Assembly: GCF_029813115.1 (NCBI RefSeq)
Contig: NZ_JAPZDS010000009.1
Span: forward strand, 124,001 to 188,000
Reading direction: 5' to 3'
DNA: 64,000 nt
Source: Aureimonas sp. SK2
Lineage (GTDB): Bacteria > Pseudomonadota > Alphaproteobacteria > Rhizobiales > Rhizobiaceae
Shown: positions 1 through 64,000 of the stretch, piece by piece
How the letters are laid out: every line of letters starts with the position of its first letter
Numbering within the stretch: the first letter of the stretch is position 1
Program-made: the position numbers and the translations under genes
Notes under the pieces: model-generated
The model's database searches: none
The model's input: the letters and a program-made list of their open reading frames with translations, nothing else
Told to the model about the DNA's origin: nothing

Positions 1-44
1 TGGCGGTACCAAAAACCGCTGCCTTACCGCTTGGCTACGCCCCA
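1..44 (-). tRNA. tRNA-Gln(UUG), cut by the window edge
   Basis: Read on the minus strand, the sequence begins TGGGGCGTAGCCAAGCGGTA, a typical tRNA acceptor and D-arm. It continues into an anticodon stem-loop GCGGT-TTTTGGT-ACCGC whose anticodon is UUG. The variable loop, T-arm and 3' end lie to the left of the window. It is divergent from the tRNA-Pro gene at 163 and belongs to the host chromosome. Confidence 0.85.
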
Positions 45-162
45 AGAACCAACGATCAGCGAGCGCCTCTATAGTCGCTCGCTGCGCCCGGCGCAAGGAA
101 GCGGGATCGCGCGGAATCCTGTTGCACGTGGCGTCCTGTCCCGCTATAGACCCACTCGGCCA

Positions 163-239
163 CGGAGTGTAGCGCAGTCTGGTAGCGCACCTCGTTCGGG
201 ACGAGGGGGTCGCAGGTTCAAATCCTGCCACTCCGACCA
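163..239 (+). tRNA. tRNA-Pro(CGG)
   Basis: The acceptor strands CGGAGTG and CACTCCG pair. The anticodon stem CCTCG/CGAGG encloses TTCGGGA, giving anticodon CGG. The T-arm GCAGG-TTCAAAT-CCTGC is perfect, and the gene ends ACCA with encoded CCA (77 nt). Phage-type genes begin downstream of its 3' end, so it is the probable prophage attachment site. The other copy of the att core would lie beyond the right edge. Confidence 0.95.
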
Positions 240-379
240 GCCAACCCCCTGAAAACAAAGCGGTTTTCGAAAGCTTCCCGAGAGCTTGGGGCGGCACCGC
301 GACAGAAACCGCGACAGATACAACGCCGGAAACCCCGGTCGAAACGGTCAGTTTCGAAGCCAGGGCATGCTTCCGGCAT
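218..379 (-). CDS. Possible 53-aa Cys/Arg-rich protein
   Basis: An ATG at 379 follows a GGGAGGG ribosome-binding site, and a class B upstream box lies at 394-407, arranged as for other class B genes. The product is short, rich in Arg, Phe and Cys, and matches nothing I know. Its 3' end overlaps the tRNA-Pro gene by about 22 nt, which argues against it unless the reading frame was created by integration. Weak call. Confidence 0.25.
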   Translation of the reverse strand: MPEACPGFETDRFDRGFRRCICRGFCRGAAPSSREAFENRFVFRGLAGRSGRI

Positions 380-393
380 CGTGATTCCCTCCC

Positions 394-407
394 ACGCAAC
401 ATTCGAC
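394..407 (-). promoter_or_regulatory. Class B upstream box, leftmost copy
   Basis: On the minus strand this reads GTCGAATGTTGCGT, matching the class B consensus GTCGAAWGTTGCRC. It lies only 15 bp upstream of the doubtful 218..379 ORF. Either it drives that ORF or it is a relic. Confidence 0.4.
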
Positions 408-590
408 GGCGGCCGCTTGGTTCTCGCTGCAACCGTCGCTACCATTCCCAATGTCGCAAAGAGCATTCTGGTCGTCCGCCCCTGTCGAGGCCCGACCGCC
501 AGGGCGACCGGGCCGGACAGGCGGCCCGTCGGCAGGACACCTCGGGTGGGATCGGACCCTTCAAGCTAACGAGCCGCTTCTACTGCCAAC

Positions 591-619
591 GCCCCGGCCA
601 TCGAGCCGGGGCTTTCTCG
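591..619 (+). terminator. Rho-independent terminator
   Basis: A perfect 8-bp stem GCCCCGGC/GCCGGGGC with loop CATCGA is followed by TTTCTCGTT. It closes the gene-poor 240-590 stretch and insulates the first phage gene from upstream transcription. Between the tRNA and this hairpin I see only the doubtful 53-aa frame. Confidence 0.7.
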
Positions 620-641
620 TTCTCGGATCCCGCCGGCGGTT

Positions 642-669
642 TTGCGCACGCGCCCCGGCGCCCCATGCT
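642..669 (+). promoter_or_regulatory. Class A promoter for the 697 gene
   Basis: TTGCGC (642-647), a 16-bp spacer containing CCCCGGCGCC, then CATGCT (664-669). The start codon of the next gene is 28 bp downstream. Confidence 0.5.
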
Positions 670-696
670 GGTCCTCCACCCCTGAAGGAGAGCACC

Positions 697-1002
697 ATGC
701 CCGACCCGAACTCCGATGCCATATACGCCGCCCTCGAACGCGAGTTCGGCGGCCCGATTCACGGCTGGCCGCTCCCCGACGGGAGTGTGATGTCCAGGAT
801 TCGAATCAACCCCGCACTCGCAGCCGTCGGTCTACCCTCTGCCGATGACGAATTCGCTGGGCGTTTCATGGATGAACTCCAGCACGGCCAGATCGACGAG
901 GACTTCGGCGGCTTCCTGTGGCGGTGCTGGTGCGCCGCGCTGGAGATCCCGAACGAGTTCCTCGAACGCTACGGGCGGGCGTCCGCACCTCAGGCAGCCT
1001 GA
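697..1002 (+). CDS. Hypothetical phage protein, 101 aa
   Basis: The ATG at 697 follows AAGGAG at a good distance and sits 28 bp below a class A promoter-like site. The protein is acidic and soluble with no membrane segment, and begins with a helix-like stretch (residues 5-14). The C-terminal third is rich in Trp and Cys (WRCWCAALEIP). I do not recognise a family. It is the first convincing gene of the prophage left arm and is monocistronic, the next gene having its own class A site. Confidence 0.7.
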   Translation: MPDPNSDAIYAALEREFGGPIHGWPLPDGSVMSRIRINPALAAVGLPSADDEFAGRFMDELQHGQIDEDFGGFLWRCWCAALEIPNEFLERYGRASAPQAA

Positions 1003-1032
1003 TGATTCCCGCCGGCGGATCACTCCCGTTTT

Positions 1033-1061
1033 TTGACGCCAGCCCGCCGGCGCCTCACGCT
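1033..1061 (+). promoter_or_regulatory. Class A promoter for the 1107 gene
   Basis: TTGACG (1033-1038), a 17-bp spacer with GCCGGC, then CACGCT (1056-1061). It is nearly identical to the site at 9556-9584 on the other strand, including the following sequence CTGGGGAGCGGC. Confidence 0.6.
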
Positions 1062-1106
1062 CTCAGTAGGCCGCTGGGGAGCGGCCTCCACGAGGGAGCG
1101 AAATCC

Positions 1107-1430
1107 ATGAACACCATCCAGATCTCCGACCGCGTCGCCCGCACGATCGCCGCCTTGGATTTCGGCGCGCCGGAGGCGGCCACCTCGACCGACGCGGAGC
1201 CGATGCCCGCCAGCGTCGCCCGCACGCTGGCCGCGCTGGACCACGGCGCACCCGTCGCGGCCGCCCCGGTCGACGCGGTGCCGCCCAGCGTCCGTCGGAT
1301 CGCCGCGTTGCTCGGCTGCTCGGTCGAAGCCGCCGCTTACATCGACGCCCTCGAGACCCGCGTCGCCCGGCTCGAGGAGAAGGTGTCCGAGCTGCGGTTC
1401 GACGTCCGCAAGGCCCGGAGGGCTGCGTAA
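1107..1430 (+). CDS. Hypothetical protein with internal repeat and C-terminal coiled coil, 107 aa
   Basis: The ATG at 1107 follows GAGGGAG. The N-terminal half holds two copies of a short unit, VARTIAALDFGAP (residues 8-20) and VARTLAALDHGAP (about 34-46), so it arose by internal duplication. The last 30 residues form a likely coiled coil ending in a basic tail. A dimer- or oligomer-forming regulator or scaffold would fit, but no family is recognised. Its stop codon overlaps the start of the next gene (TAATG), so the two are translationally coupled. Confidence 0.65.
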   Translation: MNTIQISDRVARTIAALDFGAPEAATSTDAEPMPASVARTLAALDHGAPVAAAPVDAVPPSVRRIAALLGCSVEAAAYIDALETRVARLEEKVSELRFDVRKARRAA

Positions 1431-1825
1431 TGGGTGGTCAGTGCGCACGAGATCGCCGAGATCAGCGGATGTTTGACGATCTATGGAAGCGGGTGTGCTT
1501 CTACCGCGATATAGAGTTCAAGAACTACTCCGAGGCTCTGGGCCTCGCGAAGCGTCGGTATGGGGAGACATGCTCGAAGGCTACGTCCCTTTGGATCGAA
1601 ACTGGAGCGGACAACACAGACGCTTTGAAGCCCTTGGTCGAAGCCAAAGCAGCATACGAACAGGCCCTCATACAGATCAACGGTGACTGGGGTCAGTACC
1701 AGACGGATACCGCGAACCTAGCTCGGTCAGCCAGATGGGGTGAGATCAGCATGGCGCAGGCCAACGCCGCACTGACCTCCATGCATGAACCTACGTTCGC
1801 AAGATGGCTTTCTTGGGCACCCTGA
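1430..1825 (+). CDS. Hypothetical protein, 131 aa
   Basis: The start ATG at 1430 shares one base with the preceding stop. The product is helix-rich with many Tyr, Trp and Ala residues and no signal peptide or membrane segment. No family recognised. Codon use is slightly less GC-biased than in its neighbours. A strong terminator at 1847-1879 ends this two-gene unit. Confidence 0.6.
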   Translation: MGGQCARDRRDQRMFDDLWKRVCFYRDIEFKNYSEALGLAKRRYGETCSKATSLWIETGADNTDALKPLVEAKAAYEQALIQINGDWGQYQTDTANLARSARWGEISMAQANAALTSMHEPTFARWLSWAP

Positions 1826-1846
1826 CCCATGCCTTCGACGACCACC

Positions 1847-1879
1847 AGCCCCGGCCACCGTGCCGGGGCTTTCGCGTTT
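1847..1879 (+). terminator. Rho-independent terminator
   Basis: A 9-bp stem AGCCCCGGC/GCCGGGGCT is followed by TTCGCGTTT. It is close in sequence to the hairpins at 591 and 9270, suggesting a shared terminator cassette. Confidence 0.75.
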
Positions 1880-1881
1880 AC

Positions 1882-1902
1882 GAGTCTCACACCACGCGAG
1901 AC
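1882..1902. repeat. Degenerate GANTC palindrome, copy 1
   Basis: GAGTCTCA, eight bases, then CGAGAC. One arm carries a GANTC site and the second arm is decayed. It lies directly after the terminator and before the metallophosphoesterase gene. A TTGACG at 1911 follows but lacks a convincing class A -10. Confidence 0.45.
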
Positions 1903-2037
1903 ACCCTGACTTGACGCCTGCCCATCCGACGCCGCACAAGGCGTGATGTTCTCGCGCACGCTCATACGCCGCCGCATCGCCTGACGGCCCCGCTCCCGGG
2001 GCCGCGCCCACGCGCACCCTGATACGAGAGCGAGACG

Positions 2038-3078
2038 ATGCCCGAGATCTTCTTCACGGCGGACCACCACTTCGGCCACCTGAACATCATCGACCACTGC
2101 AAGCGCCCGTTCTCGTCCGTCGACGAGATGACCGAGGAGCTGGTCGCCCGCTGGAACGCAGTCGTTGGCCCGCACGACGATGTCTGGCACCTTGGCGACT
2201 TCGCTTGCCGGATGAAGCCTGGGGCGCTGGAGCGCGTCTTCCGCCGTCTGCGAGGCCGCAAGCACCTGATCGTCGGTAACCACGACGACAAGCACGTGCG
2301 CCGTCTCCCTTGGTCTTCGGAGCCGAAGGACCGCCGGCACGTGAAGGTGCCGGGCGAGGCGCTGCCCGTCGTGTGCGACCACTACAGCATGCGGGCGTGG
2401 CCCAAGTCGCACTACGGTGCCGTCCACCTGTACGGCCACTCGCACGGCGCGCTGCCCGGCCTCGGACGCAGCCTCGACGTCGGCGTCGACTGCTGGGACT
2501 TCAGGCCCGTCACGCTCGAAGAGCTGCGCCCGACGTTGGAGCGGCAGTTCGAGGAGTTCGAACGTCAACGCGAGGTCGCGCGGCTGTTCCGCGAGCGCGC
2601 AGCGCGCGGGGATCCATCGGCCGCGTTGGAGATCCTGCGGCGCGCGCCGAACGTCTCGCCGGAGCCGGGCGACGAGCTGCGAAACCTCCGGGAGGGCGAC
2701 TACGACCAAGCGCTGGAGGTCGGCCTGCGGACGAAGCTGTTCAAGCAGCCGGCAGATCCGCTGGGCTACGACACAAGCGATCCCGCCTACCTCCAGCGAA
2801 TGGCCGCAGACGCGCTCGCGGGCCGCGGCGAGGAGGCGGCCGAGGCGGAGGCCAACCGGGTGGCGCTGCTGCTCGGGCTCCGGAAGACGACGGTGGTCAT
2901 GGACCCGGCAGTGATGGGCGGCGAGCCGCACGTGTCGGGGACGGCGGTGCCGGCCCGTGCCGTGCTGGAGGCGATCCGAGATGGTCAGCTCGATTTCGAG
3001 GTCCGCTCGGCGTTCCCTACGTTGCCTGAGGACGGGGTCGACGCCGTGCGGGCTTGGGCGGACGACCGGGGCGAGTAG
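2038..3078 (+). CDS. Metallophosphoesterase fused to a DUF433-like domain, 346 aa
   Basis: Residues 1-145 form a calcineurin-type phosphoesterase of the phage class. All metal-site motifs are visible: DHH (9-11), GD (53-54), GNHD (80-83), a histidine in CDHY (about 114) and GHSH (133-136). Residues 145-280 are a charged helical linker. Residues 285-346 match the DUF433 pattern: a DPxxMGGxPxxxGT stretch, then a helix and an FPxL segment. DUF433 normally occurs as a small stand-alone protein, often in VapB-like antitoxin contexts, so the fusion is unusual. The substrate is unknown; nucleic acid or a nucleotide is plausible. It lies directly upstream of a restriction-modification protein. Confidence 0.85.
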   Translation: MPEIFFTADHHFGHLNIIDHCKRPFSSVDEMTEELVARWNAVVGPHDDVWHLGDFACRMKPGALERVFRRLRGRKHLIVGNHDDKHVRRLPWSSEPKDRRHVKVPGEALPVVCDHYSMRAWPKSHYGAVHLYGHSHGALPGLGRSLDVGVDCWDFRPVTLEELRPTLERQFEEFERQREVARLFRERAARGDPSAALEILRRAPNVSPEPGDELRNLREGDYDQALEVGLRTKLFKQPADPLGYDTSDPAYLQRMAADALAGRGEEAAEAEANRVALLLGLRKTTVVMDPAVMGGEPHVSGTAVPARAVLEAIRDGQLDFEVRSAFPTLPEDGVDAVRAWADDRGE

Positions 3079-3080
3079 TA

Positions 3081-3103
3081 GGAGTCTCGGGTTAGGGGAG
3101 ACT
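3081..3103. repeat. GANTC palindrome, copy 2
   Basis: GGAGTCTC, a short spacer GGGTTAGGG, then GAGACT, just after the stop of the 2038 gene. It shares the GGAGTCTCGGGTTAG sequence with the copy at 55196, over 50 kb away. Confidence 0.6.
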
Positions 3104-3212
3104 GCGGCCGGGCGTCGCGCCGCTGCTGGGGCGCGGCTCCTATCAATTCCAGCGATGGTCACGCGGTAGATACGGATGCTACGCCTTCGGTGCAGAACTC
3201 CTGAGGTTGCCC

Positions 3213-6200
3213 GTGCTCGACACCATCTTCGACCCCGCCCAGACCGAGCAACTCTACCACGACCTGCGGCGCGCGAACTCGGAGGCGGCCAAGAAGGAGC
3301 GGTTCCTCACCTACGTCACCAACGTTTTCCGCGACGACGCCAAGGTGCAGGACTTCATCCGCGACATGGCGATGGGCGCCGAGACGTCGGTCGCGAACAT
3401 CACGCGGGACGGCAGGGCTGCCCGAGGGCGCGCCGACAGTCAGACCGACACGGTCATCATCGAATGGGAGAGGGACCTCGCGCGGACGGGCGACCACGCG
3501 AAGGAGCAGCTCCGCGAGTACCTGGAGGGCAACTGGCGATCCGGGCAGGAGTACAAGTTCACCCTGTTGTCCACGGACGGTGTGCGCTGGCGCCGCTATG
3601 CCCCCGACTGGTCCCTCGTGTCAGTCGACGACCTCATGGGGCAGAGCTTCCAGCTTCGAGAGGTCCAGTCGTTCGAACTGGCGCCATCCAACTTCGGCGA
3701 GTTCCCCTTCTTCCTCGACGAGGTCCTGTTCGCCGACGAGGCCAAGGCGGCGACGCTGGAGAACATCCGCGCCGACTTCGGCGACACGTCGCGCGCCTTC
3801 ATCAACTCCATGACGGCGCTGAACCGATGCCTGCCCGCCCTCGAGCGACAGAGCGAGCTCAAGGTCGCCTACGAGCAGTGGAACCGCTTCCTCTCGATCG
3901 CCTACGGCCAGTTCGACAACTCGCCAAAGCTCTTCCTCGTCCACACCTACCTGTCCGTCTTCGCCAAGTTCATCGCCTACTCCGTAATCACGAAGGAGAC
4001 CGCGGCCGACGACGACACGATCCGGGACGTCCTGTCGGGGAGGATCTTCGACCGCCTGAACGTCGAGCGGTTCGTCGAGGACGACTTCTTCCACTGGGTC
4101 GCGTCGGATGAGTTCCTGGCCACCCTTCGCCCCATGTTCCGAGAGATCGGTCGGCAGATCGACTCGTACGACTTCACGAACGTTCGCGAGGACATACTCA
4201 AGGGTGTCTACCAAGAGCTGATCGACCTCGAGACGCGCCACGCCCTCGGCGAGTACTACACGCCCGACTGGCTCTGCGAACGGGTCATGGAGGAGCTGCC
4301 GCTCGAGCCTACCTCCTCGATCCTAGACCCGGCGTGCGGCAGCGGTTCCTTCCTGCGGGCCGCCATCGCACGTATGCGGGAGCAGTTCCCGGACGTCGGC
4401 GCGGAGAAGCTGGCGGAACAGGTCGTCGGCATCGACATCCACCCGCTGTCGGTACTGATCGCTAAGACCACGGTCCTGCTGTCGCTGGGAGACTCGGTCC
4501 GGCGGGCGCGGCGTCCCGTGACGCTCCACATCTACTTGGCCAACAGCCTGCTCGTGCCGCGCGGCACGGCCGACCTCTTCGAGTCCACCTTCCAGGTCTC
4601 CGTCGACAACGGCACCTATGCCATCGACACGCGCGGCGTGTCGTCCCCGGAGGCGTTCGACGCCCTCATCACGTTCTGCGACGACCTCGTCGACAGATAC
4701 CCCGAGGCGCTGCCCCGCGAGCGGTTCCTCCGACTCGGCGCCTCGATCTTCAATGCCGGGCAGTCGGCGGATCTTCCCGGCCAGCTCTACGACATCTACC
4801 ACGCCATGTGGGTCGCCCGTGACGAGGGCCGCGACAGCATCTGGAAATTCATCCTCCAGAACTCCTACAAGCCCATCTTCCTGATGGGCCGCTTCGATTT
4901 CGTCGTCGGCAATCCCCCGTGGCTGACCTATGCCGGGGTGACGAACGGCGACTACCAGAACCTCCTCCGCACGCTCTCCGACCACTACCGGGTCACGCCG
5001 GAAAACCGCGCCAACTTCCCCCACCTCGAGATCGCCGCGATCTTCCTCGCGCATGCGGTCAACTACTTCATGAAGCGGAGCGGCCGCCTGGCGTTCGTCC
5101 TGCCGCGCAGCTTCATGTCCGCTGACCAGCACGAGGCCACGCGGGCGGGCAACGTCGCGGGCCTGCGCCTCTCGGCGGTGTGGGACCTCAACGACGTCGC
5201 GCCGCTGTTCCGCGTGCCGTGCTGCGTCTTGTTCGCCCTGCACGGGGCGGAAGCCAAGGGGGAGAACGCCCTTCCGGAGGTCGGCATCGAGGGCTACTCG
5301 GTGTCGGGGCGCCTGCGCCGCGCGCAGGTCCACCTTTCTGAAGCGCGTGCGGCCCTGAAGTGGACGAAGCGGCGGTGGCACTACTCCCGGCTCCAGAGCA
5401 CCAAGAGGCGCACCAAGTCCGCGCTGACGGCGACGGCGGGCGATGCCCTCGCGGGAGTGAACGCGTACACCTCCAAGTTCACGCAGGGCGCCACGATCGT
5501 GCCCCGCAACTTTTTCTTCGTCGACCTCGACCAGCGCGTCGACGACGGCGAGGACCTTCGCGACCGCGTTCTCGCCCTCAAGACGGCTGCTGCGGCCGAG
5601 CGTGAGGCCAAGAAGCCGTGGAAGGGGCTTGAGATCCGGGAGCGGGCCGAAGGCTCGCTGCTGTTCCGGACCGCCATCTCTCGCAACATCGTGCCGTTCG
5701 CGCTGGTGGCGCCGCCGTTGGTCCTCCTGCCTGTCGTGGAGGAGGATGGTAAGTTCGCCGTGCTCGACCCCGACGCATTGATGGCGAAGGGCTTCCGGTT
5801 CGCCAGCTCCTGGTTCTCGGCCGCCGAGGAGCACTGGAACGCCGAGCGGACGGAGCGAAACGCAGGCAACACGTTGGGAAGCTACCTGAACTGGCAATCC
5901 AAGCTCACAGGGCAGAACCCGAGGGCGCGCTACCTTGTCCTCTACACGTCGTCGGCCACGGACGCCTCCGCCGTGGTCCTTGACCGCCAAGCGTCCGACC
6001 ACCCGTTCGTCATCGACCACAAGGCCTACTGGTGTGAGACGAAGACCGCGCAGGAAGCCCACTACCTCGCCGCGTTCATCAACTCCGGCTACGCGAACGA
6101 GGCCATCAAGGAATTCCAGTCGCGTGGCTTGTTCGGCCCGCGCGACATCCACAAGACCATCGTCAAGGTGCCGTTCCCGCGGTTCAAGGCGTCCGAGGCA

Positions 6201-6461
6201 GACCATGCCGAGCTGGCTAGGCTGGGACGGGCCTGCGCCGCGATCGCCGAGCGGGTCGTGAAGTCCGAGGACGACACCGACCTCCAGCCCAGGGCGCTGG
6301 GCCGGATCCGCTCGCGCATCAGGAGGGAGATGGCGGACGAGATGGACATGGTCGACCGCCTCGTCGAACGCCTTTCCCGAGGGCAGGACAAGTCGAAAGC
6401 AGGGGACAAGCCCGCCCGGCCATCGAAGCGGCGCCCGAGGGCCTCTGGCCTCTTCGACTGA
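3213..6461 (+). CDS. Type IIG-like restriction-methylation protein (N-terminal nuclease-like, Eco57I-type N6-adenine methylase), about 1082 aa
   Basis: GTG at 3213 is preferred because GAGG lies 7 bp upstream; the TTG at 3207 is too close. The methylase core carries motif I DPACGSGSF (from residue 372) and motif IV NPPW (from residue 567), typical of gamma-class N6-adenine methylases. A long C-terminal part (about 700-1040) has the size of a TaqI/Eco57I-type target-recognition region. The N-terminus contains TDTVIIEWERDL and then AKEQLREYL, resembling a PD-(D/E)XK core in which the usual lysine is Glu (E84-W-E86), so cleavage activity is uncertain. No separate S or R gene is next to it. Probable role: host or superinfection-exclusion DNA modification/restriction carried by the prophage. 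Confidence 0.85.
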   Translation: MLDTIFDPAQTEQLYHDLRRANSEAAKKERFLTYVTNVFRDDAKVQDFIRDMAMGAETSVANITRDGRAARGRADSQTDTVIIEWERDLARTGDHAKEQLREYLEGNWRSGQEYKFTLLSTDGVRWRRYAPDWSLVSVDDLMGQSFQLREVQSFELAPSNFGEFPFFLDEVLFADEAKAATLENIRADFGDTSRAFINSMTALNRCLPALERQSELKVAYEQWNRFLSIAYGQFDNSPKLFLVHTYLSVFAKFIAYSVITKETAADDDTIRDVLSGRIFDRLNVERFVEDDFFHWVASDEFLATLRPMFREIGRQIDSYDFTNVREDILKGVYQELIDLETRHALGEYYTPDWLCERVMEELPLEPTSSILDPACGSGSFLRAAIARMREQFPDVGAEKLAEQVVGIDIHPLSVLIAKTTVLLSLGDSVRRARRPVTLHIYLANSLLVPRGTADLFESTFQVSVDNGTYAIDTRGVSSPEAFDALITFCDDLVDRYPEALPRERFLRLGASIFNAGQSADLPGQLYDIYHAMWVARDEGRDSIWKFILQNSYKPIFLMGRFDFVVGNPPWLTYAGVTNGDYQNLLRTLSDHYRVTPENRANFPHLEIAAIFLAHAVNYFMKRSGRLAFVLPRSFMSADQHEATRAGNVAGLRLSAVWDLNDVAPLFRVPCCVLFALHGAEAKGENALPEVGIEGYSVSGRLRRAQVHLSEARAALKWTKRRWHYSRLQSTKRRTKSALTATAGDALAGVNAYTSKFTQGATIVPRNFFFVDLDQRVDDGEDLRDRVLALKTAAAAEREAKKPWKGLEIRERAEGSLLFRTAISRNIVPFALVAPPLVLLPVVEEDGKFAVLDPDALMAKGFRFASSWFSAAEEHWNAERTERNAGNTLGSYLNWQSKLTGQNPRARYLVLYTSSATDASAVVLDRQASDHPFVIDHKAYWCETKTAQEAHYLAAFINSGYANEAIKEFQSRGLFGPRDIHKTIVKVPFPRFKASEADHAELARLGRACAAIAERVVKSEDDTDLQPRALGRIRSRIRREMADEMDMVDRLVERLSRGQDKSKAGDKPARPSKRRPRASGLFD

Positions 6462-6550
6462 CGGCCGGCTTCAAGCCGCCCTCAGTTCGCCGGGCGCCGC
6501 GCTGCGGGCGGCATCGATGGCCGCCAGGAGGCGCGTTGCGACCCATCTGA

Positions 6551-6566
6551 GAATGTTGCATGCGCT
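6551..6566 (+). promoter_or_regulatory. Class B-like box upstream of the 6623 gene
   Basis: GAATGTTGCATGCG resembles the class B core GAAWGTTGCRC, in the same orientation as the gene that starts about 60 bp below it. A TTGTCG with a GCCGGC-containing spacer at 6577-6605 could be a degenerate class A site. Confidence 0.35.
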
Positions 6567-6622
6567 CTCGGGTGGCTTGTCGTCAGCCGCCGGCGGCCGT
6601 CTCCTTTACGCAGGAGGCCCCC

Positions 6623-6751
6623 ATGACCGACGACGCCCACCCCCTCTACGACCCCGTCGAAGCCGAACTCGATCGCCTCGAGCGCACCGTCCTAGGCGAG
6701 CTGCCGGACGACGACGACTGGCACGACGTCGATGCACTCGCCGACGCCTGA
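6623..6751 (+). CDS. Small acidic protein, 42 aa
   Basis: The ATG at 6623 follows AGGAGGC. The product is highly acidic (run of four Asp near residue 29) and probably largely helical. It has the size and charge of small phage inhibitors or DNA mimics, but nothing specific supports that. It is separated from the restriction gene by about 160 bp. Confidence 0.55.
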   Translation: MTDDAHPLYDPVEAELDRLERTVLGELPDDDDWHDVDALADA

Positions 6752-6795
6752 CCGCCGCGCGTTAACGGTTCGCCGGCGATGTCCGAAGGCCAGCG

Positions 6796-6824
6796 TTGAC
6801 GCCAAGTGCCGGGCCCTCCAGGTT
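6796..6824 (+). promoter_or_regulatory. Class A promoter for the 6849 gene
   Basis: TTGACG (6796-6801), a 17-bp spacer containing GCCGGGCC, then CAGGTT (6819-6824), 25 bp before the start codon. Confidence 0.5.
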
Positions 6825-6848
6825 CCCGATCCAGATCAGGAGGCGACC

Positions 6849-7178
6849 ATGGCATTCACGAACCCCAGCGCAGTTCAGAGCAGCGCTCTCGCATTCGGCG
6901 CGATGGGTGCCTTCGTGGCCCACCAGACCCTCTTCGGCTTGCTTGAAGCCGTCCGTGACGCGCGCAACGCCCGCGCCGAGGCGCATGCCTACCACGCTTG
7001 GGACAGCGCCCTCGGCGAGGCCCGCCACAGCGCCGCGCAGATGGGCAACCTTGCCAAGGCTGCCGTCGAGGCCGCGCTCGACGCGCAAGACGAAGCCGAC
7101 GCGCTCCGCGCCGAGGTCGCCCGCCTGCGCCGCGCCGTCGACCAGCGCGACGATGTCATTCGTTCGCTGGCCGCCTGA
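6849..7178 (+). CDS. Hypothetical coiled-coil protein, 109 aa
   Basis: The ATG at 6849 follows GGAGGCGACC. Residues 14-34 are moderately hydrophobic (a weak membrane or amphipathic helix). Residues 60-107 are an Ala/Glu/Arg-rich coiled coil ending RDDVIRSLAA. A class A site precedes it and the next frame overlaps its stop (TGATG). No family recognised. Confidence 0.65.
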   Translation: MAFTNPSAVQSSALAFGAMGAFVAHQTLFGLLEAVRDARNARAEAHAYHAWDSALGEARHSAAQMGNLAKAAVEAALDAQDEADALRAEVARLRRAVDQRDDVIRSLAA

Positions 7179-7438
7179 TGCGTTCGGATCTCTTCGTCGA
7201 CTACGGCCTCCACGCCCTGCACGAGTGGCCGGAAGCGCAGGACGCCGCCCTCGCGCTTCTGGCGGCTCGCAGGGATGGCCGCGAGAGGCGCGAAGCCGAA
7301 GCGGGCGGGTCATCGGCACCCCCCCAACGAAGAGGAGTCTCGGACCAGCCGAGACTCCTGAAGCGACGTCGGGGACATGGGCACAGGTACCGGGCTGCGG
7401 GGAGGAGTCTTCGGTCGCCCGAGACTCGTCAGGCGTAG
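7178..7438 (+). CDS. Possible 86-aa protein, second half made of repeat sequence
   Basis: The ATG at 7178 overlaps the stop of the previous gene, so it could be translated by coupling. The first 35 residues look like an ordinary helical protein. The remainder runs through two GANTC palindromes and overlaps the 3' end of the convergent AbiEii-type gene, so the original C-terminus may have been lost when the repeats arrived. Treat the end as uncertain. Confidence 0.4.
   Translation: MRSDLFVDYGLHALHEWPEAQDAALALLAARRDGRERREAEAGGSSAPPQRRGVSDQPRLLKRRRGHGHRYRAAGRSLRSPETRQA
7333..7359. repeat. GANTC palindrome, copy 3 (perfect)
   Basis: AGGAGTCTCGG and CCGAGACTCCT are perfect 11-bp inverted arms around five bases. 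Each arm has a GANTC site. There is no T-run, so a simple terminator is unlikely. It is the best-preserved member of the family. Confidence 0.8.
7404..7427. repeat. GANTC palindrome, copy 4
   Basis: GGAGTCTTCGG, four bases, then CCGAGACTC. It sits just outside the stop codon of the AbiEii-type gene (7429). Confidence 0.65.
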
Positions 7439-8361
7439 GCCATCGGCCTCGGTGCCGGAGCCCCGAACCAGTCTTCGAGTTCGCGAGACTCCTCCTGTGC
7501 CGGGGCCGGGGAGAACGCCTGGTTCGCGAACGCCCGCACCGTCGCGACGACATACGGGAACGCCGCAGGCGCCGCGTCCACCCGCCCGGCGTCGACCAGC
7601 AACTTGATCCACGCATCCTGGTTGGCGAGCGCGTACTCACGGCTGAGGCCCGGCAGCGTGAGAGGCGTCGACGGGATGGGGCGGCAGTTGTTCGCGAAGG
7701 TCGTCTGGATGCATACCGACAGCAGCCGCATGTCGAGGTCCGCCCGTGAGAGGCAAAGGAGGTCGTAGTAGTCCTTAATCCTCGTGTTCGCGGACCCGAA
7801 CTGGACGATCGCGTGCAGCTTGTCGGCGGCCATCGCCTCCAGCGGATAGGTCAACATCTTCACGGCCGGCAGGCCCGGCAGCATGGACGGCCGCTCGACC
7901 AGACGCATGCCCGGCGACCGCTCGCCGCCGACCCAGCAGTCGACCTCGAAGTTGACGCGGGTCCGCCCGAGCCACGCGACGACGCGCACCTTCTCGCCGC
8001 CGGGCTCACCGTCCGGACGCCAGAGGGTCTTGCGGGCGCCGAACTCGAGGCGGATGCCGACACCAGCGACCTCGGCGGCGGCGCGGTCGAGGAGATCGCG
8101 CAGATCATCGAGGCGGTCGAGGTGCAGGTGGAGGTCGAGGTCCTTGGACGGACGGACCCAGTCGGAGATCCGGTCGTCGAGGAGGACGAGGGCGCTGCCC
8201 TTGAGCGCGACGGCGCCCTCGTCGGCGACGCGCCCGACGGCGGCGAGGAGCTGCTCGCGGCACAGCATGCTCAGGAAACGGTCGGGGGCAATGCCCCGGT
8301 TGCGCGATATTGCGTTGGACTTGTCCGACAGCCGTGCGCCGAGTTCGAAAGTGGTGGTCAT
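7429..8361 (-). CDS. AbiEii/AbiGii-type nucleotidyltransferase, 310 aa, without a visible AbiEi partner
   Basis: The ATG at 8361 has AGGGGAG upstream. Residues 52-76 carry the nucleotidyltransferase signature, KGSALVLLDD and then PSKDLDLHL (metal-binding D-L-D, residues 74-76). Further on, MAADKLHAIVQ and NTRIKDYYDL are the conserved helices of the AbiEii family (toxin that transfers nucleotides to RNA targets; some members are tRNA-directed). AbiEii usually pairs with an upstream winged-helix AbiEi antitoxin; here the upstream neighbour is a methyltransferase. The last 20 codons contain a palindromic repeat, which may have changed the C-terminus. Likely role: phage-exclusion or stability toxin. 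Confidence 0.8.
   Translation of the reverse strand: MTTTFELGARLSDKSNAISRNRGIAPDRFLSMLCREQLLAAVGRVADEGAVALKGSALVLLDDRISDWVRPSKDLDLHLHLDRLDDLRDLLDRAAAEVAGVGIRLEFGARKTLWRPDGEPGGEKVRVVAWLGRTRVNFEVDCWVGGERSPGMRLVERPSMLPGLPAVKMLTYPLEAMAADKLHAIVQFGSANTRIKDYYDLLCLSRADLDMRLLSVCIQTTFANNCRPIPSTPLTLPGLSREYALANQDAWIKLLVDAGRVDAAPAAFPYVVATVRAFANQAFSPAPAQEESRELEDWFGAPAPRPMAYA
7470..7492. repeat. GANTC palindrome, copy 5, inside the AbiEii-type coding sequence
   Basis: AGTCTTCG and CGAGACTCC arms lie within the last 21 codons of the minus-strand gene and encode EESRELED. The copy at 12237 also reads EESR in its host gene. Confidence 0.6.
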
Positions 8362-8390
8362 CGTGGTCGTGCTCCCCTGATCACGCGGTG

Positions 8391-8420
8391 AGCGTGCGGG
8401 CCGGGGGAGCAAGTGACGAA
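8391..8420 (-). promoter_or_regulatory. Class A promoter for the AbiEii-type gene
   Basis: On the minus strand, TTCGTC (8420-8415), an 18-bp spacer with CCCCGGCC, then CACGCT (8396-8391), 30 bp before the ATG. The -35 is weak. Confidence 0.4.
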
Positions 8421-8431
8421 CCGCCGGCGGA

Positions 8432-8947
8432 TCAGGCGGCGGCGAGGTCGTCCATGGCGTGGTAGGTCTCGGTCGTGCCGCGCCAGCCGCGCTGCCACCA
8501 GAGGAGCGAGAGCTGGAAACCCGATGCGGGCCACGGCTTGGGCGGCGTCGGCATGTGGAGCATGCCCCGGAGACCGAAGCCCGCGTCCTGCGCCAGCCGC
8601 ACTCGGGCCCTGGTGTAGGCGTGGTTCGCGGTGACGAGGAACACCACGTTGTCGGCGATTGTCATGGCGTGCGCCATGAAGGGCCGAATCTCGGACCACG
8701 GTGGGTTCGTCACCACCCAGTCGACGCGCTCCACCCAGTCGTAGAAGTTCCGCCCCTCGGCGACCTCGCACCAGAGCGGCTCGCAGTGAGCGGGAATGCG
8801 GTCGAAGAAGGCTCCCCGCCCGCGCGCGGGGTCGAGGACCCGGCCGTAGAGCGGCAGCAGGCGCATCGCCATGTCGGCATAAGAACCGGGTGTGTAGACG
8901 AGGTCGGTGTCGGCGCCCGTCGTGCCGGGCAGCGGCTGGTGTCGCAT
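8432..8947 (-). CDS. Small putative N6-adenine DNA methyltransferase, 171 aa
   Basis: The ATG at 8947 is preceded by GGGGAG. Motif I appears as DPARGRGAF (39-47) and the catalytic motif IV as TNPPWSEI (80-87). The length fits the minimal phage methylases that keep only the Rossmann core and lack a recognition domain. The C-terminus is Trp-rich. It would methylate adenine in phage or host DNA, plausibly to protect against restriction, perhaps alongside the type IIG-like protein. The upstream region contains an 85-bp repeat shared with 41,012-41,095. Confidence 0.75.
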   Translation of the reverse strand: MRHQPLPGTTGADTDLVYTPGSYADMAMRLLPLYGRVLDPARGRGAFFDRIPAHCEPLWCEVAEGRNFYDWVERVDWVVTNPPWSEIRPFMAHAMTIADNVVFLVTANHAYTRARVRLAQDAGFGLRGMLHMPTPPKPWPASGFQLSLLWWQRGWRGTTETYHAMDDLAAA

Positions 8948-9061
8948 GGTGGTCTCCCCGAAGGGATGGCCCCTTCGGGTACTGTACTCCCGTACATCTC
9001 GGGGGGCGTCAAACCGCCGGCGGGCGGTGGCCCGGCTGGGGCAACTGATGCTGATTCTCGA

Positions 9062-9145
9062 TTCCAAAATTTTCAGACGGAGGCCCGGTGCCGCCGCTAA
9101 TGAACCCCCAGCCCGCACCCCCCTCCCGGGACCCCGGCGCCTCCC
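9062..9145. repeat. 85-bp imperfect repeat, copy 1 (second copy at 41012)
   Basis: TTCCAAAATTTTCAGACGG, then GGTGCCGCCGC and a CCCGGCGCCT end, align along the whole length with 41012-41095. Both copies lie 85-115 bp upstream of a minus-strand gene, so this is probably a duplicated control region. Apart from this repeat, a palindrome and a terminator, the 8948-9326 gap holds a TTGACG at 9012-9007 without a good -10. Confidence 0.65.
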
Positions 9146-9172
9146 GCCCCGCCGGCGACCCCGCCCCGCTAC

Positions 9173-9195
9173 GAGTCTCGCTTAGCCCTAGACTC
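9173..9195. repeat. GANTC palindrome, copy 6
   Basis: GAGTCTCG, about nine bases, then TAGACTC. Partly decayed, intergenic. Confidence 0.5.
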
Positions 9196-9269
9196 TTCCC
9201 AAGGCGAAGGGGGCGACCCATCGCTGGGCCGCCCCCTCGTTCGATCGTTCGACGCGCGCCAGGCAAACG

Positions 9270-9297
9270 AAAGCCCCGGCTCGATGGCCGGGGCTTT
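9270..9297. terminator. Bidirectional Rho-independent terminator
   Basis: AAAGCCCCGGC, TCGATG, GCCGGGGCTTT: an 11-bp stem flanked by A-run and T-run, able to work in both directions. It separates the 9327 minus-strand gene from the methyltransferase region. Confidence 0.75.
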
Positions 9298-9326
9298 GGG
9301 TGTCTCTCTCTGGATGATGTCGGCGA

Positions 9327-9506
9327 TCAGGCTGCTCGGAGCGCCTCGCCCATCACGGTCCCGAACTCTGCCTCGAAAGCCGCTTGCGCTTCGGCCAGCG
9401 CCTTCCGCGAGTTCATGACGGACTCGGTTGCGCTGACCAGAAGCTGCCGGAGGGCCTCGATCTGGCTGTCGATCGCCGACATCATGAATTCGTGCGTCTC
9501 GTTCAT
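9327..9506 (-). CDS. Small helical protein, 59 aa
   Basis: The ATG at 9506 follows GAGGGAGAGACA, and a near-consensus class A promoter sits at 9556-9584. Residues 10-50 form a continuous amphipathic helix with heptad-like Ala/Glu spacing. No family recognised. It is monocistronic, ended by the terminator at 9270-9297. Confidence 0.6.
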   Translation of the reverse strand: MNETHEFMMSAIDSQIEALRQLLVSATESVMNSRKALAEAQAAFEAEFGTVMGEALRAA

Positions 9507-9555
9507 TGTCTCTCTCCCTCGGATCGGAGCCGCTCCCCAGCGACATCCTGCAATC

Positions 9556-9584
9556 AGCGTTGGGCGCCGGCGGGCTGGCGTCAA
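9556..9584 (-). promoter_or_regulatory. Class A promoter for the 9506 gene
   Basis: TTGACG (9584-9579), 17-bp spacer with GCCGGC, AACGCT (9561-9556). About 24 of the first 26 bases match the site at 1033-1061. Confidence 0.6.
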
Positions 9585-9627
9585 ATCCGGACGAAATCCG
9601 CCGGCAGACCCGCCGACCCCGCGAACA

Positions 9628-10245
9628 TCACCCCATCACCAGCCGCAGCCCGTCGCCCTTCCGGCGCCTGACCCGCTCGGCGAACCCCTCGACCACCGAC
9701 ACCTCCTCGCGCCCAGCCAGCTCCGCCTCGGACAGCTCCGGCTCCCGACGCCTGCACGGTTCGACACCGAGCGCCCCGCCGCCCAGCCCGCGCGCCAGCC
9801 GCCCACAGGTGAGGCCGCCGGCCGCCGCGAGGCGATCGAGGTCGTGCGGGCGCAGCCGCAGGAGCCAGCTCACCTGGTCTGGGGACAACGCCTCGAGGGA
9901 CACCTGCCTGCGGTCCGTCGCCGACGCGCGGGCGTAGGCGAACACGGTCGCGGACACCGGGTCCGTACCGTCCGGCCTCGGCTCCAGGTCGGACGGCAGC
10001 GCGCCGGGGAGAGCGCGCCCCTTGCCGCGCTTGGCGACCAGCTCGGCGATCTCTGACGCGGTGTCGGGCGTCGGCTCCGGCTCGGGCGGCAGGGGGATGG
10101 AGGCGCCGCCTCCGCCGCCGAGCATCCGGCCTGGCAGGGACCACGTCCATTGGACAGTCCACCACGCGAGTTCGAGGCCCTTCGCGGCGAGGTGGGCGGC
10201 GGCCGAGGCGAAGGCGCGGGCGGCGTTGATGATGGCGGCGAGCAT
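9628..10245 (-). CDS. Hypothetical protein with N-terminal hydrophobic helix, 205 aa
   Basis: ATG at 10245 with GAGGGAGAC upstream. Residues 1-38 (MLAAIINAARAFASAAAHLA and onward to WTVQWTWSL) form an amphipathic to hydrophobic segment that could anchor in the inner membrane. A Gly/Pro-rich linker (40-65) follows, then a charged domain with SLEALSPDQVSWLLRLRPHD and a basic tail. The position near lysis genes allows a membrane role, but no holin family is matched. Confidence 0.6.
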   Translation of the reverse strand: MLAAIINAARAFASAAAHLAAKGLELAWWTVQWTWSLPGRMLGGGGGASIPLPPEPEPTPDTASEIAELVAKRGKGRALPGALPSDLEPRPDGTDPVSATVFAYARASATDRRQVSLEALSPDQVSWLLRLRPHDLDRLAAAGGLTCGRLARGLGGGALGVEPCRRREPELSEAELAGREEVSVVEGFAERVRRRKGDGLRLVMG

Positions 10246-10273
10246 GGGTGGTGTCTCCCTCGTGTAGGCGTCG

Positions 10274-10302
10274 AGCGTTGTGGGAGGCGACGCGAGGGAC
10301 AA
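10274..10302 (-). promoter_or_regulatory. Class A promoter for the 10245 gene, without the CCGG core
   Basis: TTGTCC (10302-10297), 17 bp, AACGCT (10279-10274). It keeps -35, spacing and -10 but not the GCCGGC in the spacer. This suggests the hexamers are the promoter and GCCGGC is an added regulatory feature. Confidence 0.5.
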
Positions 10303-10513
10303 GGCGACCGAGGAATCCATGAGGTCGATCGCATTTGAGTGAAAGGATTCAGGAGCCCTGGGGATTCGGCTGCCATGGTGGTCGCACCAGAAAGGGGATC
10401 CTCTAACCAACGCCGACCTTCCGTTCGAAAAGCGTCCCGTCATTCAAGCCCCTTTCCCGCAAGGGACGCAGCCCCCATTCCGGTGGCTGCGGAATGAACG
10501 GAAGGAGAATTAA

Positions 10514-11068
10514 ATGGTCCACGACCCGACGTTCGAGGTGACCTCGGACGACCCGGCCGTCCGCGACGCCGTACGCACCCACTTTTACGCGGTGCAGACG
10601 GTGCACGCGGAGACGACCAACCCGATGGCCGCCTTCGTCGGAAACGACGAGGCACCGTCGCACGTGCTGTCCGTCGGCGGACACCTGCACTCCGTACGAG
10701 TGGGGTGGAGCAAGCAGGAATTCGAGAAGGTCCTCCGGGACGAGGTCTTGAACGTCCTGGGCGCTCCGGAGCTGGTGAACACGCCGGCGTTCGCCAGGAT
10801 GGACGTGAAGGCGATCCGTTTGGCCGTTGTCCTCGCCACGCGCGAGGGAGACGAGCTGGACGCTCTGCCGCTGTTGACCCCGACGCTGGCGGCTGAAGTC
10901 CGTCGCCTCGCCGGATGTTACGTATGGAACCAGTGGGCACACGACTACGTGCAGACGGAACTGCGCAAGGGCCTCGCGGCGTCCATGACGGCGCTCGGTC
11001 CCGACCCGCAGCCGATGTCGCCCTGGGACATCGAAGAAGTGGCTCTCGCGACGCGTGCGTTCCGATAG
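10514..11068 (+). CDS. Hypothetical protein, 184 aa
   Basis: The ATG at 10514 has the strong ribosome-binding site AAGGAG and an unusually AT-rich leader (GAATTAA), preceded by a GCAGCC/GGCTGC hairpin (around 10466-10489) that could gate translation. The product is soluble with mixed alpha/beta pattern and no signal peptide. No motif recognised. It is the only plus-strand gene between 7.4 and 16.4 kb and has its own terminator at 11091, so it is an independent unit, possibly expressed in the lysogen. Confidence 0.7.
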   Translation: MVHDPTFEVTSDDPAVRDAVRTHFYAVQTVHAETTNPMAAFVGNDEAPSHVLSVGGHLHSVRVGWSKQEFEKVLRDEVLNVLGAPELVNTPAFARMDVKAIRLAVVLATREGDELDALPLLTPTLAAEVRRLAGCYVWNQWAHDYVQTELRKGLAASMTALGPDPQPMSPWDIEEVALATRAFR

Positions 11069-11090
11069 CCACTGAAATCTAACTGAAGGA

Positions 11091-11120
11091 GGCCCCGGTG
11101 GAAATGCCGGGGTCTTCGTC
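11091..11120 (+). terminator. Probable terminator
   Basis: GGCCCCGG, TGGAAATG, CCGGGGTC followed by TTCGTCGTC. The stem is good and the T-tract weak. Confidence 0.5.
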
Positions 11121-11176
11121 GTCTCAGGCCCGCCATCCACACAGCGTGGTGCCGTGCCTACCTGCGCTGAAGGAGG

Positions 11177-11935
11177 CTAGAAGAACAGCCCGAGCAACTC
11201 GATGATCTTCTGCCGAGCCACCCCAGCGAGCGTTCCCATTCCCTCTTGCATGCCCTTCTCAGCCGCCTTCCCGGCGGCGCGGCCCAGCGCGTCCCCCGCC
11301 TTCTTCAGCATGCCCTTCTCGACGAGAGGGGCTTTCAATATGGCCAAGGTAGTCTCGAGGATGGCGATGAGCTGCGCCTTCTCGAGAGGCGTCAGGGCCT
11401 GCTCGTCGGGCGGCGCATTGGACCTTTCGACCTGCGCGACGATGCTGTCCAGCAGGGATGCGATCATCTCGATCTTCCGACGGATGTCGCTCCCCATCGG
11501 GACGGGCACCCACCGCTCGGCAGTCACCGCGAGGGAGAGCGCCTGTCCGTTGTCGGTAGGCGCATCCGCAGGGGGAGACCCGGCTTGGGCATCGTCCACT
11601 TCGATATCGTCCGCCTCGTCGACGGGATCCTGGCTGTCGGTAAGTTGGTCTTGGCTGCGGAGATAGCTTCGCACGCGTCCAGCGACGACACGCGCCGTCT
11701 GCCGCGACACCTGTCCTCGCATCTTCACGAACTTCGACAGGACGGCTGGCTCTAGCCCGAGCGGGTTGCCGTTGTATGCCGTCTGCTGCCAGTCGTTCAA
11801 CTCGATGACCGCAGCGCAGATCTCTGGGATGTCTTCGACGTCGATCGTCTGCCCGTCGAGATCGTCAAGTTCCGCGATGCCCCGCTCGATGACGTCGAGA
11901 AGGCGGTGGACGTCGTCGAGAGGGAGGTCGGACAT
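11177..11935 (-). CDS. Hypothetical protein, 252 aa
   Basis: The ATG at 11935 (MSDLPLDDVHRLLD) is preferred over the upstream frame extension. The N-terminal 110 residues are acidic and helical and end in a basic helix. Residues 115-150 are a low-complexity acidic linker. The C-terminal 90 residues contain a Gly/Ala/Lys-rich helix (GMLKKAGDALGRAAGKAAEK) and a hydrophobic end LLGLFF, suggesting membrane association. It follows the spanin genes on the same strand. No family recognised. Confidence 0.6.
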   Translation of the reverse strand: MSDLPLDDVHRLLDVIERGIAELDDLDGQTIDVEDIPEICAAVIELNDWQQTAYNGNPLGLEPAVLSKFVKMRGQVSRQTARVVAGRVRSYLRSQDQLTDSQDPVDEADDIEVDDAQAGSPPADAPTDNGQALSLAVTAERWVPVPMGSDIRRKIEMIASLLDSIVAQVERSNAPPDEQALTPLEKAQLIAILETTLAILKAPLVEKGMLKKAGDALGRAAGKAAEKGMQEGMGTLAGVARQKIIELLGLFF

Positions 11936-11998
11936 GCGGTAGGCCAGCCGATGGAGGGGTGGCCACAATGCACCGTCGGACGTCTTGGTGCGAGACTG

Positions 11999-12205
11999 CT
12001 ACGCCCGCCATCCACACCGCGCGGCGCCGTGCCTGTTATGCTCGACGACCTGCCTGACGAGGTCGTCCGACGCGCTCTCGACCTCCGCCGCCGACGGCCG
12101 GATCGCCCGCCAGCCGTCGCAGCCAGACGGGTTACCCGTCGTCGCGCACCCAGCCAGCGAACTCATCGCGGCGAGCGCGAGCACCGAGAGCGTCAACTTC
12201 GTCAT
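11999..12205 (-). CDS. Outer-membrane spanin (Rz1-like lipoprotein), 68 aa
   Basis: MTKLTLSVLALAAMSSLAGC is a textbook lipoprotein signal with lipobox LAGC, Cys at residue 20. The mature part is short. The reading frame starts inside the i-spanin gene (12132-12386) in another frame, the overlapped Rz/Rz1 arrangement. With the i-spanin it would fuse inner and outer membranes at the last step of lysis. The alternative start at 12232 would add nine residues, two of them acidic, before the signal, so 12205 is preferred. Confidence 0.75.
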   Translation of the reverse strand: MTKLTLSVLALAAMSSLAGCATTGNPSGCDGWRAIRPSAAEVESASDDLVRQVVEHNRHGAARCGWRA

Positions 12206-12386
12206 CGGTTCGGTTCCGGCTTCGGAGGTCATCGAGGGAGTCTCGCGTCTGCCGAGACTCCTCGGCGGCACGCCCGGCGCCATACACGCGGGCAACAATG
12301 CCGAGCGCGACGAGGGCTCCGGCCCCGGCGGCCGTGAGCCAGCGGCCGGCGCGGGTGGTGGTGAGCCAGGCGAGGGCGGCGGTCAC
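12132..12386 (-). CDS. Inner-membrane spanin (Rz-like), 84 aa
   Basis: GTG at 12386 overlaps the muramidase stop (GTGA). Residues 12-33 (RAGRWLTAAGAGALVALGIV) form the single membrane anchor and residues 38-84 a charged periplasmic coiled coil. Position between endolysin and an embedded lipoprotein frame supports Rz function. The coil region contains a GANTC palindrome that encodes EESRQTRDSL, so repeat sequence contributes to the protein. Confidence 0.75.
   Translation of the reverse strand: MTAALAWLTTTRAGRWLTAAGAGALVALGIVARVYGAGRAAEESRQTRDSLDDLRSRNRTDDEVDALGARARRDEFAGWVRDDG
12237..12261. repeat. GANTC palindrome, copy 7, inside the i-spanin gene
   Basis: GGAGTCTCG (12237-12245), seven bases, CGAGACTCC (12253-12261). 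It lies entirely within coding sequence and is read as EESR...RDSL. Confidence 0.7.
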
Positions 12387-13516
12387 GCGGCGACGCCTTC
12401 ATAGGTCCGGCGGGACTTCAGCCACTCGTAGCCGGCATAAGCGAGGGCGGCGACACCGACCAGCCCGGCCACGGCGACAAGACCGGAGGCCAACACCTCG
12501 GCGGCGTTCGCCAGCGACGGGATCCCGGCGACCTTCCCGGCGAGGCCGCCCACCTGCGCGGCGGCGGCTTCGAGCTGCTCCTTGGCCTGCCCGAGCGTGA
12601 CGGCGGCCGCCGTGGCGGTCGCGACCTTGCCGACGTTCGGCAGCTCGGCGACGGGCGTGGAGGTGAGGTTCTCGCGCTCGCCCTGAAGGTGCTTCTCAAG
12701 GTGGCTCCAGGTCTCCGGCCCGACGACACCGTCGGCCTTCGCCTTGTGCGCCTTTTGGTAGGCAACCACTGCGCGCTTGACGTTCGGGCCGAAGTCGCCG
12801 TCCACCTTGAGCCGGGCGCCGGTCCTGTTGAGGAGTCGCTGGAGTTCGCGGACGCGGGCGCCCGACGAACCCATGCGCAGCATCCCGGCCGACACCTCCG
12901 GGGTGTCGGCGCCGTACTTCTCGGCGGCGGCCGCGAGCTTGGTGTCGTACTTGTTCTGGCGGTATGCCGGGCCGTTGTAGCCGCGCGCGAAGGCGGTCCA
13001 GTCGCCGCGCTGGAGTTCGTCGACCAAGCCGAAGGCGGCGCAGTAGTCGAAGATCAGCTCGAGCTGCCCTTCGAGGCCCGCCGTCGCCTTCGCGAGGATG
13101 TCCTGCGGGGACTTGAGGCCGAACACGCGCCAGTGCGACCCCAGCACCTGCCCGACGCCCCACGAGCATGCGGCCGTCGCGGCGTCCTCGTCGATCTCGC
13201 AGGCGCGCCGCCAGAGATCGTACCGGGCCTGCTGCGACTTCGGATTCTTGATGCCGCCCTTGGCCTCGGTCTTCGACGAGGCGAGGCCCTGTCGGACGGC
13301 GCGGTCTCGCTGGTCCCCGGACAGGAAGCGATAGAAAAGGTGGCCCTCGAAACGGCAGAGCGGCCAGAGGAGCTTCCGGCCGAAGCGGTCGGTCACCTCC
13401 GTGAAGGCCTTCCCGCCGGACTCGACGTCGACCACCGCGCGGACGTGCGCGACGGGGACGGAGTGCCGCTCGGCGAGGCGGTCGACGATGGCCGCGAGGC
13501 TGGACGGCGCGCTCAC
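12383..13516 (-). CDS. Endolysin: N-acetylmuramidase (DUF3380 type) with peptidoglycan-binding domain and C-terminal membrane segment, 377 aa
   Basis: GTG at 13516 overlaps the stop of the XRE gene (GTGA). The N-terminal domain (1-180) matches the DUF3380 muramidase family: a VESGG catalytic Glu (residue 32), WGVGQVLG and a FARGYNGPAY end. Residues about 205-272 are a PG_binding_1 domain (GDFGPNVKRAVVAYQ, DGVVGPETW). Residues 345-370 form a transmembrane helix before a basic tail, so the enzyme may be membrane-tethered or self-released, easing the need for a classical holin. It cleaves the glycan strand during lysis. Confidence 0.88.
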   Translation of the reverse strand: MSAPSSLAAIVDRLAERHSVPVAHVRAVVDVESGGKAFTEVTDRFGRKLLWPLCRFEGHLFYRFLSGDQRDRAVRQGLASSKTEAKGGIKNPKSQQARYDLWRRACEIDEDAATAACSWGVGQVLGSHWRVFGLKSPQDILAKATAGLEGQLELIFDYCAAFGLVDELQRGDWTAFARGYNGPAYRQNKYDTKLAAAAEKYGADTPEVSAGMLRMGSSGARVRELQRLLNRTGARLKVDGDFGPNVKRAVVAYQKAHKAKADGVVGPETWSHLEKHLQGERENLTSTPVAELPNVGKVATATAAAVTLGQAKEQLEAAAAQVGGLAGKVAGIPSLANAAEVLASGLVAVAGLVGVAALAYAGYEWLKSRRTYEGVAA

Positions 13517-13770
13517 GAGATCACCAGCCTTGCGCGCAGCCCGATGGCCTCGGCGATCGCGTGCAACCTGTTGATCCCAAAATTGTGGTCGTCCCGCATG
13601 ATCGACGCAATGTCTGCCGCGCGGATCGACGTGTGCCGCCGGGCGATGTCGGCCGTCGCGATCTTCTCGCGCTGGATCTTCTCCCTGATCGCGGCGGCCA
13701 GCACCTCGCGGTCCCGGAGCGCTTGCCTCGGCGTGTACTTGTCCGGGATGGTGGGCGTCGTCTTGGACAT
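13513..13770 (-). CDS. XRE/HTH_37-type DNA-binding protein, 85 aa
   Basis: The helix-turn-helix lies at about residues 38-75: ATADIARRHTSIRAADIASI and then NFGINRLHAIAEAIGL, the pattern of the HTH_37 group found in HigA-like antitoxins and phage regulators. It is the first gene of the lysis operon, 55 bp below a class B box, and its stop overlaps the muramidase start. An autoregulator of lysis timing is plausible. No toxin gene is beside it. Confidence 0.75.
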   Translation of the reverse strand: MSKTTPTIPDKYTPRQALRDREVLAAAIREKIQREKIATADIARRHTSIRAADIASIMRDDHNFGINRLHAIAEAIGLRARLVIS

Positions 13771-13824
13771 GGGCGGTGGCGGCTCGGCGTGCGGGGATCG
13801 TTCGAGGATTCAGGCGGTTGCGCC

Positions 13825-13838
13825 GTGCAACTTTCCAG
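13825..13838 (-). promoter_or_regulatory. Class B box upstream of the lysis operon
   Basis: Minus strand CTGGAAAGTTGCAC, identical to the copy at 62545-62558 over 14 bases. It is 55 bp upstream of the XRE start. Confidence 0.6.
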
Positions 13839-13858
13839 TACGCCGGGCGCTCGCGGCG

Positions 13859-13886
13859 AGGAGTCACGCTGCGAGCGAGACTCCTT
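13859..13886. repeat. GANTC palindrome, copy 8, across the 3' end of the 13864 gene
   Basis: AGGAGTCACG and CGAGACTCCTT arms. The repeat supplies the last codons and stop of the metallophosphoesterase gene and lies just upstream of the lysis class B box. Confidence 0.55.
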
Positions 13887-15600
13887 CTTGGCCACGGGCC
13901 TCGGCCCACGCCCGGCCGTCGGGATGCATGCACAGGAGCGCGCGCTTGCCGGACGGGTAGATGACGACGTGCCCGTTCGCCCACGCGCCGGGTCCGCGAT
14001 CGTTGTAGCCCTGCGACAGCGAGGCGGAGACGCCCGCCACGTAGACGCCCTCGACGATCTTGGGTGAGTGAGTGTGGGCGGACACCACCTTGTCGCCGAG
14101 GCGCCGAAACTGGTTCGGCGACCCCCGGCTGCCGGAGATGCCGATGTCTCCGTGAAGCCCGCACTCCACGCCGGCTATCCGGAGGCCGCGCCCGTAGCCC
14201 ACGAAGTCGACGACGTTGTCGTACCCGCCGACGGCGCCCATCGCGTGCCGGATCGGGTTGAAGGTGTCGTCCCGTCGCCGAATTGCGCGCAGCCAAGCGG
14301 CGTTCAGCTCGGCGTGGTAGTAGGCGTTTTCCTCGTCCTCGGCGGCCTTCAGATCGCGCAACCAGCGTGTGAGGGCATCGTCGTGATTGCTCTCCACCTG
14401 ATGCGTCTGGCACCACGGGCGCGAGGTGGCAACGAGGAAGGCGGCCGCCGCGTGGACTTCCTCCTCCACGTTCGTCGTCCCGGCGGCGAGCATGCGCGCC
14501 CTGCTGTGGACCGAACCCCGGTCGTGGTGGTTCCGGCGACGGAAGTCGAGGACGTCGTGCCGGACCTGGTGCGCTGGCCGCAGGAGGTCGATGAGGCAGT
14601 CGCTCGTCACCTGACGGTTGGTGCGGACGTCGATGCCCCACGTCGCCAGCGCGATGTTGGGGTCCATGGCCGCTTGATGGTCGTCCCCGCAGACGAGGGC
14701 GGCGACCGCGTGGCCGTAGGTGACCACCCCGCTGTCCACGCGGGCGGTCAGGTCTTGGAAGCTGCCGTCGTCCTCGGCCGCGAGTTCGCGGATGAAGACC
14801 TCGCCATCGACGTCGATCTCGATGAGGAGCGCGCCGTAGGTGTGATGAAAGAGCGCCCGGCGACCGGATGCCCGAGGCGTGTAACTCGGCAGCGTGCAGC
14901 ACCCGGTCGACTGGACGTAGCGCGGCGGGCGGCCGGGCATCCGGGGGATCGTTTCCAAGGCCCTGCGCGCGTGCGGGATAACGACGTGACCGCCGCCGTT
15001 GACGGTGTGCCAGCCCGCGAGCGGGTTGGCCGTCGTCGGCAGGATGTTCGCGTCGCCGACGATCAGGAGGTCCGGCCCGAGCTGGACGCGGCCGAACTCT
15101 AGGTAAGGCTGGAGTTCGGCGGCATAGACGCCCGTCGCGACCGCGTGGTCCTCGAACAAACCCAACTGGTAAGTGAAACCCCCGACTGCGAGCTGCGCGT
15201 CGAGGTGGGCGGCGTAGGCGGTGAGGTTGCGCCAGAAGCCCTCGTGGACGGGTGTGTCGTCCTGGGCGGCGGTCAGGATCAGGCGGCTGACCACGCCGCG
15301 CGGTACGTCGACCGAGCGCGTGGCGACCTTGCTGATGCGGATGGGCTTCCGCTTCCCCTCGGCCGCCGGCTCCGCCTTCGGAGCCTCCGGCACGACCTCC
15401 GGCGCCGTCTTACCCCGCCGCGCCTGCCGCAGCTCGTTGTCCGACGGCAACCCCCGGATCGCCCGAACGGCTTCGGACGCCCGGCCGTACGACCACCCCA
15501 GCGCGGCCGCGATCTGCCTGAGCGGGGTGCCCGCCGCGTGGAGCGGCTGGGCGGCTGCCTGATCCTCGAGGGATCCTCTGATGAATGAGGCGGCGGGCAT
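13864..15600 (-). CDS. HTH-metallophosphoesterase phage protein, 578 aa
   Basis: ATG at 15600 overlaps the preceding stop (TGATG). Residues 15-60 hold a helix-turn-helix-like segment, LGWSYGRASEAVRAIRGLPS, also present in the upstream gene. After a linker, a large domain carries calcineurin-type motifs: GDDHQ, SNHDD (in place of GNHD) and AHTHSP (in place of GHTH). The size and layout recall large phage metallophosphoesterases such as T5 A1-type DNA-transfer nucleases; I cannot confirm that. A DNA nuclease or phosphatase with a DNA-binding N-terminus is the working call. Confidence 0.65.
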   Translation of the reverse strand: MPAASFIRGSLEDQAAAQPLHAAGTPLRQIAAALGWSYGRASEAVRAIRGLPSDNELRQARRGKTAPEVVPEAPKAEPAAEGKRKPIRISKVATRSVDVPRGVVSRLILTAAQDDTPVHEGFWRNLTAYAAHLDAQLAVGGFTYQLGLFEDHAVATGVYAAELQPYLEFGRVQLGPDLLIVGDANILPTTANPLAGWHTVNGGGHVVIPHARRALETIPRMPGRPPRYVQSTGCCTLPSYTPRASGRRALFHHTYGALLIEIDVDGEVFIRELAAEDDGSFQDLTARVDSGVVTYGHAVAALVCGDDHQAAMDPNIALATWGIDVRTNRQVTSDCLIDLLRPAHQVRHDVLDFRRRNHHDRGSVHSRARMLAAGTTNVEEEVHAAAAFLVATSRPWCQTHQVESNHDDALTRWLRDLKAAEDEENAYYHAELNAAWLRAIRRRDDTFNPIRHAMGAVGGYDNVVDFVGYGRGLRIAGVECGLHGDIGISGSRGSPNQFRRLGDKVVSAHTHSPKIVEGVYVAGVSASLSQGYNDRGPGAWANGHVVIYPSGKRALLCMHPDGRAWAEARGQEGVSLAA

Positions 15601-15854
15601 CAGGAGATCACCCCGGCGGCGCGCAGGTGCTGGCGGAGGCTCTCGGTGACGCGGGCGCGCTTGACGCGGGCGTCGTCCCGGCGGCGGCGTCCGGCGACCG
15701 CGTCGCTGTCGAGGCCCTTGATGGCCCGTGCCGCCTCGGACACCCGTCCGTACGGCCAGCCGAGGAGGCGCATGCACTCCCGATACGTGTGTCCGGCGAC
15801 GAGGAGCGGCGACAGCTCCCTCTGATCCCCGACCGATCCCAGCTCTCTTCTCAT
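15600..15854 (-). CDS. Small HTH-like protein, 84 aa, paralogous to the N-terminus of the next gene
   Basis: ATG at 15854 with GGAGAA upstream. Residues 22-50, LGWPYGRVSEAARAIKGLDS, repeat the motif at the N-terminus of the 578-aa neighbour (16 of 20 positions identical), so the pair arose by duplication. The C-terminus is strongly basic, consistent with DNA binding. It is translationally coupled to the metallophosphoesterase. Confidence 0.65.
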   Translation of the reverse strand: MRRELGSVGDQRELSPLLVAGHTYRECMRLLGWPYGRVSEAARAIKGLDSDAVAGRRRRDDARVKRARVTESLRQHLRAAGVIS

Positions 15855-15907
15855 CGCGCGTTCTCCCCGCTCGCCCCCGCGCCACTGCTTAAAGTGGTCG
15901 CAGTTCA

Positions 15908-15935
15908 AGCGTTGTCGCCGGCGGAGACCGCGTAA
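15908..15935 (-). promoter_or_regulatory. Class A promoter for the 15854 gene
   Basis: TTACGC (15935-15930), 16-bp spacer with GCCGGC, AACGCT (15913-15908). Confidence 0.45.
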
Positions 15936-16040
15936 AGGCAAATCGCAACAGCGACTTAGAGGGAAATCACGCCAAACGAGGGGACGCGATATGAGGTGGT
16001 CGGCGTCGGTCAACGGAGTTTGTCGATCGCGTGTGCGTGA

Positions 16041-16361
16041 TCAGGTGCGCGGCGGGCCGCTGCGGTCGCTCCGGGACTGCGACAGCTCGACGATGCGATC
16101 GAGACGGTCGCCGAGCCTGTTCATCGATGCCGAGATCTCGTCGCGCATGCTGCGGAGCGCGTCGGCCTGCACGTACTTGCTTGCGACCTCCAACCTGAAG
16201 GCGCCCAGCTCGCGCTCGATGACGTCCGACTTCGCCTTCGCGGCGGCGGCGGACTCGGCGGTGCGCGAGTAGTTCATCGCGGTGCGAGCGACGTAGGCCA
16301 CGACGCCGAGCATCGCGAGCAGCGTGCCCCAGGGCAGGAACTTCAGGATTTCGGCTTCCAC
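16041..16361 (-). CDS. Single-pass membrane coiled-coil protein, 106 aa
   Basis: GTG at 16361 gives VEAEILKFLPWGTLLAMLGV, a membrane segment at residues 7-27. A long charged coiled coil follows (about 30-95). The topology is like DUF2730-type or other phage inner-membrane proteins, and the position next to lysis genes would suit a lysis accessory or holin-like role; unproven. A class B box lies 68 bp upstream. The start is not well supported by a ribosome-binding site. Confidence 0.6.
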   Translation of the reverse strand: MEAEILKFLPWGTLLAMLGVVAYVARTAMNYSRTAESAAAAKAKSDVIERELGAFRLEVASKYVQADALRSMRDEISASMNRLGDRLDRIVELSQSRSDRSGPPRT

Positions 16362-16428
16362 GGCGCGGGTCGCTTTCAGGGGATCGAGGAGCGCCGGGGC
16401 GCGTTGACTCCGAGAGGGCGCGATGTCG

Positions 16429-16442
16429 CCGCAACATTCGAG
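16429..16442 (-). promoter_or_regulatory. Class B box upstream of the 16361 gene
   Basis: Minus strand CTCGAATGTTGCGG. It matches nine core positions of the class B family. Confidence 0.5.
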
Positions 16443-16449
16443 GTTTCCG

Positions 16450-16656
16450 ATGCCAAAATCCGTTGCCGCACTCCGGCGGGAGGACCAGCTCGGGGAGCTG
16501 CTGGGCTGCGCGTACGACGCCCGCGCGTTGGCGGACCGCCTGCACCACACGACTGGCGACCCGGCGCTCGCGAGCGCGGTGCGGCGGCTGGATGAGGCGG
16601 CGGCGGATCTGGAGAGGGTGACTCTGCGGCCTAGGCTGCGGCTGGTTCGGGATTGA
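16450..16656 (+). CDS. Hypothetical helical protein, 68 aa
   Basis: ATG at 16450 (MPKSVAALRRE). It is an all-helical small protein ending in a basic RPRLRLVRD tail. A decayed second copy of its last 20 codons occurs at about 17490-17549. No family recognised. Its upstream region overlaps the divergent class B box, so the two promoters may share control sequence. Confidence 0.5.
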   Translation: MPKSVAALRREDQLGELLGCAYDARALADRLHHTTGDPALASAVRRLDEAAADLERVTLRPRLRLVRD

Positions 16657-16701
16657 CGGGCGCCGTAGCTTCTTCTCAGATCTTCGGCGGGAGTCGGGGG
16701 G

Positions 16702-17106
16702 ATGGAAATGGCACGCTTGAACTGGAGTCGACCGCGCCGAGACATGAGCAGCCTGTCGCCCGCAAGCACTGACCCGACGGCGGTGTTCCGCGCCCACCCC
16801 AAGCCCGAGAAGCGCTGGGGCAGCGCGAAGCTCCTGCCGGAGAAGCCGAGGCCGGAGATCGCGCTCGCCCCCATGGACAAGATGTTCGTGCAGCAATGCG
16901 CGAAGGCCGAACGCCGAGGTGAGTTCGACCCGATGGTCCTCCCCGGCAATTCGCCGAAGAAGGTGAGGGCCAAGGTTGCCGAGGCAGGTGGTCCGCTGGC
17001 GTGGATCCTTGAAAGCGAACTACGCGAGAGGCTGTTCGTCGAACTCGTCGGGAAAGGGCCGTTGCGTCGGTCTACCGCTTCAACCCCGGCGGCCACTTCC
17101 CGCTGA
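16702..17106 (+). CDS. Hypothetical protein, up to 134 aa
   Basis: The ATG at 16708 is better spaced from GGGGGG than the one at 16702, so the start is uncertain by two codons. The protein is basic and Pro-rich at the N-terminus, with a helical middle (LAPMDKMFVQQCAKAERRG). The last 12 codons overlap the convergent secreted-protein gene by 35 nt. No family recognised. Confidence 0.5.
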   Translation: MEMARLNWSRPRRDMSSLSPASTDPTAVFRAHPKPEKRWGSAKLLPEKPRPEIALAPMDKMFVQQCAKAERRGEFDPMVLPGNSPKKVRAKVAEAGGPLAWILESELRERLFVELVGKGPLRRSTASTPAATSR

Positions 17107-17413
17107 CGTAGCTGTACACAGTCATGTCGACGCCTTTGAACGTCACGATGACCATGTTCGACAGCGCGTAAAGCTTTTTGCCGCCCATCCGAACCAGCGT
17201 CGTCTCCCCGCCGAAGTCGAGCACCTCGACGCGGACGTCGTCCTCGTACTCCAGTTCGATGCAACCCGGCCCGGCGTCGTAGCCGACGTTGGCCTTCGTT
17301 GTGCAGAGGACCGCGCCGCCCTTGATGGTGCCGGGCAGGTTCACGGGCTTCGCGGCGGCCGGAGCGGCGGCGAGGACGAGAGCGGCGACGGCCGCCAAGG
17401 CGAACTTCAGCAT
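17072..17413 (-). CDS. Secreted periplasmic protein, 113 aa
   Basis: ATG at 17413 follows GGGAAGGAGCC. Residues 1-21 form a Sec signal peptide (MLKFALAAVAALVLAAAPAA, AAA-K cleavage). The mature 90 residues have two Cys (about 39 and 53), which could form a disulfide, and alternate beta strands (VRVEVLDFGGETTLVRMGG). Probably a lysogenic-conversion cargo protein; function unknown. Confidence 0.7.
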   Translation of the reverse strand: MLKFALAAVAALVLAAAPAAAKPVNLPGTIKGGAVLCTTKANVGYDAGPGCIELEYEDDVRVEVLDFGGETTLVRMGGKKLYALSNMVIVTFKGVDMTVYSYVSGKWPPGLKR

Positions 17414-17489
17414 GGGAGGCTCCTTCCCGGGAGAGGAGAGCACGCCGAGGTTAAAGTGTCGTGGGCTCGGATGCCGTCGGCTTCGCATT

Positions 17490-17549
17490 CGGGCAGACGA
17501 GGCGGCGGATTTGGAGAGGGCGATCCTACGGCCGTGTCTGCGGCCGTAG
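17490..17549 (+). pseudogene. Remnant of a second copy of the 16450 gene
   Basis: The frame reads ADEAADLERAILRPCLRP, against DEAAADLERVTLRPRLRL at the end of the 16450 gene, and the DNA matches (GAGGCGGCGGAT-TTGGAGAGGG). No start codon or upstream part remains. The piece runs into a large inverted repeat at 17519-17556. Confidence 0.55.
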
Positions 17550-17556
17550 GATCGCC
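17519..17556. repeat. 16-bp perfect inverted repeat
   Basis: GGCGATCCTACGGCCG, six bases, CGGCCGTAGGATCGCC. There is no T-run on either side, so a protein-binding or recombination site is as likely as a terminator. It separates the secreted-protein gene from the c-di-GMP gene. Confidence 0.6.
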
Positions 17557-17646
17557 TCGGCAAGGTTGACGAGTCCCGAATGCTGCCGTTCGAGTCCGGG
17601 GTCCCGTTTTAACCGGGCTCTCATCGCCTCGGCATAAAATGTGGGC

Positions 17647-20001
17647 ATGACCGCTACGCTTCTTCAGCTCGCCTCTAGCCACTCCGTTGGCTTCGTCCTC
17701 ACGTCGCTCGTCATCTGCCTCGTCGCCGGATGGCTGCTCGGCAAGCTGATGGGTCGCGTTGCCGATGCGAAGCCCGCGCGCAGGCCGCAATGGCTCGCAG
17801 GGACCGCGATCGTAGCCGGGCTCGGGGTCTGGACCACCCACTTCATCGCCATGCTCGGCTACCGTCCGGACATGATGTTGTCGTACGACGGGTTGACCAC
17901 GACCGTGTCGGCTGTCGTCGCTGTCCTGGCGGTTGGTGTTCCGTTAGCCGTCACGCCTCTCTTGGCTTCCTGGCGGTGGCGTGCCGTTCTGGGAGCCGTC
18001 GCCGGCCTCGGTGTCGGCGCGATGCACTACTCGGGCATGATGGCCCTCGAAGGGTGCCTCCAGACCCATTCGCCCGTTGCGGCGGGGCTGGCTGCCCTCA
18101 TCGGTTCCTTCTTACTCGCGCTGGCCTCCGGGCTGCCCTCGCGGATTGCCACTCCCCGGGTGGTCTGCGGCCTGTTCACGCTCGCGGTCTGCGGCGCCCA
18201 CTTCACAGGGATTGCCGGGACGAACCTCGAGACGATCGCCGGGCAGGGAATCCTCGCCCACGAGAACGTCACGCTCAGCGTCATCACCGCCGTCGGCGCC
18301 GCCGTCCTCTTCCTCGGCGCCTTCCTGACGATTCTGACGGCGCAGCGCTTCGAGGCGCAGGAACGGGCGCACTCGGCCGTCCTCTCGACGGCGCTCCACA
18401 ACATGTCGAACGGCCTGGCCTTCATCGACGCCGAGCAACGCCTCGGCCTCTTCAACAGGCGGTTCCTCGAGATCTGCAAGCTGCCGACGGACGGACTGCG
18501 TGCCGGCATGAGCCGCCTCGAGTTCATCGACGCGCTCGACGGAGCCAATGGCTGGGACGCCGAACGACGCGCCAAGATCGAGAAGCTCATCGCCCACTGG
18601 TCCACGATGGTCGAGGAGGAGGCGGTCGAACACGTCACGGCAGACGGCCGGACGATCGAAGTGACGTGCCGCCACGTCGAGGCCGGCGGCGTCGTCCTGA
18701 CGTTCGACGACGTGACGAAGGATCGCGCGGCGCAGAGCCGGATCGCCGAACTCGCCTTTCTTGACCCGCTGACCAAGCTCGCCAACCGCCGTGCGTTCAA
18801 CGCCCGGATGGAACGCGACTTCCACCCCAAGCAGCGCTTCAAGCTTCTCCTTATCGACCTCGACCGCTTCAAGCCCGTGAACGACACCTACGGCCATGGC
18901 GTCGGCGATCTGCTCTTGGTGCAGGTCGCCGAACGGCTGGCCGCCATCGCCGGAACCGACGGAGCCGCCGCGCGCCTCGGGGGCGACGAGTTCGCCGTGC
19001 TCGCCTACGGCGATCTCTATCAGGCGACCGATGTCGCAGAGCGTATCTTAGAAGCTATGAGTCGCCCATTCGAGATCGGGGACATCAAGGTCAGCATCGG
19101 ATGCAGCATCGGCATGTGCTGCACGGACGACGCCAAGGATCCGGCCGAGCTCATGCAGCTTTCGGACATCGCTCTGTACGAAGCCAAGCGCGGCGGGCGT
19201 GCACGAGCAAGCTGCTACACTCGTGGTATGTTCGAAGCGGTTTCCGAGCGCGTCCAGCTCGAGACCGACATGCGGACAGCGATCGAGCGGGGCGAGATAC
19301 ATCTTGCCTACCAGCCCGTCCTCGCGCTCGCCGACGACCGCGTCATCGGCTACGAGGCCCTCATCCGGTGGGACCATCCGCAACTCGGGTCCGTCTCGCC
19401 CGCCCGGTTCATCCCGCTGGCGGAGGAGACCGGGCAGATCGTCGAGATCGGAGCGTGGGTGCTGCGTGAAGCGTGCCGACAGGCCGCGGAGCTTGCCGAT
19501 GACGCCTACGTCGCGGTGAACGTCTCGCCCGTCCAGTTCCGCTCCCCACTGCTGCTATCCCACTTGACGCAGGCACTCAGCTCGAGCGGGCTGCCCGCCC
19601 GCCGCCTCGAGATCGAATTGACGGAAACGGCGATCGTCGAGGACGGGCCAAAGATCGCTGAGATGCTCGGGGCGATCCGGCGCCTCGGGGTGTCGGTTGC
19701 CATGGACGACTTCGGGACGGGGTACTCCTCGCTCTCGCACCTTCGCGACTTCCCGCTCGACCGCATCAAGGTGGATCGCTCGTTCGTCGCGACGGCGGAG
19801 ACGGACCGCCACTCGATGGCGGTGCTGGAGGGCATCACCCACATCGCCAAGAAGCTCGACATCGCGATCCTGGCCGAGGGCGTCGAGACGACGTCGCAGT
19901 TGGAGTTGCTCCGTGACATCGGATGCGACGCGATCCAGGGGTATCTGGTGGGGCGGCCCGAGCGGATGTCGCAGGACGACAACTTACGCCTGTCTGCCTG
20001 A
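17647..20001 (+). CDS. MHYT-PAS-GGDEF-EAL membrane sensor for cyclic di-GMP, 784 aa
   Basis: Residues 10-225 form an MHYT sensor: paired transmembrane helices with H-Y/H-F motifs (THFIAML, AMHYSGMMA, AHFTGIAG), thought to bind metal and sense a gas or redox signal. A PAS-like domain (about 235-345) follows, then GGDEF (LGGDEFAVL intact, with DPLTKLANR) and EAL (YEALIRW, ELTE, DDFGTGYSS, IKVDRSF, AEGVET all present). Both synthesis and hydrolysis of c-di-GMP are possible. The start is ATG 17647 or GTG 17641; neither has a clear ribosome-binding site. It is host-like signalling cargo between lysis and tail genes. Confidence 0.92.
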   Translation: MTATLLQLASSHSVGFVLTSLVICLVAGWLLGKLMGRVADAKPARRPQWLAGTAIVAGLGVWTTHFIAMLGYRPDMMLSYDGLTTTVSAVVAVLAVGVPLAVTPLLASWRWRAVLGAVAGLGVGAMHYSGMMALEGCLQTHSPVAAGLAALIGSFLLALASGLPSRIATPRVVCGLFTLAVCGAHFTGIAGTNLETIAGQGILAHENVTLSVITAVGAAVLFLGAFLTILTAQRFEAQERAHSAVLSTALHNMSNGLAFIDAEQRLGLFNRRFLEICKLPTDGLRAGMSRLEFIDALDGANGWDAERRAKIEKLIAHWSTMVEEEAVEHVTADGRTIEVTCRHVEAGGVVLTFDDVTKDRAAQSRIAELAFLDPLTKLANRRAFNARMERDFHPKQRFKLLLIDLDRFKPVNDTYGHGVGDLLLVQVAERLAAIAGTDGAAARLGGDEFAVLAYGDLYQATDVAERILEAMSRPFEIGDIKVSIGCSIGMCCTDDAKDPAELMQLSDIALYEAKRGGRARASCYTRGMFEAVSERVQLETDMRTAIERGEIHLAYQPVLALADDRVIGYEALIRWDHPQLGSVSPARFIPLAEETGQIVEIGAWVLREACRQAAELADDAYVAVNVSPVQFRSPLLLSHLTQALSSSGLPARRLEIELTETAIVEDGPKIAEMLGAIRRLGVSVAMDDFGTGYSSLSHLRDFPLDRIKVDRSFVATAETDRHSMAVLEGITHIAKKLDIAILAEGVETTSQLELLRDIGCDAIQGYLVGRPERMSQDDNLRLSA

Positions 20002-20025
20002 CCAGCGGAAGGGCTGGGTCGAACG

Positions 20026-20259
20026 TCACGTCCCCGCCGAGTTTGCAGGCTCGGCCGCCTCCGCGTCCGGCACCGTCACCGACACAAACGCCGCGCTGAC
20101 ATCGATCTTGGTGCCCGGTGCGCTTCCGATGACCGTGAAATCCTGCGAGGACTCACCCCGGCCCGCGCGGATGTCCGCTGCGCGAAGGACGCGGACGCTC
20201 GTAGGCCGGGTCGCCTTCTTCAACGCGCGGACGAGCTGGCGGGTAGACGACGAACTCAT
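20026..20259 (-). CDS. Hypothetical tail-module protein, 77 aa
   Basis: ATG at 20259 overlaps the stop of the 599-aa tail protein (ATGA). The C-terminal part is beta-rich (GTKIDVSAAFVSVTV). It is the last gene of the virion operon and is probably a small tail or fibre-associated protein; no family recognised. Confidence 0.6.
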   Translation of the reverse strand: MSSSSTRQLVRALKKATRPTSVRVLRAADIRAGRGESSQDFTVIGSAPGTKIDVSAAFVSVTVPDAEAAEPANSAGT

Positions 20260-22055
20260 GCTTCGGACTCCAAGTCGATCTGGCGGGGCAGCGCGAGCGG
20301 TCGGCACGTCACCCGCAGTCTCCGGGACAGCAGGTCCTCCTGCCGGAGCAAATCGTAGCCCACCACAAGCTGCGTCGCCCGCGTCGACAACGCCGCCTCC
20401 GGATCGTCGGCGACGAACATGGCCGCCAACTGCCCGGCCGCCTGATTGCTCCACTCGAACACGCGCGGCGTCGCGATCCGCAACGCCATCGCGTTGACGG
20501 GCGTCGACGCCGACTTGCCCGACACCTTATAGACGAGGTCGCCCGTCTGCTCGTCGAACTCCTCGTCCGGAGGCAGCGCGGCTTTCCCGTCGCCCGGCAC
20601 GCAGCCGACGGTGAACGAGGCGACCCGGTTGCCGTCCCCGTCGGCGGACAGCTCAAGGTCCATGACCTTCCCCACGAGCGCGGCGCCGGAGATGTACCTT
20701 CCGGCAACCCGGATCTCGTCGTCGACGGTGATCTCGCGCGCCAGCTCCCAAGGGATCTCGCCCGAGAACCGGACGCACTGCGCCTGAAGGAGCGCTTCCC
20801 GCTCGAGCATGTGGAGCGCGACGTTGACGGTCCTCGCACCTCGGTCGGTGTCGACGTAGCTGGACCGCCGCGCGTCGAGGGGGACGTCCTTCTCGGCGCG
20901 CTCCCACAGCACCACGCCCGCCGTCGTCTTGGCGCGGAAGGTCGTCCCTTCGACGGTGTGCGGACGGACGCAGGACCACGCCTTGCCGTTCGCGAGCGCC
21001 CGGTCGCCCACGTCGTACTTGCGGGACTCCAGCGTCTCCTCATCTTCCCACGCCCATTCCGGCGTCGTCTCGTCGGTCGTTAGCCCCGAAATCTGCACGG
21101 TCTCCACGGTCTCCCGGCGGTCGTCCCCCACGACGGGCTGGAGGCCGAGCGGCAGGAAAAGTTCAACGACCTCCTCGCGCTGCTGCGAGTAGTCGTGCTG
21201 CGCATGCAGGAGGCACCGTAGCGTATGCGGCCGGACGGTCAGGCTGGCTCCTTCGACCCCGGTGCCGGGCGCCTCGACGTTGGTGGCGCCGCCCGGGCCG
21301 AGGTCCTCGACCGTCGCCTCGGCCCAGCTCCACCCGGTGTCGCTGCCGATGGAGTCGCCGGGCTTCGGGAAGGAGGCGATGAAGTCCGGCCACGTATACG
21401 TGGAGACGACGAAGGGGCCGCCTTGAACGGGGGACGATTGCTTGTCCTGCGACGACTGGGTGAAATCGAAAACAAGCCTCCGGCGCAGCATAGGCACCGG
21501 GCTCTCTGTCAGGCTCATCGACAGGCTGTCGTCAAACACCTCGCTGCCGATGTCGAACGTCCGCGTGCCCCGGATCAAATTGGTCGTCCGAAGCTCGAGC
21601 GTCCGCCTGTCCCAGTACCAGTCGACCGGGCGCGCGCTAATGGCCGTCGACGGATCCTCGGAGGCGTCGCGCCCGTGAAAGAGCGGGTCGTAACGGTCGT
21701 CGTCCGTGCGCAGCGTGTCGGCGTACGCGCGCTGCACTTCGTCGTCGGACGGAGGCAGACAGAGGAACTGGCAGACGATGTGGTCCGTCCCGAACTCGCT
21801 GGGCACGCCGTTGATCCTGCCGCGCGCGAGCTGAACGGCGACGGCATCGTCCGGCCCGCGCTCGGAGAAGACGGCGTAGCGGTCCTGCCGCGCGAGCAAG
21901 CCGCCCACGCCGGGGTTGTCGATCTCCACCTCGACGACCGATGCCTGCCCGGCCGTGTCGCGGATCTTCAGGCCATAGACCTCGAAGTCCTCGATCGCGT
22001 GCCGCGCGGGATCGAAAGGCTCGTCCCAGCGGGATAGCCAAGCCATGAAGTTCAT
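20256..22055 (-). CDS. Putative tail-tip/baseplate hub protein, 599 aa
   Basis: ATG at 22055 (MNFMAWLSRW) follows GAGGTGGGCGG and overlaps the previous stop. The sequence is beta-rich and acidic without membrane segments. The N-terminal 100 residues (FEVYGLKIRD, VEVEIDNPG, ARGRINGVPSE) resemble hub-type proteins that follow the tape measure. Order tape measure - small protein - this gene fits a tail-tip complex. Exact lambda counterpart not assignable. Confidence 0.65.
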   Translation of the reverse strand: MNFMAWLSRWDEPFDPARHAIEDFEVYGLKIRDTAGQASVVEVEIDNPGVGGLLARQDRYAVFSERGPDDAVAVQLARGRINGVPSEFGTDHIVCQFLCLPPSDDEVQRAYADTLRTDDDRYDPLFHGRDASEDPSTAISARPVDWYWDRRTLELRTTNLIRGTRTFDIGSEVFDDSLSMSLTESPVPMLRRRLVFDFTQSSQDKQSSPVQGGPFVVSTYTWPDFIASFPKPGDSIGSDTGWSWAEATVEDLGPGGATNVEAPGTGVEGASLTVRPHTLRCLLHAQHDYSQQREEVVELFLPLGLQPVVGDDRRETVETVQISGLTTDETTPEWAWEDEETLESRKYDVGDRALANGKAWSCVRPHTVEGTTFRAKTTAGVVLWERAEKDVPLDARRSSYVDTDRGARTVNVALHMLEREALLQAQCVRFSGEIPWELAREITVDDEIRVAGRYISGAALVGKVMDLELSADGDGNRVASFTVGCVPGDGKAALPPDEEFDEQTGDLVYKVSGKSASTPVNAMALRIATPRVFEWSNQAAGQLAAMFVADDPEAALSTRATQLVVGYDLLRQEDLLSRRLRVTCRPLALPRQIDLESEA

Positions 22056-22579
22056 CCGCCCACCTCCGCGAGCGAGATGCTCCAGCTCGTCGACGCCGCG
22101 CCGCCCGTCTCGGCCTCGTCCTGTGTCCACGCCTCCGTCACCATGAGCGTCAGCACCGGGCGGTAGTGCAGGCGCACCAGCCCGTCAGCGGGCTTCGCCA
22201 ACGTGACGACGCGGCCAACGACGCTGAGAGGCACCGGGAGACCTTGGCTGTCGCGCGTCCGGACGGAGCCGGGGTGCGGGTCGCGGACCAGCGTCACCGT
22301 CGTGCCGCCGTTCCCGACGTAGTCGCCGAGTTCCGAGACGGGGACGATGGTGACGATGGTGCCCGCCCAGAGGCGGCTGAGGGCCGGGGGTTGGACGTCG
22401 TCGGAGCTGATCTCGAGTTCGTACAGATTGAACTCCGGCCTTCCGGTGTGCCGGAGGCGGCCGTTGATCGTGCGGCGCCGCTGCCCGTTCTCGATGGGGC
22501 GCAGGCTCTCACGCACCGCGAGGCCGGAGCCTTCGCCGAGGCCGAGCGCGGGGAACAGGATGGACGAAGGCGTGCTCAC
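22052..22579 (-). CDS. Putative distal-tail/minor tail protein, 175 aa
   Basis: GTG at 22579 overlaps the tape-measure stop (GTGA), and its own stop overlaps the next ATG. The product is beta-rich (LYELEISSDDV, IVTIVPVSELGDYV, LVRLHYRPVLTLMV). The place directly after the tape measure is that of lambda gpM or Dit-type proteins. Assignment rests on order only. Confidence 0.6.
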   Translation of the reverse strand: MSTPSSILFPALGLGEGSGLAVRESLRPIENGQRRRTINGRLRHTGRPEFNLYELEISSDDVQPPALSRLWAGTIVTIVPVSELGDYVGNGGTTVTLVRDPHPGSVRTRDSQGLPVPLSVVGRVVTLAKPADGLVRLHYRPVLTLMVTEAWTQDEAETGGAASTSWSISLAEVGG

Positions 22580-25011
22580 CGAAGGCCTCCTGCGGTGCGG
22601 GCTTCGGCGAGCGCGCGGTTGAGGTCGTCGACGGCGCTGCGAGTGCCCTGGAAGGCAGCCGTCCGGCTCCCGACGTTGAAGTTCACGTTCACGGTGTCGG
22701 TCGAGCCGCCGCCGCGCTTGAGTTCCCAAATCCTGTCCATGTCGAGCGTGCGGCCGTCCGACATAAGTGCGTCGCCCGTGCGGACCGGGATCTCGGGCGC
22801 CTTGGGCTTGGCGGCTAGCGCGGCGAGGTGGCGGTCGTGGAGAGCGTTGTTACTGTTCCGCAGGTTGGTCAGCGCGTCGTTGAACTCCGCGTCGTCGCGG
22901 GCCTGCATGCCGCTGTACTCGTAGAACTTCTGGCCCGCCCATTTGCCGACCTGCGCACCCGCCCACGCGGCGCCCGCAAGCAGCGCGATCTGGGGGATCA
23001 TGCGTGCGAGGTTGGTCATGGAGCCGACGATGCCCGTCAAGAAACCCTGAATCCCTGCGCCGAGGGTACCTGCCATGCCCATGGCGAACAGGCGCCCGAA
23101 CCCGGTGATGAGCAGGCCGATGGTCGTCACCATCACGTTGAGGATACCAGAGATCCGGAGAAGGCCGAGGAACAGGGCGAACTGCAACGGGTCCATGCCC
23201 AGCAGCGCGCGCACCGGGGTGGTCGCCCAGATGACCCAGTCGAGCACGCCCCGGAATTTCTCCCAAGCGCCTTTCATAGCCTCCCAGAAGCGAAGAGCCG
23301 CCGTCCGGAGGAGCACCAGCTCGGCCTTGAACTTCGCGATCGTCGGCGACTCGACCTGCGCGCTGTCCCCGTCGCGAAGGACCTCCCAGACGTCGGCGAA
23401 CGCCTGCCGGATCGGGCGCAGGAACTCGGCGACGCGGGCCTGGAAGGCGGCGATCTTCGCCTCGATCAGCGCCATCGCCTGCTCGGCGGAGAGCTGCGAG
23501 AACGCGAGCAGCGCGGCCACGCTGTCGATGACCGCCTGCTTCAGGACTTCCACGACCGCGAGGACGACGGCCTTCGCGGCGTCGAACTGGGGCGGGAGAG
23601 CCGCGATGTAGGCGGGCAGCTTGCTGACGATGCCCACGATCGCCATCACGCCGTCGCGCATTACGATGATCCAACCGTGCTGGACAACGTGGTCCAGCCC
23701 GAGAAACGCCGCCCAGACTTGGGTGAGGATCGACAAGAAGCCGACCCACCCGCGAGCGAGGGCACCCACGAGGCCGCCCCCGCCGGAGCCCACGAGCGTC
23801 GTCAGCACGGCGATCGTCGCGTGGATCGCGCGCATCACCTCGTACACCCAAGAGCGTTCGATGCTGATGTAGTCGCCCGCAAGGTAGCGGCCGACGTCGG
23901 CGAACACCCCGAGCAGCGTGTGCATCGACCGGACGACGTAGCCGGACATCATGGGAATGATCCGCAACACGCCGACTGCGCCGCGCATGGACTTCATCAC
24001 GCGGTCCCAGCCGCCAGCGAAGTGCTTGGCGAAGACCTCCCGGTTCTTCGAGATCCACTCGGCCAGCGCCTTCGTGGTCTGCGTGAAGCCGGGCATCAAG
24101 TGACGCGAGACCGCCAGCGCGAGGCCGCGGAAGCTGAGCACGAGGTCGTTGATGGCGGACTTGAACTCTCCGACCATCTTGACGTCGGCATCGGTCGCAA
24201 TGGCGCCGAATCCCTTCGCCCGTTCGGACGCGGCCGCGATGCTGGCGGCGCCGCCTCCATCCATGAACTTCTGCATCTGGGCGCCGTCGTCACCGAAGAC
24301 ATCGGCGAACGCCTTGGTCCGGTCCTTCGCCGAGAGCCGCTTCGTGGCGAGGTCGAGGTCCTTTAGGACGTCGACGGTGTCGCGCACCTTTCCGGATGCG
24401 TCCGTCGCCTCGACGCCCATCTTTTCGAAGAGGGCCGCACTCTCGCCTCCCGCCGCCGCGTCGCGCAGCTTGTCCCGGAGGGAGGTGACCGCCGCCTCTG
24501 CCTTCCCGGCCTCGAACCCGAATGTGGTCGCCGCACCGGACAGGCCAGTCGCGTTCTCGCGGCTCGCGCCCGTCTCGGTCTCGGCGACCTGCTGGTTGTT
24601 GACGGTGTTGACGGCAATCGCCGCCGAGCCGCCTCCGACGAGGGCGCCCGCGCCAAGCCCGGCGACGCCCGCGACGGCGACGCCCGCCGCCGTGCCCGCG
24701 ACGGCAATCGCGGCGAGGATGGCTAGGAATTTCGCTCCCGTCACGGCCATGCGGACGCCCGCGCGGGTCGCCGCTCGCGTCACGCGGTCGAGGGCGCCGG
24801 ATACCTTCTTCAGGGCGGCGGCCGTCGCGCGGATCATCAACTGCGTCGCGGGACCGAAGGCATGCCTCAGGGCACGGCCAGCCGCGCGGGCGGCGTTCGC
24901 GACGGCGCCCGCCGCCTGCTTGACCTTCCGCGCGAACGCAACCAAGCCCGCCGCAGCCTGGGTGAGGCCCGTGAGCTGGAGGAGCGCGCTGATGGTTGAG
25001 GAGATGCTCAC
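22576..25011 (-). CDS. Tail tape measure protein, 811 aa
   Basis: GTG at 25011 overlaps the T-frame stop. The protein is long, helical and Ala/Gly-rich, with hydrophobic segments at about 95-135 and in the C-terminal third (about 640-720). These are typical of tape measure proteins that set tail length and may cross the host membrane. The chaperone frameshift pair lies immediately upstream, as expected. At 811 residues the predicted tail is of roughly lambda size. Confidence 0.88.
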   Translation of the reverse strand: MSISSTISALLQLTGLTQAAAGLVAFARKVKQAAGAVANAARAAGRALRHAFGPATQLMIRATAAALKKVSGALDRVTRAATRAGVRMAVTGAKFLAILAAIAVAGTAAGVAVAGVAGLGAGALVGGGSAAIAVNTVNNQQVAETETGASRENATGLSGAATTFGFEAGKAEAAVTSLRDKLRDAAAGGESAALFEKMGVEATDASGKVRDTVDVLKDLDLATKRLSAKDRTKAFADVFGDDGAQMQKFMDGGGAASIAAASERAKGFGAIATDADVKMVGEFKSAINDLVLSFRGLALAVSRHLMPGFTQTTKALAEWISKNREVFAKHFAGGWDRVMKSMRGAVGVLRIIPMMSGYVVRSMHTLLGVFADVGRYLAGDYISIERSWVYEVMRAIHATIAVLTTLVGSGGGGLVGALARGWVGFLSILTQVWAAFLGLDHVVQHGWIIVMRDGVMAIVGIVSKLPAYIAALPPQFDAAKAVVLAVVEVLKQAVIDSVAALLAFSQLSAEQAMALIEAKIAAFQARVAEFLRPIRQAFADVWEVLRDGDSAQVESPTIAKFKAELVLLRTAALRFWEAMKGAWEKFRGVLDWVIWATTPVRALLGMDPLQFALFLGLLRISGILNVMVTTIGLLITGFGRLFAMGMAGTLGAGIQGFLTGIVGSMTNLARMIPQIALLAGAAWAGAQVGKWAGQKFYEYSGMQARDDAEFNDALTNLRNSNNALHDRHLAALAAKPKAPEIPVRTGDALMSDGRTLDMDRIWELKRGGGSTDTVNVNFNVGSRTAAFQGTRSAVDDLNRALAEARTAGGLR

Positions 25012-25666
25012 GGCGTGATGGCCTTCCAGGCTGCCTTGTCGCCGTTGGTGCCAACGGCGGCGGCGACGGCCGCGAGATACAGGTCCGCCCGGTCGTCATC
25101 CGCCCGGCGGCGGGCTTCCCAAGCGAGTTGCTTGGGCGACAGAGAGCCGGGGTCCGGCATGCCCGCCGCCCGAAGCCGCGAGGCGACGGACACGAGGACC
25201 GTTAGCGTGTCGTCGGCTAGGCGGCCTTGCGGATACGCTTGCCGGCGGGCGCCGCTGCCGGGGCTTCGGCCATCCCGGCGACGCCCGCCAGCTTGGTCAG
25301 CCGAGCGAAAAAAGGCTCGATGCCCTCCGGTGCCGTCAGTTGGATCGTCGCGTGGACGAGCGGGATGAGGACGTCGTCCGGCAGGCGCGCGATGACCGCC
25401 TCATAGTCCGCCGACGGCTTGCCCGCCGCCGCCGCCACGAGGGCGGCGACCGCCTCGGGGCCGCTGTCGAGGAGGACGTCGAGGATGGAGGCCTCATCGG
25501 CCTCGCCTCCGATGAGCGCCGCCTTGAGCGCCGGAAAGCGCCGCAGGATCCGCAGGCACTCCACGAGCGTGACGGGGCGCAGCGGCACGGTCAGGGCGCC
25601 GGCCGTGACGGGCTGGAAGCCGGACGAGGCTACGGCCTCGAGCTGGGCGAGAAGGTCGTCTGTCAA
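25008..25666 (-). CDS. Tail assembly chaperone GT, made by -1 frameshift, about 219 aa
   Basis: The 149-codon G frame (25666-25217) contains T_TTT_TTC at 25313-25307 in the correct phase (codons CCT TTT TTC). A -1 slip there enters an open frame with no stop until 25008, adding 99 residues to the first 120. The downstream frame also has a GTG at 25193, but with a poor ribosome-binding site. This is the gpG/gpGT strategy known from lambda and other long-tailed phages; the T part recruits the tail tube protein to the tape measure. I checked the intervening codons by hand. Confidence 0.8.
25217..25666 (-). CDS. Tail assembly chaperone G, 149 aa
   Basis: ATG at 25666 follows GGAGGGGATACC. The protein is helical and acidic with an Ala/Pro-rich, basic tail (APAAAPAGKRIRKAA). 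It lies between major tail protein and tape measure. It is the unshifted product; the GT form shares residues 1-120. G proteins coat the tape measure before tail tube assembly and are absent from the virion. Confidence 0.82.
   Translation of the reverse strand: MTDDLLAQLEAVASSGFQPVTAGALTVPLRPVTLVECLRILRRFPALKAALIGGEADEASILDVLLDSGPEAVAALVAAAAGKPSADYEAVIARLPDDVLIPLVHATIQLTAPEGIEPFFARLTKLAGVAGMAEAPAAAPAGKRIRKAA
25307..25313 (-). promoter_or_regulatory. Slippery heptamer T_TTT_TTC for -1 frameshift
   Basis: On the minus strand the zero frame reads CCT TTT TTC GCT. The six-T run allows re-pairing of both tRNAs one base back. GC-rich sequence downstream (CTGGCGGGCGTCGCCGGGATGG) could fold into a stimulatory hairpin. 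Confidence 0.75.
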
Positions 25667-25733
25667 GGTATCCCCTCCAGGATGGTGATGATGTCGGGCC
25701 GGGCGGTTCGCTCCGCCCGGCGGTGGGCGGCGG

Positions 25734-26546
25734 TCAGGTCTTGGGAATGACGACCACGCGGCCGTATTCCTGCCCGGCGGGCTTGCCGTTCACGGCGTAG
25801 ACGGAGCCGTTCAAGCCGAAGTTCGAGAACTCGTCGCCGCCCACGAAGGCGAAGCCCTCGGACGGGCGCAGCTCGACATCCCAGAACTCGGCCAGCCAGT
25901 TGAATGGGCCTTCCGCGCCGAGTTCGCGCCACGTGAGCTTGCACCGGAGCCCCTGCGTCGAAAGGATGCCGAATGCCTGCCGGGCCGCCGACTCCGGAAT
26001 GGCCGCCGCCGAGAAGGTGATGGCGATGTTGGTGGTGACCGCGCCGTCGGGGATGCGGATGACCTCGAGGCGACCGGAGGCGACGTCGAAGGTGTAGTGG
26101 ACGTTCAGCTCGTACGCCTTCGGCGTCCCGGACGCGCCGTCCGTCACCGACGCGACCGTCGCGTCGAAGGCTTCGAGGTCGAAGATGTCGCCGACACGCG
26201 GGTCCTCGAACTCGAGGGTCGTGGACTCGATGGCGGTCTGGACCAGGTTGCTTTCGGCGGATGCCATAAAGAGCGCCGCCAGCGTGTAGCGGTTCATGGT
26301 CGCGAGCGTCATCGACAGGGTCAGGCTGTCGGCGAAGACGGTCTTCTTCCGGAGCCGCGAGCGCGGGAACGACTTCGACCTGAACTCGGACTCGGTCAGC
26401 TCGGTCTCCGAGGAGAACTCCACGACCTCGGAGAACACGAACTCCCGGTCCGAGCCGAGCGGCTTGATGGTGAGCTGCCCACGCGGGCAGAACAGACCTT
26501 CAATCGGGGGCGGCGTGAAGACAGCGGAACCAGAGCTGACGGCCAT
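25734..26546 (-). CDS. Major tail (tube) protein, 270 aa
   Basis: The ATG at 26546 opens a beta-rich protein of the size usual for gpV-like tube proteins. It begins MAVSSGSAVFTPPPIEGLFC and has alternating strands throughout (YELNVHYTFDV, LEVIRIPDGAV, TNIAITFSAAA). It lies between the tail terminator and the chaperones, the canonical position. The C-terminal half has a separate EFWDVELRPSEGFAFVGG segment. It would polymerise around the tape measure to form the tail tube. Confidence 0.8.
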   Translation of the reverse strand: MAVSSGSAVFTPPPIEGLFCPRGQLTIKPLGSDREFVFSEVVEFSSETELTESEFRSKSFPRSRLRKKTVFADSLTLSMTLATMNRYTLAALFMASAESNLVQTAIESTTLEFEDPRVGDIFDLEAFDATVASVTDGASGTPKAYELNVHYTFDVASGRLEVIRIPDGAVTTNIAITFSAAAIPESAARQAFGILSTQGLRCKLTWRELGAEGPFNWLAEFWDVELRPSEGFAFVGGDEFSNFGLNGSVYAVNGKPAGQEYGRVVVIPKT

Positions 26547-26558
26547 GCGGGAAGTCCT

Positions 26559-27074
26559 TTAGCGGTGGGTGTCGGGCCGCCCCTCGGTCGACGTGACCGC
26601 GAGGGCGTACGAAAGGGTGAGGACGCCGTAGACGGCATCGCCGCCCCCAGCACCGAAGCCGGGGGACGTGGTCGTCAGCCGCCATTCGGCGACGGTGAAG
26701 GGCAGGAAGTCCGGCCCCGCGAGCGCGGCCTCGACCTCGACCGACGCGTCGTCGAGCGCCGCCTCGAGGTCGTCCGTCGTGCCGACGTCGACGACCAGCT
26801 CGACCTCGACGACGATGTTCCGGCGAACCCGACGCGGGCGGTTGCCGACATGATCCGACGGCGCGGTCTCGGAGACGACGACCACCGCCATGGGCAAGTC
26901 GTGCGCCTGGAAGTCCCGCAGCTTGCGCGACCCGGCATGCACGCGGCCGCCGACCGACGGCACGGCCGCCTTCAAGCGGTCGATGACGGCGGTGCGGACG
27001 AGGGTGCGAAGGTGAGGCAAGGGCGGCCGGGGTCGGGTGTCTGGTCTCCGGATGGTGACCTTGCCCCGGCGCAA
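26559..27074 (-). CDS. Tail terminator protein (gpU-like), up to 171 aa
   Basis: The only starts in frame near the beginning are TTG codons at 27074 and 27020. The latter gives LPHLRTLVRTAVIDRLKAAV, which looks like the natural first helix, so the true start may be 27020. The domain has the terminator pattern: helix, FQAHDLPMAVVVVSE strand, IVVEVELVVDV strand, central helix with many acidic residues, and a final Y-x-L strand. It would cap the tail tube and join the head. A class B box lies at 27069-27082. Confidence 0.65.
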   Translation of the reverse strand: MRRGKVTIRRPDTRPRPPLPHLRTLVRTAVIDRLKAAVPSVGGRVHAGSRKLRDFQAHDLPMAVVVVSETAPSDHVGNRPRRVRRNIVVEVELVVDVGTTDDLEAALDDASVEVEAALAGPDFLPFTVAEWRLTTTSPGFGAGGGDAVYGVLTLSYALAVTSTEGRPDTHR

Positions 27075-27082
27075 CTTTCGAC
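27069..27082 (-). promoter_or_regulatory. Class B box upstream of the tail terminator gene
   Basis: Minus strand GTCGAAAGTTGCGC, identical to the copy at 31473-31486 upstream of the protease gene. If the box is a promoter, the 27074 start cannot be used, which supports 27020. Confidence 0.55.
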
Positions 27083-27091
27083 ATCGCGCGG

Positions 27092-27442
27092 CTACTTCGC
27101 GTAGAGGGGCACCGAGATCATGACGCCGCCGTCCGGCTCGCAGTCGCTCACGCCGTACGAAACCCCGCCGACGATGATGAAGTCCCGGTTGTCGAATACC
27201 GACTTGAGAGGCCGCCCCGGCGCGAGCCGCTGGGCGTCCGCGACCGCGACAGACAGCGTCGGGCGGGCGTCGGCGATCTGCGCGCCGCTGAGGTCGACCG
27301 GGGCGTACTCCGCGTTGAAGAGCGCGGGGATGCTGACGGGCGTCGGGTCGTCGTGGCGGATCCAGAGGACGGGCGGGGCCGCCCGGTCTCGGAAGGCGGC
27401 CAGGAAGATGCGGGCCATCGGCTGGAGGACGGTGGCGGGCAT
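27092..27442 (-). CDS. Head-tail joining protein (gpFII-like), 116 aa
   Basis: ATG at 27442 overlaps the previous stop (TGATG). Length (117 in lambda) and layout match gpFII: an N-terminal helix, a middle PTLSVAVADAQRLAPGRPLK and then YGVSDCEPDGGVMISVPLY, corresponding to the FII pattern of strand, gd, strand, PDggG. It attaches the tail to the filled head. Confidence 0.72.
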   Translation of the reverse strand: MPATVLQPMARIFLAAFRDRAAPPVLWIRHDDPTPVSIPALFNAEYAPVDLSGAQIADARPTLSVAVADAQRLAPGRPLKSVFDNRDFIIVGGVSYGVSDCEPDGGVMISVPLYAK

Positions 27443-27672
27443 CAGGTGGTGGCCTGCGGGGCGGGGGCTTCGCCCGGCACCTCGGGCTGGGGCGGCTGGG
27501 GTGGCGGCGAGTAGGTGCCGTCGGCGGCTCGGGTCCACCCGATCCAGGCGTCTGCCGCCTTGCCCGTGCGGCGGGTGACGAGCGTCTCGTCGTCGGACGG
27601 CGCGCGGCCGACGACGGCGTTGGTGACGAGGCCGCTCTCGCGGTCGACGACGAGGTACACGGTACCGCTCAC
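27442..27672 (-). CDS. Hypothetical head/tail-module protein, 76 aa
   Basis: It starts MSGTVYLVVDRESGLVTNAV and ends in a Pro/Gln/Ala-rich tail. A beta-hairpin start of this kind is common in small tail-fibre assembly or decoration proteins (GTVYYVVD-type). It is coupled to both neighbours by overlapping codons. Function not assigned. Confidence 0.6.
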   Translation of the reverse strand: MSGTVYLVVDRESGLVTNAVVGRAPSDDETLVTRRTGKAADAWIGWTRAADGTYSPPPQPPQPEVPGEAPAPQATT

Positions 27673-28445
27673 TGGACTGTCTCCCAGACGTAGTAGCGTA
27701 GGCGGACCTCGCCTCGGCCGCCCGTACCGGGCATGCCGTACGACGACGCTCCGCCGCCGCCCCCGGGCGCGCCGCCGTTACCCGCCGCATAGCTGTCGAG
27801 TCCGGCGCCGCCACCGGAACCGTATTCCCAGTGATCGCGGGCATCGAGACCGGACTGACCGTTGACCCCGCCATTGAGCGAGTGCCGCGGGCGGTAGGAG
27901 TTGGACGCGCCTCCAAAGGTCTGCTCGATGGGGTTGTAGTAGGTGCCGCCGCCCGCCCCGGGGCCGCGAGGGCCGTATGCCAACCCCGCGCTGTAGCTCT
28001 GTCCGACAGGTTGCTCAGACCCTGGCATCGCCTGGCCGGGGCCGCCAGATACAAGCCCGCCCGCCGCCTGGACGAAGTTCCCGAATCTTGTCCAGCCGCC
28101 GTTGGCCCCGGGGACCCCTCCAGCACCGATGCTGACGGGCTCCGTGACCCCGAAGTCGTCGGCGGAGAAGGTGTCGACGGCAATGGTGCCGGGCGTCGCG
28201 CCAGCGCCGCCGTACTGCCGGAGCTTCTGGCCGCCGCCGCCCGCGCCGACGCACTCGACCTCGATCTCGAGCGCGGTCGACGGGATGCCCACGAGATAGG
28301 GGGCGGCTAGGGCCGTCGCCTTGTCCCACGTGCCCGACGACAGGATGCGTTCGGCTCCGAGGAAGCGGCGGCGCATGAAGCCGCCGCCGGGCGCCGGGCC
28401 GGAGCCGCCCCCGTCGCCACCCGGCGGATAGCTGGGATTCATCAT
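27669..28445 (-). CDS. Glycine-rich virion protein, 258 aa
   Basis: Starts MMNPSYPPGGDGGGSG; Gly, Ser, Tyr and Asn dominate. The repeated GGG/GAGG pattern and the ending TGGRGEVRLRYYVWETVQ resemble the Gly-rich receptor-binding domain seen in some phage adhesins and fibres. In lambda-like order this place is occupied by small head completion proteins, so the gene is an insertion. It may be a head fibre or adhesin. Confidence 0.65.
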   Translation of the reverse strand: MMNPSYPPGGDGGGSGPAPGGGFMRRRFLGAERILSSGTWDKATALAAPYLVGIPSTALEIEVECVGAGGGGQKLRQYGGAGATPGTIAVDTFSADDFGVTEPVSIGAGGVPGANGGWTRFGNFVQAAGGLVSGGPGQAMPGSEQPVGQSYSAGLAYGPRGPGAGGGTYYNPIEQTFGGASNSYRPRHSLNGGVNGQSGLDARDHWEYGSGGGAGLDSYAAGNGGAPGGGGGASSYGMPGTGGRGEVRLRYYVWETVQ

Positions 28446-28449
28446 CGCG

Positions 28450-28767
28450 TCAGGCCTCCAGCAGCCGGACCGTCGCCGACCCGGAGACCGCGCGGAACGA
28501 CAGCTCGGCGTTGCGGGAGACGGCGTGCGTGGCGGTGCCCTTGGCGTAGAGCAGCAGGCTGCCCGCGTTCGCCGGGCCGCCCACGCCGTAGTAGACGTCG
28601 GCCGAGGTGGTGAGCTGCACGAGGGTCGTCTCCGTGCCGACGGCATGCGACGTCGCCGCGCCCGACGCGACGTCGAACACGGTGACTGGGCCGCCGAGCG
28701 GCATCGCGGGGACAGGGGAGAAGTTCGGGCCGGCGAGAGCCAGCTTTGCGCGGGGCGACGCGGCCAT
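28450..28767 (-). CDS. Small virion-module protein, 105 aa
   Basis: Beta-rich, Ala/Ser/Thr-rich protein (VTVFDVASGAATSHAVGTET, then LVQLTTSADVYYGVGG, LLLYAKGTATHAV). This pattern is typical of short fibre or head decoration modules. It follows the major capsid gene and precedes the Gly-rich protein by four bases, suggesting they act together on the capsid or fibre. No family firmly recognised. Confidence 0.6.
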   Translation of the reverse strand: MAASPRAKLALAGPNFSPVPAMPLGGPVTVFDVASGAATSHAVGTETTLVQLTTSADVYYGVGGPANAGSLLLYAKGTATHAVSRNAELSFRAVSGSATVRLLEA

Positions 28768-28845
28768 CGGTCAGGCTCCGGATGTCGGAAGATCAGGTGG
28801 GGCGGCGCTGGAGGAGGGCGCGCCGCCCCGGGCGATCCGCAGCCG

Positions 28846-29844
28846 TTAGCTGCGGATGTGGACGATCGACTCGATGCGGGTGCAGTAGTGGATCGAGTTC
28901 GACTCGGCGCAGAGGTCGACACCGCGCCCGAAGGGCTTCGGCTCAGCCGACATGTACAGCGGGAGGCCGATGGTGTTCGCCGCCTCTACGGTGTCCGCCG
29001 GCGCGTAGCGGACCTGAAGCAGGCCGTCGAGGTCCGGCACCAGGATGGACTCATCGGGGGCGATGAACCGGATCTCGCCGTTCGGCGTGACGATGTAGCC
29101 GCGGTGGTAGCTGATCACCTCGACGTTCGACGCCAGCATGAAGCCCGCCTCACGCAGGTCCTCGCGGAGCGCAGCGCCGTCGTTCCAGCGGTCGTACGAC
29201 GCCTTGACCGACGCGTGGCCGATGCAGGCCAGGTGGAAGTCCGAACCCTGGATCCACTTCCAGCGGCGCGGACGGAGGTTGCCCAACGCGCGCTCGCCCT
29301 TCTGGACGGCCTTGATGACCTCCGACCTGACATCGGTGTTCGGGTTCGTGAGGTCGATGACGTGGGTCGTCTTCGGCTTCTTGAAGAAGTCGTACCAGTC
29401 GGCCAGCACCGTGCCGTCGGCGTCGAGGAGCAGCCCGTTCAGCGCGCCGGCGCGCTGGTACTCGTGGGTCGTCTCCATGTCGCGACGCATGGCGATCTGC
29501 TTGTCCTCGATCGCCCCGGCGACCGTCTCCATCTCGCTGTCGGAGCCGAAGGCGCGGACGCTCTGGACCTCGGTCGCGAGGACCGAGTCGTAGAGCGGGT
29601 AGTGCGGGACCGGAATGGCCTTCGCCCGGCGGGTGTCGCGCCTGGTCGACTGAGGGGCGGCGCCGCGCGGCTGCGACTGGACGAGTCCGATGACGCCGTC
29701 GCGCTCCTCGATCGTGGCCGTCAGGGTCGTGATGCCCTGGGCGTGCCACTTGAACCAGCGGCCGAGATCCTCGGGGGCGTTCGGCAGCTTGTTGATCGAG
29801 TTCGTCAGCGTGGTGAAGGTGAAGAGATCGGAATGGTTGAGCAC
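28846..29844 (-). CDS. Major capsid protein (lambda gpE family), 332 aa
   Basis: GTG at 29844 (codes MLNHSDLFTFTTLTNSINKL). The length and the N-terminal FTFTTLTNSINKLPNAPE and RAGALNGLLLDADGTVLADW segments are typical of the major capsid protein E family. RRWKWIQGSDF and YHRGYIVTPNGEIRFIAPDE follow in the expected order. It forms the T=7-type shell after processing. It is flanked by the decoration gene upstream, as in lambda D-E. Confidence 0.88.
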   Translation of the reverse strand: MLNHSDLFTFTTLTNSINKLPNAPEDLGRWFKWHAQGITTLTATIEERDGVIGLVQSQPRGAAPQSTRRDTRRAKAIPVPHYPLYDSVLATEVQSVRAFGSDSEMETVAGAIEDKQIAMRRDMETTHEYQRAGALNGLLLDADGTVLADWYDFFKKPKTTHVIDLTNPNTDVRSEVIKAVQKGERALGNLRPRRWKWIQGSDFHLACIGHASVKASYDRWNDGAALREDLREAGFMLASNVEVISYHRGYIVTPNGEIRFIAPDESILVPDLDGLLQVRYAPADTVEAANTIGLPLYMSAEPKPFGRGVDLCAESNSIHYCTRIESIVHIRS

Positions 29845-29882
29845 GGCGTGCGTCTCCTGAAGGATGTGGGGGAGGACCGCGC

Positions 29883-30251
29883 TCAGCGGACCTTGATGCC
29901 GACGGCCGCGAGGGCGGCGACGGCGGAGGCGGCGGCCGCCGGGACGGTCGGGAGCGTCAGCTCGTGGCGCTTGACCTCGGCATCGGACTCGATGACGGCC
30001 GCCTCGACGCCCGTCAGCGGCGCGGCGTCCGTCGCGTCCACGTGGCGGCAGAGGACGAAAGCCGTCTCGGCGCCGACGTACGGGATCGCGAACCCGGTCG
30101 GGTCGCCAGCGACTTCCTCGGCCTCGAGCACGGTGCCCGCCTGGTAGTCGGCGCCTGCCTTGAGGACGACCTTGCCGCGCGAGCGGAAGCCGTTGGCCTC
30201 CGCGAGGAGGAAGGCTTCGTCCGGGTTGTAGGGAGTGAGCCAGTCGGCCAT
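29883..30251 (-). CDS. Head decoration protein (gpD-like), 122 aa
   Basis: ATG at 30251 with CCCCGGAGATATC upstream. The first residues MADWLTPYNPDEAFLLAEAN and the core VVLKAGADYQAGTVL (the L-kaGt-y..GtVlg pattern) match the decoration protein family that stabilises expanded heads. Near its end it reads KVRH-type charged residues. It lies directly upstream of the capsid gene, as in lambda. Confidence 0.82.
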   Translation of the reverse strand: MADWLTPYNPDEAFLLAEANGFRSRGKVVLKAGADYQAGTVLEAEEVAGDPTGFAIPYVGAETAFVLCRHVDATDAAPLTGVEAAVIESDAEVKRHELTLPTVPAAAASAVAALAAVGIKVR

Positions 30252-30294
30252 GTGATGATATCTCCGGGGGAAAGGGGTTCAGCGCGACTGGCGG

Positions 30295-31392
30295 TCAGCG
30301 CTTGTTGAGGGCGGCGTAGAGCGCGCGGGTGTCGAGGATCTCGGTCGCCGCCTGCTTCGGGGCGGGCTTGACCTCCGGCGCGGGCGTCGAGGCGCCACGC
30401 TTGAGGACCTCGGCGCGGACGGCCGTGCGGATCTCCGCGCTGCGGGTGCCGAGAGCCGCGAGGTCGTCGGCGAGCTTCAGGACGTCGGCGCCCCAGGACT
30501 GGGCGACCGACCGGATCGCGGCGAACTGCGAGCGCTCCGCCTTCTCGTCGGCCGTCTCGGCATCCTTGGCCTTATCGGCGGCTTCCTTGTCGGCCTTCGC
30601 CTTCGCGGCCTTCGCCTTCTCCTCGTCGGTCTCGTCCTCGTCGGTCTTCTCGACCTTCGGCTCGGCGGCGCCGAGCGCGCGGAGGCGGACGGCGGCGGCG
30701 CGCGCGGAGATGGCGGCGTCGGTCCCGGCGGGGATGTCGGCGGGAAGGGCGGCGACGGCCTCGTCGGCGGCGGTCTGGGCGGCTTCGGCCGCAGCGAGAA
30801 GGGCTTCGAGGTCCACGGTGTCTTCCTGCTTGGGAGTTGTCGCCGGGTCTGCGAGCATGCGCACGGTCGGCGGGGAATGGGCGGGCTTCGCCCCGGAACG
30901 GACGCTCGCGTTCGGGTCGGCACCGATGGGCACGAGGCTGGCTTCGAGCAGCGTCCAGCGCGTCGCGCGCGCCAGCGGAACGTCGCCCGTGCGGGCAACC
31001 AGCTCGTATTCATGCACCACGTACCCGGCGCTCAGGTTCGGGTGGAAACCCTCGGCCATCTCGGCGACGATCTCAGCCCGGCTCGGCTTCACGCGCGCCG
31101 AGATGACGATGCAGTCGCCCAGCCCGGCGACGGTCTCCGCGCGGATCTCGTCGACCTGCCCGAGGTGATGCTCGATGCCCCACGAGCAGTGGCTGTCGAG
31201 GAGCGGCATCCCCCGCGCGCGGGAGAGGTCCACGCCGGAGGTCAGCAGGACCTCGTCGACCTCGATGTAGTCGTCGCCCGTCGGGGCCGGGATCCAAGTC
31301 CTGACCGGATGCTCGCTGGTGAGGATCGCCTGGAAGGTCCGGGCCTCCACGACGACGCTCGACGGCCCGCGCGAGAGGGCGCGGGTCGACAT
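30295..31392 (-). CDS. Prohead protease with C-terminal scaffold, 365 aa
   Basis: The protease domain (1-190) has the U35-type catalytic pair His68 (LLDSHCSWG) and Ser121 (NLSAGY), followed by the LLEASLVPIGADPNA segment. Residues 200-300 are a Lys/Glu/Ala coiled coil suited to internal scaffolding, so one gene provides both C- and Nu3-type functions. ATG 31392 is preferred: the GTG at 31425 lies inside the T-tract of a terminator. The order protease-decoration-capsid is lambda-like, but cargo genes separate it from the portal. Confidence 0.85.
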   Translation of the reverse strand: MSTRALSRGPSSVVVEARTFQAILTSEHPVRTWIPAPTGDDYIEVDEVLLTSGVDLSRARGMPLLDSHCSWGIEHHLGQVDEIRAETVAGLGDCIVISARVKPSRAEIVAEMAEGFHPNLSAGYVVHEYELVARTGDVPLARATRWTLLEASLVPIGADPNASVRSGAKPAHSPPTVRMLADPATTPKQEDTVDLEALLAAAEAAQTAADEAVAALPADIPAGTDAAISARAAAVRLRALGAAEPKVEKTDEDETDEEKAKAAKAKADKEAADKAKDAETADEKAERSQFAAIRSVAQSWGADVLKLADDLAALGTRSAEIRTAVRAEVLKRGASTPAPEVKPAPKQAATEILDTRALYAALNKR

Positions 31393-31426
31393 CAGGGCGG
31401 CGGTCGGGGTGGCGGGCTGCGGCACG

Positions 31427-31456
31427 AAAAAGGCCTCACGAAGGGATCGTGAGGCC
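31427..31456 (-). terminator. Strong Rho-independent terminator upstream of the protease gene
   Basis: On the minus strand GGCCTCACGA, five bases, TCGTGAGGCC, then TTTTT. It stops transcription arriving from the cargo gene at 31547, so the protease operon needs its own (class B) promoter or antitermination. Confidence 0.85.
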
Positions 31457-31472
31457 AGTCAGCCGCCGCCCG

Positions 31473-31486
31473 GCGCAACTTTCGAC
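31473..31486 (-). promoter_or_regulatory. Class B box upstream of the protease operon
   Basis: Minus strand GTCGAAAGTTGCGC, 81 bp before the protease ATG. Transcription from it would have to pass the terminator at 31427-31456. Confidence 0.5.
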
Positions 31487-31546
31487 GGCGACCCCGAGGC
31501 CGCCGTCATATTTTTTCGGAGGGCGTGCGCGGGGCCGCCCGGCGCC

Positions 31547-32017
31547 TCAGAAGCCGAAAGCGTACATCGCTCTGCGGTGGTCAACGTTTAGACGGCTCCG
31601 GTGCCCCTCGACCACTTCGAAGGCCACCTGCGCGTAGCCGGGGTGCTTTTGGCGCACGGCCGCAGGGAGCCGGGTAACCGCCTCGCCGACGCGCTGCCAG
31701 CGCTTGCCCAGCAGGCGGCGAGCGTGAACGTCTTCGACAATGGCGAAGAGGACGTCGCGCAGCTCCTGCGGCCACTCCGCCGCCTCGGTGTCGGCGGCGG
31801 CGAGGGTTACCCCGTGGTGAGCGAGCCTCGCCTTGCAGGCTTCCTGTCCGTCCTCGTTGCCGGGGATGTGGAAGTGGACGTCGCGGCTCTTCTCGACGCC
31901 GCCCGAGAACGCGGCCATCTCCGCCGCGATGGACTCCATGTGCGCGTCGTACTCGTCGTCCGCGAGGAAGAGTCCGAGGTCGAAGGTGGCCGTCGTGGTC
32001 GTGGATGTCGTGAGCAT
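31547..32017 (-). CDS. Hypothetical cargo protein, 156 aa
   Basis: ATG at 32017 with GGGGAGACGCACC upstream. The protein is soluble, with a His-containing segment (DVHFHIPGNEDGQ, about residues 45-57) and a helical C-terminal half. No family recognised. It has its own class A promoter and a terminator below the stop, so it is an autonomous moron within the head module. Confidence 0.65.
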   Translation of the reverse strand: MLTTSTTTTATFDLGLFLADDEYDAHMESIAAEMAAFSGGVEKSRDVHFHIPGNEDGQEACKARLAHHGVTLAAADTEAAEWPQELRDVLFAIVEDVHARRLLGKRWQRVGEAVTRLPAAVRQKHPGYAQVAFEVVEGHRSRLNVDHRRAMYAFGF

Positions 32018-32042
32018 GGTGCGTCTCCCCTGTCGCTTCTCA

Positions 32043-32072
32043 AGCGTCAGGCGCCGGCGGGCAGGGACCTAA
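32043..32072 (-). promoter_or_regulatory. Class A promoter for the 32017 gene
   Basis: TTAGGT (32072-32067), 18-bp spacer with GCCGGC, GACGCT (32048-32043). Confidence 0.45.
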
Positions 32073-32184
32073 TCACAAGCGTGCGATCGCTAGCTACCGA
32101 AACGACGGGCATGGGCGTGTCCTTGCTTTAAGTGGAACACGGGAATCTAGTGTCGCTCCATCGGGATGCGGCGTGAGGGGCTCG

Positions 32185-32451
32185 ATGACCGTCGAACGAC
32201 TGATAGGCATCATCGTCGACTACGAGGAGCGAGACGGCCGCGCCAAGCGCTCCAAGATCAAAGAGGTCTACGGAGCCGGGTTCGAAGGCGCCATCCGCGA
32301 TGCCGGGGAGCGGGGGCTCGCGGATGACCTGCCGGACGGTACGGTCGGACTGACATCAGAGGGGCGTAAACTCAGCAAAGAGAATCCATCAGGAAGCGTT
32401 AACGATTTAGCGCCTAAACTGATGGACGGACACGGAGACAATTCGCGTTGA
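32185..32451 (+). CDS. Small basic/acidic mixed protein, 88 aa, coupled to the GGDEF gene
   Basis: ATG at 32185 follows GAGGGG at five bases. The fold pattern (MTVERLIGIIVDYEERDGRA, then a helix and DLPDGTVGLTSEGRKLSKE) looks like a winged-helix domain, with TSEGRKL like the wing of DNA-binding domains. Its stop overlaps the TTG start of the diguanylate cyclase, so it is likely a regulator or partner. Function is inferred only. Confidence 0.6.
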   Translation: MTVERLIGIIVDYEERDGRAKRSKIKEVYGAGFEGAIRDAGERGLADDLPDGTVGLTSEGRKLSKENPSGSVNDLAPKLMDGHGDNSR

Positions 32452-33368
32452 AACCCTCTCTCGATCCAGACGCATTGGCCGTGCCCTTGTTCGTCGTCGA
32501 CGTCGAGGATGGCGCGCGTTTCCGGTTTGCCCACATGAACGAGGCGGCGGAGCGGGAGTTCGGACTCTCGTCCTCGCGCATCATCGGGCAGCTCTTCGGC
32601 GATTGCCTCAGCGGCCGAGTGGCCGACCTCTTGACCGCGCGCTACGAGGCATGCGTCAGGTCGGGCGTGGCATGCGAGTTCGAGGACTACGCGGACCTGA
32701 TCGACGGCCGGAGGTGGTTTCGCACAACCCTTTCTCCGGAGCATGACCCGGTCACAGGGCAGGTCGTGCGCATCGTCGCGGTGTCCCAGAACATCACAGG
32801 GATCAAGCGGCGGCATGCCGAGCTGACGGCCTTCGCGCACCAAGACCCTCTCACCGGATTGGCGAACCGACGTCTCTTCGACGTCATCTCGCAGGATGCG
32901 GCCGCCGAGGCCGTGTACACCAACGCCGGGTTCGCACTCCTCGTCGCGGACCTGGACGACCTGAAAGGCATCAACGACGCCCACGGCCACCGCGTCGGCG
33001 ACGAGGCGATCCGGTGCGTCGCCGACGCGCTTGCGTCCTGCTGCCGAGCGGGGGAAACCGTGGCCCGCGTGGGGGGCGACGAGTTCCACCTCCTGCTCCG
33101 CGAGACGACGTCGACGGGGCTGTCGGCGCGCGTCGAGGCGATCGTCGCGGCCGTCTCCGCCGGCGCGGGTTCCATCGACCACCCGGACACGATCAGCGTC
33201 AGCGTCGGCGGAGCAATCTGGCGCCCCGGCACCGAACTGGACGCCGCCTTGGTCGATGCCGACGTCGAGATGTACCGGGCCAAGAAGGCGCGGAAGTCGT
33301 CGCCTGGCCCAACCCGAGGGACAAACTCGGGCCGTCACGATTTTGATGGGCGCCGTCGCCGCGTCTAG
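32448..33368 (+). CDS. PAS-GGDEF diguanylate cyclase, 306 aa
   Basis: TTG at 32448 overlaps the preceding stop (TTGA). Residues 10-125 form a PAS domain (VPLFVVDVEDGARFRFAHMN, ending VAVSQNITGIKRR). Residues 130-290 form the GGDEF domain: DPLTGLANRR, ADLDDLKGINDAHGHRVGDE and an intact VGGDEF active site. No membrane segment, so it is cytosolic. It is on the opposite strand to the virion genes, between portal and protease, so it can be expressed in the lysogen. A second c-di-GMP protein lies at 17647. Confidence 0.9.
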   Translation: MKPSLDPDALAVPLFVVDVEDGARFRFAHMNEAAEREFGLSSSRIIGQLFGDCLSGRVADLLTARYEACVRSGVACEFEDYADLIDGRRWFRTTLSPEHDPVTGQVVRIVAVSQNITGIKRRHAELTAFAHQDPLTGLANRRLFDVISQDAAAEAVYTNAGFALLVADLDDLKGINDAHGHRVGDEAIRCVADALASCCRAGETVARVGGDEFHLLLRETTSTGLSARVEAIVAAVSAGAGSIDHPDTISVSVGGAIWRPGTELDAALVDADVEMYRAKKARKSSPGPTRGTNSGRHDFDGRRRRV

Positions 33369-33382
33369 CCCGATCTGTTTTA

Positions 33383-33868
33383 TCAACCATCGCCGCAAGC
33401 CTTCGCGGCCGCCGCCTGTGCCTCACGATTCGCCTTCACGATGGCGACCCGCTCCGGCGTGCCGCCGAGCGAGGTGACGACAAGGCGGCTGCCCGCCTCC
33501 AGCGACATCCGTACGATCGCGGCGCACGGCGCGCCGCCGCCGGCGGACACCCACTCGATCTTGCCGCCGAACGGCGCGCCCGTCGCCCCAATGCCGAGCG
33601 GCTCCATCTCTCCGCCCGCGCCGTCGCGGACCTCATCGCGCTTGCCCTTGGCCGCCGGGCCGAAGGTCGCTGCCGCCCGCCCGTCGGCGTAGTAGAGGAC
33701 GGCCGCCAGCCCGTCCGGACCCCGGCAGAAGTGCGCAAACTCGTCCTCGCGGATGTCGACGCTGCGACAGGAGGCGACGTCGGTGTAGGTGGACTTCATC
33801 GACGCGGCCGAGGCCGGCATGGAGGAAGCGAGGGTGGCGAGGGCGAGGAGGACGACGGCTGCGCGCAT
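33383..33868 (-). CDS. Secreted cargo protein, 161 aa
   Basis: The ATG at 33868 opens a signal peptide (MRAAVVLLALATLASSMPAS, cleavage near ASA-A). The mature part has three or four Cys, which may form disulfides, and beta-rich segments (GLAAVLYYADGRAAATFG, SRLVVTSLGG). No family recognised. A half-site of the GANTC repeat (GAGACTCCGAG, 33870-33880) lies at the start codon, probably coincidental with its control region. Confidence 0.7.
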   Translation of the reverse strand: MRAAVVLLALATLASSMPASAASMKSTYTDVASCRSVDIREDEFAHFCRGPDGLAAVLYYADGRAAATFGPAAKGKRDEVRDGAGGEMEPLGIGATGAPFGGKIEWVSAGGGAPCAAIVRMSLEAGSRLVVTSLGGTPERVAIVKANREAQAAAAKACGDG

Positions 33869-33963
33869 TGAGACTCCGAGCAAAGGTTTGTCAGACCTTG
33901 CCCCGGGACGTCGTAAGGCGGTGTTTCCGCAATCCATCAAGTTGCCGGCTTCTCTCCCTCAAA

Positions 33964-33998
33964 CGAAAACGGGCGGCACCCAATCGGATGCCGCCCGT
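33964..33998 (-). terminator. Rho-independent terminator
   Basis: Minus strand ACGGGCGGCA, ten bases, TGCCGCCCGT, then TTTCG. It ends transcription of the PRC-barrel gene. Confidence 0.8.
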
Positions 33999-34021
33999 CC
34001 AACGCGTCCCATCGGGGAACG

Positions 34022-34543
34022 TCAGTCGCGGTTCTCGTAGGAGAACGTCGGAGCGTTGGTCAGCTCCTCCTTGTTCGTGTTCACCATGGCGCGCAGCGTG
34101 CCGTTCTGGTCAGCCAGCACGATGCTGGAGGGGTCGAGAAGCACGTAGCGGTCGCCGATGCCGAGGAAGCCGCCGACGCTGACGACGACGCCGCTGATCG
34201 TCTTGCCGTCCTTGATCACGAGGTCCTCGATCTCGCCGATGTCCTCGTTCTGGTTGTTGTAGACGTCGAGGTCCTCGAGGCGCGACGCCATGATGTCGGC
34301 TTCCGAGATCGTGACGTACTTCAGGGCGACGGTGGCCGAGGTGCCCATCATCATGCCGCCGGACATCTCGCCCGTGGTGGCTCCGGGTGCCGGGGCAGCC
34401 GTCGCCATCGGGGCGGCGGGCGTCGTGGTCGCGGCAGGAGCGGCAGGCGTCGTGGTGGTCGCCGGGGCCGCCGGGGTGGCCGTCTGCGCCATCGCGGACG
34501 AGGCGGCGAGGATTGCTGCGGCGGCGGTCAGGGCAAATTTCAT
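34022..34543 (-). CDS. Secreted PRC-barrel domain protein, 173 aa
   Basis: ATG at 34543 starts a signal peptide (MKFALTAAAAILAASSAMAQ). Residues 22-70 are a Pro/Ala/Thr repeat linker. Residues 75-165 match the PRC-barrel pattern common in alphaproteobacterial periplasmic proteins: LEDLDVYNNQNEDIGEIEDL, then IKDGKTISGVVVSVGGFLGI and DRYVLLDPSSI. It is bacterial in style and is cargo in the head module, with its own terminator. Confidence 0.88.
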   Translation of the reverse strand: MKFALTAAAAILAASSAMAQTATPAAPATTTTPAAPAATTTPAAPMATAAPAPGATTGEMSGGMMMGTSATVALKYVTISEADIMASRLEDLDVYNNQNEDIGEIEDLVIKDGKTISGVVVSVGGFLGIGDRYVLLDPSSIVLADQNGTLRAMVNTNKEELTNAPTFSYENRD

Positions 34544-34669
34544 CGTGAGTTCCAAAGGTTGGCCGGATCGCTTGTGGCCCGGCTTCCCTTCGTCAACAAA
34601 CGCGCGGCGGAATGGTTCACATTTTTGCCACAAGGCGACGGACGCGGGAGGCCGTCCGGCGCCCTGCCG

Positions 34670-36265
34670 CTACGCCGCCTCCGCCTCCTCGATCCTCTCC
34701 ACCGTCTCGGAGATTTCCGCCTCGACGATGTCCTTGACCCGCTGGCCGGGATCCGATGGCGCCGGGGCCGCCGCATCTGCTCCCGGGTACACCGTGTAGG
34801 CCAGCTCCAGCTTGTCGGCCCGCGCCTTGTCCCGCGCGTTCTCGAGGTCAATCTTCTCGACATCGTCCCCCATGAGGGCGACGCCGCGCTTGCGCGACAG
34901 AAGCCCGGCCGAGATGGCGGCGGCGACGGCGGTGACTTCCTGCACCGGGTGGATGTGACCGCGAGCCGGGGACACCCATTCCACGCGCATGTAGTCGCGC
35001 TTGCGGGCGTTCACGGGCGGCGTCCACCTGCCGGACGTGATCGCGGTCTCGACGAACCGCCTCCAGGTCGGCTTGCAAAGCTGTTGCACGACCATGTGGT
35101 ACTGGAGGCTCTCGATCAGGCGCCCGACCTCCAGCATCATCGCGCGGTACTGGCGGTCCGACACCTTCTCGAAGTTGAGCGTCAGGTGCTCGTACGCCAG
35201 CCCAACCGAGACGGCCGCCATCGAGATGTTCTCGCGGCGGTACGGCCCGTAGTTTGCGTCCGAAGACGGCGGCTGCGAGAAGGTGACCTTGTAGCCGGGC
35301 GGCAGCTCGACCCACGTGTTCGGTTCGAGCGGCTGGAGCATCGCCCCCTCGTCGTCGGCGGGCAGCGCGCCCGGCACCGAGCCGTCGTCATCGATGGGCC
35401 GCTCGTAGAAGCCGCCGTAGGTGGAGGTGCCCTTCTTCCGCTCCAGCTCCGCGATGTCGTACGTCCGCAGCGCGTCGAAGGTATTCAATGCCGGGGCCGC
35501 CCACGGCACGCCGCGCGTGTCGCCCGGCCGCTCCGGAAGGTACATTAGGATGACGTCGCGCGCCGGGACAGGTTCGGGCATCAGTGCGTTGGTGCGCCCG
35601 GTCCAGTCGGACGGGTGGTGACGGTAGATGTGGTAGGCCGTCACGCGATCGATGGCGTCGCGCTCCACGCCGCCGACGATCCAGTTTCCGTTCGCCGCCT
35701 GCTGGGTCAGCGTCAGGGGAAGGTGGTCGCCTTCCATCATCTGCAACTGAAGCGGCACGGCGTCCATGTCGTCGTCGCGGCGCTCGCGGAACCGGAACAG
35801 CACCTCGCCGGACAGCGAGGCGGTGAACACGGCATGCCACTGCATCCCGTAGAAATCGAGCTGCCCCCGCGAGTCCGCCTGCTCGACCCAGTCCTCCCAA
35901 AGCTCGGCGAGGTCGGGGTACGGAATGATGGGTTTTACGCCGTAGTGGATGACGTTGTTCGCGACCTGGCGCATCGCCTGTCGGTAGAGCGGGTCGTTCC
36001 GGTAGGTGTGGCGGCTTCGGCGCCGGATGACCTCGTGCTCTCCGAGCGCGCCGTTCGGGCCGACGTCGGCCGAGGCCTCAACGCGCGGCGACCGGGAGGC
36101 GGCTTCGTACGCCGTCCGACCCGCGCGAAACATCGCCGACGCTCCGAAGAACGCCGAGCGCATGGAGGACATCACCCGGCTGGCGACGCGGGTCGCGCGG
36201 GCGGGCGGGGACGGAGCGACCGGAGCGGAAGCGGCCTCGCCGATGGAGCGGTTGGCCTTCGCCAT
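34670..36265 (-). CDS. Portal protein (lambda family), 531 aa
   Basis: ATG at 36265. Family hallmarks: an early RRRSRHTYRNDPLYRQAMRQ segment, EALF-type region VLFRFRERRDD, QLQMMEGDHLP, and YMPERPGDTRGVPWAAPAL just before the core helix. The C-terminus is acidic. The dodecameric portal is the DNA entry channel and the docking site for terminase. It follows gpW by two bases, as in lambda A-W-B order. Confidence 0.9.
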   Translation of the reverse strand: MAKANRSIGEAASAPVAPSPPARATRVASRVMSSMRSAFFGASAMFRAGRTAYEAASRSPRVEASADVGPNGALGEHEVIRRRSRHTYRNDPLYRQAMRQVANNVIHYGVKPIIPYPDLAELWEDWVEQADSRGQLDFYGMQWHAVFTASLSGEVLFRFRERRDDDMDAVPLQLQMMEGDHLPLTLTQQAANGNWIVGGVERDAIDRVTAYHIYRHHPSDWTGRTNALMPEPVPARDVILMYLPERPGDTRGVPWAAPALNTFDALRTYDIAELERKKGTSTYGGFYERPIDDDGSVPGALPADDEGAMLQPLEPNTWVELPPGYKVTFSQPPSSDANYGPYRRENISMAAVSVGLAYEHLTLNFEKVSDRQYRAMMLEVGRLIESLQYHMVVQQLCKPTWRRFVETAITSGRWTPPVNARKRDYMRVEWVSPARGHIHPVQEVTAVAAAISAGLLSRKRGVALMGDDVEKIDLENARDKARADKLELAYTVYPGADAAAPAPSDPGQRVKDIVEAEISETVERIEEAEAA

Positions 36266-36266
36266 G

Positions 36267-36518
36267 TCAGTAGCCTCTCAGGGGAATGGGGCGGACGTGC
36301 CGGACGCGGGGACGCGGCTGCGCGCCGTCACACTCGTCGAGCCGCTCGTAGAGGTCGCGCAGCACGCTGATCGCGTCGGCGCGTCGGACGTAGACGACGG
36401 TGCCGGCCGCCGAGTAGCCGACGGACTGCGCACCCGTCGTCAGGCCCTCCTCGAGTCCGCGGATGGCGACGACGAGTTCGTCTCGGGTCCAGGTTCTGAA
36501 CAGGCGCATGCGGGTCAT
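36267..36518 (-). CDS. Head-tail joining protein (gpW-like), 83 aa
   Basis: ATG at 36518 overlaps the terminase stop (ATGA). The two-helix layout with RDELVVAIRGLEEGLTTGAQSV and the GTVVYVRRADAISVLRDLYE hairpin-helix part match gpW, which seals the portal after packaging. Its size (68 in lambda) and place between TerL and portal agree. A longer start at 36524 is possible. Confidence 0.8.
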   Translation of the reverse strand: MTRMRLFRTWTRDELVVAIRGLEEGLTTGAQSVGYSAAGTVVYVRRADAISVLRDLYERLDECDGAQPRPRVRHVRPIPLRGY

Positions 36519-38659
36519 CCCCATCTCGAGACGCGCATCGCGCGCGGGCGGCGGACCACCGGAGGCGGTCGGGAGGGCGGTGGCGGCGGCGGTGCCGGAG
36601 GCTCCGACGCCGCGACACGGACGGGTGCCATCGGCGGCGCGGCAGGTGCCGCATCGCGCGCTTCGGTGGCGGGTTCGATGTCCGTCGCCTCGGCCTGCGC
36701 GCTACGGTCGGGGCCTCCGTAGGCGTCGGAGATCTCGCCCGTCTCCGGGTCGTGGGCGGGATCCCTGCTGATCCCGGCTCGGTCCGCTGCGACATTCAAG
36801 TCGCGCCAGCGCAGGAAGGACTGCTTCAGCCCGCAGAGCGCGGCGTAGGAGTAGATGAGGCAGTCCCAGGGCTCCCCGGTGTTCGCCTTCGACTTCCGCA
36901 TCCAGAACTTGCGGCCGCGCTTGTCGACGACGAACTTCTCGGCCGTCAGCCCCTTGAAGTAATCCTCGGGGAGCGACGACGGGAACGTCGGACCATCAGG
37001 CCCCGTCACCTTCAGCTTGCGCCCGACGGCGTCCTTCGCGAGCTGGGTGTCGATCATGTAGAACGACATCCCCTTGGCCTTGTCGCGCGAGACCTTCTTC
37101 GGCCACACCGCCGGAGAGCGGCTGCCCAAGGCGTTGTTCTTCCCCTTGATCGCCCAGACGTTTCGCTTGATGCGCTGGTGCGCGTACAGCTTGGTCGCGT
37201 CCCCGAAATGGCCGCCCATGTCGTTGGCGCTTGCCTGAACGAAGTGCTCCGAACCGTCGCGCTTCCGGAAACCGCGCTGGAGGATCGCGTCGAGCGCGGC
37301 GTCGGCATCTGGCGTTCCCGGCTCCCCGGCGACGATCCAGTGTCCGATGACGCGCGGCATCTCGTGACGGCTCCAGCCGACCACGGTTACCTCGCGGGAG
37401 GCGATCGTCTCGATTTCGGAACCTTCCTTGTTCGTCTGGGTGTCGACCCCGGCCGTCATCACCACGACGTCGTCCGGCACCTCGGCGGGGTACGGCACCG
37501 TCATGGCGTGGGCGGCGTCGGCGTCCATCCCGCCGCCGGACAGGTCATCCCACGGCTCCCCGGCGAAGTTGTTGATCCACGCCTTCAGCTTCTCCGGGTC
37601 GCCCTGCGCCGCCAGCCAGCGCTGCGCGATGTTCGCCCAGTTCGCTTTCGGCGCCTGGGAGAGCCACTGCGGCCAGTGGTAGCCGTAGTTGCCCGGCACC
37701 TTGGGGATCTGGTGGACATAATGGCCGAGGTCGTCCATCCGGACCTTCTCGGTCTCGTCGATGTCCTTCTCGCAATGGACGCAGACGTACCAGCACCGGG
37801 TGACGACGCCGCGCGCGTCGACGTCGTACTTGAACCCGTGCTTGATCTTCGGACCGCCCCAGACGAGTTCCTGGAACTGGCCGCAGTGCGGACAAGGAAC
37901 GTGGTAGACGCCCTTCGTCGACTCCTGCCACGCCTTCTCGCCGATGGTGTCGCGGTGCGTCGGCGAGGACCCGGCGTAGACCTTCGAGTCCCAGAAGTCG
38001 GTGCCGCGCTCGCGGAACAGGTCGAACTTGTTGCCCTGGTCCTTCTCGCCGCCGCGACCCTGCCAAGCCTCGGCGTTGACCTCGTCGCAGAAGATATGCC
38101 TGCCTTTGATGCGCCGGGCCGCGTCGTCGGACGCGGCGCCGCGCATGTAGAGGATGCCGCCGTTCCGGTACATGTGGAGATCCCACTTGTCCTGCGGCTG
38201 CCCGCGCGCGGGCGTGCGGATGATGGCCGCGAACGCCGGGATGTCCCTCGTCCGAGGGTCGATGTTCTCGTCGTAGAACCCTTGCGCGTCGTCGTCCGTC
38301 GGCTGCACGTAGATGACGCGCGAGCCGAGGTAGGTGACGGAGTAGCAGGTGAGGAAGCTGGTCAGCATGGACCAGCCGACCTGCGTTCCCTTTCGGACAG
38401 TCACCTGCGAGCAGTCGGGGTCCATCAGCCTGTTGGCCGGCTCGCGCTGGTAGCCGCGCAGCGTGACCTGACCCGACTTCGAGGACTCGCCGTTCGCGAG
38501 TCGCACGTTCTGCGAGATCCACTCCGACGGCAGGAGGGGCGGCGGGATCTGGAGGACGTCGTTGCGCAACGAATCCATGGCGCGCGCGAACGCGGCCTCG
38601 CCCGTGTGCACGGGGAGGCTCTCGAGCCGGATCTCGTCTGCGACCGCCGACATGGTCAC
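36515..38659 (-). CDS. Terminase large subunit (GpA type), 714 aa
   Basis: GTG at 38659 overlaps the TerS stop; ATG 38653 is an alternative. The ATPase part holds a deviant Walker A (VRKGTQVGWSM, about 88-98), Walker B (IFCDEVNA) and a zinc-binding pair PCPHCGQ and VCVHCEK, all typical of lambda GpA. The nuclease domain begins VVMTAGVDTQ (catalytic Asp). The C-terminus is Pro-rich. It cuts cos and drives DNA into the prohead, so cohesive-end packaging is expected. Confidence 0.93.
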   Translation of the reverse strand: MTMSAVADEIRLESLPVHTGEAAFARAMDSLRNDVLQIPPPLLPSEWISQNVRLANGESSKSGQVTLRGYQREPANRLMDPDCSQVTVRKGTQVGWSMLTSFLTCYSVTYLGSRVIYVQPTDDDAQGFYDENIDPRTRDIPAFAAIIRTPARGQPQDKWDLHMYRNGGILYMRGAASDDAARRIKGRHIFCDEVNAEAWQGRGGEKDQGNKFDLFRERGTDFWDSKVYAGSSPTHRDTIGEKAWQESTKGVYHVPCPHCGQFQELVWGGPKIKHGFKYDVDARGVVTRCWYVCVHCEKDIDETEKVRMDDLGHYVHQIPKVPGNYGYHWPQWLSQAPKANWANIAQRWLAAQGDPEKLKAWINNFAGEPWDDLSGGGMDADAAHAMTVPYPAEVPDDVVVMTAGVDTQTNKEGSEIETIASREVTVVGWSRHEMPRVIGHWIVAGEPGTPDADAALDAILQRGFRKRDGSEHFVQASANDMGGHFGDATKLYAHQRIKRNVWAIKGKNNALGSRSPAVWPKKVSRDKAKGMSFYMIDTQLAKDAVGRKLKVTGPDGPTFPSSLPEDYFKGLTAEKFVVDKRGRKFWMRKSKANTGEPWDCLIYSYAALCGLKQSFLRWRDLNVAADRAGISRDPAHDPETGEISDAYGGPDRSAQAEATDIEPATEARDAAPAAPPMAPVRVAASEPPAPPPPPPSRPPPVVRRPRAMRVSRWG

Positions 38660-39249
38660 CCGGCGGACGGGGCCGCCCCGCCGTCCGTGCGCAGGGCGGA
38701 TAGGGCACCGGACACCGCCTCGTCGACGATCTCCTTCACGCGCTTGGCGACCTTGCGCTCGACTTGGCCGGCGGCGGTGTCGCCGATGCCCGTCAGGCGG
38801 CCCCGGATCTCCGCGTAGTCGGCGGCAACGCGATCAAGCATGACGCTGGTGCGCGACAGGGTGCCCATGATCTCCGCCGCCTCGGCCTCAGCTATGATGG
38901 CCTGCGCCACGGCCCGGCGCCGCTTGGCTTCGCCCTCGGTGACCGCACCATCCGGCCCGGCGCCCAGCTTCTCGGCGGCGGCCTCGGCGGAACGGCGCTC
39001 CAACCAGCGGACGACCTCAGCGACATCGAGCGCCCACTCCCGCCCGGTATCGCGGTCCGCCTTCTCGACAAAGGGGCAGCCTTGGTCAAGCCACTTCTTG
39101 ACCGTGTTGCGGTCCCGGTCGAGGGCGCCGGCGATCTGCGAGAGGGACATCTGCCGGCCGCGCGCGGCGTCTCGGCGGGAGGGTGCCGCGTGCGTGCCGA
39201 CGTCGGTCGGGTTCAGCACCCCCTCGGGCTGTTTGGCGGTCTTGGGCAT
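38656..39249 (-). CDS. Terminase small subunit (Nu1-like), 197 aa
   Basis: ATG at 39249. After a basic N-terminus, residues 34-60 are a winged HTH (MSLSQIAGALDRDRNTVKKW, LDQGCP) like gpNu1. The middle is an Ala/Glu coiled coil for assembly with the large subunit, and the C-terminus is the TerL-binding segment. It recognises cos DNA, which should lie nearby, possibly in 39250-39377. Confidence 0.82.
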   Translation of the reverse strand: MPKTAKQPEGVLNPTDVGTHAAPSRRDAARGRQMSLSQIAGALDRDRNTVKKWLDQGCPFVEKADRDTGREWALDVAEVVRWLERRSAEAAAEKLGAGPDGAVTEGEAKRRRAVAQAIIAEAEAAEIMGTLSRTSVMLDRVAADYAEIRGRLTGIGDTAAGQVERKVAKRVKEIVDEAVSGALSALRTDGGAAPSAG

Positions 39250-39291
39250 GCGGCGGGATCCCCTGTTCTCAGGGGATGCCGACACGTCCGC

Positions 39292-39305
39292 GTGCAACAT
39301 TCGAC
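39292..39305 (-). promoter_or_regulatory. Class B box upstream of the terminase operon
   Basis: Minus strand GTCGAATGTTGCAC, 43 bp before the TerS start. It heads the longest virion transcript. Confidence 0.6.
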
Positions 39306-39377
39306 GGCGGGGTGCTGATGCCGAACCGCCGAAACCAAGAATGTTGACGGCGACGGGGTGAGGGCGCCCGTTACCCC

Positions 39378-40925
39378 TTACTCCGGCGCCGCGCCCCCGC
39401 TCGGCCGCCCCGTACCGTTCAGCGTCCCTCTCTCCGCGATCAACGCCATCTCCCGCGCCCCGATGTCCCCCGCCGCCGGGTTCTCGAGGATGTGCAGCTC
39501 GATGCCCCGCCCGGCGCGCACGGCGTCCGCCAACGCGACATGGATGCGCCGGAACCCGGTCGCGTTCCCCGCGCGGTATCCCCGCCCGCCCAACAGGTTG
39601 CCGACGTTCCGGCTGTACTCCCGCGTAGGCCGGGTGCCGCGCGTGTAGCGACCGACGTAGCTTCCAACGCCCTCGATGATCCACTCGTAGATGCCCGGCA
39701 TCTCGAGCGACGCCCCGTCGTGGACGGTCAGCGCGAACCACGGGTCGGGCAGCGCCATGGGCGTCTGCCCCGTGAGGGCTGCCAGCTCCGCGACGCGTCG
39801 GAGGATGCGCGGGAGCAGCCCGCTCTCGAACGCGGACGCGAGCGTGCCCTCCGAAAAGCGGTCGCCCCGGATCAGCGTCGTCAGAAGCTTCGCGAGCTGA
39901 CGGACGCCTGCCGCCTCCACGGCGCCGGGGTCGCGCCGGAGCCGGGTCGCTTCCTCGCCGCCATGCCAGTCGCCCCACGAGAAGTCGGACGGCACCCACC
40001 CGCCGTCGTACGCCGCCTGCACGAAGGCCTGCGCTGGCTCCGACAGCGAGAAGAACGGCATCTGGATCGCGCCGCCGTCCATCGGCTGGCCGCCGCCCCA
40101 ATCGCCGAAGCGGAAGCCGTCGGCCGCAAAGGTCTCGGCGAACGGAGCGAGCGCTGTCAGGTCGGGGTTCATGCGGCGCCGGATGATCCGGCCGGCCTGG
40201 GTGTCCGGCCCGACGTTGATGGACCGCATGGAGTCGGTGACCAGCCGAATCCGGTCGCCGTCGTCCGCGAGGCCCCAGCCGGCGTGGCTGCGGAACAAGA
40301 CGACCTGCGCGCCCTCGGCCGCCCGCTCCCGGACGAACTCGATCGCGAGTTGGGACGACGGCAGCGCCGCGATGAGGTCTGCCGTGATGGGGGACGACGT
40401 CCGGGAATGGTAGGCGACGATCTCGACGCACGCGACGCGCTGCGCGAGGGACGACATCGCCTCGTCGAACGTCCAGCCGTCGGCGACCAGCCCGTCGGCG
40501 AGCGCGGCGAACTTCGGCCACCACCACCTGAAGGCGCCCGCGTTCGCGATCTCGGGATCGATGGACCAGAAGGGCGACGCGAGAGGGGACTGCCGGAGCC
40601 CGGCCAGCTTCAGGGCGCGCGTCACCGTCCTGTCGCCCTCATCGAGCCAGTTGCCGGGATCGAGGCCGGGGTTCAAGAGGCACAGGACGATGTCCGCGCG
40701 GCGGAGGTCGCCGACGAACGGCTGCGGGACGAGCGATGCCTGGAGCCGGGACCGCTCGCGGCGGAACTCGGCGATGACGGCAGCTTGGTTCTCCGGGGCG
40801 TCCCAGCGCACGCGCTCAACGTAACGCGCCTGCCGAAGGACTGCCTCATCCGTGGGATGGACCCAGTGGCGGCCGCCCTCGAAGCCGCCCCAGAACTCGA
40901 TCAGCTTGTCCGTCGCCTCGCCCAT
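39378..40925 (-). CDS. Three-part protein: NPG-motif N-terminal region, DUF6508-like middle, GIY-YIG nuclease-like C-terminus, 515 aa
   Basis: ATG at 40925 with AAGGGGATGACGGC upstream. Residues 1-230 contain LCLLNPGLDP (82-91), an NPG motif reminiscent of the uracil-DNA glycosylase superfamily (weak). Residues 265-385 match DUF6508: FSWGDWHGG, then LLTTLIRGDRFSEGTLASAF. Residues 408-505 look like GIY-YIG: PGIYEW, GSYVGRY, a conserved REMALI glutamate and a final LNGTGRP asparagine. It borders TerS, a place where HNH or homing-type nucleases often sit near cos. A DNA repair or restriction role is inferred. Confidence 0.6.
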   Translation of the reverse strand: MGEATDKLIEFWGGFEGGRHWVHPTDEAVLRQARYVERVRWDAPENQAAVIAEFRRERSRLQASLVPQPFVGDLRRADIVLCLLNPGLDPGNWLDEGDRTVTRALKLAGLRQSPLASPFWSIDPEIANAGAFRWWWPKFAALADGLVADGWTFDEAMSSLAQRVACVEIVAYHSRTSSPITADLIAALPSSQLAIEFVRERAAEGAQVVLFRSHAGWGLADDGDRIRLVTDSMRSINVGPDTQAGRIIRRRMNPDLTALAPFAETFAADGFRFGDWGGGQPMDGGAIQMPFFSLSEPAQAFVQAAYDGGWVPSDFSWGDWHGGEEATRLRRDPGAVEAAGVRQLAKLLTTLIRGDRFSEGTLASAFESGLLPRILRRVAELAALTGQTPMALPDPWFALTVHDGASLEMPGIYEWIIEGVGSYVGRYTRGTRPTREYSRNVGNLLGGRGYRAGNATGFRRIHVALADAVRAGRGIELHILENPAAGDIGAREMALIAERGTLNGTGRPSGGAAPE

Positions 40926-41011
40926 GCCGTCATCCCCTTGCGTTGCGGGACATTCTACGGACGGAAGGACGGCGGGGAAGCCTCCGGCGGCGACCTTGAT
41001 GCTGGAACAGT

Positions 41012-41095
41012 TTTCCAAAATTTCTGAACGGCGACCGGGTGCCGCCGCAAACTAACCCCCACGGGCGCCCCCATCCAGGGACCCCCGGCGCCTAC
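41012..41095. repeat. 85-bp imperfect repeat, copy 2
   Basis: TTTCCAAAATTTCTGAACGG, then GGGTGCCGCCGC and CCCCGGCGCCT align with 9062-9145. It lies just upstream of the 40925 gene, at a distance like that of copy 1 from the methyltransferase gene. Confidence 0.65.
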
Positions 41096-41307
41096 CCCGA
41101 CGCGCCGTCCCGCGCCGCGCGCAGCTCCCGGATCTCGTCGAGCATCCCGTCCACGATCTCGGCCGCCTCGTGCTGGGCGATCCACGCGCCGCAACGGTCA
41201 TCGACCCGCCGGACGACGCCGTTGACGGGGATGAAGCTGTGCCTTGGGACGGCGCCGAACCGTTGCCACCAGTCGATGTCGGTAACACCCTCGCTCGTCG
41301 CTCTCAT
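41092..41307 (-). CDS. Hypothetical protein, 71 aa
   Basis: ATG at 41307 (MRATSEGVTDIDWWQRFGAV), separated by six bases from the upstream gene stop. It is a small protein with beta-like N-terminal half and a C-terminal helix (AAEIVDGMLDEIRELRAARD). It is the second gene of the 41778 operon. No family recognised. Confidence 0.55.
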   Translation of the reverse strand: MRATSEGVTDIDWWQRFGAVPRHSFIPVNGVVRRVDDRCGAWIAQHEAAEIVDGMLDEIRELRAARDGASG

Positions 41308-41313
41308 CCGCGT

Positions 41314-41778
41314 TCAACCCTCGACCCGCTGCGGGTTGTACCACCGGACACGGCCGCCGTGCTTCTCGATGACGGCGAGAACGGTCTGGATCGAGACGTA
41401 GCCGTAGACCGTCTGGGTAGGGGCGGTCTCGTCGTCTGCCCACCTCGCCAGTAGGGGCTCTGGCTCCGATGGGAAGCCAACCTCGACGTGCGTGCACACG
41501 AGGTCATTGTCGTAGACGCTGTACATCATCGGGCTGTCTTGGACGGACATGCGGAAGCCGTCGGCGCAGACGACATGGTTGCGCTGCCAATGGACGAGGG
41601 GGCGACCGCTTAGAACCATGCGGTCGTCCCCCATCAAGCTGCCCGCATCGGGGAACAACTGGTTGACCGGAATGTCCCACACGCGGTCGGCGTTCGCCCA
41701 GCGCGTGCGCCAATCGATGAAGTCCTCCTGCGAGACCTCATCGGCGGCGTCGTCGGGAATGGCGGTCAGGTCGTCCAT
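41314..41778 (-). CDS. Hypothetical protein, 154 aa
   Basis: ATG at 41778 follows GAGGACGATGCC, and a class A promoter is at 41806-41834. The protein is acidic and beta-rich (GRPLVHWQRNHVVCADGFRM, VYDNDLVCTHVEVGFPS), with an ending TVLAVIEKHGGRVRWYNPQ. No signal or membrane segment. No family recognised; this style of protein is common in phage early regions. Confidence 0.6.
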   Translation of the reverse strand: MDDLTAIPDDAADEVSQEDFIDWRTRWANADRVWDIPVNQLFPDAGSLMGDDRMVLSGRPLVHWQRNHVVCADGFRMSVQDSPMMYSVYDNDLVCTHVEVGFPSEPEPLLARWADDETAPTQTVYGYVSIQTVLAVIEKHGGRVRWYNPQRVEG

Positions 41779-41805
41779 GGCATCGTCCTCGTCTTGAGGA
41801 TCAAG

Positions 41806-41834
41806 CCTGCTTGCCGGCGGAGGCTGGCGCAACG
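41806..41834 (-). promoter_or_regulatory. Class A promoter for the 41778 operon
   Basis: TTGCGC (41834-41829), 17-bp spacer with GCCGGC, CAGGCT (41811-41806). Confidence 0.55.
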
Positions 41835-41860
41835 GCGCCCGGCCTGCGGCGCGTGCTGCA

Positions 41861-42316
41861 TCAGGCCGCCTCGCGGACCTCTCGGCTACGCTCCATAGCT
41901 GCCGTCTTGAGCTGCGCGACGAAGGCCGCGTCCAGCCGCTTGCGCGCCGCCTCGACCTCACGCGCGAGGCAAGGCACCTCCAGGTGCTCGTAGACGTATG
42001 CGGACAGCCTTCCGCCGTCCGCCCGAGGCGGTCCGAACCCCTCGTAGACGAGACTGGCACGAGCCGACGTTTCGACCGGGCCGGCGCCGGGGTACTTGGC
42101 GGCAAGGCGGGCGGCGAATGCCTCGCGGATCGTCCTGATCCCGTAGCAGTCCTCTGAGGCCGCCCGTCCGACGTAGTGCAGGAAGGAGGAACCGACCTCC
42201 AGCCTCGTCGTCATCAAGGCGCGCGGCACGCCCCGGATGGTGGCCATGATGGTCACGGTCGCGCTCTCGGTGATGACGCTGCCGTCGTCCCAGGTGTACA
42301 CGTGGTTCTCGCTCAT
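41861..42316 (-). CDS. Hypothetical protein, 151 aa
   Basis: ATG at 42316 follows GAGGGAGACATCG. It starts MSENHVYTWDDGSVITESAT with beta hairpins, followed by helices (TIREAFAARLAAKYPG, EVEAARKRLDAAFVAQLKTA). Class A promoter at 42346-42374. It is monocistronic, with 27 bp between its stop and the next class A site. No family recognised. Confidence 0.6.
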   Translation of the reverse strand: MSENHVYTWDDGSVITESATVTIMATIRGVPRALMTTRLEVGSSFLHYVGRAASEDCYGIRTIREAFAARLAAKYPGAGPVETSARASLVYEGFGPPRADGGRLSAYVYEHLEVPCLAREVEAARKRLDAAFVAQLKTAAMERSREVREAA

Positions 42317-42345
42317 CGATGTCTCCCTCATCTCGACAGGAGACA

Positions 42346-42374
42346 AGCGTGGTTGCCGGCGAAGCCGAGTGCAA
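42346..42374 (-). promoter_or_regulatory. Class A promoter for the 42316 gene
   Basis: TTGCAC (42374-42369), 17-bp spacer with GCCGGC, CACGCT (42351-42346). The GGTTGCCGGCGA block and CACGCTT are shared with 49687-49715. Confidence 0.6.
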
Positions 42375-42489
42375 ACGAGGATGGGACGGGAGCCATCACG
42401 ACGCCGTGATGACGTTCGGCCCATTGAGAAGGCGACCACGTCGGCCCGGTGGGTCCGCCGCGCAATCCGTTGACCGAGCCGTGCCGGGT

Positions 42490-42534
42490 CTCACATTCCG
42501 AAAAGTCCGCCAGATGGATTTTTCGGAATGTGAG
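42490..42534. repeat. Left bounding element of the two-component cassette
   Basis: CTCACATTCCGAAAA, 15 bases, TTTTCGGAATGTGAG: a perfect 15-bp inverted repeat. The central sequence GTCCGCCAGATGGA recurs in the right element (44189-44231). It lies 107 bp before the kinase gene; nothing else is visible in the 42375-42641 gap. Confidence 0.7.
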
Positions 42535-42641
42535 AAAGGGGGCGACGCCCTTCCGAATGCCGACCCGCAGGGGATGGCAATGCTTACGAATCCCCCTCGA
42601 TTTGCTATGCATGGGCCAGCAAACTCCCTCCGGAGCATCGA

Positions 42642-43727
42642 GTGTCCCACGACTTCCAGCCCGACCTCGACCTGATCGCCAGCATCCCGGCGGTGCCGTC
42701 GATCCTTGACGTCGTGTGCCAGATGACGGGAATGGGGTGCGGCGTCGTTGCTCGGGTGACGGCGGATCGCTGGGTCGCGTGCTCCACGCGCGACGAGGCG
42801 GGGTTCGGCCTAGTGCCGGGCAGCGAGCTGAAGATCGACACCACCTTTTGCCGCGAGATCCGACTGCGGAAAGAGCCCGTGATCATCGAGCATGCTGCGG
42901 AGGACGCTGCCTATTGCGACCACCCGTCGCCCGTCATGTACGGCTTCCAGAGCTACGCCTCGTTCCCTATCGTGCTGCCCGACGGGACCGTCTACGGCAC
43001 GCTATGTGTGATCGACCCAAACCCCCGGACACTGAAGACGCCGCAGATCATCAACAGCTTCAAGTTGTTCGCCGAACTCATCGCCTACCATCTGGACTCC
43101 GCGTTGAAGGTGGCGGCCATGCAGCGGCTGCTGGACGACCAGCGCGACTGGCAGCGCAGTCAGCGAGTCCTCCAGCGGGAGTTGTCGCACCGGATGAAGA
43201 ACACGCTCGCGATGGTACAGGCCGTCGTGACGCAGAGCCTGCGCAACGCGGACTCGCTTGACGACGCGGCGCGTCGGGCTACCGAGCGCATCCAAGCTCT
43301 CGGCCGGGCGCAGGACATGCTGACGGAGACGAACTGGGAGACGGCGCAGGTGGCGGACGTCGTCTCCGCAGCCATCGCACCCCATCACGACGGCGGGCAT
43401 CGCTTCACGGTCGCCGGGCCGCCTGTCGCCCTCACGGCGCAGCAGGCGATGGGCCTCGCGCTTGCCATCCACGAGCTGGCGACCAACGCCACGAAGTACG
43501 GCGCCCTGTCGAACGAGCACGGGCACGTCTTCATCGCGTGGGAGGACGGTGCGGACCGCTTCCGCTTCACTTGGAGGGAAAGCGGCGGCCCGCCCGTCGT
43601 TGCTCCGGAAAGGCAAGGGTTCGGGTCGCGGTTGACCGCTCGTGTCGTGCCCACATATTTCTCCGGCACCGCTAACCTTGCGTATCCGGTTGAGGGCATA
43701 GAATACAGCCTCGAAGGTAGCGTGTGA
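42642..43727 (+). CDS. GAF-HWE/HisKA_2 histidine kinase, 361 aa
   Basis: GTG at 42642 follows CGGAG. Residues 10-165 form a GAF domain (FCREIRLRKEPVIIEHAAED, FPIVLPDGTVYGTLCVIDP). Residues 178-360 form the kinase: ELSHRMKNTLAMVQAVV with phospho-acceptor His183, ATPase HELATNATKYGALS, and FTWRESGGP with the W/E residues of HWE kinases, a group abundant in alphaproteobacteria and often light- or stress-linked. It is cytosolic. It pairs with the response regulator 64 bp downstream. Confidence 0.9.
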   Translation: MSHDFQPDLDLIASIPAVPSILDVVCQMTGMGCGVVARVTADRWVACSTRDEAGFGLVPGSELKIDTTFCREIRLRKEPVIIEHAAEDAAYCDHPSPVMYGFQSYASFPIVLPDGTVYGTLCVIDPNPRTLKTPQIINSFKLFAELIAYHLDSALKVAAMQRLLDDQRDWQRSQRVLQRELSHRMKNTLAMVQAVVTQSLRNADSLDDAARRATERIQALGRAQDMLTETNWETAQVADVVSAAIAPHHDGGHRFTVAGPPVALTAQQAMGLALAIHELATNATKYGALSNEHGHVFIAWEDGADRFRFTWRESGGPPVVAPERQGFGSRLTARVVPTYFSGTANLAYPVEGIEYSLEGSV

Positions 43728-43791
43728 GACGCAGGAGGCGAAGATTTCCTTTTCAGTTGAACTCTTTAACCTCCCGACGGCTTAGGGCCAG

Positions 43792-44181
43792 ATGGCGCAA
43801 TCCTTCAACCCAAGCCAACTTGCCGTTCTTGTCGTCGAGGACGAGCCGCTGCTCCTGATGGACGCGATCGACCTCATCGAGGAAGCCGGGTTCGTCGCCT
43901 ACGGAGCGTCGAACGCGGACGAGGCGATCCGCATGCTGGAGCGGCATTCGGACATCCGGGTCCTTTTCACAGACGTCGACATGCCGGGGTCGATGGACGG
44001 CCTGAAGCTGGCGCGCGCGGTGCGCGACCGATGGCCCCCGGTGTCGATCATCGTGGCGTCCGGCCACGTGCGGGTCACTAAGGAGGACATGCCCGAGAAC
44101 GGGCTGTTCTTCGCGAAGCCATATCCGCCGAAGAGCGTGATCGCCGCGCTGAACCGGATTGCAGAGCAGGTGACCCGCTGA
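43792..44181 (+). CDS. Single-domain response regulator, 129 aa
   Basis: ATG at 43792. Acidic pocket VVEDEP (E16-D17), phospho-acceptor Asp61 in LFTDVDMPG, ASGH and the conserved Lys in FAKPYPP. There is no output domain, so it would act through protein contacts, as HWE-linked regulators (FixJ-less, CheY-like) often do. It is followed by a repeat and a terminator. Confidence 0.9.
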   Translation: MAQSFNPSQLAVLVVEDEPLLLMDAIDLIEEAGFVAYGASNADEAIRMLERHSDIRVLFTDVDMPGSMDGLKLARAVRDRWPPVSIIVASGHVRVTKEDMPENGLFFAKPYPPKSVIAALNRIAEQVTR

Positions 44182-44188
44182 GCTGAGC

Positions 44189-44231
44189 TTAGATTCCGGG
44201 AAGTCCGTCAGATCGACTTCTTGGAACGTCA
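44189..44231. repeat. Right bounding element of the two-component cassette
   Basis: ATTCCGGGAAGTCCGTCAGA and onward aligns with the left element at 42495 (about three quarters identical) in the same orientation. Imperfect inverted arms TTCCGGGAAGTC/GACTTCTTGGAA. Confidence 0.6.
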
Positions 44232-44233
44232 GA

Positions 44234-44268
44234 GGGGGCCGAGACCCGCAAGTCTCGACCCCCTTTCA
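44234..44268 (+). terminator. Rho-independent terminator after the response regulator
   Basis: GGGGG-C-CGAGAC, loop, GTCTCG-A-CCCCC followed by TTTCATT. The rest of the gap to 44525 shows no convincing gene. Confidence 0.75.
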
Positions 44269-44525
44269 TTCCTGCCGGCCGCGTCCCGTCGGCGGCGGCC
44301 GGGGCGGTCGCTGCCCGGAAGCGCGACCCCTTATGCGGCGCCGAGGCCTTCCGGCCCGGCATTCTCCGGCACGCTCTTCGGCATCCGCTCGGGATGTCGT
44401 CCCCCAAAATTGGACAGGGCTGCGCATGGCAGCGGCGGGGCGCCTCACTTTCGGCCGGCTCGGGCAACCCTGACGAAACGCTCGCCGACCGCTATGCAAG
44501 ATTCGAGATCGCATGGGAGGCCAGC

Positions 44526-45245
44526 ATGACATTCGTCGACACCGAGGAAGGGCACACCGCACCGCGCGCCACGTCCGCCGACATCGACCGCCTCCGCTAC
44601 ATCGCGACGACGGCGACGGCGAAGCTGTTCGCGCAGATCGCAGGCGGGCGTATTCGATGCGAGAGCGAGGCGACCCTCCAACTCCACCTCGGCCGGATCA
44701 TCGCGACGGTCGCCGACCTCGAACTGGTCGACAGCCGAGAGACGATCTCCATTGAGCTGGAGAAGCCCCTGGCGGACCCGAACGGGTCGCGCGGGCGGAT
44801 CGACATCTGGTTCCAGATTACCGACCGCGACGGGGTCGAGGCCCGGTGCGCGGTCGAGCTAAAGTTCTTCAAGAAGGCCCGCCAGCGGGAGCCCAACAAC
44901 CGTTACGACGTCTTCAGCGACATCGCCCGGCTGGAGCGCTGCGCCGACGTCGCCGATGTCGGCTTCATGCTCGTCGGCACCGACCATCCCCACTACGCGA
45001 CCCATCCGCGCTATAGCGAGAACACGCAGGACTTCGACTTCCGGGATGGACGCGCGTATCGAAGCGGCAGTGAACTCGTCTACAGGACAGAAAGGCCTTA
45101 CGGTTCGCCCATCACGCTTGAGGGCGACTACCAGTTCACCTGGACCGTCCTGCCGTCTCCGCCGAGCTTCGGCTACATGCTGCTGGAGGTCGCCCCGCAG
45201 ATGGTCGCCGCCGCACCCGCCGCCGGGGATGCGGAAGGTGAATGA
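44526..45245 (+). CDS. PD-(D/E)XK nuclease-fold protein, 239 aa
   Basis: ATG at 44526. The core signature is GRIDIWF (Asp93), ten residues, then CAVELKFFKK (Glu111-x-Lys113), preceded by helix LQLHLGRIIATVADLEL and followed by RYDVFSDIARLERC, a normal PD-(D/E)XK order. No DNA-binding domain is obvious. It is immediately followed by a second gene with a similar fold, which suggests a two-component nuclease system. It is unlike known restriction genes I can name. Role: possible defence or anti-phage cargo. Confidence 0.7.
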   Translation: MTFVDTEEGHTAPRATSADIDRLRYIATTATAKLFAQIAGGRIRCESEATLQLHLGRIIATVADLELVDSRETISIELEKPLADPNGSRGRIDIWFQITDRDGVEARCAVELKFFKKARQREPNNRYDVFSDIARLERCADVADVGFMLVGTDHPHYATHPRYSENTQDFDFRDGRAYRSGSELVYRTERPYGSPITLEGDYQFTWTVLPSPPSFGYMLLEVAPQMVAAAPAAGDAEGE

Positions 45246-45246
45246 C

Positions 45247-45753
45247 ATGCGCGACCAGCACGCCACGGCATCCAGCCTCCGGGAGCGCATCCTCGAGCAT
45301 TCCCTCGTCGCCGACATGTGGCGGCTTCTCTGGAAGGCGGGGATCACCGATGTCGAGATCCTGCGCTCTGAGTTCGACGGCTACGGCTACGACCTCGTCA
45401 TCGCGTGGGGCGTCGTCGTTCGGCACGTGCAGCTCAAGGCGGGCCGCCTGAAGAACCCCGGCAACTTCGACATCGTGACGTCGCTTGCGGACAAGCCTTC
45501 CGGCTGCGTCGTCTACCTCGACGTCGATGACGCTCTCGATGTCCGAGCCTACTGGTACTTCGGCGCCGCGCCCGGCGAGCCGATGCTGTCGCTGGAGGGG
45601 TACCGCCCGGCTCGGCGCATCGGTCGGACGGCGGAAGGCGTGCGGCCGGATCGGAAGAACCATGTCCGGCTGCGGGGGAGCGGTTTCGAGAAGCTGGACG
45701 GTCTGGAGCACCTAGTCGAGAGGCTCCTGGGGCGGACCGACGGCGGCGAGTGA
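45247..45753 (+). CDS. Second PD-(D/E)XK-like protein, 168 aa
   Basis: ATG at 45247, one base after the previous stop, with GGAAGGTG upstream. The core is EFDGYGYDLVIAWGVVVRHV and QLKAG (Asp49, Gln62-x-Lys64), the D...(E/Q)xK signature with Gln in place of Glu. After it comes SGCVVYLDVDDALDVRAYWY and a basic C-terminus. Related proteins are widespread as lone hypothetical genes. Pairing with the upstream nuclease-fold gene indicates a joint function. Confidence 0.65.
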   Translation: MRDQHATASSLRERILEHSLVADMWRLLWKAGITDVEILRSEFDGYGYDLVIAWGVVVRHVQLKAGRLKNPGNFDIVTSLADKPSGCVVYLDVDDALDVRAYWYFGAAPGEPMLSLEGYRPARRIGRTAEGVRPDRKNHVRLRGSGFEKLDGLEHLVERLLGRTDGGE

Positions 45754-45823
45754 TCTGGGAGACCTCTACAGTTTCAATCTCGACCTTCGCGCCGTCTTCA
45801 CCTTCTCCGGCCACGATGGCTTG

Positions 45824-46462
45824 ATGACACCGCGCCGCTTCAACCCATCCGACAATCGCCCTCGCCAGCCCTTCGGCCGAAGCGGCCGGACACCGACGCC
45901 GCGCCGCGCCCGCCGCTTCCGCACCCCGCGCAGGCGTCTCCACGACGTCGCGCTCGGCGCCGGAATGGTCGTCGCCCTACTTGGGCTCGCGGCAGCCGAG
46001 GACCGTGGCTGGCTCGGCTGGGTCGACCGTGCCGACGCCTGGGTCGACGGCATGCGCGCGCCATGGTCATCCGGTCCGGCGGCGACGCCCGTCGCCGCGC
46101 GGCACGTGCCGCTCTGCCCACCGGAGTACCGACGCGGGGGAGGCGGCGTCACCTGCATCACGGATGGCGACTCCGGCGTGGCTGACGGCGAGCCCTGGAG
46201 GCTCACGACGCGGTCCGGCGGCGTTGACGCGCCCGAGGTCGGCCGACCGGAATGCGCCGCCGAGCGCACGGCTGGGGACCGGGCGACGCGACGGCTTCAG
46301 GCGTTGATGTCCGGCGGCTACACGATGTCGGGCGGGAGCGCCGACAAGCACGGCCGGCGGCTCGTCACCGTGACGCTGGCTGATGGGGGGGACGCCGGAG
46401 AGGTGCTCATTGGCGAGGGGCTGGCGCAGCCATGGCCGACTTCTGGGAATCCGTGGTGCTGA
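45824..46462 (+). CDS. Membrane-anchored staphylococcal-nuclease-like protein, 212 aa
   Basis: ATG at 45824. A basic N-terminus and transmembrane helix (about 41-58) place the C-terminal domain in the periplasm. Residues 108-205 follow the SNase pattern: GVTCITDGDS, GGVDAPEVGRPECAAE and then DKHGRRLVTVTLADG and EGLAQPW. The usual catalytic Arg before the DAPE motif is not clearly kept (RLTTRSGGVDAPE), so activity is uncertain. It could degrade incoming DNA in the periplasm, which would suit superinfection exclusion. Confidence 0.72.
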   Translation: MTPRRFNPSDNRPRQPFGRSGRTPTPRRARRFRTPRRRLHDVALGAGMVVALLGLAAAEDRGWLGWVDRADAWVDGMRAPWSSGPAATPVAARHVPLCPPEYRRGGGGVTCITDGDSGVADGEPWRLTTRSGGVDAPEVGRPECAAERTAGDRATRRLQALMSGGYTMSGGSADKHGRRLVTVTLADGGDAGEVLIGEGLAQPWPTSGNPWC

Positions 46463-46502
46463 AATTGACCCACCCTCGGCGGCATGCTGAGATGGAGAAC
46501 TG

Positions 46503-47021
46503 TCAACGCTTGGCCTTCTTTGAACGCTTCGATGCCTTCGGCTGCTTCGCGGTGAGCGTCTTGCTAACGAGCGATCGCACGGACGACGAGAGGGCCGTGA
46601 CTTCCTTAGGAGAGGGAAGCTCTGTGGCTGCCTTTTCCATGGCCGCCTTTACCATGGCGGACGCCTCCTTGACCTTGGCCTCCTCCGCTCGCGCCGCAGC
46701 CAACTCGGCAAGCGCGCTGCCAACGCGCTGGCTCGACAGGCGCCCGGCGTTCTCCGTCATCTTCATCAACCGTGCGAGGACGTGCTGTGCCTGTGGTGCC
46801 GTGCGCTCTTCCTGGGCCACAATCACCACCGTTTTCTTCAGGCGACGCTTTAGGATGGGCTTGGCGACGACGGGGAAGCTACAAAGACTGCCGGGGGCGG
46901 CCTGCTTCCCGGGTTCGTCACCCATCACCTTGCGCTTCCGTCCTGGGCCTCCCTTATGGCTGAAGAACCCGCTTCCGGCGTGAACAATGGTTCCGCCGCC
47001 TAGATATGAATTCCTGCCCAT
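46503..47021 (-). CDS. Basic Ala/Lys-rich protein, 172 aa
   Basis: ATG at 47021 (MGRNSYLGGGTIVHAGSGFF). The N-terminus is glycine-rich, the middle basic (KPILKRRLKKTVVIV), and the C-terminal half a Lys/Ala coiled coil ending KASKRSKKAKR. It looks like a nucleic-acid-binding protein. Codon use is less GC-biased than the neighbourhood, a sign of transfer. It is divergent from the predicted ncRNA promoter at 47049, so the two may be linked. Confidence 0.6.
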   Translation of the reverse strand: MGRNSYLGGGTIVHAGSGFFSHKGGPGRKRKVMGDEPGKQAAPGSLCSFPVVAKPILKRRLKKTVVIVAQEERTAPQAQHVLARLMKMTENAGRLSSQRVGSALAELAAARAEEAKVKEASAMVKAAMEKAATELPSPKEVTALSSSVRSLVSKTLTAKQPKASKRSKKAKR

Positions 47022-47048
47022 CCACCCTCACTCCCACGCGGTCGCAAA

Positions 47049-47077
47049 TTGACACGCGTCAGCGGGCAGGAACACTG
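47049..47077 (+). promoter_or_regulatory. Promoter for the predicted ncRNA
   Basis: TTGACA (47049-47054) is a consensus -35. AACACT at 47071-47076 gives a 16-bp spacer and keeps the A2/T6 pattern of other promoters here. Confidence 0.5.
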
Positions 47078-47083
47078 GATTCT

Positions 47084-47451
47084 TTCATGCTCTGGCATGA
47101 GCGTCTCCCCAGCGTCGCTGTCCGAGGCTCACCCGCAAGGGGGACGGGCGCATGTGCACCAGCTCCGCGCTGGTCTAGTAAATCACGGTAAGGCACGCCT
47201 ACCGAGCCATAGCAGTCGACTGGCCCCACTGGCATCCGCCATGCGCCACCGACACCCCCGGCGCGCCGGGCGGGCTTCAAGCCTCCCGGCGCGCGACCCC
47301 ACTCGCTGGTGATTGGGCGTGGGACAGCCAGCGCCACCGGAAATGTTTTCCGGTCCCGGCGGGGATGCCGGGATGCGAGGACGATCCCTGAAGAGCTGCG
47401 CCCCGAGACCGCACGACGGTCGGACGCCCGCGAAAGCGGGCGCCGTCTTTT
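47084..47451 (+). ncRNA. Predicted structured non-coding RNA, about 370 nt
   Basis: No good reading frame covers the region. It starts at a consensus-like promoter and ends at a strong terminator. Inside are several stable hairpins: CATGC/GCATG; GCGCGCCGGG/CCCGGCGCGC around 47260-47295; CCGGAAA-TGT-TTTCCGG near 47340; CCCGGC/GCCGGG near 47365. The sequence is not tmRNA, RNase P, 6S or SRP RNA as far as I can tell. It ends tail-to-tail with the HEPN gene, sharing the terminator region, so it could act as an RNA partner or antisense regulator. Confidence 0.5.
47421..47451 (+). terminator. Strong Rho-independent terminator with GAAA tetraloop
   Basis: CGG-A-CGCCCGC, GAAA, GCGGGCG-CCG followed by TCTTTT. 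It acts on the plus strand; the minus-strand side lacks a T-tract. Its last base meets the stop codon of the convergent HEPN gene. Confidence 0.85.
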
Positions 47452-48530
47452 CAGGCAGCGGCTTGCACTCCAGCCGGGGCAACGGGCGCGTTCCTCGCCG
47501 CCCAGATGACTTGGAGGGTATGCTCCGCAACGGCCGCGTTCATGCGGGTGACCGCGTGGTCGGAAAAGCTGGGGAACTTGCTCTTCCCGTGCTCGAACGT
47601 GTGCTGGCACTTCGGGTCAGCGTCAATACCCGCAAACCGACGCACCGCAGCCGCCTTCGGTGGTGTCAGCTTGCACTTCTCCGCCAACTGCGTCGCGCTC
47701 ATGTGGAAGCGGTTCCGGAGGTCGATCTCCCGCACCGCTCCGGCCTCGGCGGGATCGTCCCCAGCAACCAGCTTCACCGGGGCGCCTGCCTTCTTCGAGA
47801 TCGTGACGTTGATGTTGGGGCCGACCCCGGTCGTGACCGCCTGAAGGGCGACAAGTCGAGGGAACACGTCGGCCACCTCCTTCCCGCCGCGGATCGCGTT
47901 CAGGACCCGCTCGATGTCCTTCTCGGACACCTGCACGTCGTCGGCGACGTGGGATTCCATGGCGAGCATGGAGCGGATGCGGCCCTTGGCCTCGTCCTGC
48001 GCGCGTCTCCCCGGTGCAAGGAGGTCTGCGACCAGCTTGTACTCGCGGTCGATTAGGAAGTCGAAGTCCCCCGCCGGCATCGTTGAGACGGGCAGGACGC
48101 GCGTCGGCAGGTGCTCCGACAGGCTGTCGCCGAGGTTCCGTTGCAGGACTGCGTCGAAGGCCGTCACCAGCGCCCGGGTGTGCAGGTACAGGATGTCCTC
48201 CGACACGAAGACGATCCAATGCTGCGCGGCGTCTCGCATGGCGTCGACCGCCTTGAACACGCCCGCCTCATCCGCTGTGACGCCGCAGTGCATCTTCGCA
48301 AGGTTCGCGCACTTCTCGAAGCCGTAGGCGGTGCCCTTGTCCTTGTCGAACACGGCCACCTTCTTCTGAACGAGTGCGGCCTTCAGGAGCATCTCGGTGG
48401 CGTGCTGGAGGTGCAGCAAGACCGTCGTAAGTCTGCCGTCCTCGTGGAAGGAGTTGAAAGTCGTCATCGCCGAGCGCAGCGAGCAGATGGCCTTCAGCTT
48501 CAGAGTGCGGGCATCGCGAACCAACTTCAC
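47451..48530 (-). CDS. DUF3644-type HEPN protein, about 359 aa
   Basis: GTG at 48530 with AGGATGCC upstream is preferred to the TTG at 48551. The N-terminal 150 residues fit DUF3644, a HEPN branch: VKLVRDARTLKLKAICSLRS, HATEMLLKAALV and the Rx4H motif R99-DAAQ-H104 typical of HEPN ribonucleases, followed by DILYLHTRALVTAFD. The C-terminal half (VSEKDIERVLNAIRGGKEVA onward) is a separate helical domain with a HTH-like end. HEPN proteins commonly cut RNA in abortive infection and toxin systems. No MNT-type antitoxin is adjacent; the facing ncRNA is the only candidate partner. Confidence 0.7.
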   Translation of the reverse strand: MKLVRDARTLKLKAICSLRSAMTTFNSFHEDGRLTTVLLHLQHATEMLLKAALVQKKVAVFDKDKGTAYGFEKCANLAKMHCGVTADEAGVFKAVDAMRDAAQHWIVFVSEDILYLHTRALVTAFDAVLQRNLGDSLSEHLPTRVLPVSTMPAGDFDFLIDREYKLVADLLAPGRRAQDEAKGRIRSMLAMESHVADDVQVSEKDIERVLNAIRGGKEVADVFPRLVALQAVTTGVGPNINVTISKKAGAPVKLVAGDDPAEAGAVREIDLRNRFHMSATQLAEKCKLTPPKAAAVRRFAGIDADPKCQHTFEHGKSKFPSFSDHAVTRMNAAVAEHTLQVIWAARNAPVAPAGVQAAA

Positions 48531-48602
48531 GGAGGCATCCTGTCGAATCAACGGGAGCCTGCATTCTACCCACTCGTGTGGCGCGTGGTCAGGCCGCGGC
48601 AG

Positions 48603-48761
48603 TCACGACGCCGCCCTCGCGCGCAGCGCCGCCAGCTCCTGCGCCACCCGCCGCGCGATGGCGGCGTCCGCGAGCGAATCGACGACGACACGGATGCTGC
48701 CGACGTCGATGACGTAGCGCGGCCGCACCGACACTTCCGCCGCCTCACCGACGGCGCTCAC
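48603..48761 (-). CDS. Small protein, 52 aa
   Basis: GTG at 48761 overlaps the preceding stop (GTGA). The product reads VRPRYVIDVGSIRVVVDSLA and then a short helix and Arg-rich tail. It is the last member of a three-gene operon beginning at 49659. Too short to classify. Confidence 0.5.
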   Translation of the reverse strand: MSAVGEAAEVSVRPRYVIDVGSIRVVVDSLADAAIARRVAQELAALRARAAS

Positions 48762-49159
48762 GGCCGCCTCCGGTCGGTCGGCTCGGACAGCCCGGAGGCC
48801 GTCTCCCTGCGCACCGCGCGAAGGAGTTCGCAGATCACGTCGTTCTCGATCTCCCGCTGCCTCGCCGCGCGCAGCCAAGCCCCCATGAACTCTCCGAAGG
48901 TCATCGGCCGCGCCAGCAAGGTCTGGAGTTCGCGCTTCCTCTTCAGGGCTGCCAAATGGGTCTCGATGTCGAAAGGCTTGGGCTCCTCGGCTTCGGTGTT
49001 GTTCGTCATGAGCGGGCGGCCGACCGCGAGGACGGGCGGCGTGAGGGACGTGGTCCCGAGCGTGTTGCCGCTGGGGCCGATGGGGATGTCGCCGCCGCAG
49101 ACGTCGGTGATGGTCGCCCGGTTGAGCGGCCGCCGGGTACTGAAGATCTGGCCTTCCAT
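48758..49159 (-). CDS. Hypothetical protein, 133 aa
   Basis: ATG at 49159 overlaps the upstream stop (TGATG). The N-terminal third is Gly/Thr-rich (STRRPLNRATITDVCGGDIP), the rest helical and basic (HLAALKRKRELQTLLARPMT, FGEFMGAWLRAARQREIEND). No family recognised. Coupled on both sides. Confidence 0.6.
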   Translation of the reverse strand: MEGQIFSTRRPLNRATITDVCGGDIPIGPSGNTLGTTSLTPPVLAVGRPLMTNNTEAEEPKPFDIETHLAALKRKRELQTLLARPMTFGEFMGAWLRAARQREIENDVICELLRAVRRETASGLSEPTDRRRP

Positions 49160-49659
49160 CACGCCACCTCCCTCGCGCCCACCACCACCGCCCGCTCGCC
49201 CTCCGGTACCGACAGCAGAGCCTCGACGACGCCGAGCGACCTGCCGAGCAGCACCACCGCGTCCGACGCCGCGCACGGCTCTGCGCATCGACGCGTCGCC
49301 GCGAACTGCGAGTTGCCCATGCCGACCGCCGCGTCCTCCCACAGGGACGCGTCGCTGAGGTAGCCGAGCCGGACGTTGCAGAGATGGGAGATGTTGTCGC
49401 CCATGCCGCGTAGTATCTCGGCGACGTCCCGGACATCGACCGGGTCGGTGCCAAGGATCTTGATGGCGGCACGCAGGCCCTCGCGGGAGCGGCGGGCGAT
49501 CTTGCCGGACGTCGGCTCGATGGCGAGGAGCAGCCGCTTGGCTCGGGCCTCGCCCGTGACGGCGAACCAGTTGCGGACGACGTTGGCCTGGATGGCCTCC
49601 GGCGACAGGGCCGGGATCCGGACCGGGCGAAGGCGGACGGTGCTGGCGGTGGCGTGCAT
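49159..49659 (-). CDS. Hypothetical protein, 166 aa
   Basis: ATG at 49659 with GAGGGAGAGCCGCC upstream and a consensus class A promoter 28 bp further up. Helix-rich protein with several Cys (HLCNVRLGYL, RRCAEPCAAS). It begins MHATASTVRLRPVRIPALSP. No family recognised. Leader gene of a tightly overlapping operon (49159, 48758, 48603). Confidence 0.6.
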   Translation of the reverse strand: MHATASTVRLRPVRIPALSPEAIQANVVRNWFAVTGEARAKRLLLAIEPTSGKIARRSREGLRAAIKILGTDPVDVRDVAEILRGMGDNISHLCNVRLGYLSDASLWEDAAVGMGNSQFAATRRCAEPCAASDAVVLLGRSLGVVEALLSVPEGERAVVVGAREVA

Positions 49660-49686
49660 GGCGGCTCTCCCTCGGGACTTGAGGAA

Positions 49687-49715
49687 AGCGTGGTTGCCGG
49701 CGAGGCGGGCGTCAA
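49687..49715 (-). promoter_or_regulatory. Class A promoter for the 49659 operon
   Basis: TTGACG (49715-49710), 17-bp spacer with GCCGGC, CACGCT (49692-49687). One of the best matches in the family. Confidence 0.65.
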
Positions 49716-49930
49716 ATGGCTGGCGGGCACCGCCGCGAAACGTGGCTGAAAGTAACTCCTCGCGTTACTTCCATGGGCGACGGATGGCTTATGTCGGCGG
49801 TCTCCCAGCTAGATCTAGCGCTCGAATCGCCAAAAACGTCTACAATTAGCGGCAACCTGGGGATAAGTGCCCTCTGAGGCTTCCCAGAACAGATCGCGAA
49901 CTCTACGTTCCGCTTCGAAAGGAGACGCTA

Positions 49931-51001
49931 TTGAGCGAGCCAATCGAAGTACCCGAAAGTGCATTCGAGAATAAACCCTGGTTCCCAACCTTTCCTGCTC
50001 CGGACCTCGTGCGCGAGATCAAGGAGCACATCAAAACGAAGGGTGACCCGCACCTGTGGTGGGGACACACCCACACCACGCCGCCGATGGGCGGACGCAT
50101 CGTCTACCTCGACGAGTTCGACGTCCCGACCTTCGGGGTGACGATGGACCGGGTCGCGCCCTGTCCCTGCTGCACGCCGCGGCATCGCAAGTACAAGTCG
50201 GGCGGCAAGATCGCCTGGTTTCCCGACGAGGCCGTCATCCGCCTCATCGGGCCGCAATGCTACAAGAGCCTCGACGCCGAAGGGCACGAACTCGCCGAGC
50301 ACGAGTTCCGCGAGCGGCAGCGCCGGGAGAAGTACGCCCGGTACCTGATCACCCAGTTGCCCCTGCTGCCCGAGATCGTGAGGACGGGTGACGAGGTCCT
50401 CGAGATGGCGAAGGCGGCCGACGAGTTCCGCGAAACCCTCCAGCGCCGTCTCGCGAACACGTTGTTCCTCCGCCTGTGGGAGAACGTGCGCAACGGCGTC
50501 CTGAACCTGATCGTCCGAACCCGGGAGATCAGGGCCGGGGCGGACGGCGACCACCAGATGCGGACGGTCGACAAGCACGAGCGATACGCGACCATCGAGG
50601 GCTGGGAGGTGCTCGACCCGAGGGCGACCAAGATCGCCCCGACGCTGAAGCGCAACATCGACCGCCTTCAGGTCATGCGGTTCGAGCTGGGGCAGAAGCA
50701 GGACGTCCGCGACGCTGACGACCTCACCCTTCGCCGGGCGGCCCAGACGATGGCGAACGCGAGGAAGGTCATCGCCGCCGCGATCGACCGCATCGCGCTG
50801 GAGCGCAAGATCGTATCTCCCATGACGGTCGCGACGCTTCGGACATGGGGGCAACTCGACGCGGCCACGCTCAAGTTCAGTCTCCGCCGGAACGGGCGGG
50901 ACCTGCTCGTCGGGCGCGATCGCGACCATTGCTGTCCTATCCGCATCCCGCCGGAGATGGAGCGAACGCTTCCCGTCCTGCCGCACTTGGCGGACGAGTA
51001 G
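49931..51001 (+). CDS. Hypothetical protein with Cys cluster, 356 aa
   Basis: TTG at 49931 follows AAAGGAGACGC. Residues 75-115 hold a PCPCCTPRHRKYKSGGKIAW segment and a later QCYK, which may bind zinc. The middle (130-200) is helical, and the C-terminus again has a Cys pair (HCCPI). No signal or membrane segment. An upstream TACAAT at 49841 resembles a standard -10, unlike the class A type. I do not recognise the family. The gene is isolated, on the opposite strand to its left neighbours, so cargo expressed in the lysogen is plausible. Confidence 0.7.
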   Translation: MSEPIEVPESAFENKPWFPTFPAPDLVREIKEHIKTKGDPHLWWGHTHTTPPMGGRIVYLDEFDVPTFGVTMDRVAPCPCCTPRHRKYKSGGKIAWFPDEAVIRLIGPQCYKSLDAEGHELAEHEFRERQRREKYARYLITQLPLLPEIVRTGDEVLEMAKAADEFRETLQRRLANTLFLRLWENVRNGVLNLIVRTREIRAGADGDHQMRTVDKHERYATIEGWEVLDPRATKIAPTLKRNIDRLQVMRFELGQKQDVRDADDLTLRRAAQTMANARKVIAAAIDRIALERKIVSPMTVATLRTWGQLDAATLKFSLRRNGRDLLVGRDRDHCCPIRIPPEMERTLPVLPHLADE

Positions 51002-51010
51002 GCCGCGTCG

Positions 51011-51042
51011 TTGCCCGGAGCCGCCACGACGGCTCCGGGCAA
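51011..51042. terminator. Stable hairpin after the 49931 gene
   Basis: TTGCCCGGAGCC, eight bases, GGCTCCGGGCAA: a perfect 12-bp stem without a T-run. Transcription stop or transcript-end stabiliser. Confidence 0.5.
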
Positions 51043-51479
51043 TCCGGCATCGTCACGCACGAACCGCAGCCGTGCGCAGCCTTAGGAAGCCTGCGGCCGA
51101 GTCCATGGTTGGCACCGTGGCGCCATCGCGCGCGCCGTCAGTGGCGGCCGCCGGCGAGCTGGGGCGGGCGGGGCCAAGATTCCGCCATCACGCTTCCGTG
51201 ATCCGAGACGAATTCGAAAAATGCAAAGTCATGTCTGCGTTCGTCAACTTAGTTGGCGCAACAGATCTGGAAGACGTGTGTCCAGATGTCAACAGGTCGA
51301 TGGGATAAATTCTACAGCGTCTCTGATGCCGTCAACATCCTTTGCGAGGCATAAGTACTGAGGCAAGTCGAGCGCCAGAGGGAGGGTGCTTGCGTCCGAG
51401 GATGTGGCGGCACATCCTTTTCTTCAGGCGACTTGCGCGGGTGGGTCGCCGGGGGCAGCAAGCCCGAAGGAGACGGACA
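51043..51479 (+). other. Gene-poor interval with palindromes
   Basis: No convincing gene; a 78-codon frame at 51072-51308 lacks support. It holds CAACTTAGTTG (51245-51255), a perfect 11-bp palindrome sharing ACTTAGT with another at 63918, and ATCTGG/CCAGAT inverted arms (51267-51290). The region is noticeably AT-richer than its surroundings and probably carries the operator and promoter of the next operon. Confidence 0.45.
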
Positions 51480-51950
51480 ATGACCATCACCAACACCGCC
51501 GAGCTGCGCAAAGCCATCGCCGAAGGCTTCGACTACGGCTCCGTGGACGGAAACACGCGGCTGGCCATCCTGCGCGAGTTCTACGACGTGACCTACGACG
51601 TGACCGACGAGGAGTTCGAGGCGACCTACCGCGACGTGCTCAAGCAGCAGGAACACTACATCGCCGTCGCCGTCCACGTCGGGTCCGGCAACGTGTTCGC
51701 GGTGCGTGCCATCCAGAACAACGACTTCACCACGGAGGACATGTTGTCCATCCAGAAGGCCATCGGCTGGGATGTCGGCGAAGAGGTCGACCTCTACCGC
51801 ATCCTCGTCGGGGAGGACCGCAGCGCGGCGGAGTACGAGATCTGGTTCATGCCGGACGGCGACTACAGCGCCTACGACGGCGAGCACGTCCGCGAGTTCG
51901 GCCAGTTCTACGCCTACTACCGCAACCGCGCCCTCCGGCAGGCCGCCTGA
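51480..51950 (+). CDS. Acidic hypothetical protein, 156 aa
   Basis: ATG at 51480 follows GAAGGAGACGGACA. Strongly acidic, Tyr-rich, alpha/beta protein (FDYGSVDGNTRLAILREFYD, QQEHYIAVAVHVGSGNVFAV). It resembles small soluble phage early proteins, but no family is recognised. A hairpin at 51961 follows. Confidence 0.65.
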   Translation: MTITNTAELRKAIAEGFDYGSVDGNTRLAILREFYDVTYDVTDEEFEATYRDVLKQQEHYIAVAVHVGSGNVFAVRAIQNNDFTTEDMLSIQKAIGWDVGEEVDLYRILVGEDRSAAEYEIWFMPDGDYSAYDGEHVREFGQFYAYYRNRALRQAA

Positions 51951-51960
51951 CACGGACATC

Positions 51961-51984
51961 GGCGCGGAGCTTCGGCTCCGCGCC
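51961..51984. terminator. Perfect 10-bp hairpin with TTCG tetraloop
   Basis: GGCGCGGAGC, TTCG, GCTCCGCGCC. UUCG-capped and very stable, no T-run. Likely an attenuator or transcript-end structure between the 51480 and 52076 genes. Confidence 0.5.
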
Positions 51985-52075
51985 CGCCATCCAGCCGCCC
52001 GTCACGGGGCTGCTGGGCGACGGGCGGCAGCGCACGCGACGGGCCGGCGGATCCGGTCATGAGGGAGACACGACG

Positions 52076-53017
52076 ATGAAGAGCAAGGCACACAGCGCCA
52101 TCGAGGCCGCAGCCGAGGCAGCGGGGGCCACGAGCGTCACGCAGGACCACCACACGACAGTGGTCGGCTACAAGGGCAGCGAGATCCGGATCAAGATGGA
52201 CATGTCGCCGAGGGGCGGCTGGTCGATCGCGGTCGACGGACGGGACGAGGGCGCCAAGAAGGCGCCGTCGGCAGCCTTCAAGGCCGCCGTCAAACTGGTG
52301 GACGACCGCCTCGCGTCCGAGGCGGCTCACGTCGAGGCGGTGTACGCCGTCGCGGAAGTGGCAGGGGCCGAGATCGAGTCCCTCGAGGTCGACCGGGTCG
52401 CGCTGTCCTACAAGGGCCACACGGTCACGGCCGTTCGCGAGGACAAGCCGTCCACCGTCTCCGTCCGGTACGCGTGGACCGTGAGCATCGACGGAACGCC
52501 GAAGTGGATCTGCGCGAGCGTCGCGACGGTGCTCAAGGGCGCGATCGACAGCATCGACGAACAGGTCCCAGTGGCCACCCTGTACAACCCCCAGCCGGAC
52601 AACCGCGTGGCCAGCCAATTCCAGCCCGTCTCCGAGCTGCGGGCGCTCCTCAAGACCATGCCGGTCGCCCTTCACGACGAAGGTCCCGTAGAGGGATGGG
52701 GCACGACAACCTTCCTCGACATCGACATCGCGGAAGGGTCCGCGCGGCTGGGCAGCGAGTACCTCAGGGACAGCGTTGCCTGGCTCACCGCGCACGGGTA
52801 CGTGCACCGCATTCGCTTGGCCGACGGCACGTCCGGCGTCCGTCTCGCCGCTGCCCTGGACGTGGCCGAGGCCCGGCTCGAGGACGTGGTCGCGGCGTTC
52901 GAGGAGGAGAGCGGATGGGGCGGCCTCGCCAGCGAGCAGGCCAAGGCCACCTTTCGGGAGATCTGCCAGCCAGTTCTCGAGCTGTCGGGTTCAGAACCCG
53001 AGAAGGCGGCCGCATGA
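52076..53017 (+). CDS. Hypothetical protein with repeated domain, 313 aa
   Basis: ATG at 52076 follows GAGGGAGACACGACG. Two related segments of about 65 residues occur in the first half (SVTQDHHTTVVGYKGSEIRI... and ESLEVDRVALSYKGHTVTAV...), each a beta hairpin with YKG followed by a W(S/T)(I/V) strand and a helix (AAFKAAVKLVDD, VATVLKGAIDSID). The C-terminal part (200-300) looks like a small winged-helix-like module ending acidic. No family recognised. First gene of a coupled three-gene operon. Confidence 0.6.
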   Translation: MKSKAHSAIEAAAEAAGATSVTQDHHTTVVGYKGSEIRIKMDMSPRGGWSIAVDGRDEGAKKAPSAAFKAAVKLVDDRLASEAAHVEAVYAVAEVAGAEIESLEVDRVALSYKGHTVTAVREDKPSTVSVRYAWTVSIDGTPKWICASVATVLKGAIDSIDEQVPVATLYNPQPDNRVASQFQPVSELRALLKTMPVALHDEGPVEGWGTTTFLDIDIAEGSARLGSEYLRDSVAWLTAHGYVHRIRLADGTSGVRLAAALDVAEARLEDVVAAFEEESGWGGLASEQAKATFREICQPVLELSGSEPEKAAA

Positions 53018-53235
53018 CCGCCGCCGCCCGCTACAATGCTATCCGCCGACGCCTGCGTCTCACGCAGGCGGAGGTAGCCGAGGCGACGGGCTACAGCCTC
53101 GGCTACGTCTCGAAATGGGGCCACGCAGGCCAGACGGCCAAGGACCCGCCCGATGCCGCCGTCGACCGCCTCGCGCAACTCCTGCGGGAGCGCGGGGCGA
53201 AGGATCTCGAGTTGCTGGAAGGAGAGGCCGCATGA
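53014..53235 (+). CDS. XRE-type HTH protein, 73 aa
   Basis: ATG at 53014 overlaps the previous stop (ATGA). Residues 5-45 form a Cro/CI-like helix-turn-helix: YNAIRRRLRLTQAEVAEATG, YSLGYVSKWG. The rest is a short C-terminal helix. It is the size of a Cro-like regulator and is a candidate for controlling the palindromes upstream of this operon. Confidence 0.75.
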   Translation: MTAAARYNAIRRRLRLTQAEVAEATGYSLGYVSKWGHAGQTAKDPPDAAVDRLAQLLRERGAKDLELLEGEAA

Positions 53236-53624
53236 GCCGAGAGCAAGCCGCCACCGCGATCAGCGCCGCAATGGAAGCAGGACTGAGGGCGACCTACGAC
53301 CCGGCGACAGGGAAGCTGGGTCTCCGGCACGATAAGACGCCCGTCGCCGAAGTCTGGTACGACGACGAGAGCGGAGCCTGGGTTCGCGCGAGCAAGTTCA
53401 AGCGGACGATGTGGCAGGGCGACCTCGACCGGGAAGACGTCGCGCGAAACCCCAAACGCTACATCAGCGCCCATTGCCACTCGCTCGCGGATCTGGTCGG
53501 CGTGGGCGCCCCGACCTTTCCCGATGCCCTCGCGGCGCTGGGCGGCGAGGAAGCCATCAAGGCGATGGCCGACAAAGCTGCGAAGGACGCGCGCTACGTT
53601 CCGTACTACGATCCGAACTGGTGA
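53232..53624 (+). CDS. Hypothetical protein, 130 aa
   Basis: ATG at 53232 overlaps the HTH gene stop (ATGA). Soluble protein: SREQAATAISAAMEAGLRAT and then a beta-rich middle (KLGLRHDKTPVAEVWYDDES) and a helical end. No family recognised. The operon ends in a bidirectional terminator. Confidence 0.6.
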   Translation: MSREQAATAISAAMEAGLRATYDPATGKLGLRHDKTPVAEVWYDDESGAWVRASKFKRTMWQGDLDREDVARNPKRYISAHCHSLADLVGVGAPTFPDALAALGGEEAIKAMADKAAKDARYVPYYDPNW

Positions 53625-53631
53625 GGGACCG

Positions 53632-53662
53632 GGCCGCCTGAAAGGGCGGCCTTCCTCATTTC
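53632..53662. terminator. Terminator between convergent genes
   Basis: GGCCGCC, six bases, GGCGGCC, then TTCCTCATTTCC. It overlaps the stop of the convergent 53656 gene. Confidence 0.65.
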
Positions 53663-54402
53663 CTGAGCCGCCTCTTCAGGTCCGCCGCCCGCCGGGCCTC
53701 CCTGCGCGCCTGCACCTTGGCCTTCGCCGCACGCTCCGCCTCGGCGGCCGCCGCCACCTCGCGGACCCGCGACAGCTCCCATTCGTAGGCCGCGCCCCAG
53801 CCGCGCTCCCAGGCGTCCGCGAGGACCGGGTGCTCCGGCCGAGGCGCCGCCTCCGGCTCGACGACGCCCATCTCGACGCGCGCGGCGAGCGAGCCGATGT
53901 CCTCGGCAGCCTCGATCTCCTCGGGCGACACGGACGGCCACTCGCGGTCCGGCGTCGGCGGTCGGGGCGGCGGCGGGCGAGGGGTCGGGTCGCGCTCGAC
54001 CGACGGGACGTAACGCTCGACCTGCGCGGCGACCCAAGCCGCGAGGCGGGCCTCCTCCGCGCGCAGCGCGTCGCCTTGGAGCGAGAGATCAGCTAGGCGG
54101 CGGGCAAGGCTGAAGCCGGGGAGCCTCGGGAGGCCAACGGCAAGCCATTCCGGGATGTCGTTCTCGCCGCTCCTCCAGCGCTTCATCGCCATACGGTCGA
54201 TGCGCTTGCCTGTCGCGCGACCTCCCTTGTCGCGAGGCTTCAGGCGGACCAGGTCCGTGGCGAACTCGACCTCCCATTTCTCGCGACCGTCGTAGATCTC
54301 CTCGGCGATCGCCCAGATGACGTTGGGATCCGCGCGGTCGACATGCGGCCAGTAGCGCTTCAGCAGCTTCAGGTCGTCTTCGGAAGGATGAGTCTCGTTC
54401 AT
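53656..54402 (-). CDS. Hypothetical protein, 248 aa
   Basis: ATG at 54402 (MNETHPSEDDLKLLKRYWPH). The first 110 residues form a compact domain with Trp and basic residues (RAMKRWRSGE-type, NDIPEWLAVGLPRLPGFS). Residues 140-175 are Pro-rich. The C-terminus is an Arg/Ala/Glu coiled coil ending AADLKRRLRK. No membrane segment. No family recognised; a DNA- or RNA-binding accessory is possible. Confidence 0.55.
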   Translation of the reverse strand: MNETHPSEDDLKLLKRYWPHVDRADPNVIWAIAEEIYDGREKWEVEFATDLVRLKPRDKGGRATGKRIDRMAMKRWRSGENDIPEWLAVGLPRLPGFSLARRLADLSLQGDALRAEEARLAAWVAAQVERYVPSVERDPTPRPPPPRPPTPDREWPSVSPEEIEAAEDIGSLAARVEMGVVEPEAAPRPEHPVLADAWERGWGAAYEWELSRVREVAAAAEAERAAKAKVQARREARRAADLKRRLRK

Positions 54403-54445
54403 GGTGAGACTGCTCGCACCGGGCGCCGGGATTCGCAACCCGCCG

Positions 54446-55177
54446 TCACTTCTTCCCGCCGCGCCCCGCCAGCACGCGCGCGATCTCGCGGTCCAACTCG
54501 CGCCCGAACTCGCGCTGCGAGGCGAACAGCCTGTAGCTTCGCCGGACGGTCTCCTCGAAGCGGAAGATCTTCCGGTACCTGGCGACTGGCTGGACTTTGA
54601 GGAGCAGGATCGGGCTGCCGTCGTGCTTGCGCGGCCGGCGCCAGTAGCCCTTTACGCCGTTCACCTCGCCGAAGAAGACGCCGCCCTTCTTCCCGTACAC
54701 CGCCCCGGCGGCGCGCGCCGACTTCCGCGCGGCCTTCTCCCGCCTGTTCTTCGTCGACAGCCGCCGGGACTCCCCGCGCGGCACGCCGCCGTAACGGTCC
54801 GGCCGGAGGGCGTACGTGAAGAGGTCTCGCGGGCCGGATCCGCCGTCCTCGCCCGTGCGCCGGACGCCGCCCTCGATCTGGCGGTAGAGGTAGCTGGCCG
54901 CTGGCTCCTTGATGAAGACCGACGCCGACGCCGACGCTGCGTTGCCGCCCCGGATGCGCGCGGGCCGCATGTCGAACGCCTTCGCCGTCATGGGCTTCGG
55001 GCGGTCGAAGACATCGATCGCGTGCTCCTTGAGTGCGACCACCGCCTCGCGGGCCGCCCGGTTCGTAACAGCGGCCGCAGCGCGGGAGATGGCCTTGCGC
55101 GCGATCGCGTTCATGTCGCGCGTGAAGCTGGCGTGGTCGATGTCGAAGCGGAAGCCGATGGGGGTGACGGAGGGCAT
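54446..55177 (-). CDS. Putative phage structural protein (tail completion/gpZ-like), 243 aa
   Basis: ATG at 55177 (MPSVTPIGF). The pattern is ARKAISRAAAAVTNRAAREA, then VFDRPKPMTAKAF, PARIRGGNAASASASVFIKE and YLYRQIEGGVRR. I recognise this layout from a phage protein family of the VFDRPTPxT type, which has the helix-plus-beta layout of tail completion or minor tail proteins. In lambda order a Z-like gene would stand between FII and U at 27 kb, where none is seen, so this may be the displaced copy. Weak ribosome-binding site. Confidence 0.5.
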   Translation of the reverse strand: MPSVTPIGFRFDIDHASFTRDMNAIARKAISRAAAAVTNRAAREAVVALKEHAIDVFDRPKPMTAKAFDMRPARIRGGNAASASASVFIKEPAASYLYRQIEGGVRRTGEDGGSGPRDLFTYALRPDRYGGVPRGESRRLSTKNRREKAARKSARAAGAVYGKKGGVFFGEVNGVKGYWRRPRKHDGSPILLLKVQPVARYRKIFRFEETVRRSYRLFASQREFGRELDREIARVLAGRGGKK

Positions 55178-55195
55178 GGACGGCACCGGGGCGGG

Positions 55196-55219
55196 AGGAG
55201 TCTCGGGTTAGCTGAGACT
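55196..55219. repeat. GANTC palindrome, copy 9
   Basis: AGGAGTCTC, nine bases, GAGACT. Its central GGGTTAG matches copy 2 at 3081. Confidence 0.6.
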
Positions 55220-55354
55220 TTTCGGGCGCAAGATGCGAGGGCGGATTGCAACCGGGCGTTAGGGCTGCTTGGCAATCGCAACGATCGTTTACGCCTCCGA
55301 CACCACTAAAGCGCGAATACGGACAAGCCGCGGCGGGCGGTCGGAGCGAATGAA

Positions 55355-56173
55355 ATGAAGGCGATTCTCTACACAGCGGCGGCGATCATGCTCTCGCTGA
55401 CGGCGGCTGCGGCCGAAACCTGCGAAGGCCAAGGTATGGTCTGGTCTGGCAAGCAGGGCAAGAACGAGGTTCGTCTCTACACGCCGCCTTCGTCGCCCGC
55501 GGGAACCTACATTTTCGAGGGCATGACTGGCGGGAAGCCGTCGTGGCGGGTCGAAGCTGACTACGCGTGCTCCAACGGCGACGTGATTTGCTCGCTCAGC
55601 ATCCCCCTGCTGGGGGAGCGCAGCTCGTTGGATGTGGACGAGGAGTCGATCTACGAAGGGGGCAGCCCCAAGTACCTGATCTTCGCGAACCTCAGCCAGC
55701 ACGTCGCGTACGCCCAGCGCTCGGGAGGTGCCGTTCAGATCAAACGTTATGACAAGAAGGCGTCCGGCGAGACTGTCGCGCTGCCGAACTCGTATGCGTT
55801 CAAGGGGTGCGGCTCGCCGCCCGAACGCCGAGCGTTTTCAGCAACAACAACATTCTCGAAGTCCAACCCGTTCGATGGCCTTTGGCGCCATCCCGAGAGC
55901 TCGTGCGAGTTCGCCGATGCCGACAACGGCCCGGCCATGAGGATCAAGGGACGCGATCTGGGAATGCTTGAGAGCGGATGCCGGATCGGGAAGGTACGAC
56001 ACGGCAAGTCGTCGACCAAAGCGGACATGGTCTGCCAAGGCTACGACATGGAATGGAAGGAGACGATCGAGCGGATCCACCGGACAGGGGAGATCCGGAA
56101 GGGGAACGCCGAGGACGGAATCTACCCCTTCGTTCTATGCGACAAGGACAACGGCTCCGCTTTCCAACGGTAG
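55355..56173 (+). CDS. Secreted protein, 272 aa
   Basis: ATG at 55355 starts a Sec signal peptide (MKAILYTAAAIMLSLTAAAA, cleavage AAA-E). The mature part has about eight Cys, some in pairs (CSNGDVIC, CRIGKVRHG, MVCQGYD), suggesting disulfides, and two similar halves each with a beta-rich, Trp-containing core. No family recognised. Codon use is less GC-biased, typical of acquired cargo. It probably acts in the periplasm of the lysogen. Confidence 0.65.
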   Translation: MKAILYTAAAIMLSLTAAAAETCEGQGMVWSGKQGKNEVRLYTPPSSPAGTYIFEGMTGGKPSWRVEADYACSNGDVICSLSIPLLGERSSLDVDEESIYEGGSPKYLIFANLSQHVAYAQRSGGAVQIKRYDKKASGETVALPNSYAFKGCGSPPERRAFSATTTFSKSNPFDGLWRHPESSCEFADADNGPAMRIKGRDLGMLESGCRIGKVRHGKSSTKADMVCQGYDMEWKETIERIHRTGEIRKGNAEDGIYPFVLCDKDNGSAFQR

Positions 56174-56280
56174 GCAGCGGCCGTAGTTGTCGGTGGCGAG
56201 GCAGACAAAGGAACTTATAGCTTCCAGTCCTCCCACGCGGCGACCACGGGTTGCACGACGAGGTCGGGGCGCGCGGTCGC

Positions 56281-56418
56281 TCACGAGTCCACGTTGTCGA
56301 GGAAGTGCTCGCCATAGCCGTTCTTGAACATGAGTTCGCCGTCGTAGACGAGCGAACCGGGCGGGCATTCGCCGAGTGGGCAAGTCCAGCCGCCCGGATT
56401 GAGGACGAGGCGCCTCAC
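56281..56418 (-). CDS. Small protein, 45 aa, with a possible interrupted 66-aa original
   Basis: GTG at 56418 overlaps the stop of the 56415 gene (GTGA). It reads MRRLVLNPGGWTCPLGECPP and then GSLVYDGELMFKNGYGEHFL before a TGA. After that TGA the same frame continues to a TAA at 56215 with a protein-like ending, DLVVQPVVAAWEDWKL. Either the stop is a recent nonsense mutation or the TGA is read through at low level. The Cys pair (CPLGEC) may bind metal. Confidence 0.5.
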   Translation of the reverse strand: MRRLVLNPGGWTCPLGECPPGSLVYDGELMFKNGYGEHFLDNVDS

Positions 56419-56876
56419 GACGAACGCTCCGCCGCGAGCGCAGCCGAGGCATAGTCACGCATCTGCTGCGCCGAGTAGTGGCCCTCGTGGCGCACGCCAT
56501 AACCGCCAACCGGAGGAAGCAGCGGCAACTCCTCCCGCTGGCGGTGGCGGCGTTCCATCTGGGCCAACTGCTCGGGAATGTGGATCACTTGGGGAGCGGC
56601 GAGGTCACGCCGGACGTCGGGCACGTCGGCGTAAGCGAACCGCGCCGCCTCCTCCACGTGGGCGCCCACGAGGTCCGCCGCCTCCTGCTGCTCGATGTAC
56701 GCCACGATGAGGCAGTCGTCGTCGTAGTCCGGCCGGGTCGGGATCGAGAACCTCGGGCCGACGTCGTAGCTTTGCCGCTCGCCGTCGCGCCCGAAGCTGC
56801 CGGCAATGAGGCGGCGGGCGACGTCGCGGGCCTCGGCGTGGGAGATCGTGCGGGTGGTGTTCGGGGACTGGGTCAT
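56415..56876 (-). CDS. Hypothetical protein, 153 aa
   Basis: ATG at 56876 overlaps the preceding stop (ATGA). Begins MTQSPNTTRTISHAEARDVA. Acidic patches (RPDYDDDCLIVAYIEQQEAA) and a helical C-terminus with MERRHRQREELPLLPP. No family recognised. Member of the long overlapping operon led by 60411. Confidence 0.6.
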   Translation of the reverse strand: MTQSPNTTRTISHAEARDVARRLIAGSFGRDGERQSYDVGPRFSIPTRPDYDDDCLIVAYIEQQEAADLVGAHVEEAARFAYADVPDVRRDLAAPQVIHIPEQLAQMERRHRQREELPLLPPVGGYGVRHEGHYSAQQMRDYASAALAAERSS

Positions 56877-57091
56877 CGCGGAAACCTGCCTCTGAAGAAG
56901 TCGTCGAGTGCGTCGGGGCGGCTGCCGAGGGCCACGTCGAGGACGCGGCGTGCATCGCGAGCGCGGTCCGCTAGCTTGTCGCGGACGCGCTCGGCTCGAT
57001 CGACGGCAGCCTCCGCCCGCACGGGATCCGCGCGGGCGGCATCGAGGTCGGCGGCGAGGCTGGCGAGGGTGCGGGTGTGGAGGACGTTCAT
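56873..57091 (-). CDS. Small helical protein, 72 aa
   Basis: ATG at 57091 overlaps the PP-loop gene stop (ATGA). A single long amphipathic helix region (LASLAADLDAARADPVRAEA, then AVDRAERVRDKLADRARDAR), likely a coiled coil, ends in FFRGRFPR. It is of helper-protein size and may partner the PP-loop protein. Confidence 0.55.
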   Translation of the reverse strand: MNVLHTRTLASLAADLDAARADPVRAEAAVDRAERVRDKLADRARDARRVLDVALGSRPDALDDFFRGRFPR

Positions 57092-57927
57092 GCCGCCACT
57101 CCTGCGTTCTCGGCTGTCTTCTCGCAGCCCCGACAGAATGGCATGCCTGGCCTGTCGGTATTCGAGGGCGAGACGACCCTCGCAACTCTAGCACCGCCGG
57201 CGGGGGGCTTGCCTTCCCAGCCCCACTCGTGGCCGGCCGCCCGCACCTCGCCCTCGAGGCTCTCGAGGTAGTCGGCCGTCCGGGGGCAGGCGAGCCGGAC
57301 CAGCGCCTTCTCGCCGCGATGCGCGTAGGCCCCGCAGAGGCACTCGCCCGACATGCCGAGCGTCTCGGCGACGGGGTTCCGCGCGACGCCGTGCGCGCGC
57401 AGGTAGTCCATGAACTGCGTCTTGGACCACCAGTAGAGCGGGTTGACCCACATCTGCGAGCCGACGAAATTGATGTTCCGTTCGCCGTAGCCCATCCGGA
57501 CCATAGACTCGTCGTGATAGATCCCGGTCGCGATCAGGACCTTGTCCGCACGCTTCTGCTTCGCGCGCTTGACCAGCAGCCGGACCGGGCGCTCCTTGAG
57601 GCGGCTGTACATCTTGCGGTGATGGCCGGGGCCGGGGAAGCTGTACTGGAGGACCATCTCGCGGTAGTCCTGGCCGCAGTCCTCCTTCGCGCGGATCTCG
57701 TCCAGCGGCCAGCCGTACTTCGCGCAAGTCCGGCGCACGAACTCGCGCGTCGCCTCAATGCCGATGCCCGTGTTCGCGTGAAAGACCCGGCAGCCGGGCA
57801 CGTTGGTCATCATCCAGTGCGCGGTCGCCAGCGAGGTGTCGCCGCCCGACATCGCCGCGTAGATCGCGACGGGCCTGTGCGACATCGCCTCGGCGATGAT
57901 GTCCTCGGGAGCGCGGGCGGCGTTCAT
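57088..57927 (-). CDS. PP-loop ATPase of the PAPS reductase family, 279 aa
   Basis: ATG at 57927 overlaps the previous stop. The PP-loop is MSGGDTSLA (26-34), a permuted-looking SGGxDS, then CRVFHANTGIGIEATREFVR, the usual adenylate pocket. The C-terminal half has a CLCGAY pair and a final CRGC, forming a likely zinc or Fe-S site. Family members in phages are linked to sulfur transfer or nucleotide and DNA modification (DndC-like, queuosine-pathway-like), not always to sulfate assimilation. The operon context suggests DNA or tRNA modification. Confidence 0.8.
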   Translation of the reverse strand: MNAARAPEDIIAEAMSHRPVAIYAAMSGGDTSLATAHWMMTNVPGCRVFHANTGIGIEATREFVRRTCAKYGWPLDEIRAKEDCGQDYREMVLQYSFPGPGHHRKMYSRLKERPVRLLVKRAKQKRADKVLIATGIYHDESMVRMGYGERNINFVGSQMWVNPLYWWSKTQFMDYLRAHGVARNPVAETLGMSGECLCGAYAHRGEKALVRLACPRTADYLESLEGEVRAAGHEWGWEGKPPAGGARVARVVSPSNTDRPGMPFCRGCEKTAENAGVAA

Positions 57928-58394
57928 GGCGACACCTGCTTTCCCAGCTCCTGCGAGCCGAAGCCCCCGGCCCACGCCATCCAGATCGTCTCGCGGGAAT
58001 GCCGGGTCGTGAGGAACTCCCCGTCGCAGACCTCCCCGCGCACGACGTGCAGCTCACCCTTCGGGATGGGCATCCCCGACCAGTGGTCCCGGTGCTCCCA
58101 CCGGCCGCGCACGACCTTCGACGACAGCACGCGGACGTCGCCGTCGTCGCCCTCGAAAGGCTCGACCGACAGCAGCTCGTCGTCCGTCAGCAGGGCCGCG
58201 CGGCGCCGGATCTCGTCGAGGAGGCCGGGGATGTAGACGCCCGCCTCGGCGGCTTCGGCGAGTTCGAAGTCGTCCATTTCGGGCGGCGGGATATCCGTCT
58301 CGAACTCCTCAGCCTCGGCAACCGCCTCTGGCGACGCAGAGGCGGCCACCACCATGAGGGCGGCGAGCTGCTCAGGAGTGGGGGCGGCGGTCAT
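57924..58394 (-). CDS. Hypothetical protein, 156 aa
   Basis: ATG at 58394 overlaps the upstream stop (ATGA). Acidic N-terminal half (FETDIPPPEMDDFELAEAAE), then an all-beta C-terminal half (DVRVLSSKVVRGRWEHRDHW and TTRHSRETIWMAWAGGFG). No family recognised. Directly upstream of the PP-loop gene and coupled to it. Confidence 0.6.
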   Translation of the reverse strand: MTAAPTPEQLAALMVVAASASPEAVAEAEEFETDIPPPEMDDFELAEAAEAGVYIPGLLDEIRRRAALLTDDELLSVEPFEGDDGDVRVLSSKVVRGRWEHRDHWSGMPIPKGELHVVRGEVCDGEFLTTRHSRETIWMAWAGGFGSQELGKQVSP

Positions 58395-59161
58395 GCGGCC
58401 TCCGTCACGGCCTCGAGGCGATCGACGGATCTGGTGAAGTCGAAGTAGCCTCTGACCGCGTCCTCGACCGCGTGGAACTTATCCTCCGCGACCTGCAACC
58501 GGGCCTCGGCGGCATTCAGCCTCACCACCGCTTCCGAGCGGGAGATACTCATTTCAACGAACGCCGCGTGCAGTTCCTCCCACTCGACGCCGGAACGGCC
58601 TGCACGGGCTTCCGAAGCACGTGCGCGGGCGGTGGCGGTCTCAAGGGCGGCCTCCGCCAGCACGGCGCGCTGGTCGAGACGGCAGAGCTGCATGACCAGC
58701 ATGCCGACGCCGTCCTGTGTCGACCGGAGGCGCACCCAGACGTTCCCGTTGCCTTCGACATCGCCGATGGGGACGACGGTCTCGCAAGAGAACTCGTCGG
58801 CGCGAAGACCGCAGACGATCTCGTGCGCGTCGTGGGCGGTGCGCTCGGCGGCCTCGGCGCGAGAGAGGGCGGCGTCGAGGTCGCTCGTCAGCCGGGCGAC
58901 GTCCTTCTCCCGAAGGCGGCGCTCGCCTTCCACATGCCGAAGCTTGGCCTCCGCCTGAAGCGCGCGCTCCTCCAGCCGAGCGATGTGCCCCCGGATCTCC
59001 TCGATGCCGTTCCAAGTCGACCGGACCCTGACGGGGAAGCGGTCGCCGTCGAAGGGGATCGCAGCCTCGAAGCTGAAATCGATGATGCCTGGGTTCTGGG
59101 CGACTTCCTGCGCGCCGTAGAGGACGCGCTTGGGGTCGGCGATGGTCGATGCGCCGGACAT
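58391..59161 (-). CDS. Coiled-coil protein with internal duplication, 256 aa
   Basis: ATG at 59161 overlaps the previous stop (TGATG). Two units align: FEAAIPFDGDRFPVRVRSTW and onward to RLEERALQAEA, and CETVVPIGDVEGNGNVWVRL and onward to RLDQRAVLAEA. Each is a beta hairpin ending RSTxDG/NG followed by a long coiled coil. The protein thus has two repeats of about 110 residues. Function unknown; a filamentous or scaffolding protein of phage early genes is possible. Confidence 0.6.
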   Translation of the reverse strand: MSGASTIADPKRVLYGAQEVAQNPGIIDFSFEAAIPFDGDRFPVRVRSTWNGIEEIRGHIARLEERALQAEAKLRHVEGERRLREKDVARLTSDLDAALSRAEAAERTAHDAHEIVCGLRADEFSCETVVPIGDVEGNGNVWVRLRSTQDGVGMLVMQLCRLDQRAVLAEAALETATARARASEARAGRSGVEWEELHAAFVEMSISRSEAVVRLNAAEARLQVAEDKFHAVEDAVRGYFDFTRSVDRLEAVTEAA

Positions 59162-60411
59162 CAGCGGAAACCTCCGGCGCTCTTCGCGCTGGCAAGTGCC
59201 TTGCGCAGGTCGTCGATGACGCTGGCGGCGGCTGTCGTCTCGAAGGTGTTGCCGCCGTACGTCAGCCGCACCTTAGACCCTTCGACCGACACGGTCGCGC
59301 CGTCGCTGGAGACGGCGAAGGGCGCCGCGCCCTCGATCGCGGCAGCCGCCAGCGCGTCTACGGGATCGACGGCCGTCATCGGGAACTCGCCGACGACGGC
59401 TGCCGCGACCAGAGTGTCGATGTCTAGCCCCGGCTCGACCGGGCCACCGTCGTCCTGTGCTGCGTCGGACACGTCCGACGCCGTTTCGCCCTCGGTCGCC
59501 GCCAGCCGCGCGGCGATCAACGGCCACGCGTTGAGGACGCCCGCGATGAAGTTGGCCGCCGCGCCGTCGAAGCCAGCCTTCTGGCCGGCGATGCCCTGGC
59601 AGAGGCGGACAGGCCAGTGATGCTTGTCCGTTGGGTCGGTGTCGAGCTGACGAACCTCCCAGCCGGCCGAGTGCAGGATGGCGTCGTACGGCCCGGCCGG
59701 AATCCCCGCGAAGGCGGCGTTCAGTGCTTCGAGGTCGACCTCGCTGTCGTCGGTCGCGACAACGCCCGTGAAGGCTGCGCGGAAGGCGGCGTCCCGGCGG
59801 GCCGTGGCGAGGAGTTCGGCGTACTCGGCGTTGGGCAGCGTAATCGTGTCTTCGCGCACGAGCTCGGCCGCCTTGCACTCCGCGATCAGGGCCTCAGCGT
59901 GGGCCTTACGGTGCTTCAGCTCGGCGAGCGACGGCACCGCCTCAAGCGCAGAGCGCGAAATGAACCCGGCCGACGGACCGCTCCCGACGACCGGACCTTC
60001 GCGCAGCCCCTCGTCACCGTCGTCGCCCTCGATGTCGTCGAACTCGCCCACGTTGGCCGCCCATTCCTCGTTAACCGACTCGATGGTGGCGAGAGCAGCA
60101 TCCCGGGTGCGCTCGATCGCGTCCCGCACCGCATACCCGACATCGTCGTCGCGGAGGGCCGCTGGGGTGTACGAGGACTCGCTGCGGCGGAGCACGGTCG
60201 TCGTGTGCAGCGGGCTGTCGCCGTAAACCGTGTAGACGGTCGCGCCGACGCGGACGGTAATGTCGTCGTCGGTGACCGTGATATCCGGCGCGTCGAGGCC
60301 GTACGACCCTTCGTACACCTGCTTGCGCACCATCGCCGCCTGCTCGGCATCGAGCACCAGCCCGGCGTCGGTCACGATCTTGTCGCGCTTGATCTGCTTC
60401 TTCTTCGGCAT
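59161..60411 (-). CDS. Hypothetical early-operon protein, 416 aa
   Basis: ATG at 60411 follows GGGGGAGACGGCT. The basic N-terminus (MPKKKQIKRDKIVTDAGLVL) could bind nucleic acid. A beta domain (DITVTDDDITVRVGATVYTV) and a long helical part follow, then a C-terminal repeat of beta hairpins (TVSVEGSKVRLTYGGNTFET). No family recognised. Its class A promoter is about 120 bp upstream, leaving a 5' leader. It heads a seven-gene overlapping operon reaching 56281. Confidence 0.6.
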   Translation of the reverse strand: MPKKKQIKRDKIVTDAGLVLDAEQAAMVRKQVYEGSYGLDAPDITVTDDDITVRVGATVYTVYGDSPLHTTTVLRRSESSYTPAALRDDDVGYAVRDAIERTRDAALATIESVNEEWAANVGEFDDIEGDDGDEGLREGPVVGSGPSAGFISRSALEAVPSLAELKHRKAHAEALIAECKAAELVREDTITLPNAEYAELLATARRDAAFRAAFTGVVATDDSEVDLEALNAAFAGIPAGPYDAILHSAGWEVRQLDTDPTDKHHWPVRLCQGIAGQKAGFDGAAANFIAGVLNAWPLIAARLAATEGETASDVSDAAQDDGGPVEPGLDIDTLVAAAVVGEFPMTAVDPVDALAAAAIEGAAPFAVSSDGATVSVEGSKVRLTYGGNTFETTAAASVIDDLRKALASAKSAGGFR

Positions 60412-60531
60412 AGCCGTCTCCCCCGTCAGCCCTCCTTCGGGTTCCTCCCGGGGTGCCCCGGCCGCGCACGACTGCGACCGGGGCGGGGGAGAGCCGGGAA
60501 GGGGAAGGAGAACCACGACCCGGCACCCACG

Positions 60532-60560
60532 ATGCTGGGTGCCGGCGGAGCGGGGCGCAA
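60532..60560 (-). promoter_or_regulatory. Class A promoter for the 60411 operon
   Basis: TTGCGC (60560-60555), 17-bp spacer with GCCGGC, CAGCAT (60537-60532). A second CCGCCGGCGG motif stands upstream. Confidence 0.55.
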
Positions 60561-60599
60561 ACCGCCGGCGGGCGGATCGCGCCAAATCCGTTGACCGGA

Positions 60600-60908
60600 C
60601 TAGGCGGGGCCTGGGGAAGTTTTTTCGCGGGCGAGGAAGGCGGGGAGCATCGCGCCGGCGGCGGCGTACATGAGCACGCCATCGCGCAGCATGATGTCGG
60701 ATTCGTAGAGATAGCCGCCGAGCCGGGCCATGGCCCATTCGTCCGTGCCGACCTCCTCGATCGCCTTTTCGACGCCGCTCGACAGCTCGAGATAGGCGTG
60801 GTGCAGCACGGCGACCGCCAGCCGGGTGTCCTCGGCGGGGACGTACTCGCCCGCTTCCAGGCGTCGGATCACGGAGCTGACGGAGTAGAGCACGGGCGTG
60901 GTCCTCAA
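60600..60908 (-). CDS. Hypothetical protein, 102 aa
   Basis: TTG at 60908 overlaps the upstream stop (TTGA). All-helical: LYSVSSVIRRLEAGEYVPAE, LAVAVLHHAYLELSSGVEKA, with a hydrophobic C-terminal segment (DGVLMYAAAGAMLPAFLA). It may be weakly membrane-attached. No family recognised. Last gene of the 62082 operon. Confidence 0.6.
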   Translation of the reverse strand: MRTTPVLYSVSSVIRRLEAGEYVPAEDTRLAVAVLHHAYLELSSGVEKAIEEVGTDEWAMARLGGYLYESDIMLRDGVLMYAAAGAMLPAFLAREKTSPGPA

Positions 60909-61201
60909 TGCAGGGTGCGGGCTTCGCCCTCGGGCGCGTCGTCCGGCTCCCAGAGGAGGTCCGAGATCTCCGCGAGCGCGTCCGGATGGAGACGGACCGA
61001 GGGTACATCGCCGGCGGACTTGGCGACGCCTTCAAGTTCGGCGACGGCCGCGCGGACGCGGCGCTCGGCCCCGGTGCGCAGCGCGTGCTCGCGGAGCCAG
61101 CCCGCGAGGAGGAGGACGGCGACCGCGGTGCCGGGGCTGCCGGAGATGAGGGCGGCGCCGGAGGTAGCGAGGGTCGCCGCGAGGAGGAGGCGTCGGGTCA
61201 T
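60905..61201 (-). CDS. Membrane protein, 98 aa
   Basis: ATG at 61201 overlaps the preceding stop (ATGA). Residues 3-36 hold two close hydrophobic stretches (RRLLLAATLATSGAALISGS, PGTAVAVLLLAGWL), a hairpin-like anchor with a short loop. The cytoplasmic part is acidic. Possibly an exclusion or holin-like protein; no family recognised. Confidence 0.6.
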   Translation of the reverse strand: MTRRLLLAATLATSGAALISGSPGTAVAVLLLAGWLREHALRTGAERRVRAAVAELEGVAKSAGDVPSVRLHPDALAEISDLLWEPDDAPEGEARTLH

Positions 61202-62082
61202 TCGGTGCCCGGTCCGAGTTCGATGTTCCGCACGCGCTGCTCGAGGTCCTGGTAGAACCTAGTCAGCGTCGACATGCCGCCCTCCTGCTTCTTTACCCTG
61301 TCCTCAAGGCTTTCGAGGCGAGGCGCGAATTGCGTCTCGATGACGTTCAGTATGTCGGTCAGGCGGCGGTGGAACTCGCGGATCGCTTCAAACATGCTCC
61401 AGCTCAAGCCGGGCACTTCGTCGGACGCGATGTTGTCGTTGACCCACTCGCTCACGCTCTCGGTCAGGCCGGGACCGCCGAAGCGGCCGTACACGGCCTC
61501 GCGGAAGTCAATCAGGACGTCGAGGATGGACATCTCCGCGTCCCGCAGGACCTGCGTGGCCTGGGTCATCCCGGCGTCGCCGAAGACGACGGCATCGCCG
61601 TGGGTGACCGCGCGGATGTCCCCTAGGGACGTCTGGAGGTCCGGCCCGAAGAACGGGCCTTGCGTGGCGAACGGATTCTCGTCCGGCCCGCCGCCGTCCT
61701 CGGCCAGCGGGTGCAACGCGTCCGTCGGTCCCGGGGCGCCGGGGCGCGTCGGCGACGCGAAGGCCGCGCGGAGGTCCTGCACGGCGGCGAAAAGGCTCTT
61801 GAGCTGGTCGTCCTTGGCATCGGTGTACACCGTCTTGTGGTCGACCAGCGTCGGCTCGGGGACGACGCCCGGTGTGGTCGTGCCGTCCGGGTTGGTCGTC
61901 GGCGGGCCTGCCGGCGGGGGGATGACCTCGGGCAGGATGCCGCCCTCGAAGACGTCCTCGACGAAGTGGTCCGGCACACCGGACCCGCCGCCCCCGCCGG
62001 GCTGCTTCTTGTCGCGGTCGCGCCAGAGCACGGCAAGCTTCGCCGCGTCCGCCGTGCGGGAGGTCTCCATCTCGAACGGCAT
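61198..62082 (-). CDS. Hypothetical protein, 294 aa
   Basis: ATG at 62082. The N-terminal third is Pro/Gly/Thr-rich and disordered (IPPPAGPPTTNPDGTTTPGV). The middle (90-180) is mixed, and the last 100 residues form a long coiled coil (FEAIREFHRRLTDILNVIET, LESLEDRVKKQEGGMSTLTR). No membrane segment. Likely a structural or scaffold-like early protein; no family recognised. Confidence 0.6.
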   Translation of the reverse strand: MPFEMETSRTADAAKLAVLWRDRDKKQPGGGGGSGVPDHFVEDVFEGGILPEVIPPPAGPPTTNPDGTTTPGVVPEPTLVDHKTVYTDAKDDQLKSLFAAVQDLRAAFASPTRPGAPGPTDALHPLAEDGGGPDENPFATQGPFFGPDLQTSLGDIRAVTHGDAVVFGDAGMTQATQVLRDAEMSILDVLIDFREAVYGRFGGPGLTESVSEWVNDNIASDEVPGLSWSMFEAIREFHRRLTDILNVIETQFAPRLESLEDRVKKQEGGMSTLTRFYQDLEQRVRNIELGPGTE

Positions 62083-62085
62083 GCG

Positions 62086-62283
62086 TCAGCCCTCCCGCGT
62101 CTGGCGGGGGCGCAGCATCCGGTCGCGGCGCCGCGCGGCGAATCCCGGCCGGGGCGCGAGCACGATGCCGAGGCGGGTGAGGATCGCCTGGAGTTCGGCG
62201 GCGAGACGCTCGCGCTCGGCGCGGTCCTCAGCGGCGGCGATCTGGCCGGGGGACGGCGCGGGCTTCTCTGGCGTGTCGGTCAT
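62086..62283 (-). CDS. Small basic protein, 65 aa
   Basis: ATG at 62283 (MTDTPEKPAPSPGQIAAAED). Helical with basic C-terminus (FAARRRDRMLRPRQTREG). It sits three bases upstream of the 62082 start region, in the same operon. No family recognised. Confidence 0.55.
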   Translation of the reverse strand: MTDTPEKPAPSPGQIAAAEDRAERERLAAELQAILTRLGIVLAPRPGFAARRRDRMLRPRQTREG

Positions 62284-62286
62284 GGA

Positions 62287-62505
62287 TCAGGCCTCCCGGG
62301 GCGCGGCGACGGGGTGGCAGGAACCGACGGCCTGTCCGCCGCCGGCGGGGCGCAGGGCCGTCGCGATGGGCTGGGCGGCTGCTTCGCATGCGGCGGCGGA
62401 GGCGAAGCCGCTGACGGCAAGCGTCGTGCATGCGGGCGGCGGGCCGCCGGGCGTCGGCGTGGGGCAGACAGACAGGGCGAGCGTGAAGAGGGTCGAGATG
62501 AACAT
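62287..62505 (-). CDS. Secreted Cys-rich small protein, 72 aa
   Basis: ATG at 62505 follows CCGGAGGCCTCC. A short signal-like hydrophobic start (MFISTLFTLALSVCPTPTPG) precedes a mature part with four Cys. It is preceded by a class B box. The size would suit a periplasmic or lysis-related peptide; no family recognised. Confidence 0.5.
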   Translation of the reverse strand: MFISTLFTLALSVCPTPTPGGPPPACTTLAVSGFASAAACEAAAQPIATALRPAGGGQAVGSCHPVAAPREA

Positions 62506-62544
62506 GGAGGCCTCCGGTCGGTCCTCCATTGCGCCTCGCCGGCG

Positions 62545-62558
62545 GTGCAACTTTCCAG
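62545..62558 (-). promoter_or_regulatory. Class B box upstream of the 62505 gene
   Basis: Minus strand CTGGAAAGTTGCAC, identical to the lysis-operon copy at 13825. Confidence 0.55.
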
Positions 62559-62619
62559 CCACGCGGTGAGCCGGGGCAACGCTCACCGCAAGGCCGGAGT
62601 AATGCCCGTAAACCGCCCC

Positions 62620-62979
62620 CTACGCCCCCGACGGACCTTCAGAGGCCGCCCAGTAGCGGCGCTCTGCGTCAGCGCGACGGCGACGGGCCTTGGCCTCGTC
62701 CGGCAGCGTGTAGAGGGACAGCCGCTCGAAGGATTCAGCCGGGTCGAATCCCTGCTTCTTCAGGACTCCGTAGGCGGTGAGCATGAGCCGCTGGTACGAG
62801 GCCGCCTCAGGGCTGTCGGGCTTCCGTTTCGCGGCGCCCGCCATCTTCCGGACGGCGACTGCCAACGACTGGATGACGGCCCGCGTTTCCGGTGCGCCGC
62901 GCGGCGCGTCGGCTGCCGCCTTGGCCTTCAGCCGGGCGCGGTAGCGTCGCTGCTCCATCGCATGTTTCGACGTCGTCAT
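62620..62979 (-). CDS. Basic hypothetical protein, 119 aa
   Basis: ATG at 62979 (MTTSKHAMEQRRYRARLKAK). The basic N-terminus and helical body (AVIQSLAVAVRKMAGAAKRK, YQRLMLTAYGVLKKQGFDPA) suggest nucleic-acid binding. It shares an R/K-A-R-A-K-like motif with the 63431 gene. Second gene of the rightmost class A operon. No family recognised. Confidence 0.55.
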   Translation of the reverse strand: MTTSKHAMEQRRYRARLKAKAAADAPRGAPETRAVIQSLAVAVRKMAGAAKRKPDSPEAASYQRLMLTAYGVLKKQGFDPAESFERLSLYTLPDEAKARRRRADAERRYWAASEGPSGA

Positions 62980-63035
62980 CTTCCCGGCCCTCCCTCTCAC
63001 CTCGTGAGTATGGGCGGCGGGGGTGCAAGGGACGA

Positions 63036-63431
63036 TCAGGCCGACGGGGTCGTCAGTCGCTCCGCCGTAAGCACCTTCGGCCGGAGCGTCCCGGTCTTCG
63101 CCCGGATGCGAGCCGTCGAGGCAACGCCGGGGCGACCGGGGAAAGCCTTATGCACGGCACGCTGAATTTCATCCGCCCCCGGCCCGTCGACGGCCAACAG
63201 AAGGATCGCCGCGTCGGCCAGCGCCTCTCGGATCGCGGCGTCGGATGCCTCCGGCCGTCCGGCGGCCTTCGCCTCCTTGGCCCTCGCGCGCTGCCGCCTC
63301 TTGCTCTCCCGGTCGTACGCCGTCCTGTCGGCTGGCGACAGTTCTCGCACCGTCGGCTTTGCCCCCGCCTTCAGCGCCTTGTAGAGGGCCGCCAGCGCCT
63401 CGGTCTGCGGGTCCTTCGTCGTCTCGGTCAT
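63036..63431 (-). CDS. Basic hypothetical protein, 131 aa
   Basis: ATG at 63431 follows CAGGGAGGACGAC. Residues 38-60 (TAYDRESKRRQRARAKEAKA) are strongly basic, and the rest is helical with DEIQRAVHKAFPGR. A DNA-binding regulator or replication accessory is possible. Class A promoter at 63458-63486 with a palindrome just upstream. No family recognised. Confidence 0.55.
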   Translation of the reverse strand: MTETTKDPQTEALAALYKALKAGAKPTVRELSPADRTAYDRESKRRQRARAKEAKAAGRPEASDAAIREALADAAILLLAVDGPGADEIQRAVHKAFPGRPGVASTARIRAKTGTLRPKVLTAERLTTPSA

Positions 63432-63457
63432 GTCGTCCTCCCTGTCGGCACATCTTC

Positions 63458-63486
63458 AGCGTGGGGCGCCGGCAGGCAAAACGCAA
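63458..63486 (-). promoter_or_regulatory. Class A promoter for the 63431 operon
   Basis: TTGCGT (63486-63481), 17-bp spacer with GCCGGC, CACGCT (63463-63458). Confidence 0.6.
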
Positions 63487-63492
63487 CCTGTC

Positions 63493-63508
63493 GTCGGACA
63501 TGTCCGAC
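63493..63508. promoter_or_regulatory. 16-bp palindrome GTCGGACATGTCCGAC, likely operator
   Basis: Perfect palindrome seven bases upstream of the class A -35 at 63486, a typical activator or repressor position. Confidence 0.55.
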
Positions 63509-64000
63509 ACGAAAAAAGTCGGCCCTGGAACGGGCTTCATTCCCTCCGGGAGAGACCCTCCCTGTTCGTCGGCGAACGCGCGAGCGAGGATCCCATCAGC
63601 GCGGAGCGCGAAGGCTTCCGGCGGCGCGAGCGGGAGACCTCCTTCGCGGGAGCGTCGGCGACACCTCGCGGAGAGGGGGACGACGGGGAAGGGTCGGACG
63701 ACCTGCCGCGCAGCGGGAAAGGCGCGGGGCGCGACGGGAAGGGGCGGGGCGGTTCTCGTCGGCACGGCCTTGCCCAAAACCCCGCGAAGCGGCACGGCAA
63801 TCGAGAGACCCTCGCGGAGCGGCTGTCGGCTGGCTCGCGCGTCGGGATCCTAAAGGCGCGAGCGGGAGGACTCCTGCACGGGGAGAATCCTACAGGGGCC
63901 AGAGCCCTCGTTGACTCATACTTAGTATCGTCCAGACGGGTCGGTCAAAAACCCCCGGTTTTCTGCGTTTTTCGAGGGCATTTGAACGCGCATCGCACGG
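63509..64000. other. Right-end gene-poor region
   Basis: No supported gene. Repeated GCGAGCGGGAG-like words and GC-rich direct repeats fill 63570-63880. An AT-rich patch with TTGACT and the palindrome ATACTTAGTAT (63911-63928) follows. A plus-strand unit may start near the edge. This could be an early control region or replication origin; undecided. Confidence 0.3.

Follow-up and report, generated by a model that had tools for sequence, protein, structure and literature searches.

Promoter-like elements with a phased GCCGGC box in an Aureimonas prophage and in divergent phages

Described systems and the prophage

The conserved inverted repeats of phage phiC31 are palindromic repressor sites found at many of the phage promoters, and MerR promoters have spacers of 19-20 bp, the activator being bound between the -35 and the -10 hexamers. 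The stoperators of the temperate Cluster A mycobacteriophages are 13-mer asymmetric sites, present in many copies at promoters and in short intergenic gaps, that are also thought to block elongation (passages of PMC9283540). The passages of PMC3556154 used here describe A1, a pre-early protein of phage T5, which co-immunoprecipitates with RNA polymerase, the transcription patterns of the A1-bound polymerase being altered; the A1 homologue of phiCbK has an N-terminus that resembles the DNA-binding domain of TyrR, and in those passages no DNA box is named for A1.

The window analysed here (the whole stretch of 64,000 nucleotides from Aureimonas sp. SK2) contains promoter-like elements with a GCCGGC box, which resemble each of these systems in part. 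As in phiC31, the sites are palindromic and occur at many phage promoters, but both sequence and host are different. As with the stoperators, many short copies lie at promoters and in the short gaps between genes of a temperate phage; here, however, the core is palindromic and is phased to the -35 and -10. A protein bound in the spacer, which is putative in our case, would recall the MerR-type activators, but the present spacers are 17 bp long and boxes are also seen upstream of the -35. The phage encodes a homologous A1-like protein, and the proposed mode of action, i.e. a phage protein that shifts the promoter choice of the host polymerase, is like that of T5 A1 as presented in passages of PMC3556154; the difference is that the A1-like gene belongs here to a temperate phage and stands behind a box promoter. 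Among the titles listed for open-licence PubMed Central text, none concerned the element or its presence in an Aureimonas prophage.

The prophage is 71.3 kb long, is inserted in tRNA-Pro and holds all 13 elements described previously. Its right end lies on the stretch L002, of which position 237 corresponds to 64237 in window numbering. The integrase and the att sites indicate a temperate type of phage:

194..239, forward strand: attL, the 46-bp 3' part of tRNA-Pro, repeated exactly over 46 bp as attR (L002:7409-7454), with the prophage in between
L002:6095-7393: integrase gene, inside the prophage and near attR

Genes were called with our own codon-model caller, which places some starts wrongly: the start of the gene called at 15600-15773 was moved by hand to 15854, and the genes called at 2431 and 9044 in the related phage G493 have other likely starts. 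The Pfam or PHROGs profile search covered a subset of the prophage proteins.

Architecture of the elements

All 13 elements of the preliminary description are present, 11 of them at the positions given there; the element placed at 642 fits better as 641-669, with a 17-bp spacer, and that at 41806 as 41804-41832. Each one faces the next gene.

641..669, forward strand: box promoter, TTTGCG / CCCGGC in the spacer / CATGCT; gene 697 follows after 27 bp
632..637: another GCCGGC box, at offset -10 from TTG, immediately upstream of the 641 promoter
1033..1061, forward strand: box promoter, TTGACG / GCCGGC at spacer position 8 / CACGCT; 45 bp to gene 1107; stem-loop in the leader
1011..1016: another GCCGGC box, at offset -22, upstream of the 1033 promoter
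6796..6824, forward strand: box promoter, TTGACG / GCCGGG as a degenerate box / CAGGTT; gene 6849 follows after 24 bp
6772..6777: intact copy of the box (GCCGGC), at offset -24, upstream of the 6796 promoter
8391..8419, reverse strand: box promoter, degenerate -35 / CCCGGC / CACGCT; 29 bp to the AbiEii-family gene 7429-8361
8423..8428: intact copy of the box (GCCGGC) just upstream of the 8391 promoter
9556..9584, reverse strand: box promoter, TTGACG / GCCGGC at 8 / AACGCT; 49 bp to gene 9506; stem-loop in the leader
9600..9605: another GCCGGC box, at offset -21, upstream of the 9556 promoter
10274..10302, reverse strand: promoter whose box is not intact (GCCTCC), TTGTCC / AACGCT; gene 10245 follows after 28 bp
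15908..15936, reverse strand: box promoter, TTTACG / GCCGGC at 9 / AACGCT; 53 bp to ATG 15854; stem-loop in the leader
32043..32071, reverse strand: box promoter, TAGGTC / GCCGGC at 8 / GACGCT; 25 bp to gene 32017, within the structural block
41804..41832, reverse strand: box promoter, TTGCGC / GCCGGC at 9 / CAGGCT; 25 bp to gene 41778
42346..42374, reverse strand: box promoter, TTGCAC / GCCGGC at 9 / CACGCT; 29 bp to gene 42316
49687..49715, reverse strand: box promoter, TTGACG / GCCGGC at 9 / CACGCT; 27 bp to gene 49659
60532..60560, reverse strand: box promoter, TTGCGC / GCCGGC at 9 / CAGCAT; gene 60411 follows after 120 bp
60564..60569: another GCCGGC box, at offset -9, immediately upstream of the -35 in the 60532 promoter
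63007..63035, reverse strand: added weaker member that lacks GCCGGC, TCGTCC / CATACT; gene 62979 follows after 27 bp
63458..63486, reverse strand: box promoter, TTGCGT / GCCGGC at 8 / CACGCT; 26 bp to gene 63431
64237 (L002:237), forward strand: added weaker member without GCCGGC

The hexamers agree with what had been described, i.e. A at position 2 and T at position 6 of the -10 in 13/13 (NACGCT in nine) and a TTG-like, in some cases degenerate, -35. TTG stands at exactly 17 bp in 9 of the 13, or in 10 if the 641 element is taken with its alternative, TTGCGC with a 16-bp spacer. In other words, the -35 hexamers are TTGACA-like and lie 16-18 bp from the -10, as in sigma70-type promoters, whereas the -10 hexamers are not TATAAT-like; in the relatives they are often CATCAT, CACCAT or CAGCAT. 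The spacer holds CCGG in twelve copies, as claimed, and the remaining copy, at 10274, does keep both hexamers. The start of GCCGGC at spacer position 8 or 9 was likewise correct, with a count of 9/13 in place of the seven "exactly spaced" copies reported; it is at position 8 in the 1033, 9556, 32043 and 63458 elements and at position 9 in those at 15908, 41804, 42346, 49687 and 60532.

At 641, 6796 and 8391, three promoters whose spacer box is degenerate, an intact box lies upstream, and sites 10274, 63007 and 64237 have no intact box. The distance from the -10 to the start codon is 24-29 bp in 9/13 elements. The idea of an element acting at the RNA level was set aside: stable stem-loops are seen only in the longer leaders, and the conserved part is upstream of the expected start. 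The 15908 promoter precedes an 84-aa gene (ATG 15854) followed by the A1-like gene, and the promoters orthologous to 63458 retain a box in both G493 and G520, in the latter in the form GCCGAC.

Enrichment, phasing and recurrence

A de novo EM search of the upstream regions, a check proposed earlier, found the motif again without the previous coordinates. It ranked second, behind a Shine-Dalgarno/ATG motif, when the start-codon context was included, and first when this context was trimmed (LLR 144 vs 89-99 in four shuffled sets that were run with fewer starts and iterations). The best model placed 10 of the 13 listed sites correctly and missed 15908, 32043 and 41804.

The pattern TT-N11/12-GCCGGC-N5/4-A-N3-T occurs 7 times in 52 prophage upstream regions and is absent from 116 host ones; none of 1000 dinucleotide shuffles reached 7 (mean 0.014, maximum 1). 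Over the whole prophage this relaxed pattern gives 8 matches in 71 kb, all intergenic, and a host sample of 189,571 bp gives one match, which is not intergenic. The sample consists of 11 stretches (L001, L003-L010, L012 and the part of L002 beyond the prophage), the nine smallest of 20 being left out. A search of the whole host genome for TTG-N11-GCCGGC-N5-ACGCT with at most one mismatch, also proposed earlier, gave 6 matches: three true prophage sites, one elsewhere in the prophage and two outside it.

The 29 intergenic GCCGGC of the prophage correspond to 2.58/kb, vs 0.70/kb within genes, and 14 of them sit away from these promoters. As regards a possible restriction-site signal, the prophage as a whole has somewhat fewer GCCGGC than expected (observed/expected 0.66); since CCGCGG, GGGCCC and CCCGGG are scarcer still, we made no use of this.

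Seven of the nine compared phages were obtained by searching with the A1-like protein; only the prophage of the window and G201 are free of that selection. The same design, which had been suggested as something to look for in related prophages, recurs in G493, G201, G520, G521, G522 and G524. These have 54-67% GC, and the design is thus kept in phages with divergent proteins (A1-like 40-44%, TerL 24-34%). Counted from TTG, the box starts at +12 to +14 or else, at -11 to -8, a little upstream of the -35. Two variants also occur, GCCGAC, for the most part within the spacer, and GTCGGC, for the most part upstream; the boxes of G522 and G524 are largely or entirely of variant form.

It is conspicuous that the box keeps its distance to the hexamers. 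In three phages, 52 intergenic GCCGGC form 28 pairings with TTG-N16/18-NANNNT, 14 of which are at +13/+14 and 6 at -8 to -11, vs just 3 scattered pairings for 51 host boxes; these phasing comparisons drew on 10 or 8 of the host-sample stretches. The fair test is that of six preset offsets in phages not used to set them: 7/12 GCCGGC pairings fall in these offsets (p = 5e-5), as do 10/17 GCCGAC/GTCGGC pairings (p = 1e-6), where the p values assume independent pairings and a few pairings have a TTG or a box in common (G520 29854; G521 810/823). Offset +12, which holds 3 of the 12 GCCGGC pairings, counts as a miss in this test. With a seven-offset set, picked after the data were seen, the count is 30/38, or 25/33 without G201, a phage found by the motif, so that two of its sites are circular; control hexamers give 2/14 and 0/11 pairings in that set (host not counted).

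A phased box of either kind was not found in G523. The nearest terminase relatives in IMG/VR (43-50%) have no such promoter in the late-gene stretches examined, and the terminase-guided search for relatives led to distant prophages without these promoters. In a further nine regions with a gpA terminase, 386 kb in all and in part host DNA, there was one regex match, with no start site, and four matrix matches of 15.3-17.0, which were not placed against genes.

Candidate readers of the box

The elements are probably a promoter family specific to this phage lineage. That they are, jointly, promoters whose box is bound by a sequence-specific, phage-encoded protein is the reading we favour, with some reserve. 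The host RNA polymerase would engage the sigma70-like hexamers, i.e. a -35 of fair quality (TTG...) and a poor -10 (NACGCT in most cases here, CAnnAT in the relatives), and the phage protein would read the box, with the core GCCGGC and the variants GCCGAC and GTCGGC, at either or both of two set positions, in the spacer (+12 to +14) or just upstream of the -35 (-11 to -8). The control could have the sense of activation or of repression. The preliminary description had proposed a phage-wide early regulon with a spacer-reading protein; the phage-wide part agrees with our results and the protein-read part with the reading just given, but "early" is too narrow because copies also precede the A1/lysis operon (15908), pre-terminase genes (41804, 42346) and a structural-block gene (32043).

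The following proteins of the prophage were considered:

13513..13770, reverse strand: HTH_37-like protein of 85 aa, rival candidate reader
13864..15600, reverse strand: A1-like protein (T5 A1 homologue) with an N-terminal HTH-like part, candidate box reader
53014..53235, forward strand: small HTH protein, rival candidate, weakly matching phage transcriptional repressors/regulators
63036..63431, reverse strand: small basic protein, found in 4/9 compared phages, its gene divergent from a Rep-like gene

A tenable, if rather unlikely, alternative is that the boxes are immunity operators, i.e. sites of a prophage repressor over the -35 that silence dispersed units in the lysogen in the manner of stoperators; the repressor could be the HTH_37 protein, 53014-53235 or another, unrecognised protein. 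The palindromic core, the many prophage copies and the overlap with the -35/spacer would suit this, as would the box variants that differ between phages; the HTH_37 protein is present in 7/9 phages, and 53014-53235 weakly matches phage repressor/regulator families (E 1e-5). However, the HTH_37 gene lies within the A1/lysis operon and its homologue was not found in the box-positive G201, no other phage has a protein that groups with 53014-53235 at E 1e-4 (a weak G201 match has E 0.02), and activation suits the poor -10s better.

Within the reading as phage-encoded control, the most likely single candidate reader is the A1-like protein, although it is doubtful that the box is the DNA target of this presumed RNA-polymerase-associated specificity factor. 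The protein is homologous to T5 A1 over the A1 core, with about 40% identity over about 80% to T5 A1-like, A1 and DNA transfer proteins (best 20 of 1124 records). It was found in 9/9 compared phages, which is weak evidence and largely ascertainment because seven of them were found by searching with it; the prophage of the window and G201 share, besides the A1-like protein, AbiEii and three small proteins. A box promoter precedes the A1-like gene or operon in 5/9 phages. Conversely, an A1-like protein without a phased box was seen in G525, in G254, in two phage-like plasmids and, within the stretch seen, at 14 of 20 A1-like loci. The AlphaFold model has a mean pLDDT of 36.6, only residues about 11-50 being well modelled, and helical; the mean for the 63036 family is 54.5, and both models are thus too poor for a fold search. 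We suggest that the variable N-terminal HTH of the A1-like protein may read GCCGGC/GCCGAC on either side of the -35 and may let the host polymerase use promoters with very poor -10s, including that of its own gene or operon in the 5/9 phages.

It is improbable that a host factor or an alternative sigma factor reads the element and is exploited by the phage lineage. Such a reader would fit the fact that no small regulator was found in every box-positive phage, but sites of this kind are absent from the intergenic DNA of the host sample, and outside the prophage the strict search of the whole genome gave the two matches mentioned above. GcrA is a sigma70 co-activator in this bacterial class. It was rejected as the reader: the genome has 5 PF07750 matches (E up to 10), all off contig C89, none of them in the prophage.

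Ordinary GC-adapted sigma70 promoters, the other possibility raised in the preliminary description, with spacers GC-rich by chance and no separate reader, have the sigma70-type hexamer positions and 17-bp spacing in their favour, but we rejected GC adaptation alone as a highly improbable misfit, since the box keeps fixed offsets at two places, also outside the spacer, in phages of 54-64% GC, and stays intact upstream where the spacer box is degenerate; the full element is missing from the sampled host intergenic DNA and upstream regions, and control GC hexamers are unphased.

If the A1-like protein is the reader, the A1 family gains a defined cis-element. The proposal gives a concrete hypothesis for the function of T5 A1-like proteins outside T5, which is only suggested in passages of PMC3556154. 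One box that is located either in the spacer or upstream of the -35 is a clean test case for regulator action around the -35. The phage lineage gains a defined regulon, and its relatives can be found from promoter DNA alone, as G201 was. The shared design suggests a transcription control protein peculiar to these phages, which can now be searched for.

The prophage and its setting

Judging from its sequence, the window (C89:124001-188000 of the contig; genome size 4.56 Mb) is filled nearly completely by a single 71.3-kb prophage, whose attR lies beyond the window, because a 46-bp tRNA-Pro repeat (194-239) recurs beside the integrase at L002:7409, in the neighbouring stretch of the same contig. 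The encoded terminase gpA, muramidase and minor tail protein are consistent with a prophage. Among the best 20 of 542 matches to phage records, none exceeds 33% identity to the terminase, which is 43-50% identical to three short IMG/VR contigs. Three consecutive genes at L002:2771-3776, whose products group with one protein of the related prophage G493, are likely a tandem family.

The region at 63900-64200 and L002:315-2240 has repeats, found by eye, that lie between divergent promoters. The adjacent gene is weakly Rep3-like (Pfam E 0.029), several relatives carry different repeats at the same place, and the region looks like an iteron-type origin.

The proposed box promoter motif

All thirteen promoter-like copies listed in the preliminary description are present in the prophage. 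They are sigma70-like elements (putative box promoters), mostly with a GCCGGC box in the spacer or upstream of the -35, and their consensus is TTGACGCCnGCcycGCCGGCgnCnACGCT. The copies are the 13 best scores of a matrix made from those same copies, which is partly circular, and the leave-one-out scores range from 3.7 to 28.6 (12 correctly aligned sites). The motif is independently supported by de novo motif finding, leave-one-out scores and shuffles. At a matrix score of at least 12 there are 16 matches in the prophage versus 5 in the 189,571-bp host sample, a rate at which 1.9 would be expected in the prophage. In the same vein, GCCGGC density is 3.64 times higher in intergenic than in genic DNA of the prophage, the ratio being 0.66 in the host sample. 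The matrix matches in the prophage include no box promoter for the signalling genes (MHYT-GGDEF-EAL, PAS-GGDEF, HWE kinase, response regulator) at 17647-20001, 32481-33368 and 42642-44181 (+), whereas the late genes are on the other strand.

Nine of the 13 copies have 24-29 bp between the end of the -10 and the start codon, those at 1033, 9556 and 15908 have 45, 49 and 53 bp (the last with the gene start corrected to 15854), and the copy at 60532 has 120 bp. The predicted folding energies, raw values across leaders of unequal length, are -1.8 to -11.7 kcal/mol for the short leaders, -13.5 to -21.1 kcal/mol for the 45-53 nt leaders together with the 49-nt leader of 64237, and -65.2 kcal/mol for the 120-nt leader. 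Six copies have an additional GCCGGC upstream of the -35, and in three of these (641, 6796, 8391) the spacer box is degenerate.

Other elements recur upstream of genes:
13823-13835, 27067-27079, 31471-31483 and 62543-62555 (-): GAAAGTTGCRCCG before late genes, three copies exact and one with a mismatch
63493-63508: GTCGGACATGTCCGAC, perfectly palindromic, ahead of the 63036 promoter and also before the orthologous G493 gene

Elements resembling GAATCTTGCAGCC precede some orthologous genes in G493 and G524. With 2 mismatches allowed, the bare GAAAGTTGCRCCG pattern is not enriched in the window (7 versus 6.3 by chance).

Relatives and the phasing of the box

Exact motif scans of IMG/VR returned 56 and 8 stretches, mostly with one match each, and we take these single matches for chance. 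One stretch with two matrix matches (L118) belongs to contig G201; among ten records searched, G201 and G205 have three pattern matches each at no more than 2 mismatches. G201 proteins resemble those of the prophage (A1-like 40%, AbiEii 35%, tail/portal/terminase 24-27%). Among 397 genomes of the order, 6 have a match to the A1-like protein, a homologue of T5 A1; the genome of the window is one of them. G493, also one of the six, carries a syntenic prophage with 61% GC over the 80 kb retrieved. Of its 87 called proteins, 19 have a match at E 1e-3; the -10 of its box promoters is CATCAT, CACCAT, CATGCT or TACGCT. No such promoter was found in G254, another of the six, or in two phage-like plasmids, all with A1-like genes. 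An alignment scan with A1, which gave 20 loci, contributed G520, G521, G522, G523, G524 and G525, and 14 of the loci have no such promoter within the stretch seen.

Counted from the TTG of the -35, box offsets concentrate at +13/+14 and -8 to -11. With those offsets preset, 7 of 12 GCCGGC and 10 of 17 GCCGAC/GTCGGC boxes of the later-added phages lie at them; +12 is post hoc, having been included after G520 and G521 were seen. GCCGGC is absent from G524 (40 kb seen, 21.0 expected), where phased GCCGAC/GTCGGC stand in its place, and from G523 (20 kb seen, 11.5 expected). Its absence from the stretches of these two phages (L210/L211 and L212) is as if under restriction pressure. The variant boxes number 13; GCCGAC makes up 6 of the 7 spacer boxes and GTCGGC 5 of the 6 upstream ones (Fisher p = 0.03), i.e. 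the variants are arranged inverted around the -35. G525, which has an A1-like protein, shows no phased box.

Candidate readers of the box

The 63036 family is present in 4 of the nine compared phages, and no member turned up in the 40 kb of G524 sequence seen. The HTH protein at 53014-53235 has weak matches to phage repressor families. The HTH_37 protein, whose Pfam assignment is just under the cut-off (E 1.2e-5), is present in 7 of the nine.

The A1-like group is the sole non-structural group common to all nine (single-linkage groups, E 1e-4), which counts for little because seven of the phages were found through this protein. The window's prophage, G493, G520, G521 and G522 each have a box promoter ahead of the A1-like gene, the G493 box being imperfect (GCCGGT). 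Only N-terminal residues about 11-50 of the A1-like protein are well modelled, and they are helical. The gene directly preceding it, at 15600-15854 (-), encodes an 84-aa protein with 49% identity over residues 9-63 to the A1-like N-terminal part. According to PMC3556154, T5 A1 associates with RNA polymerase, altered transcription patterns are reported, and a change of promoter specificity is proposed. This leads us to rank the A1-like protein as the first candidate reader of the box, a role that we nevertheless consider rather unlikely.
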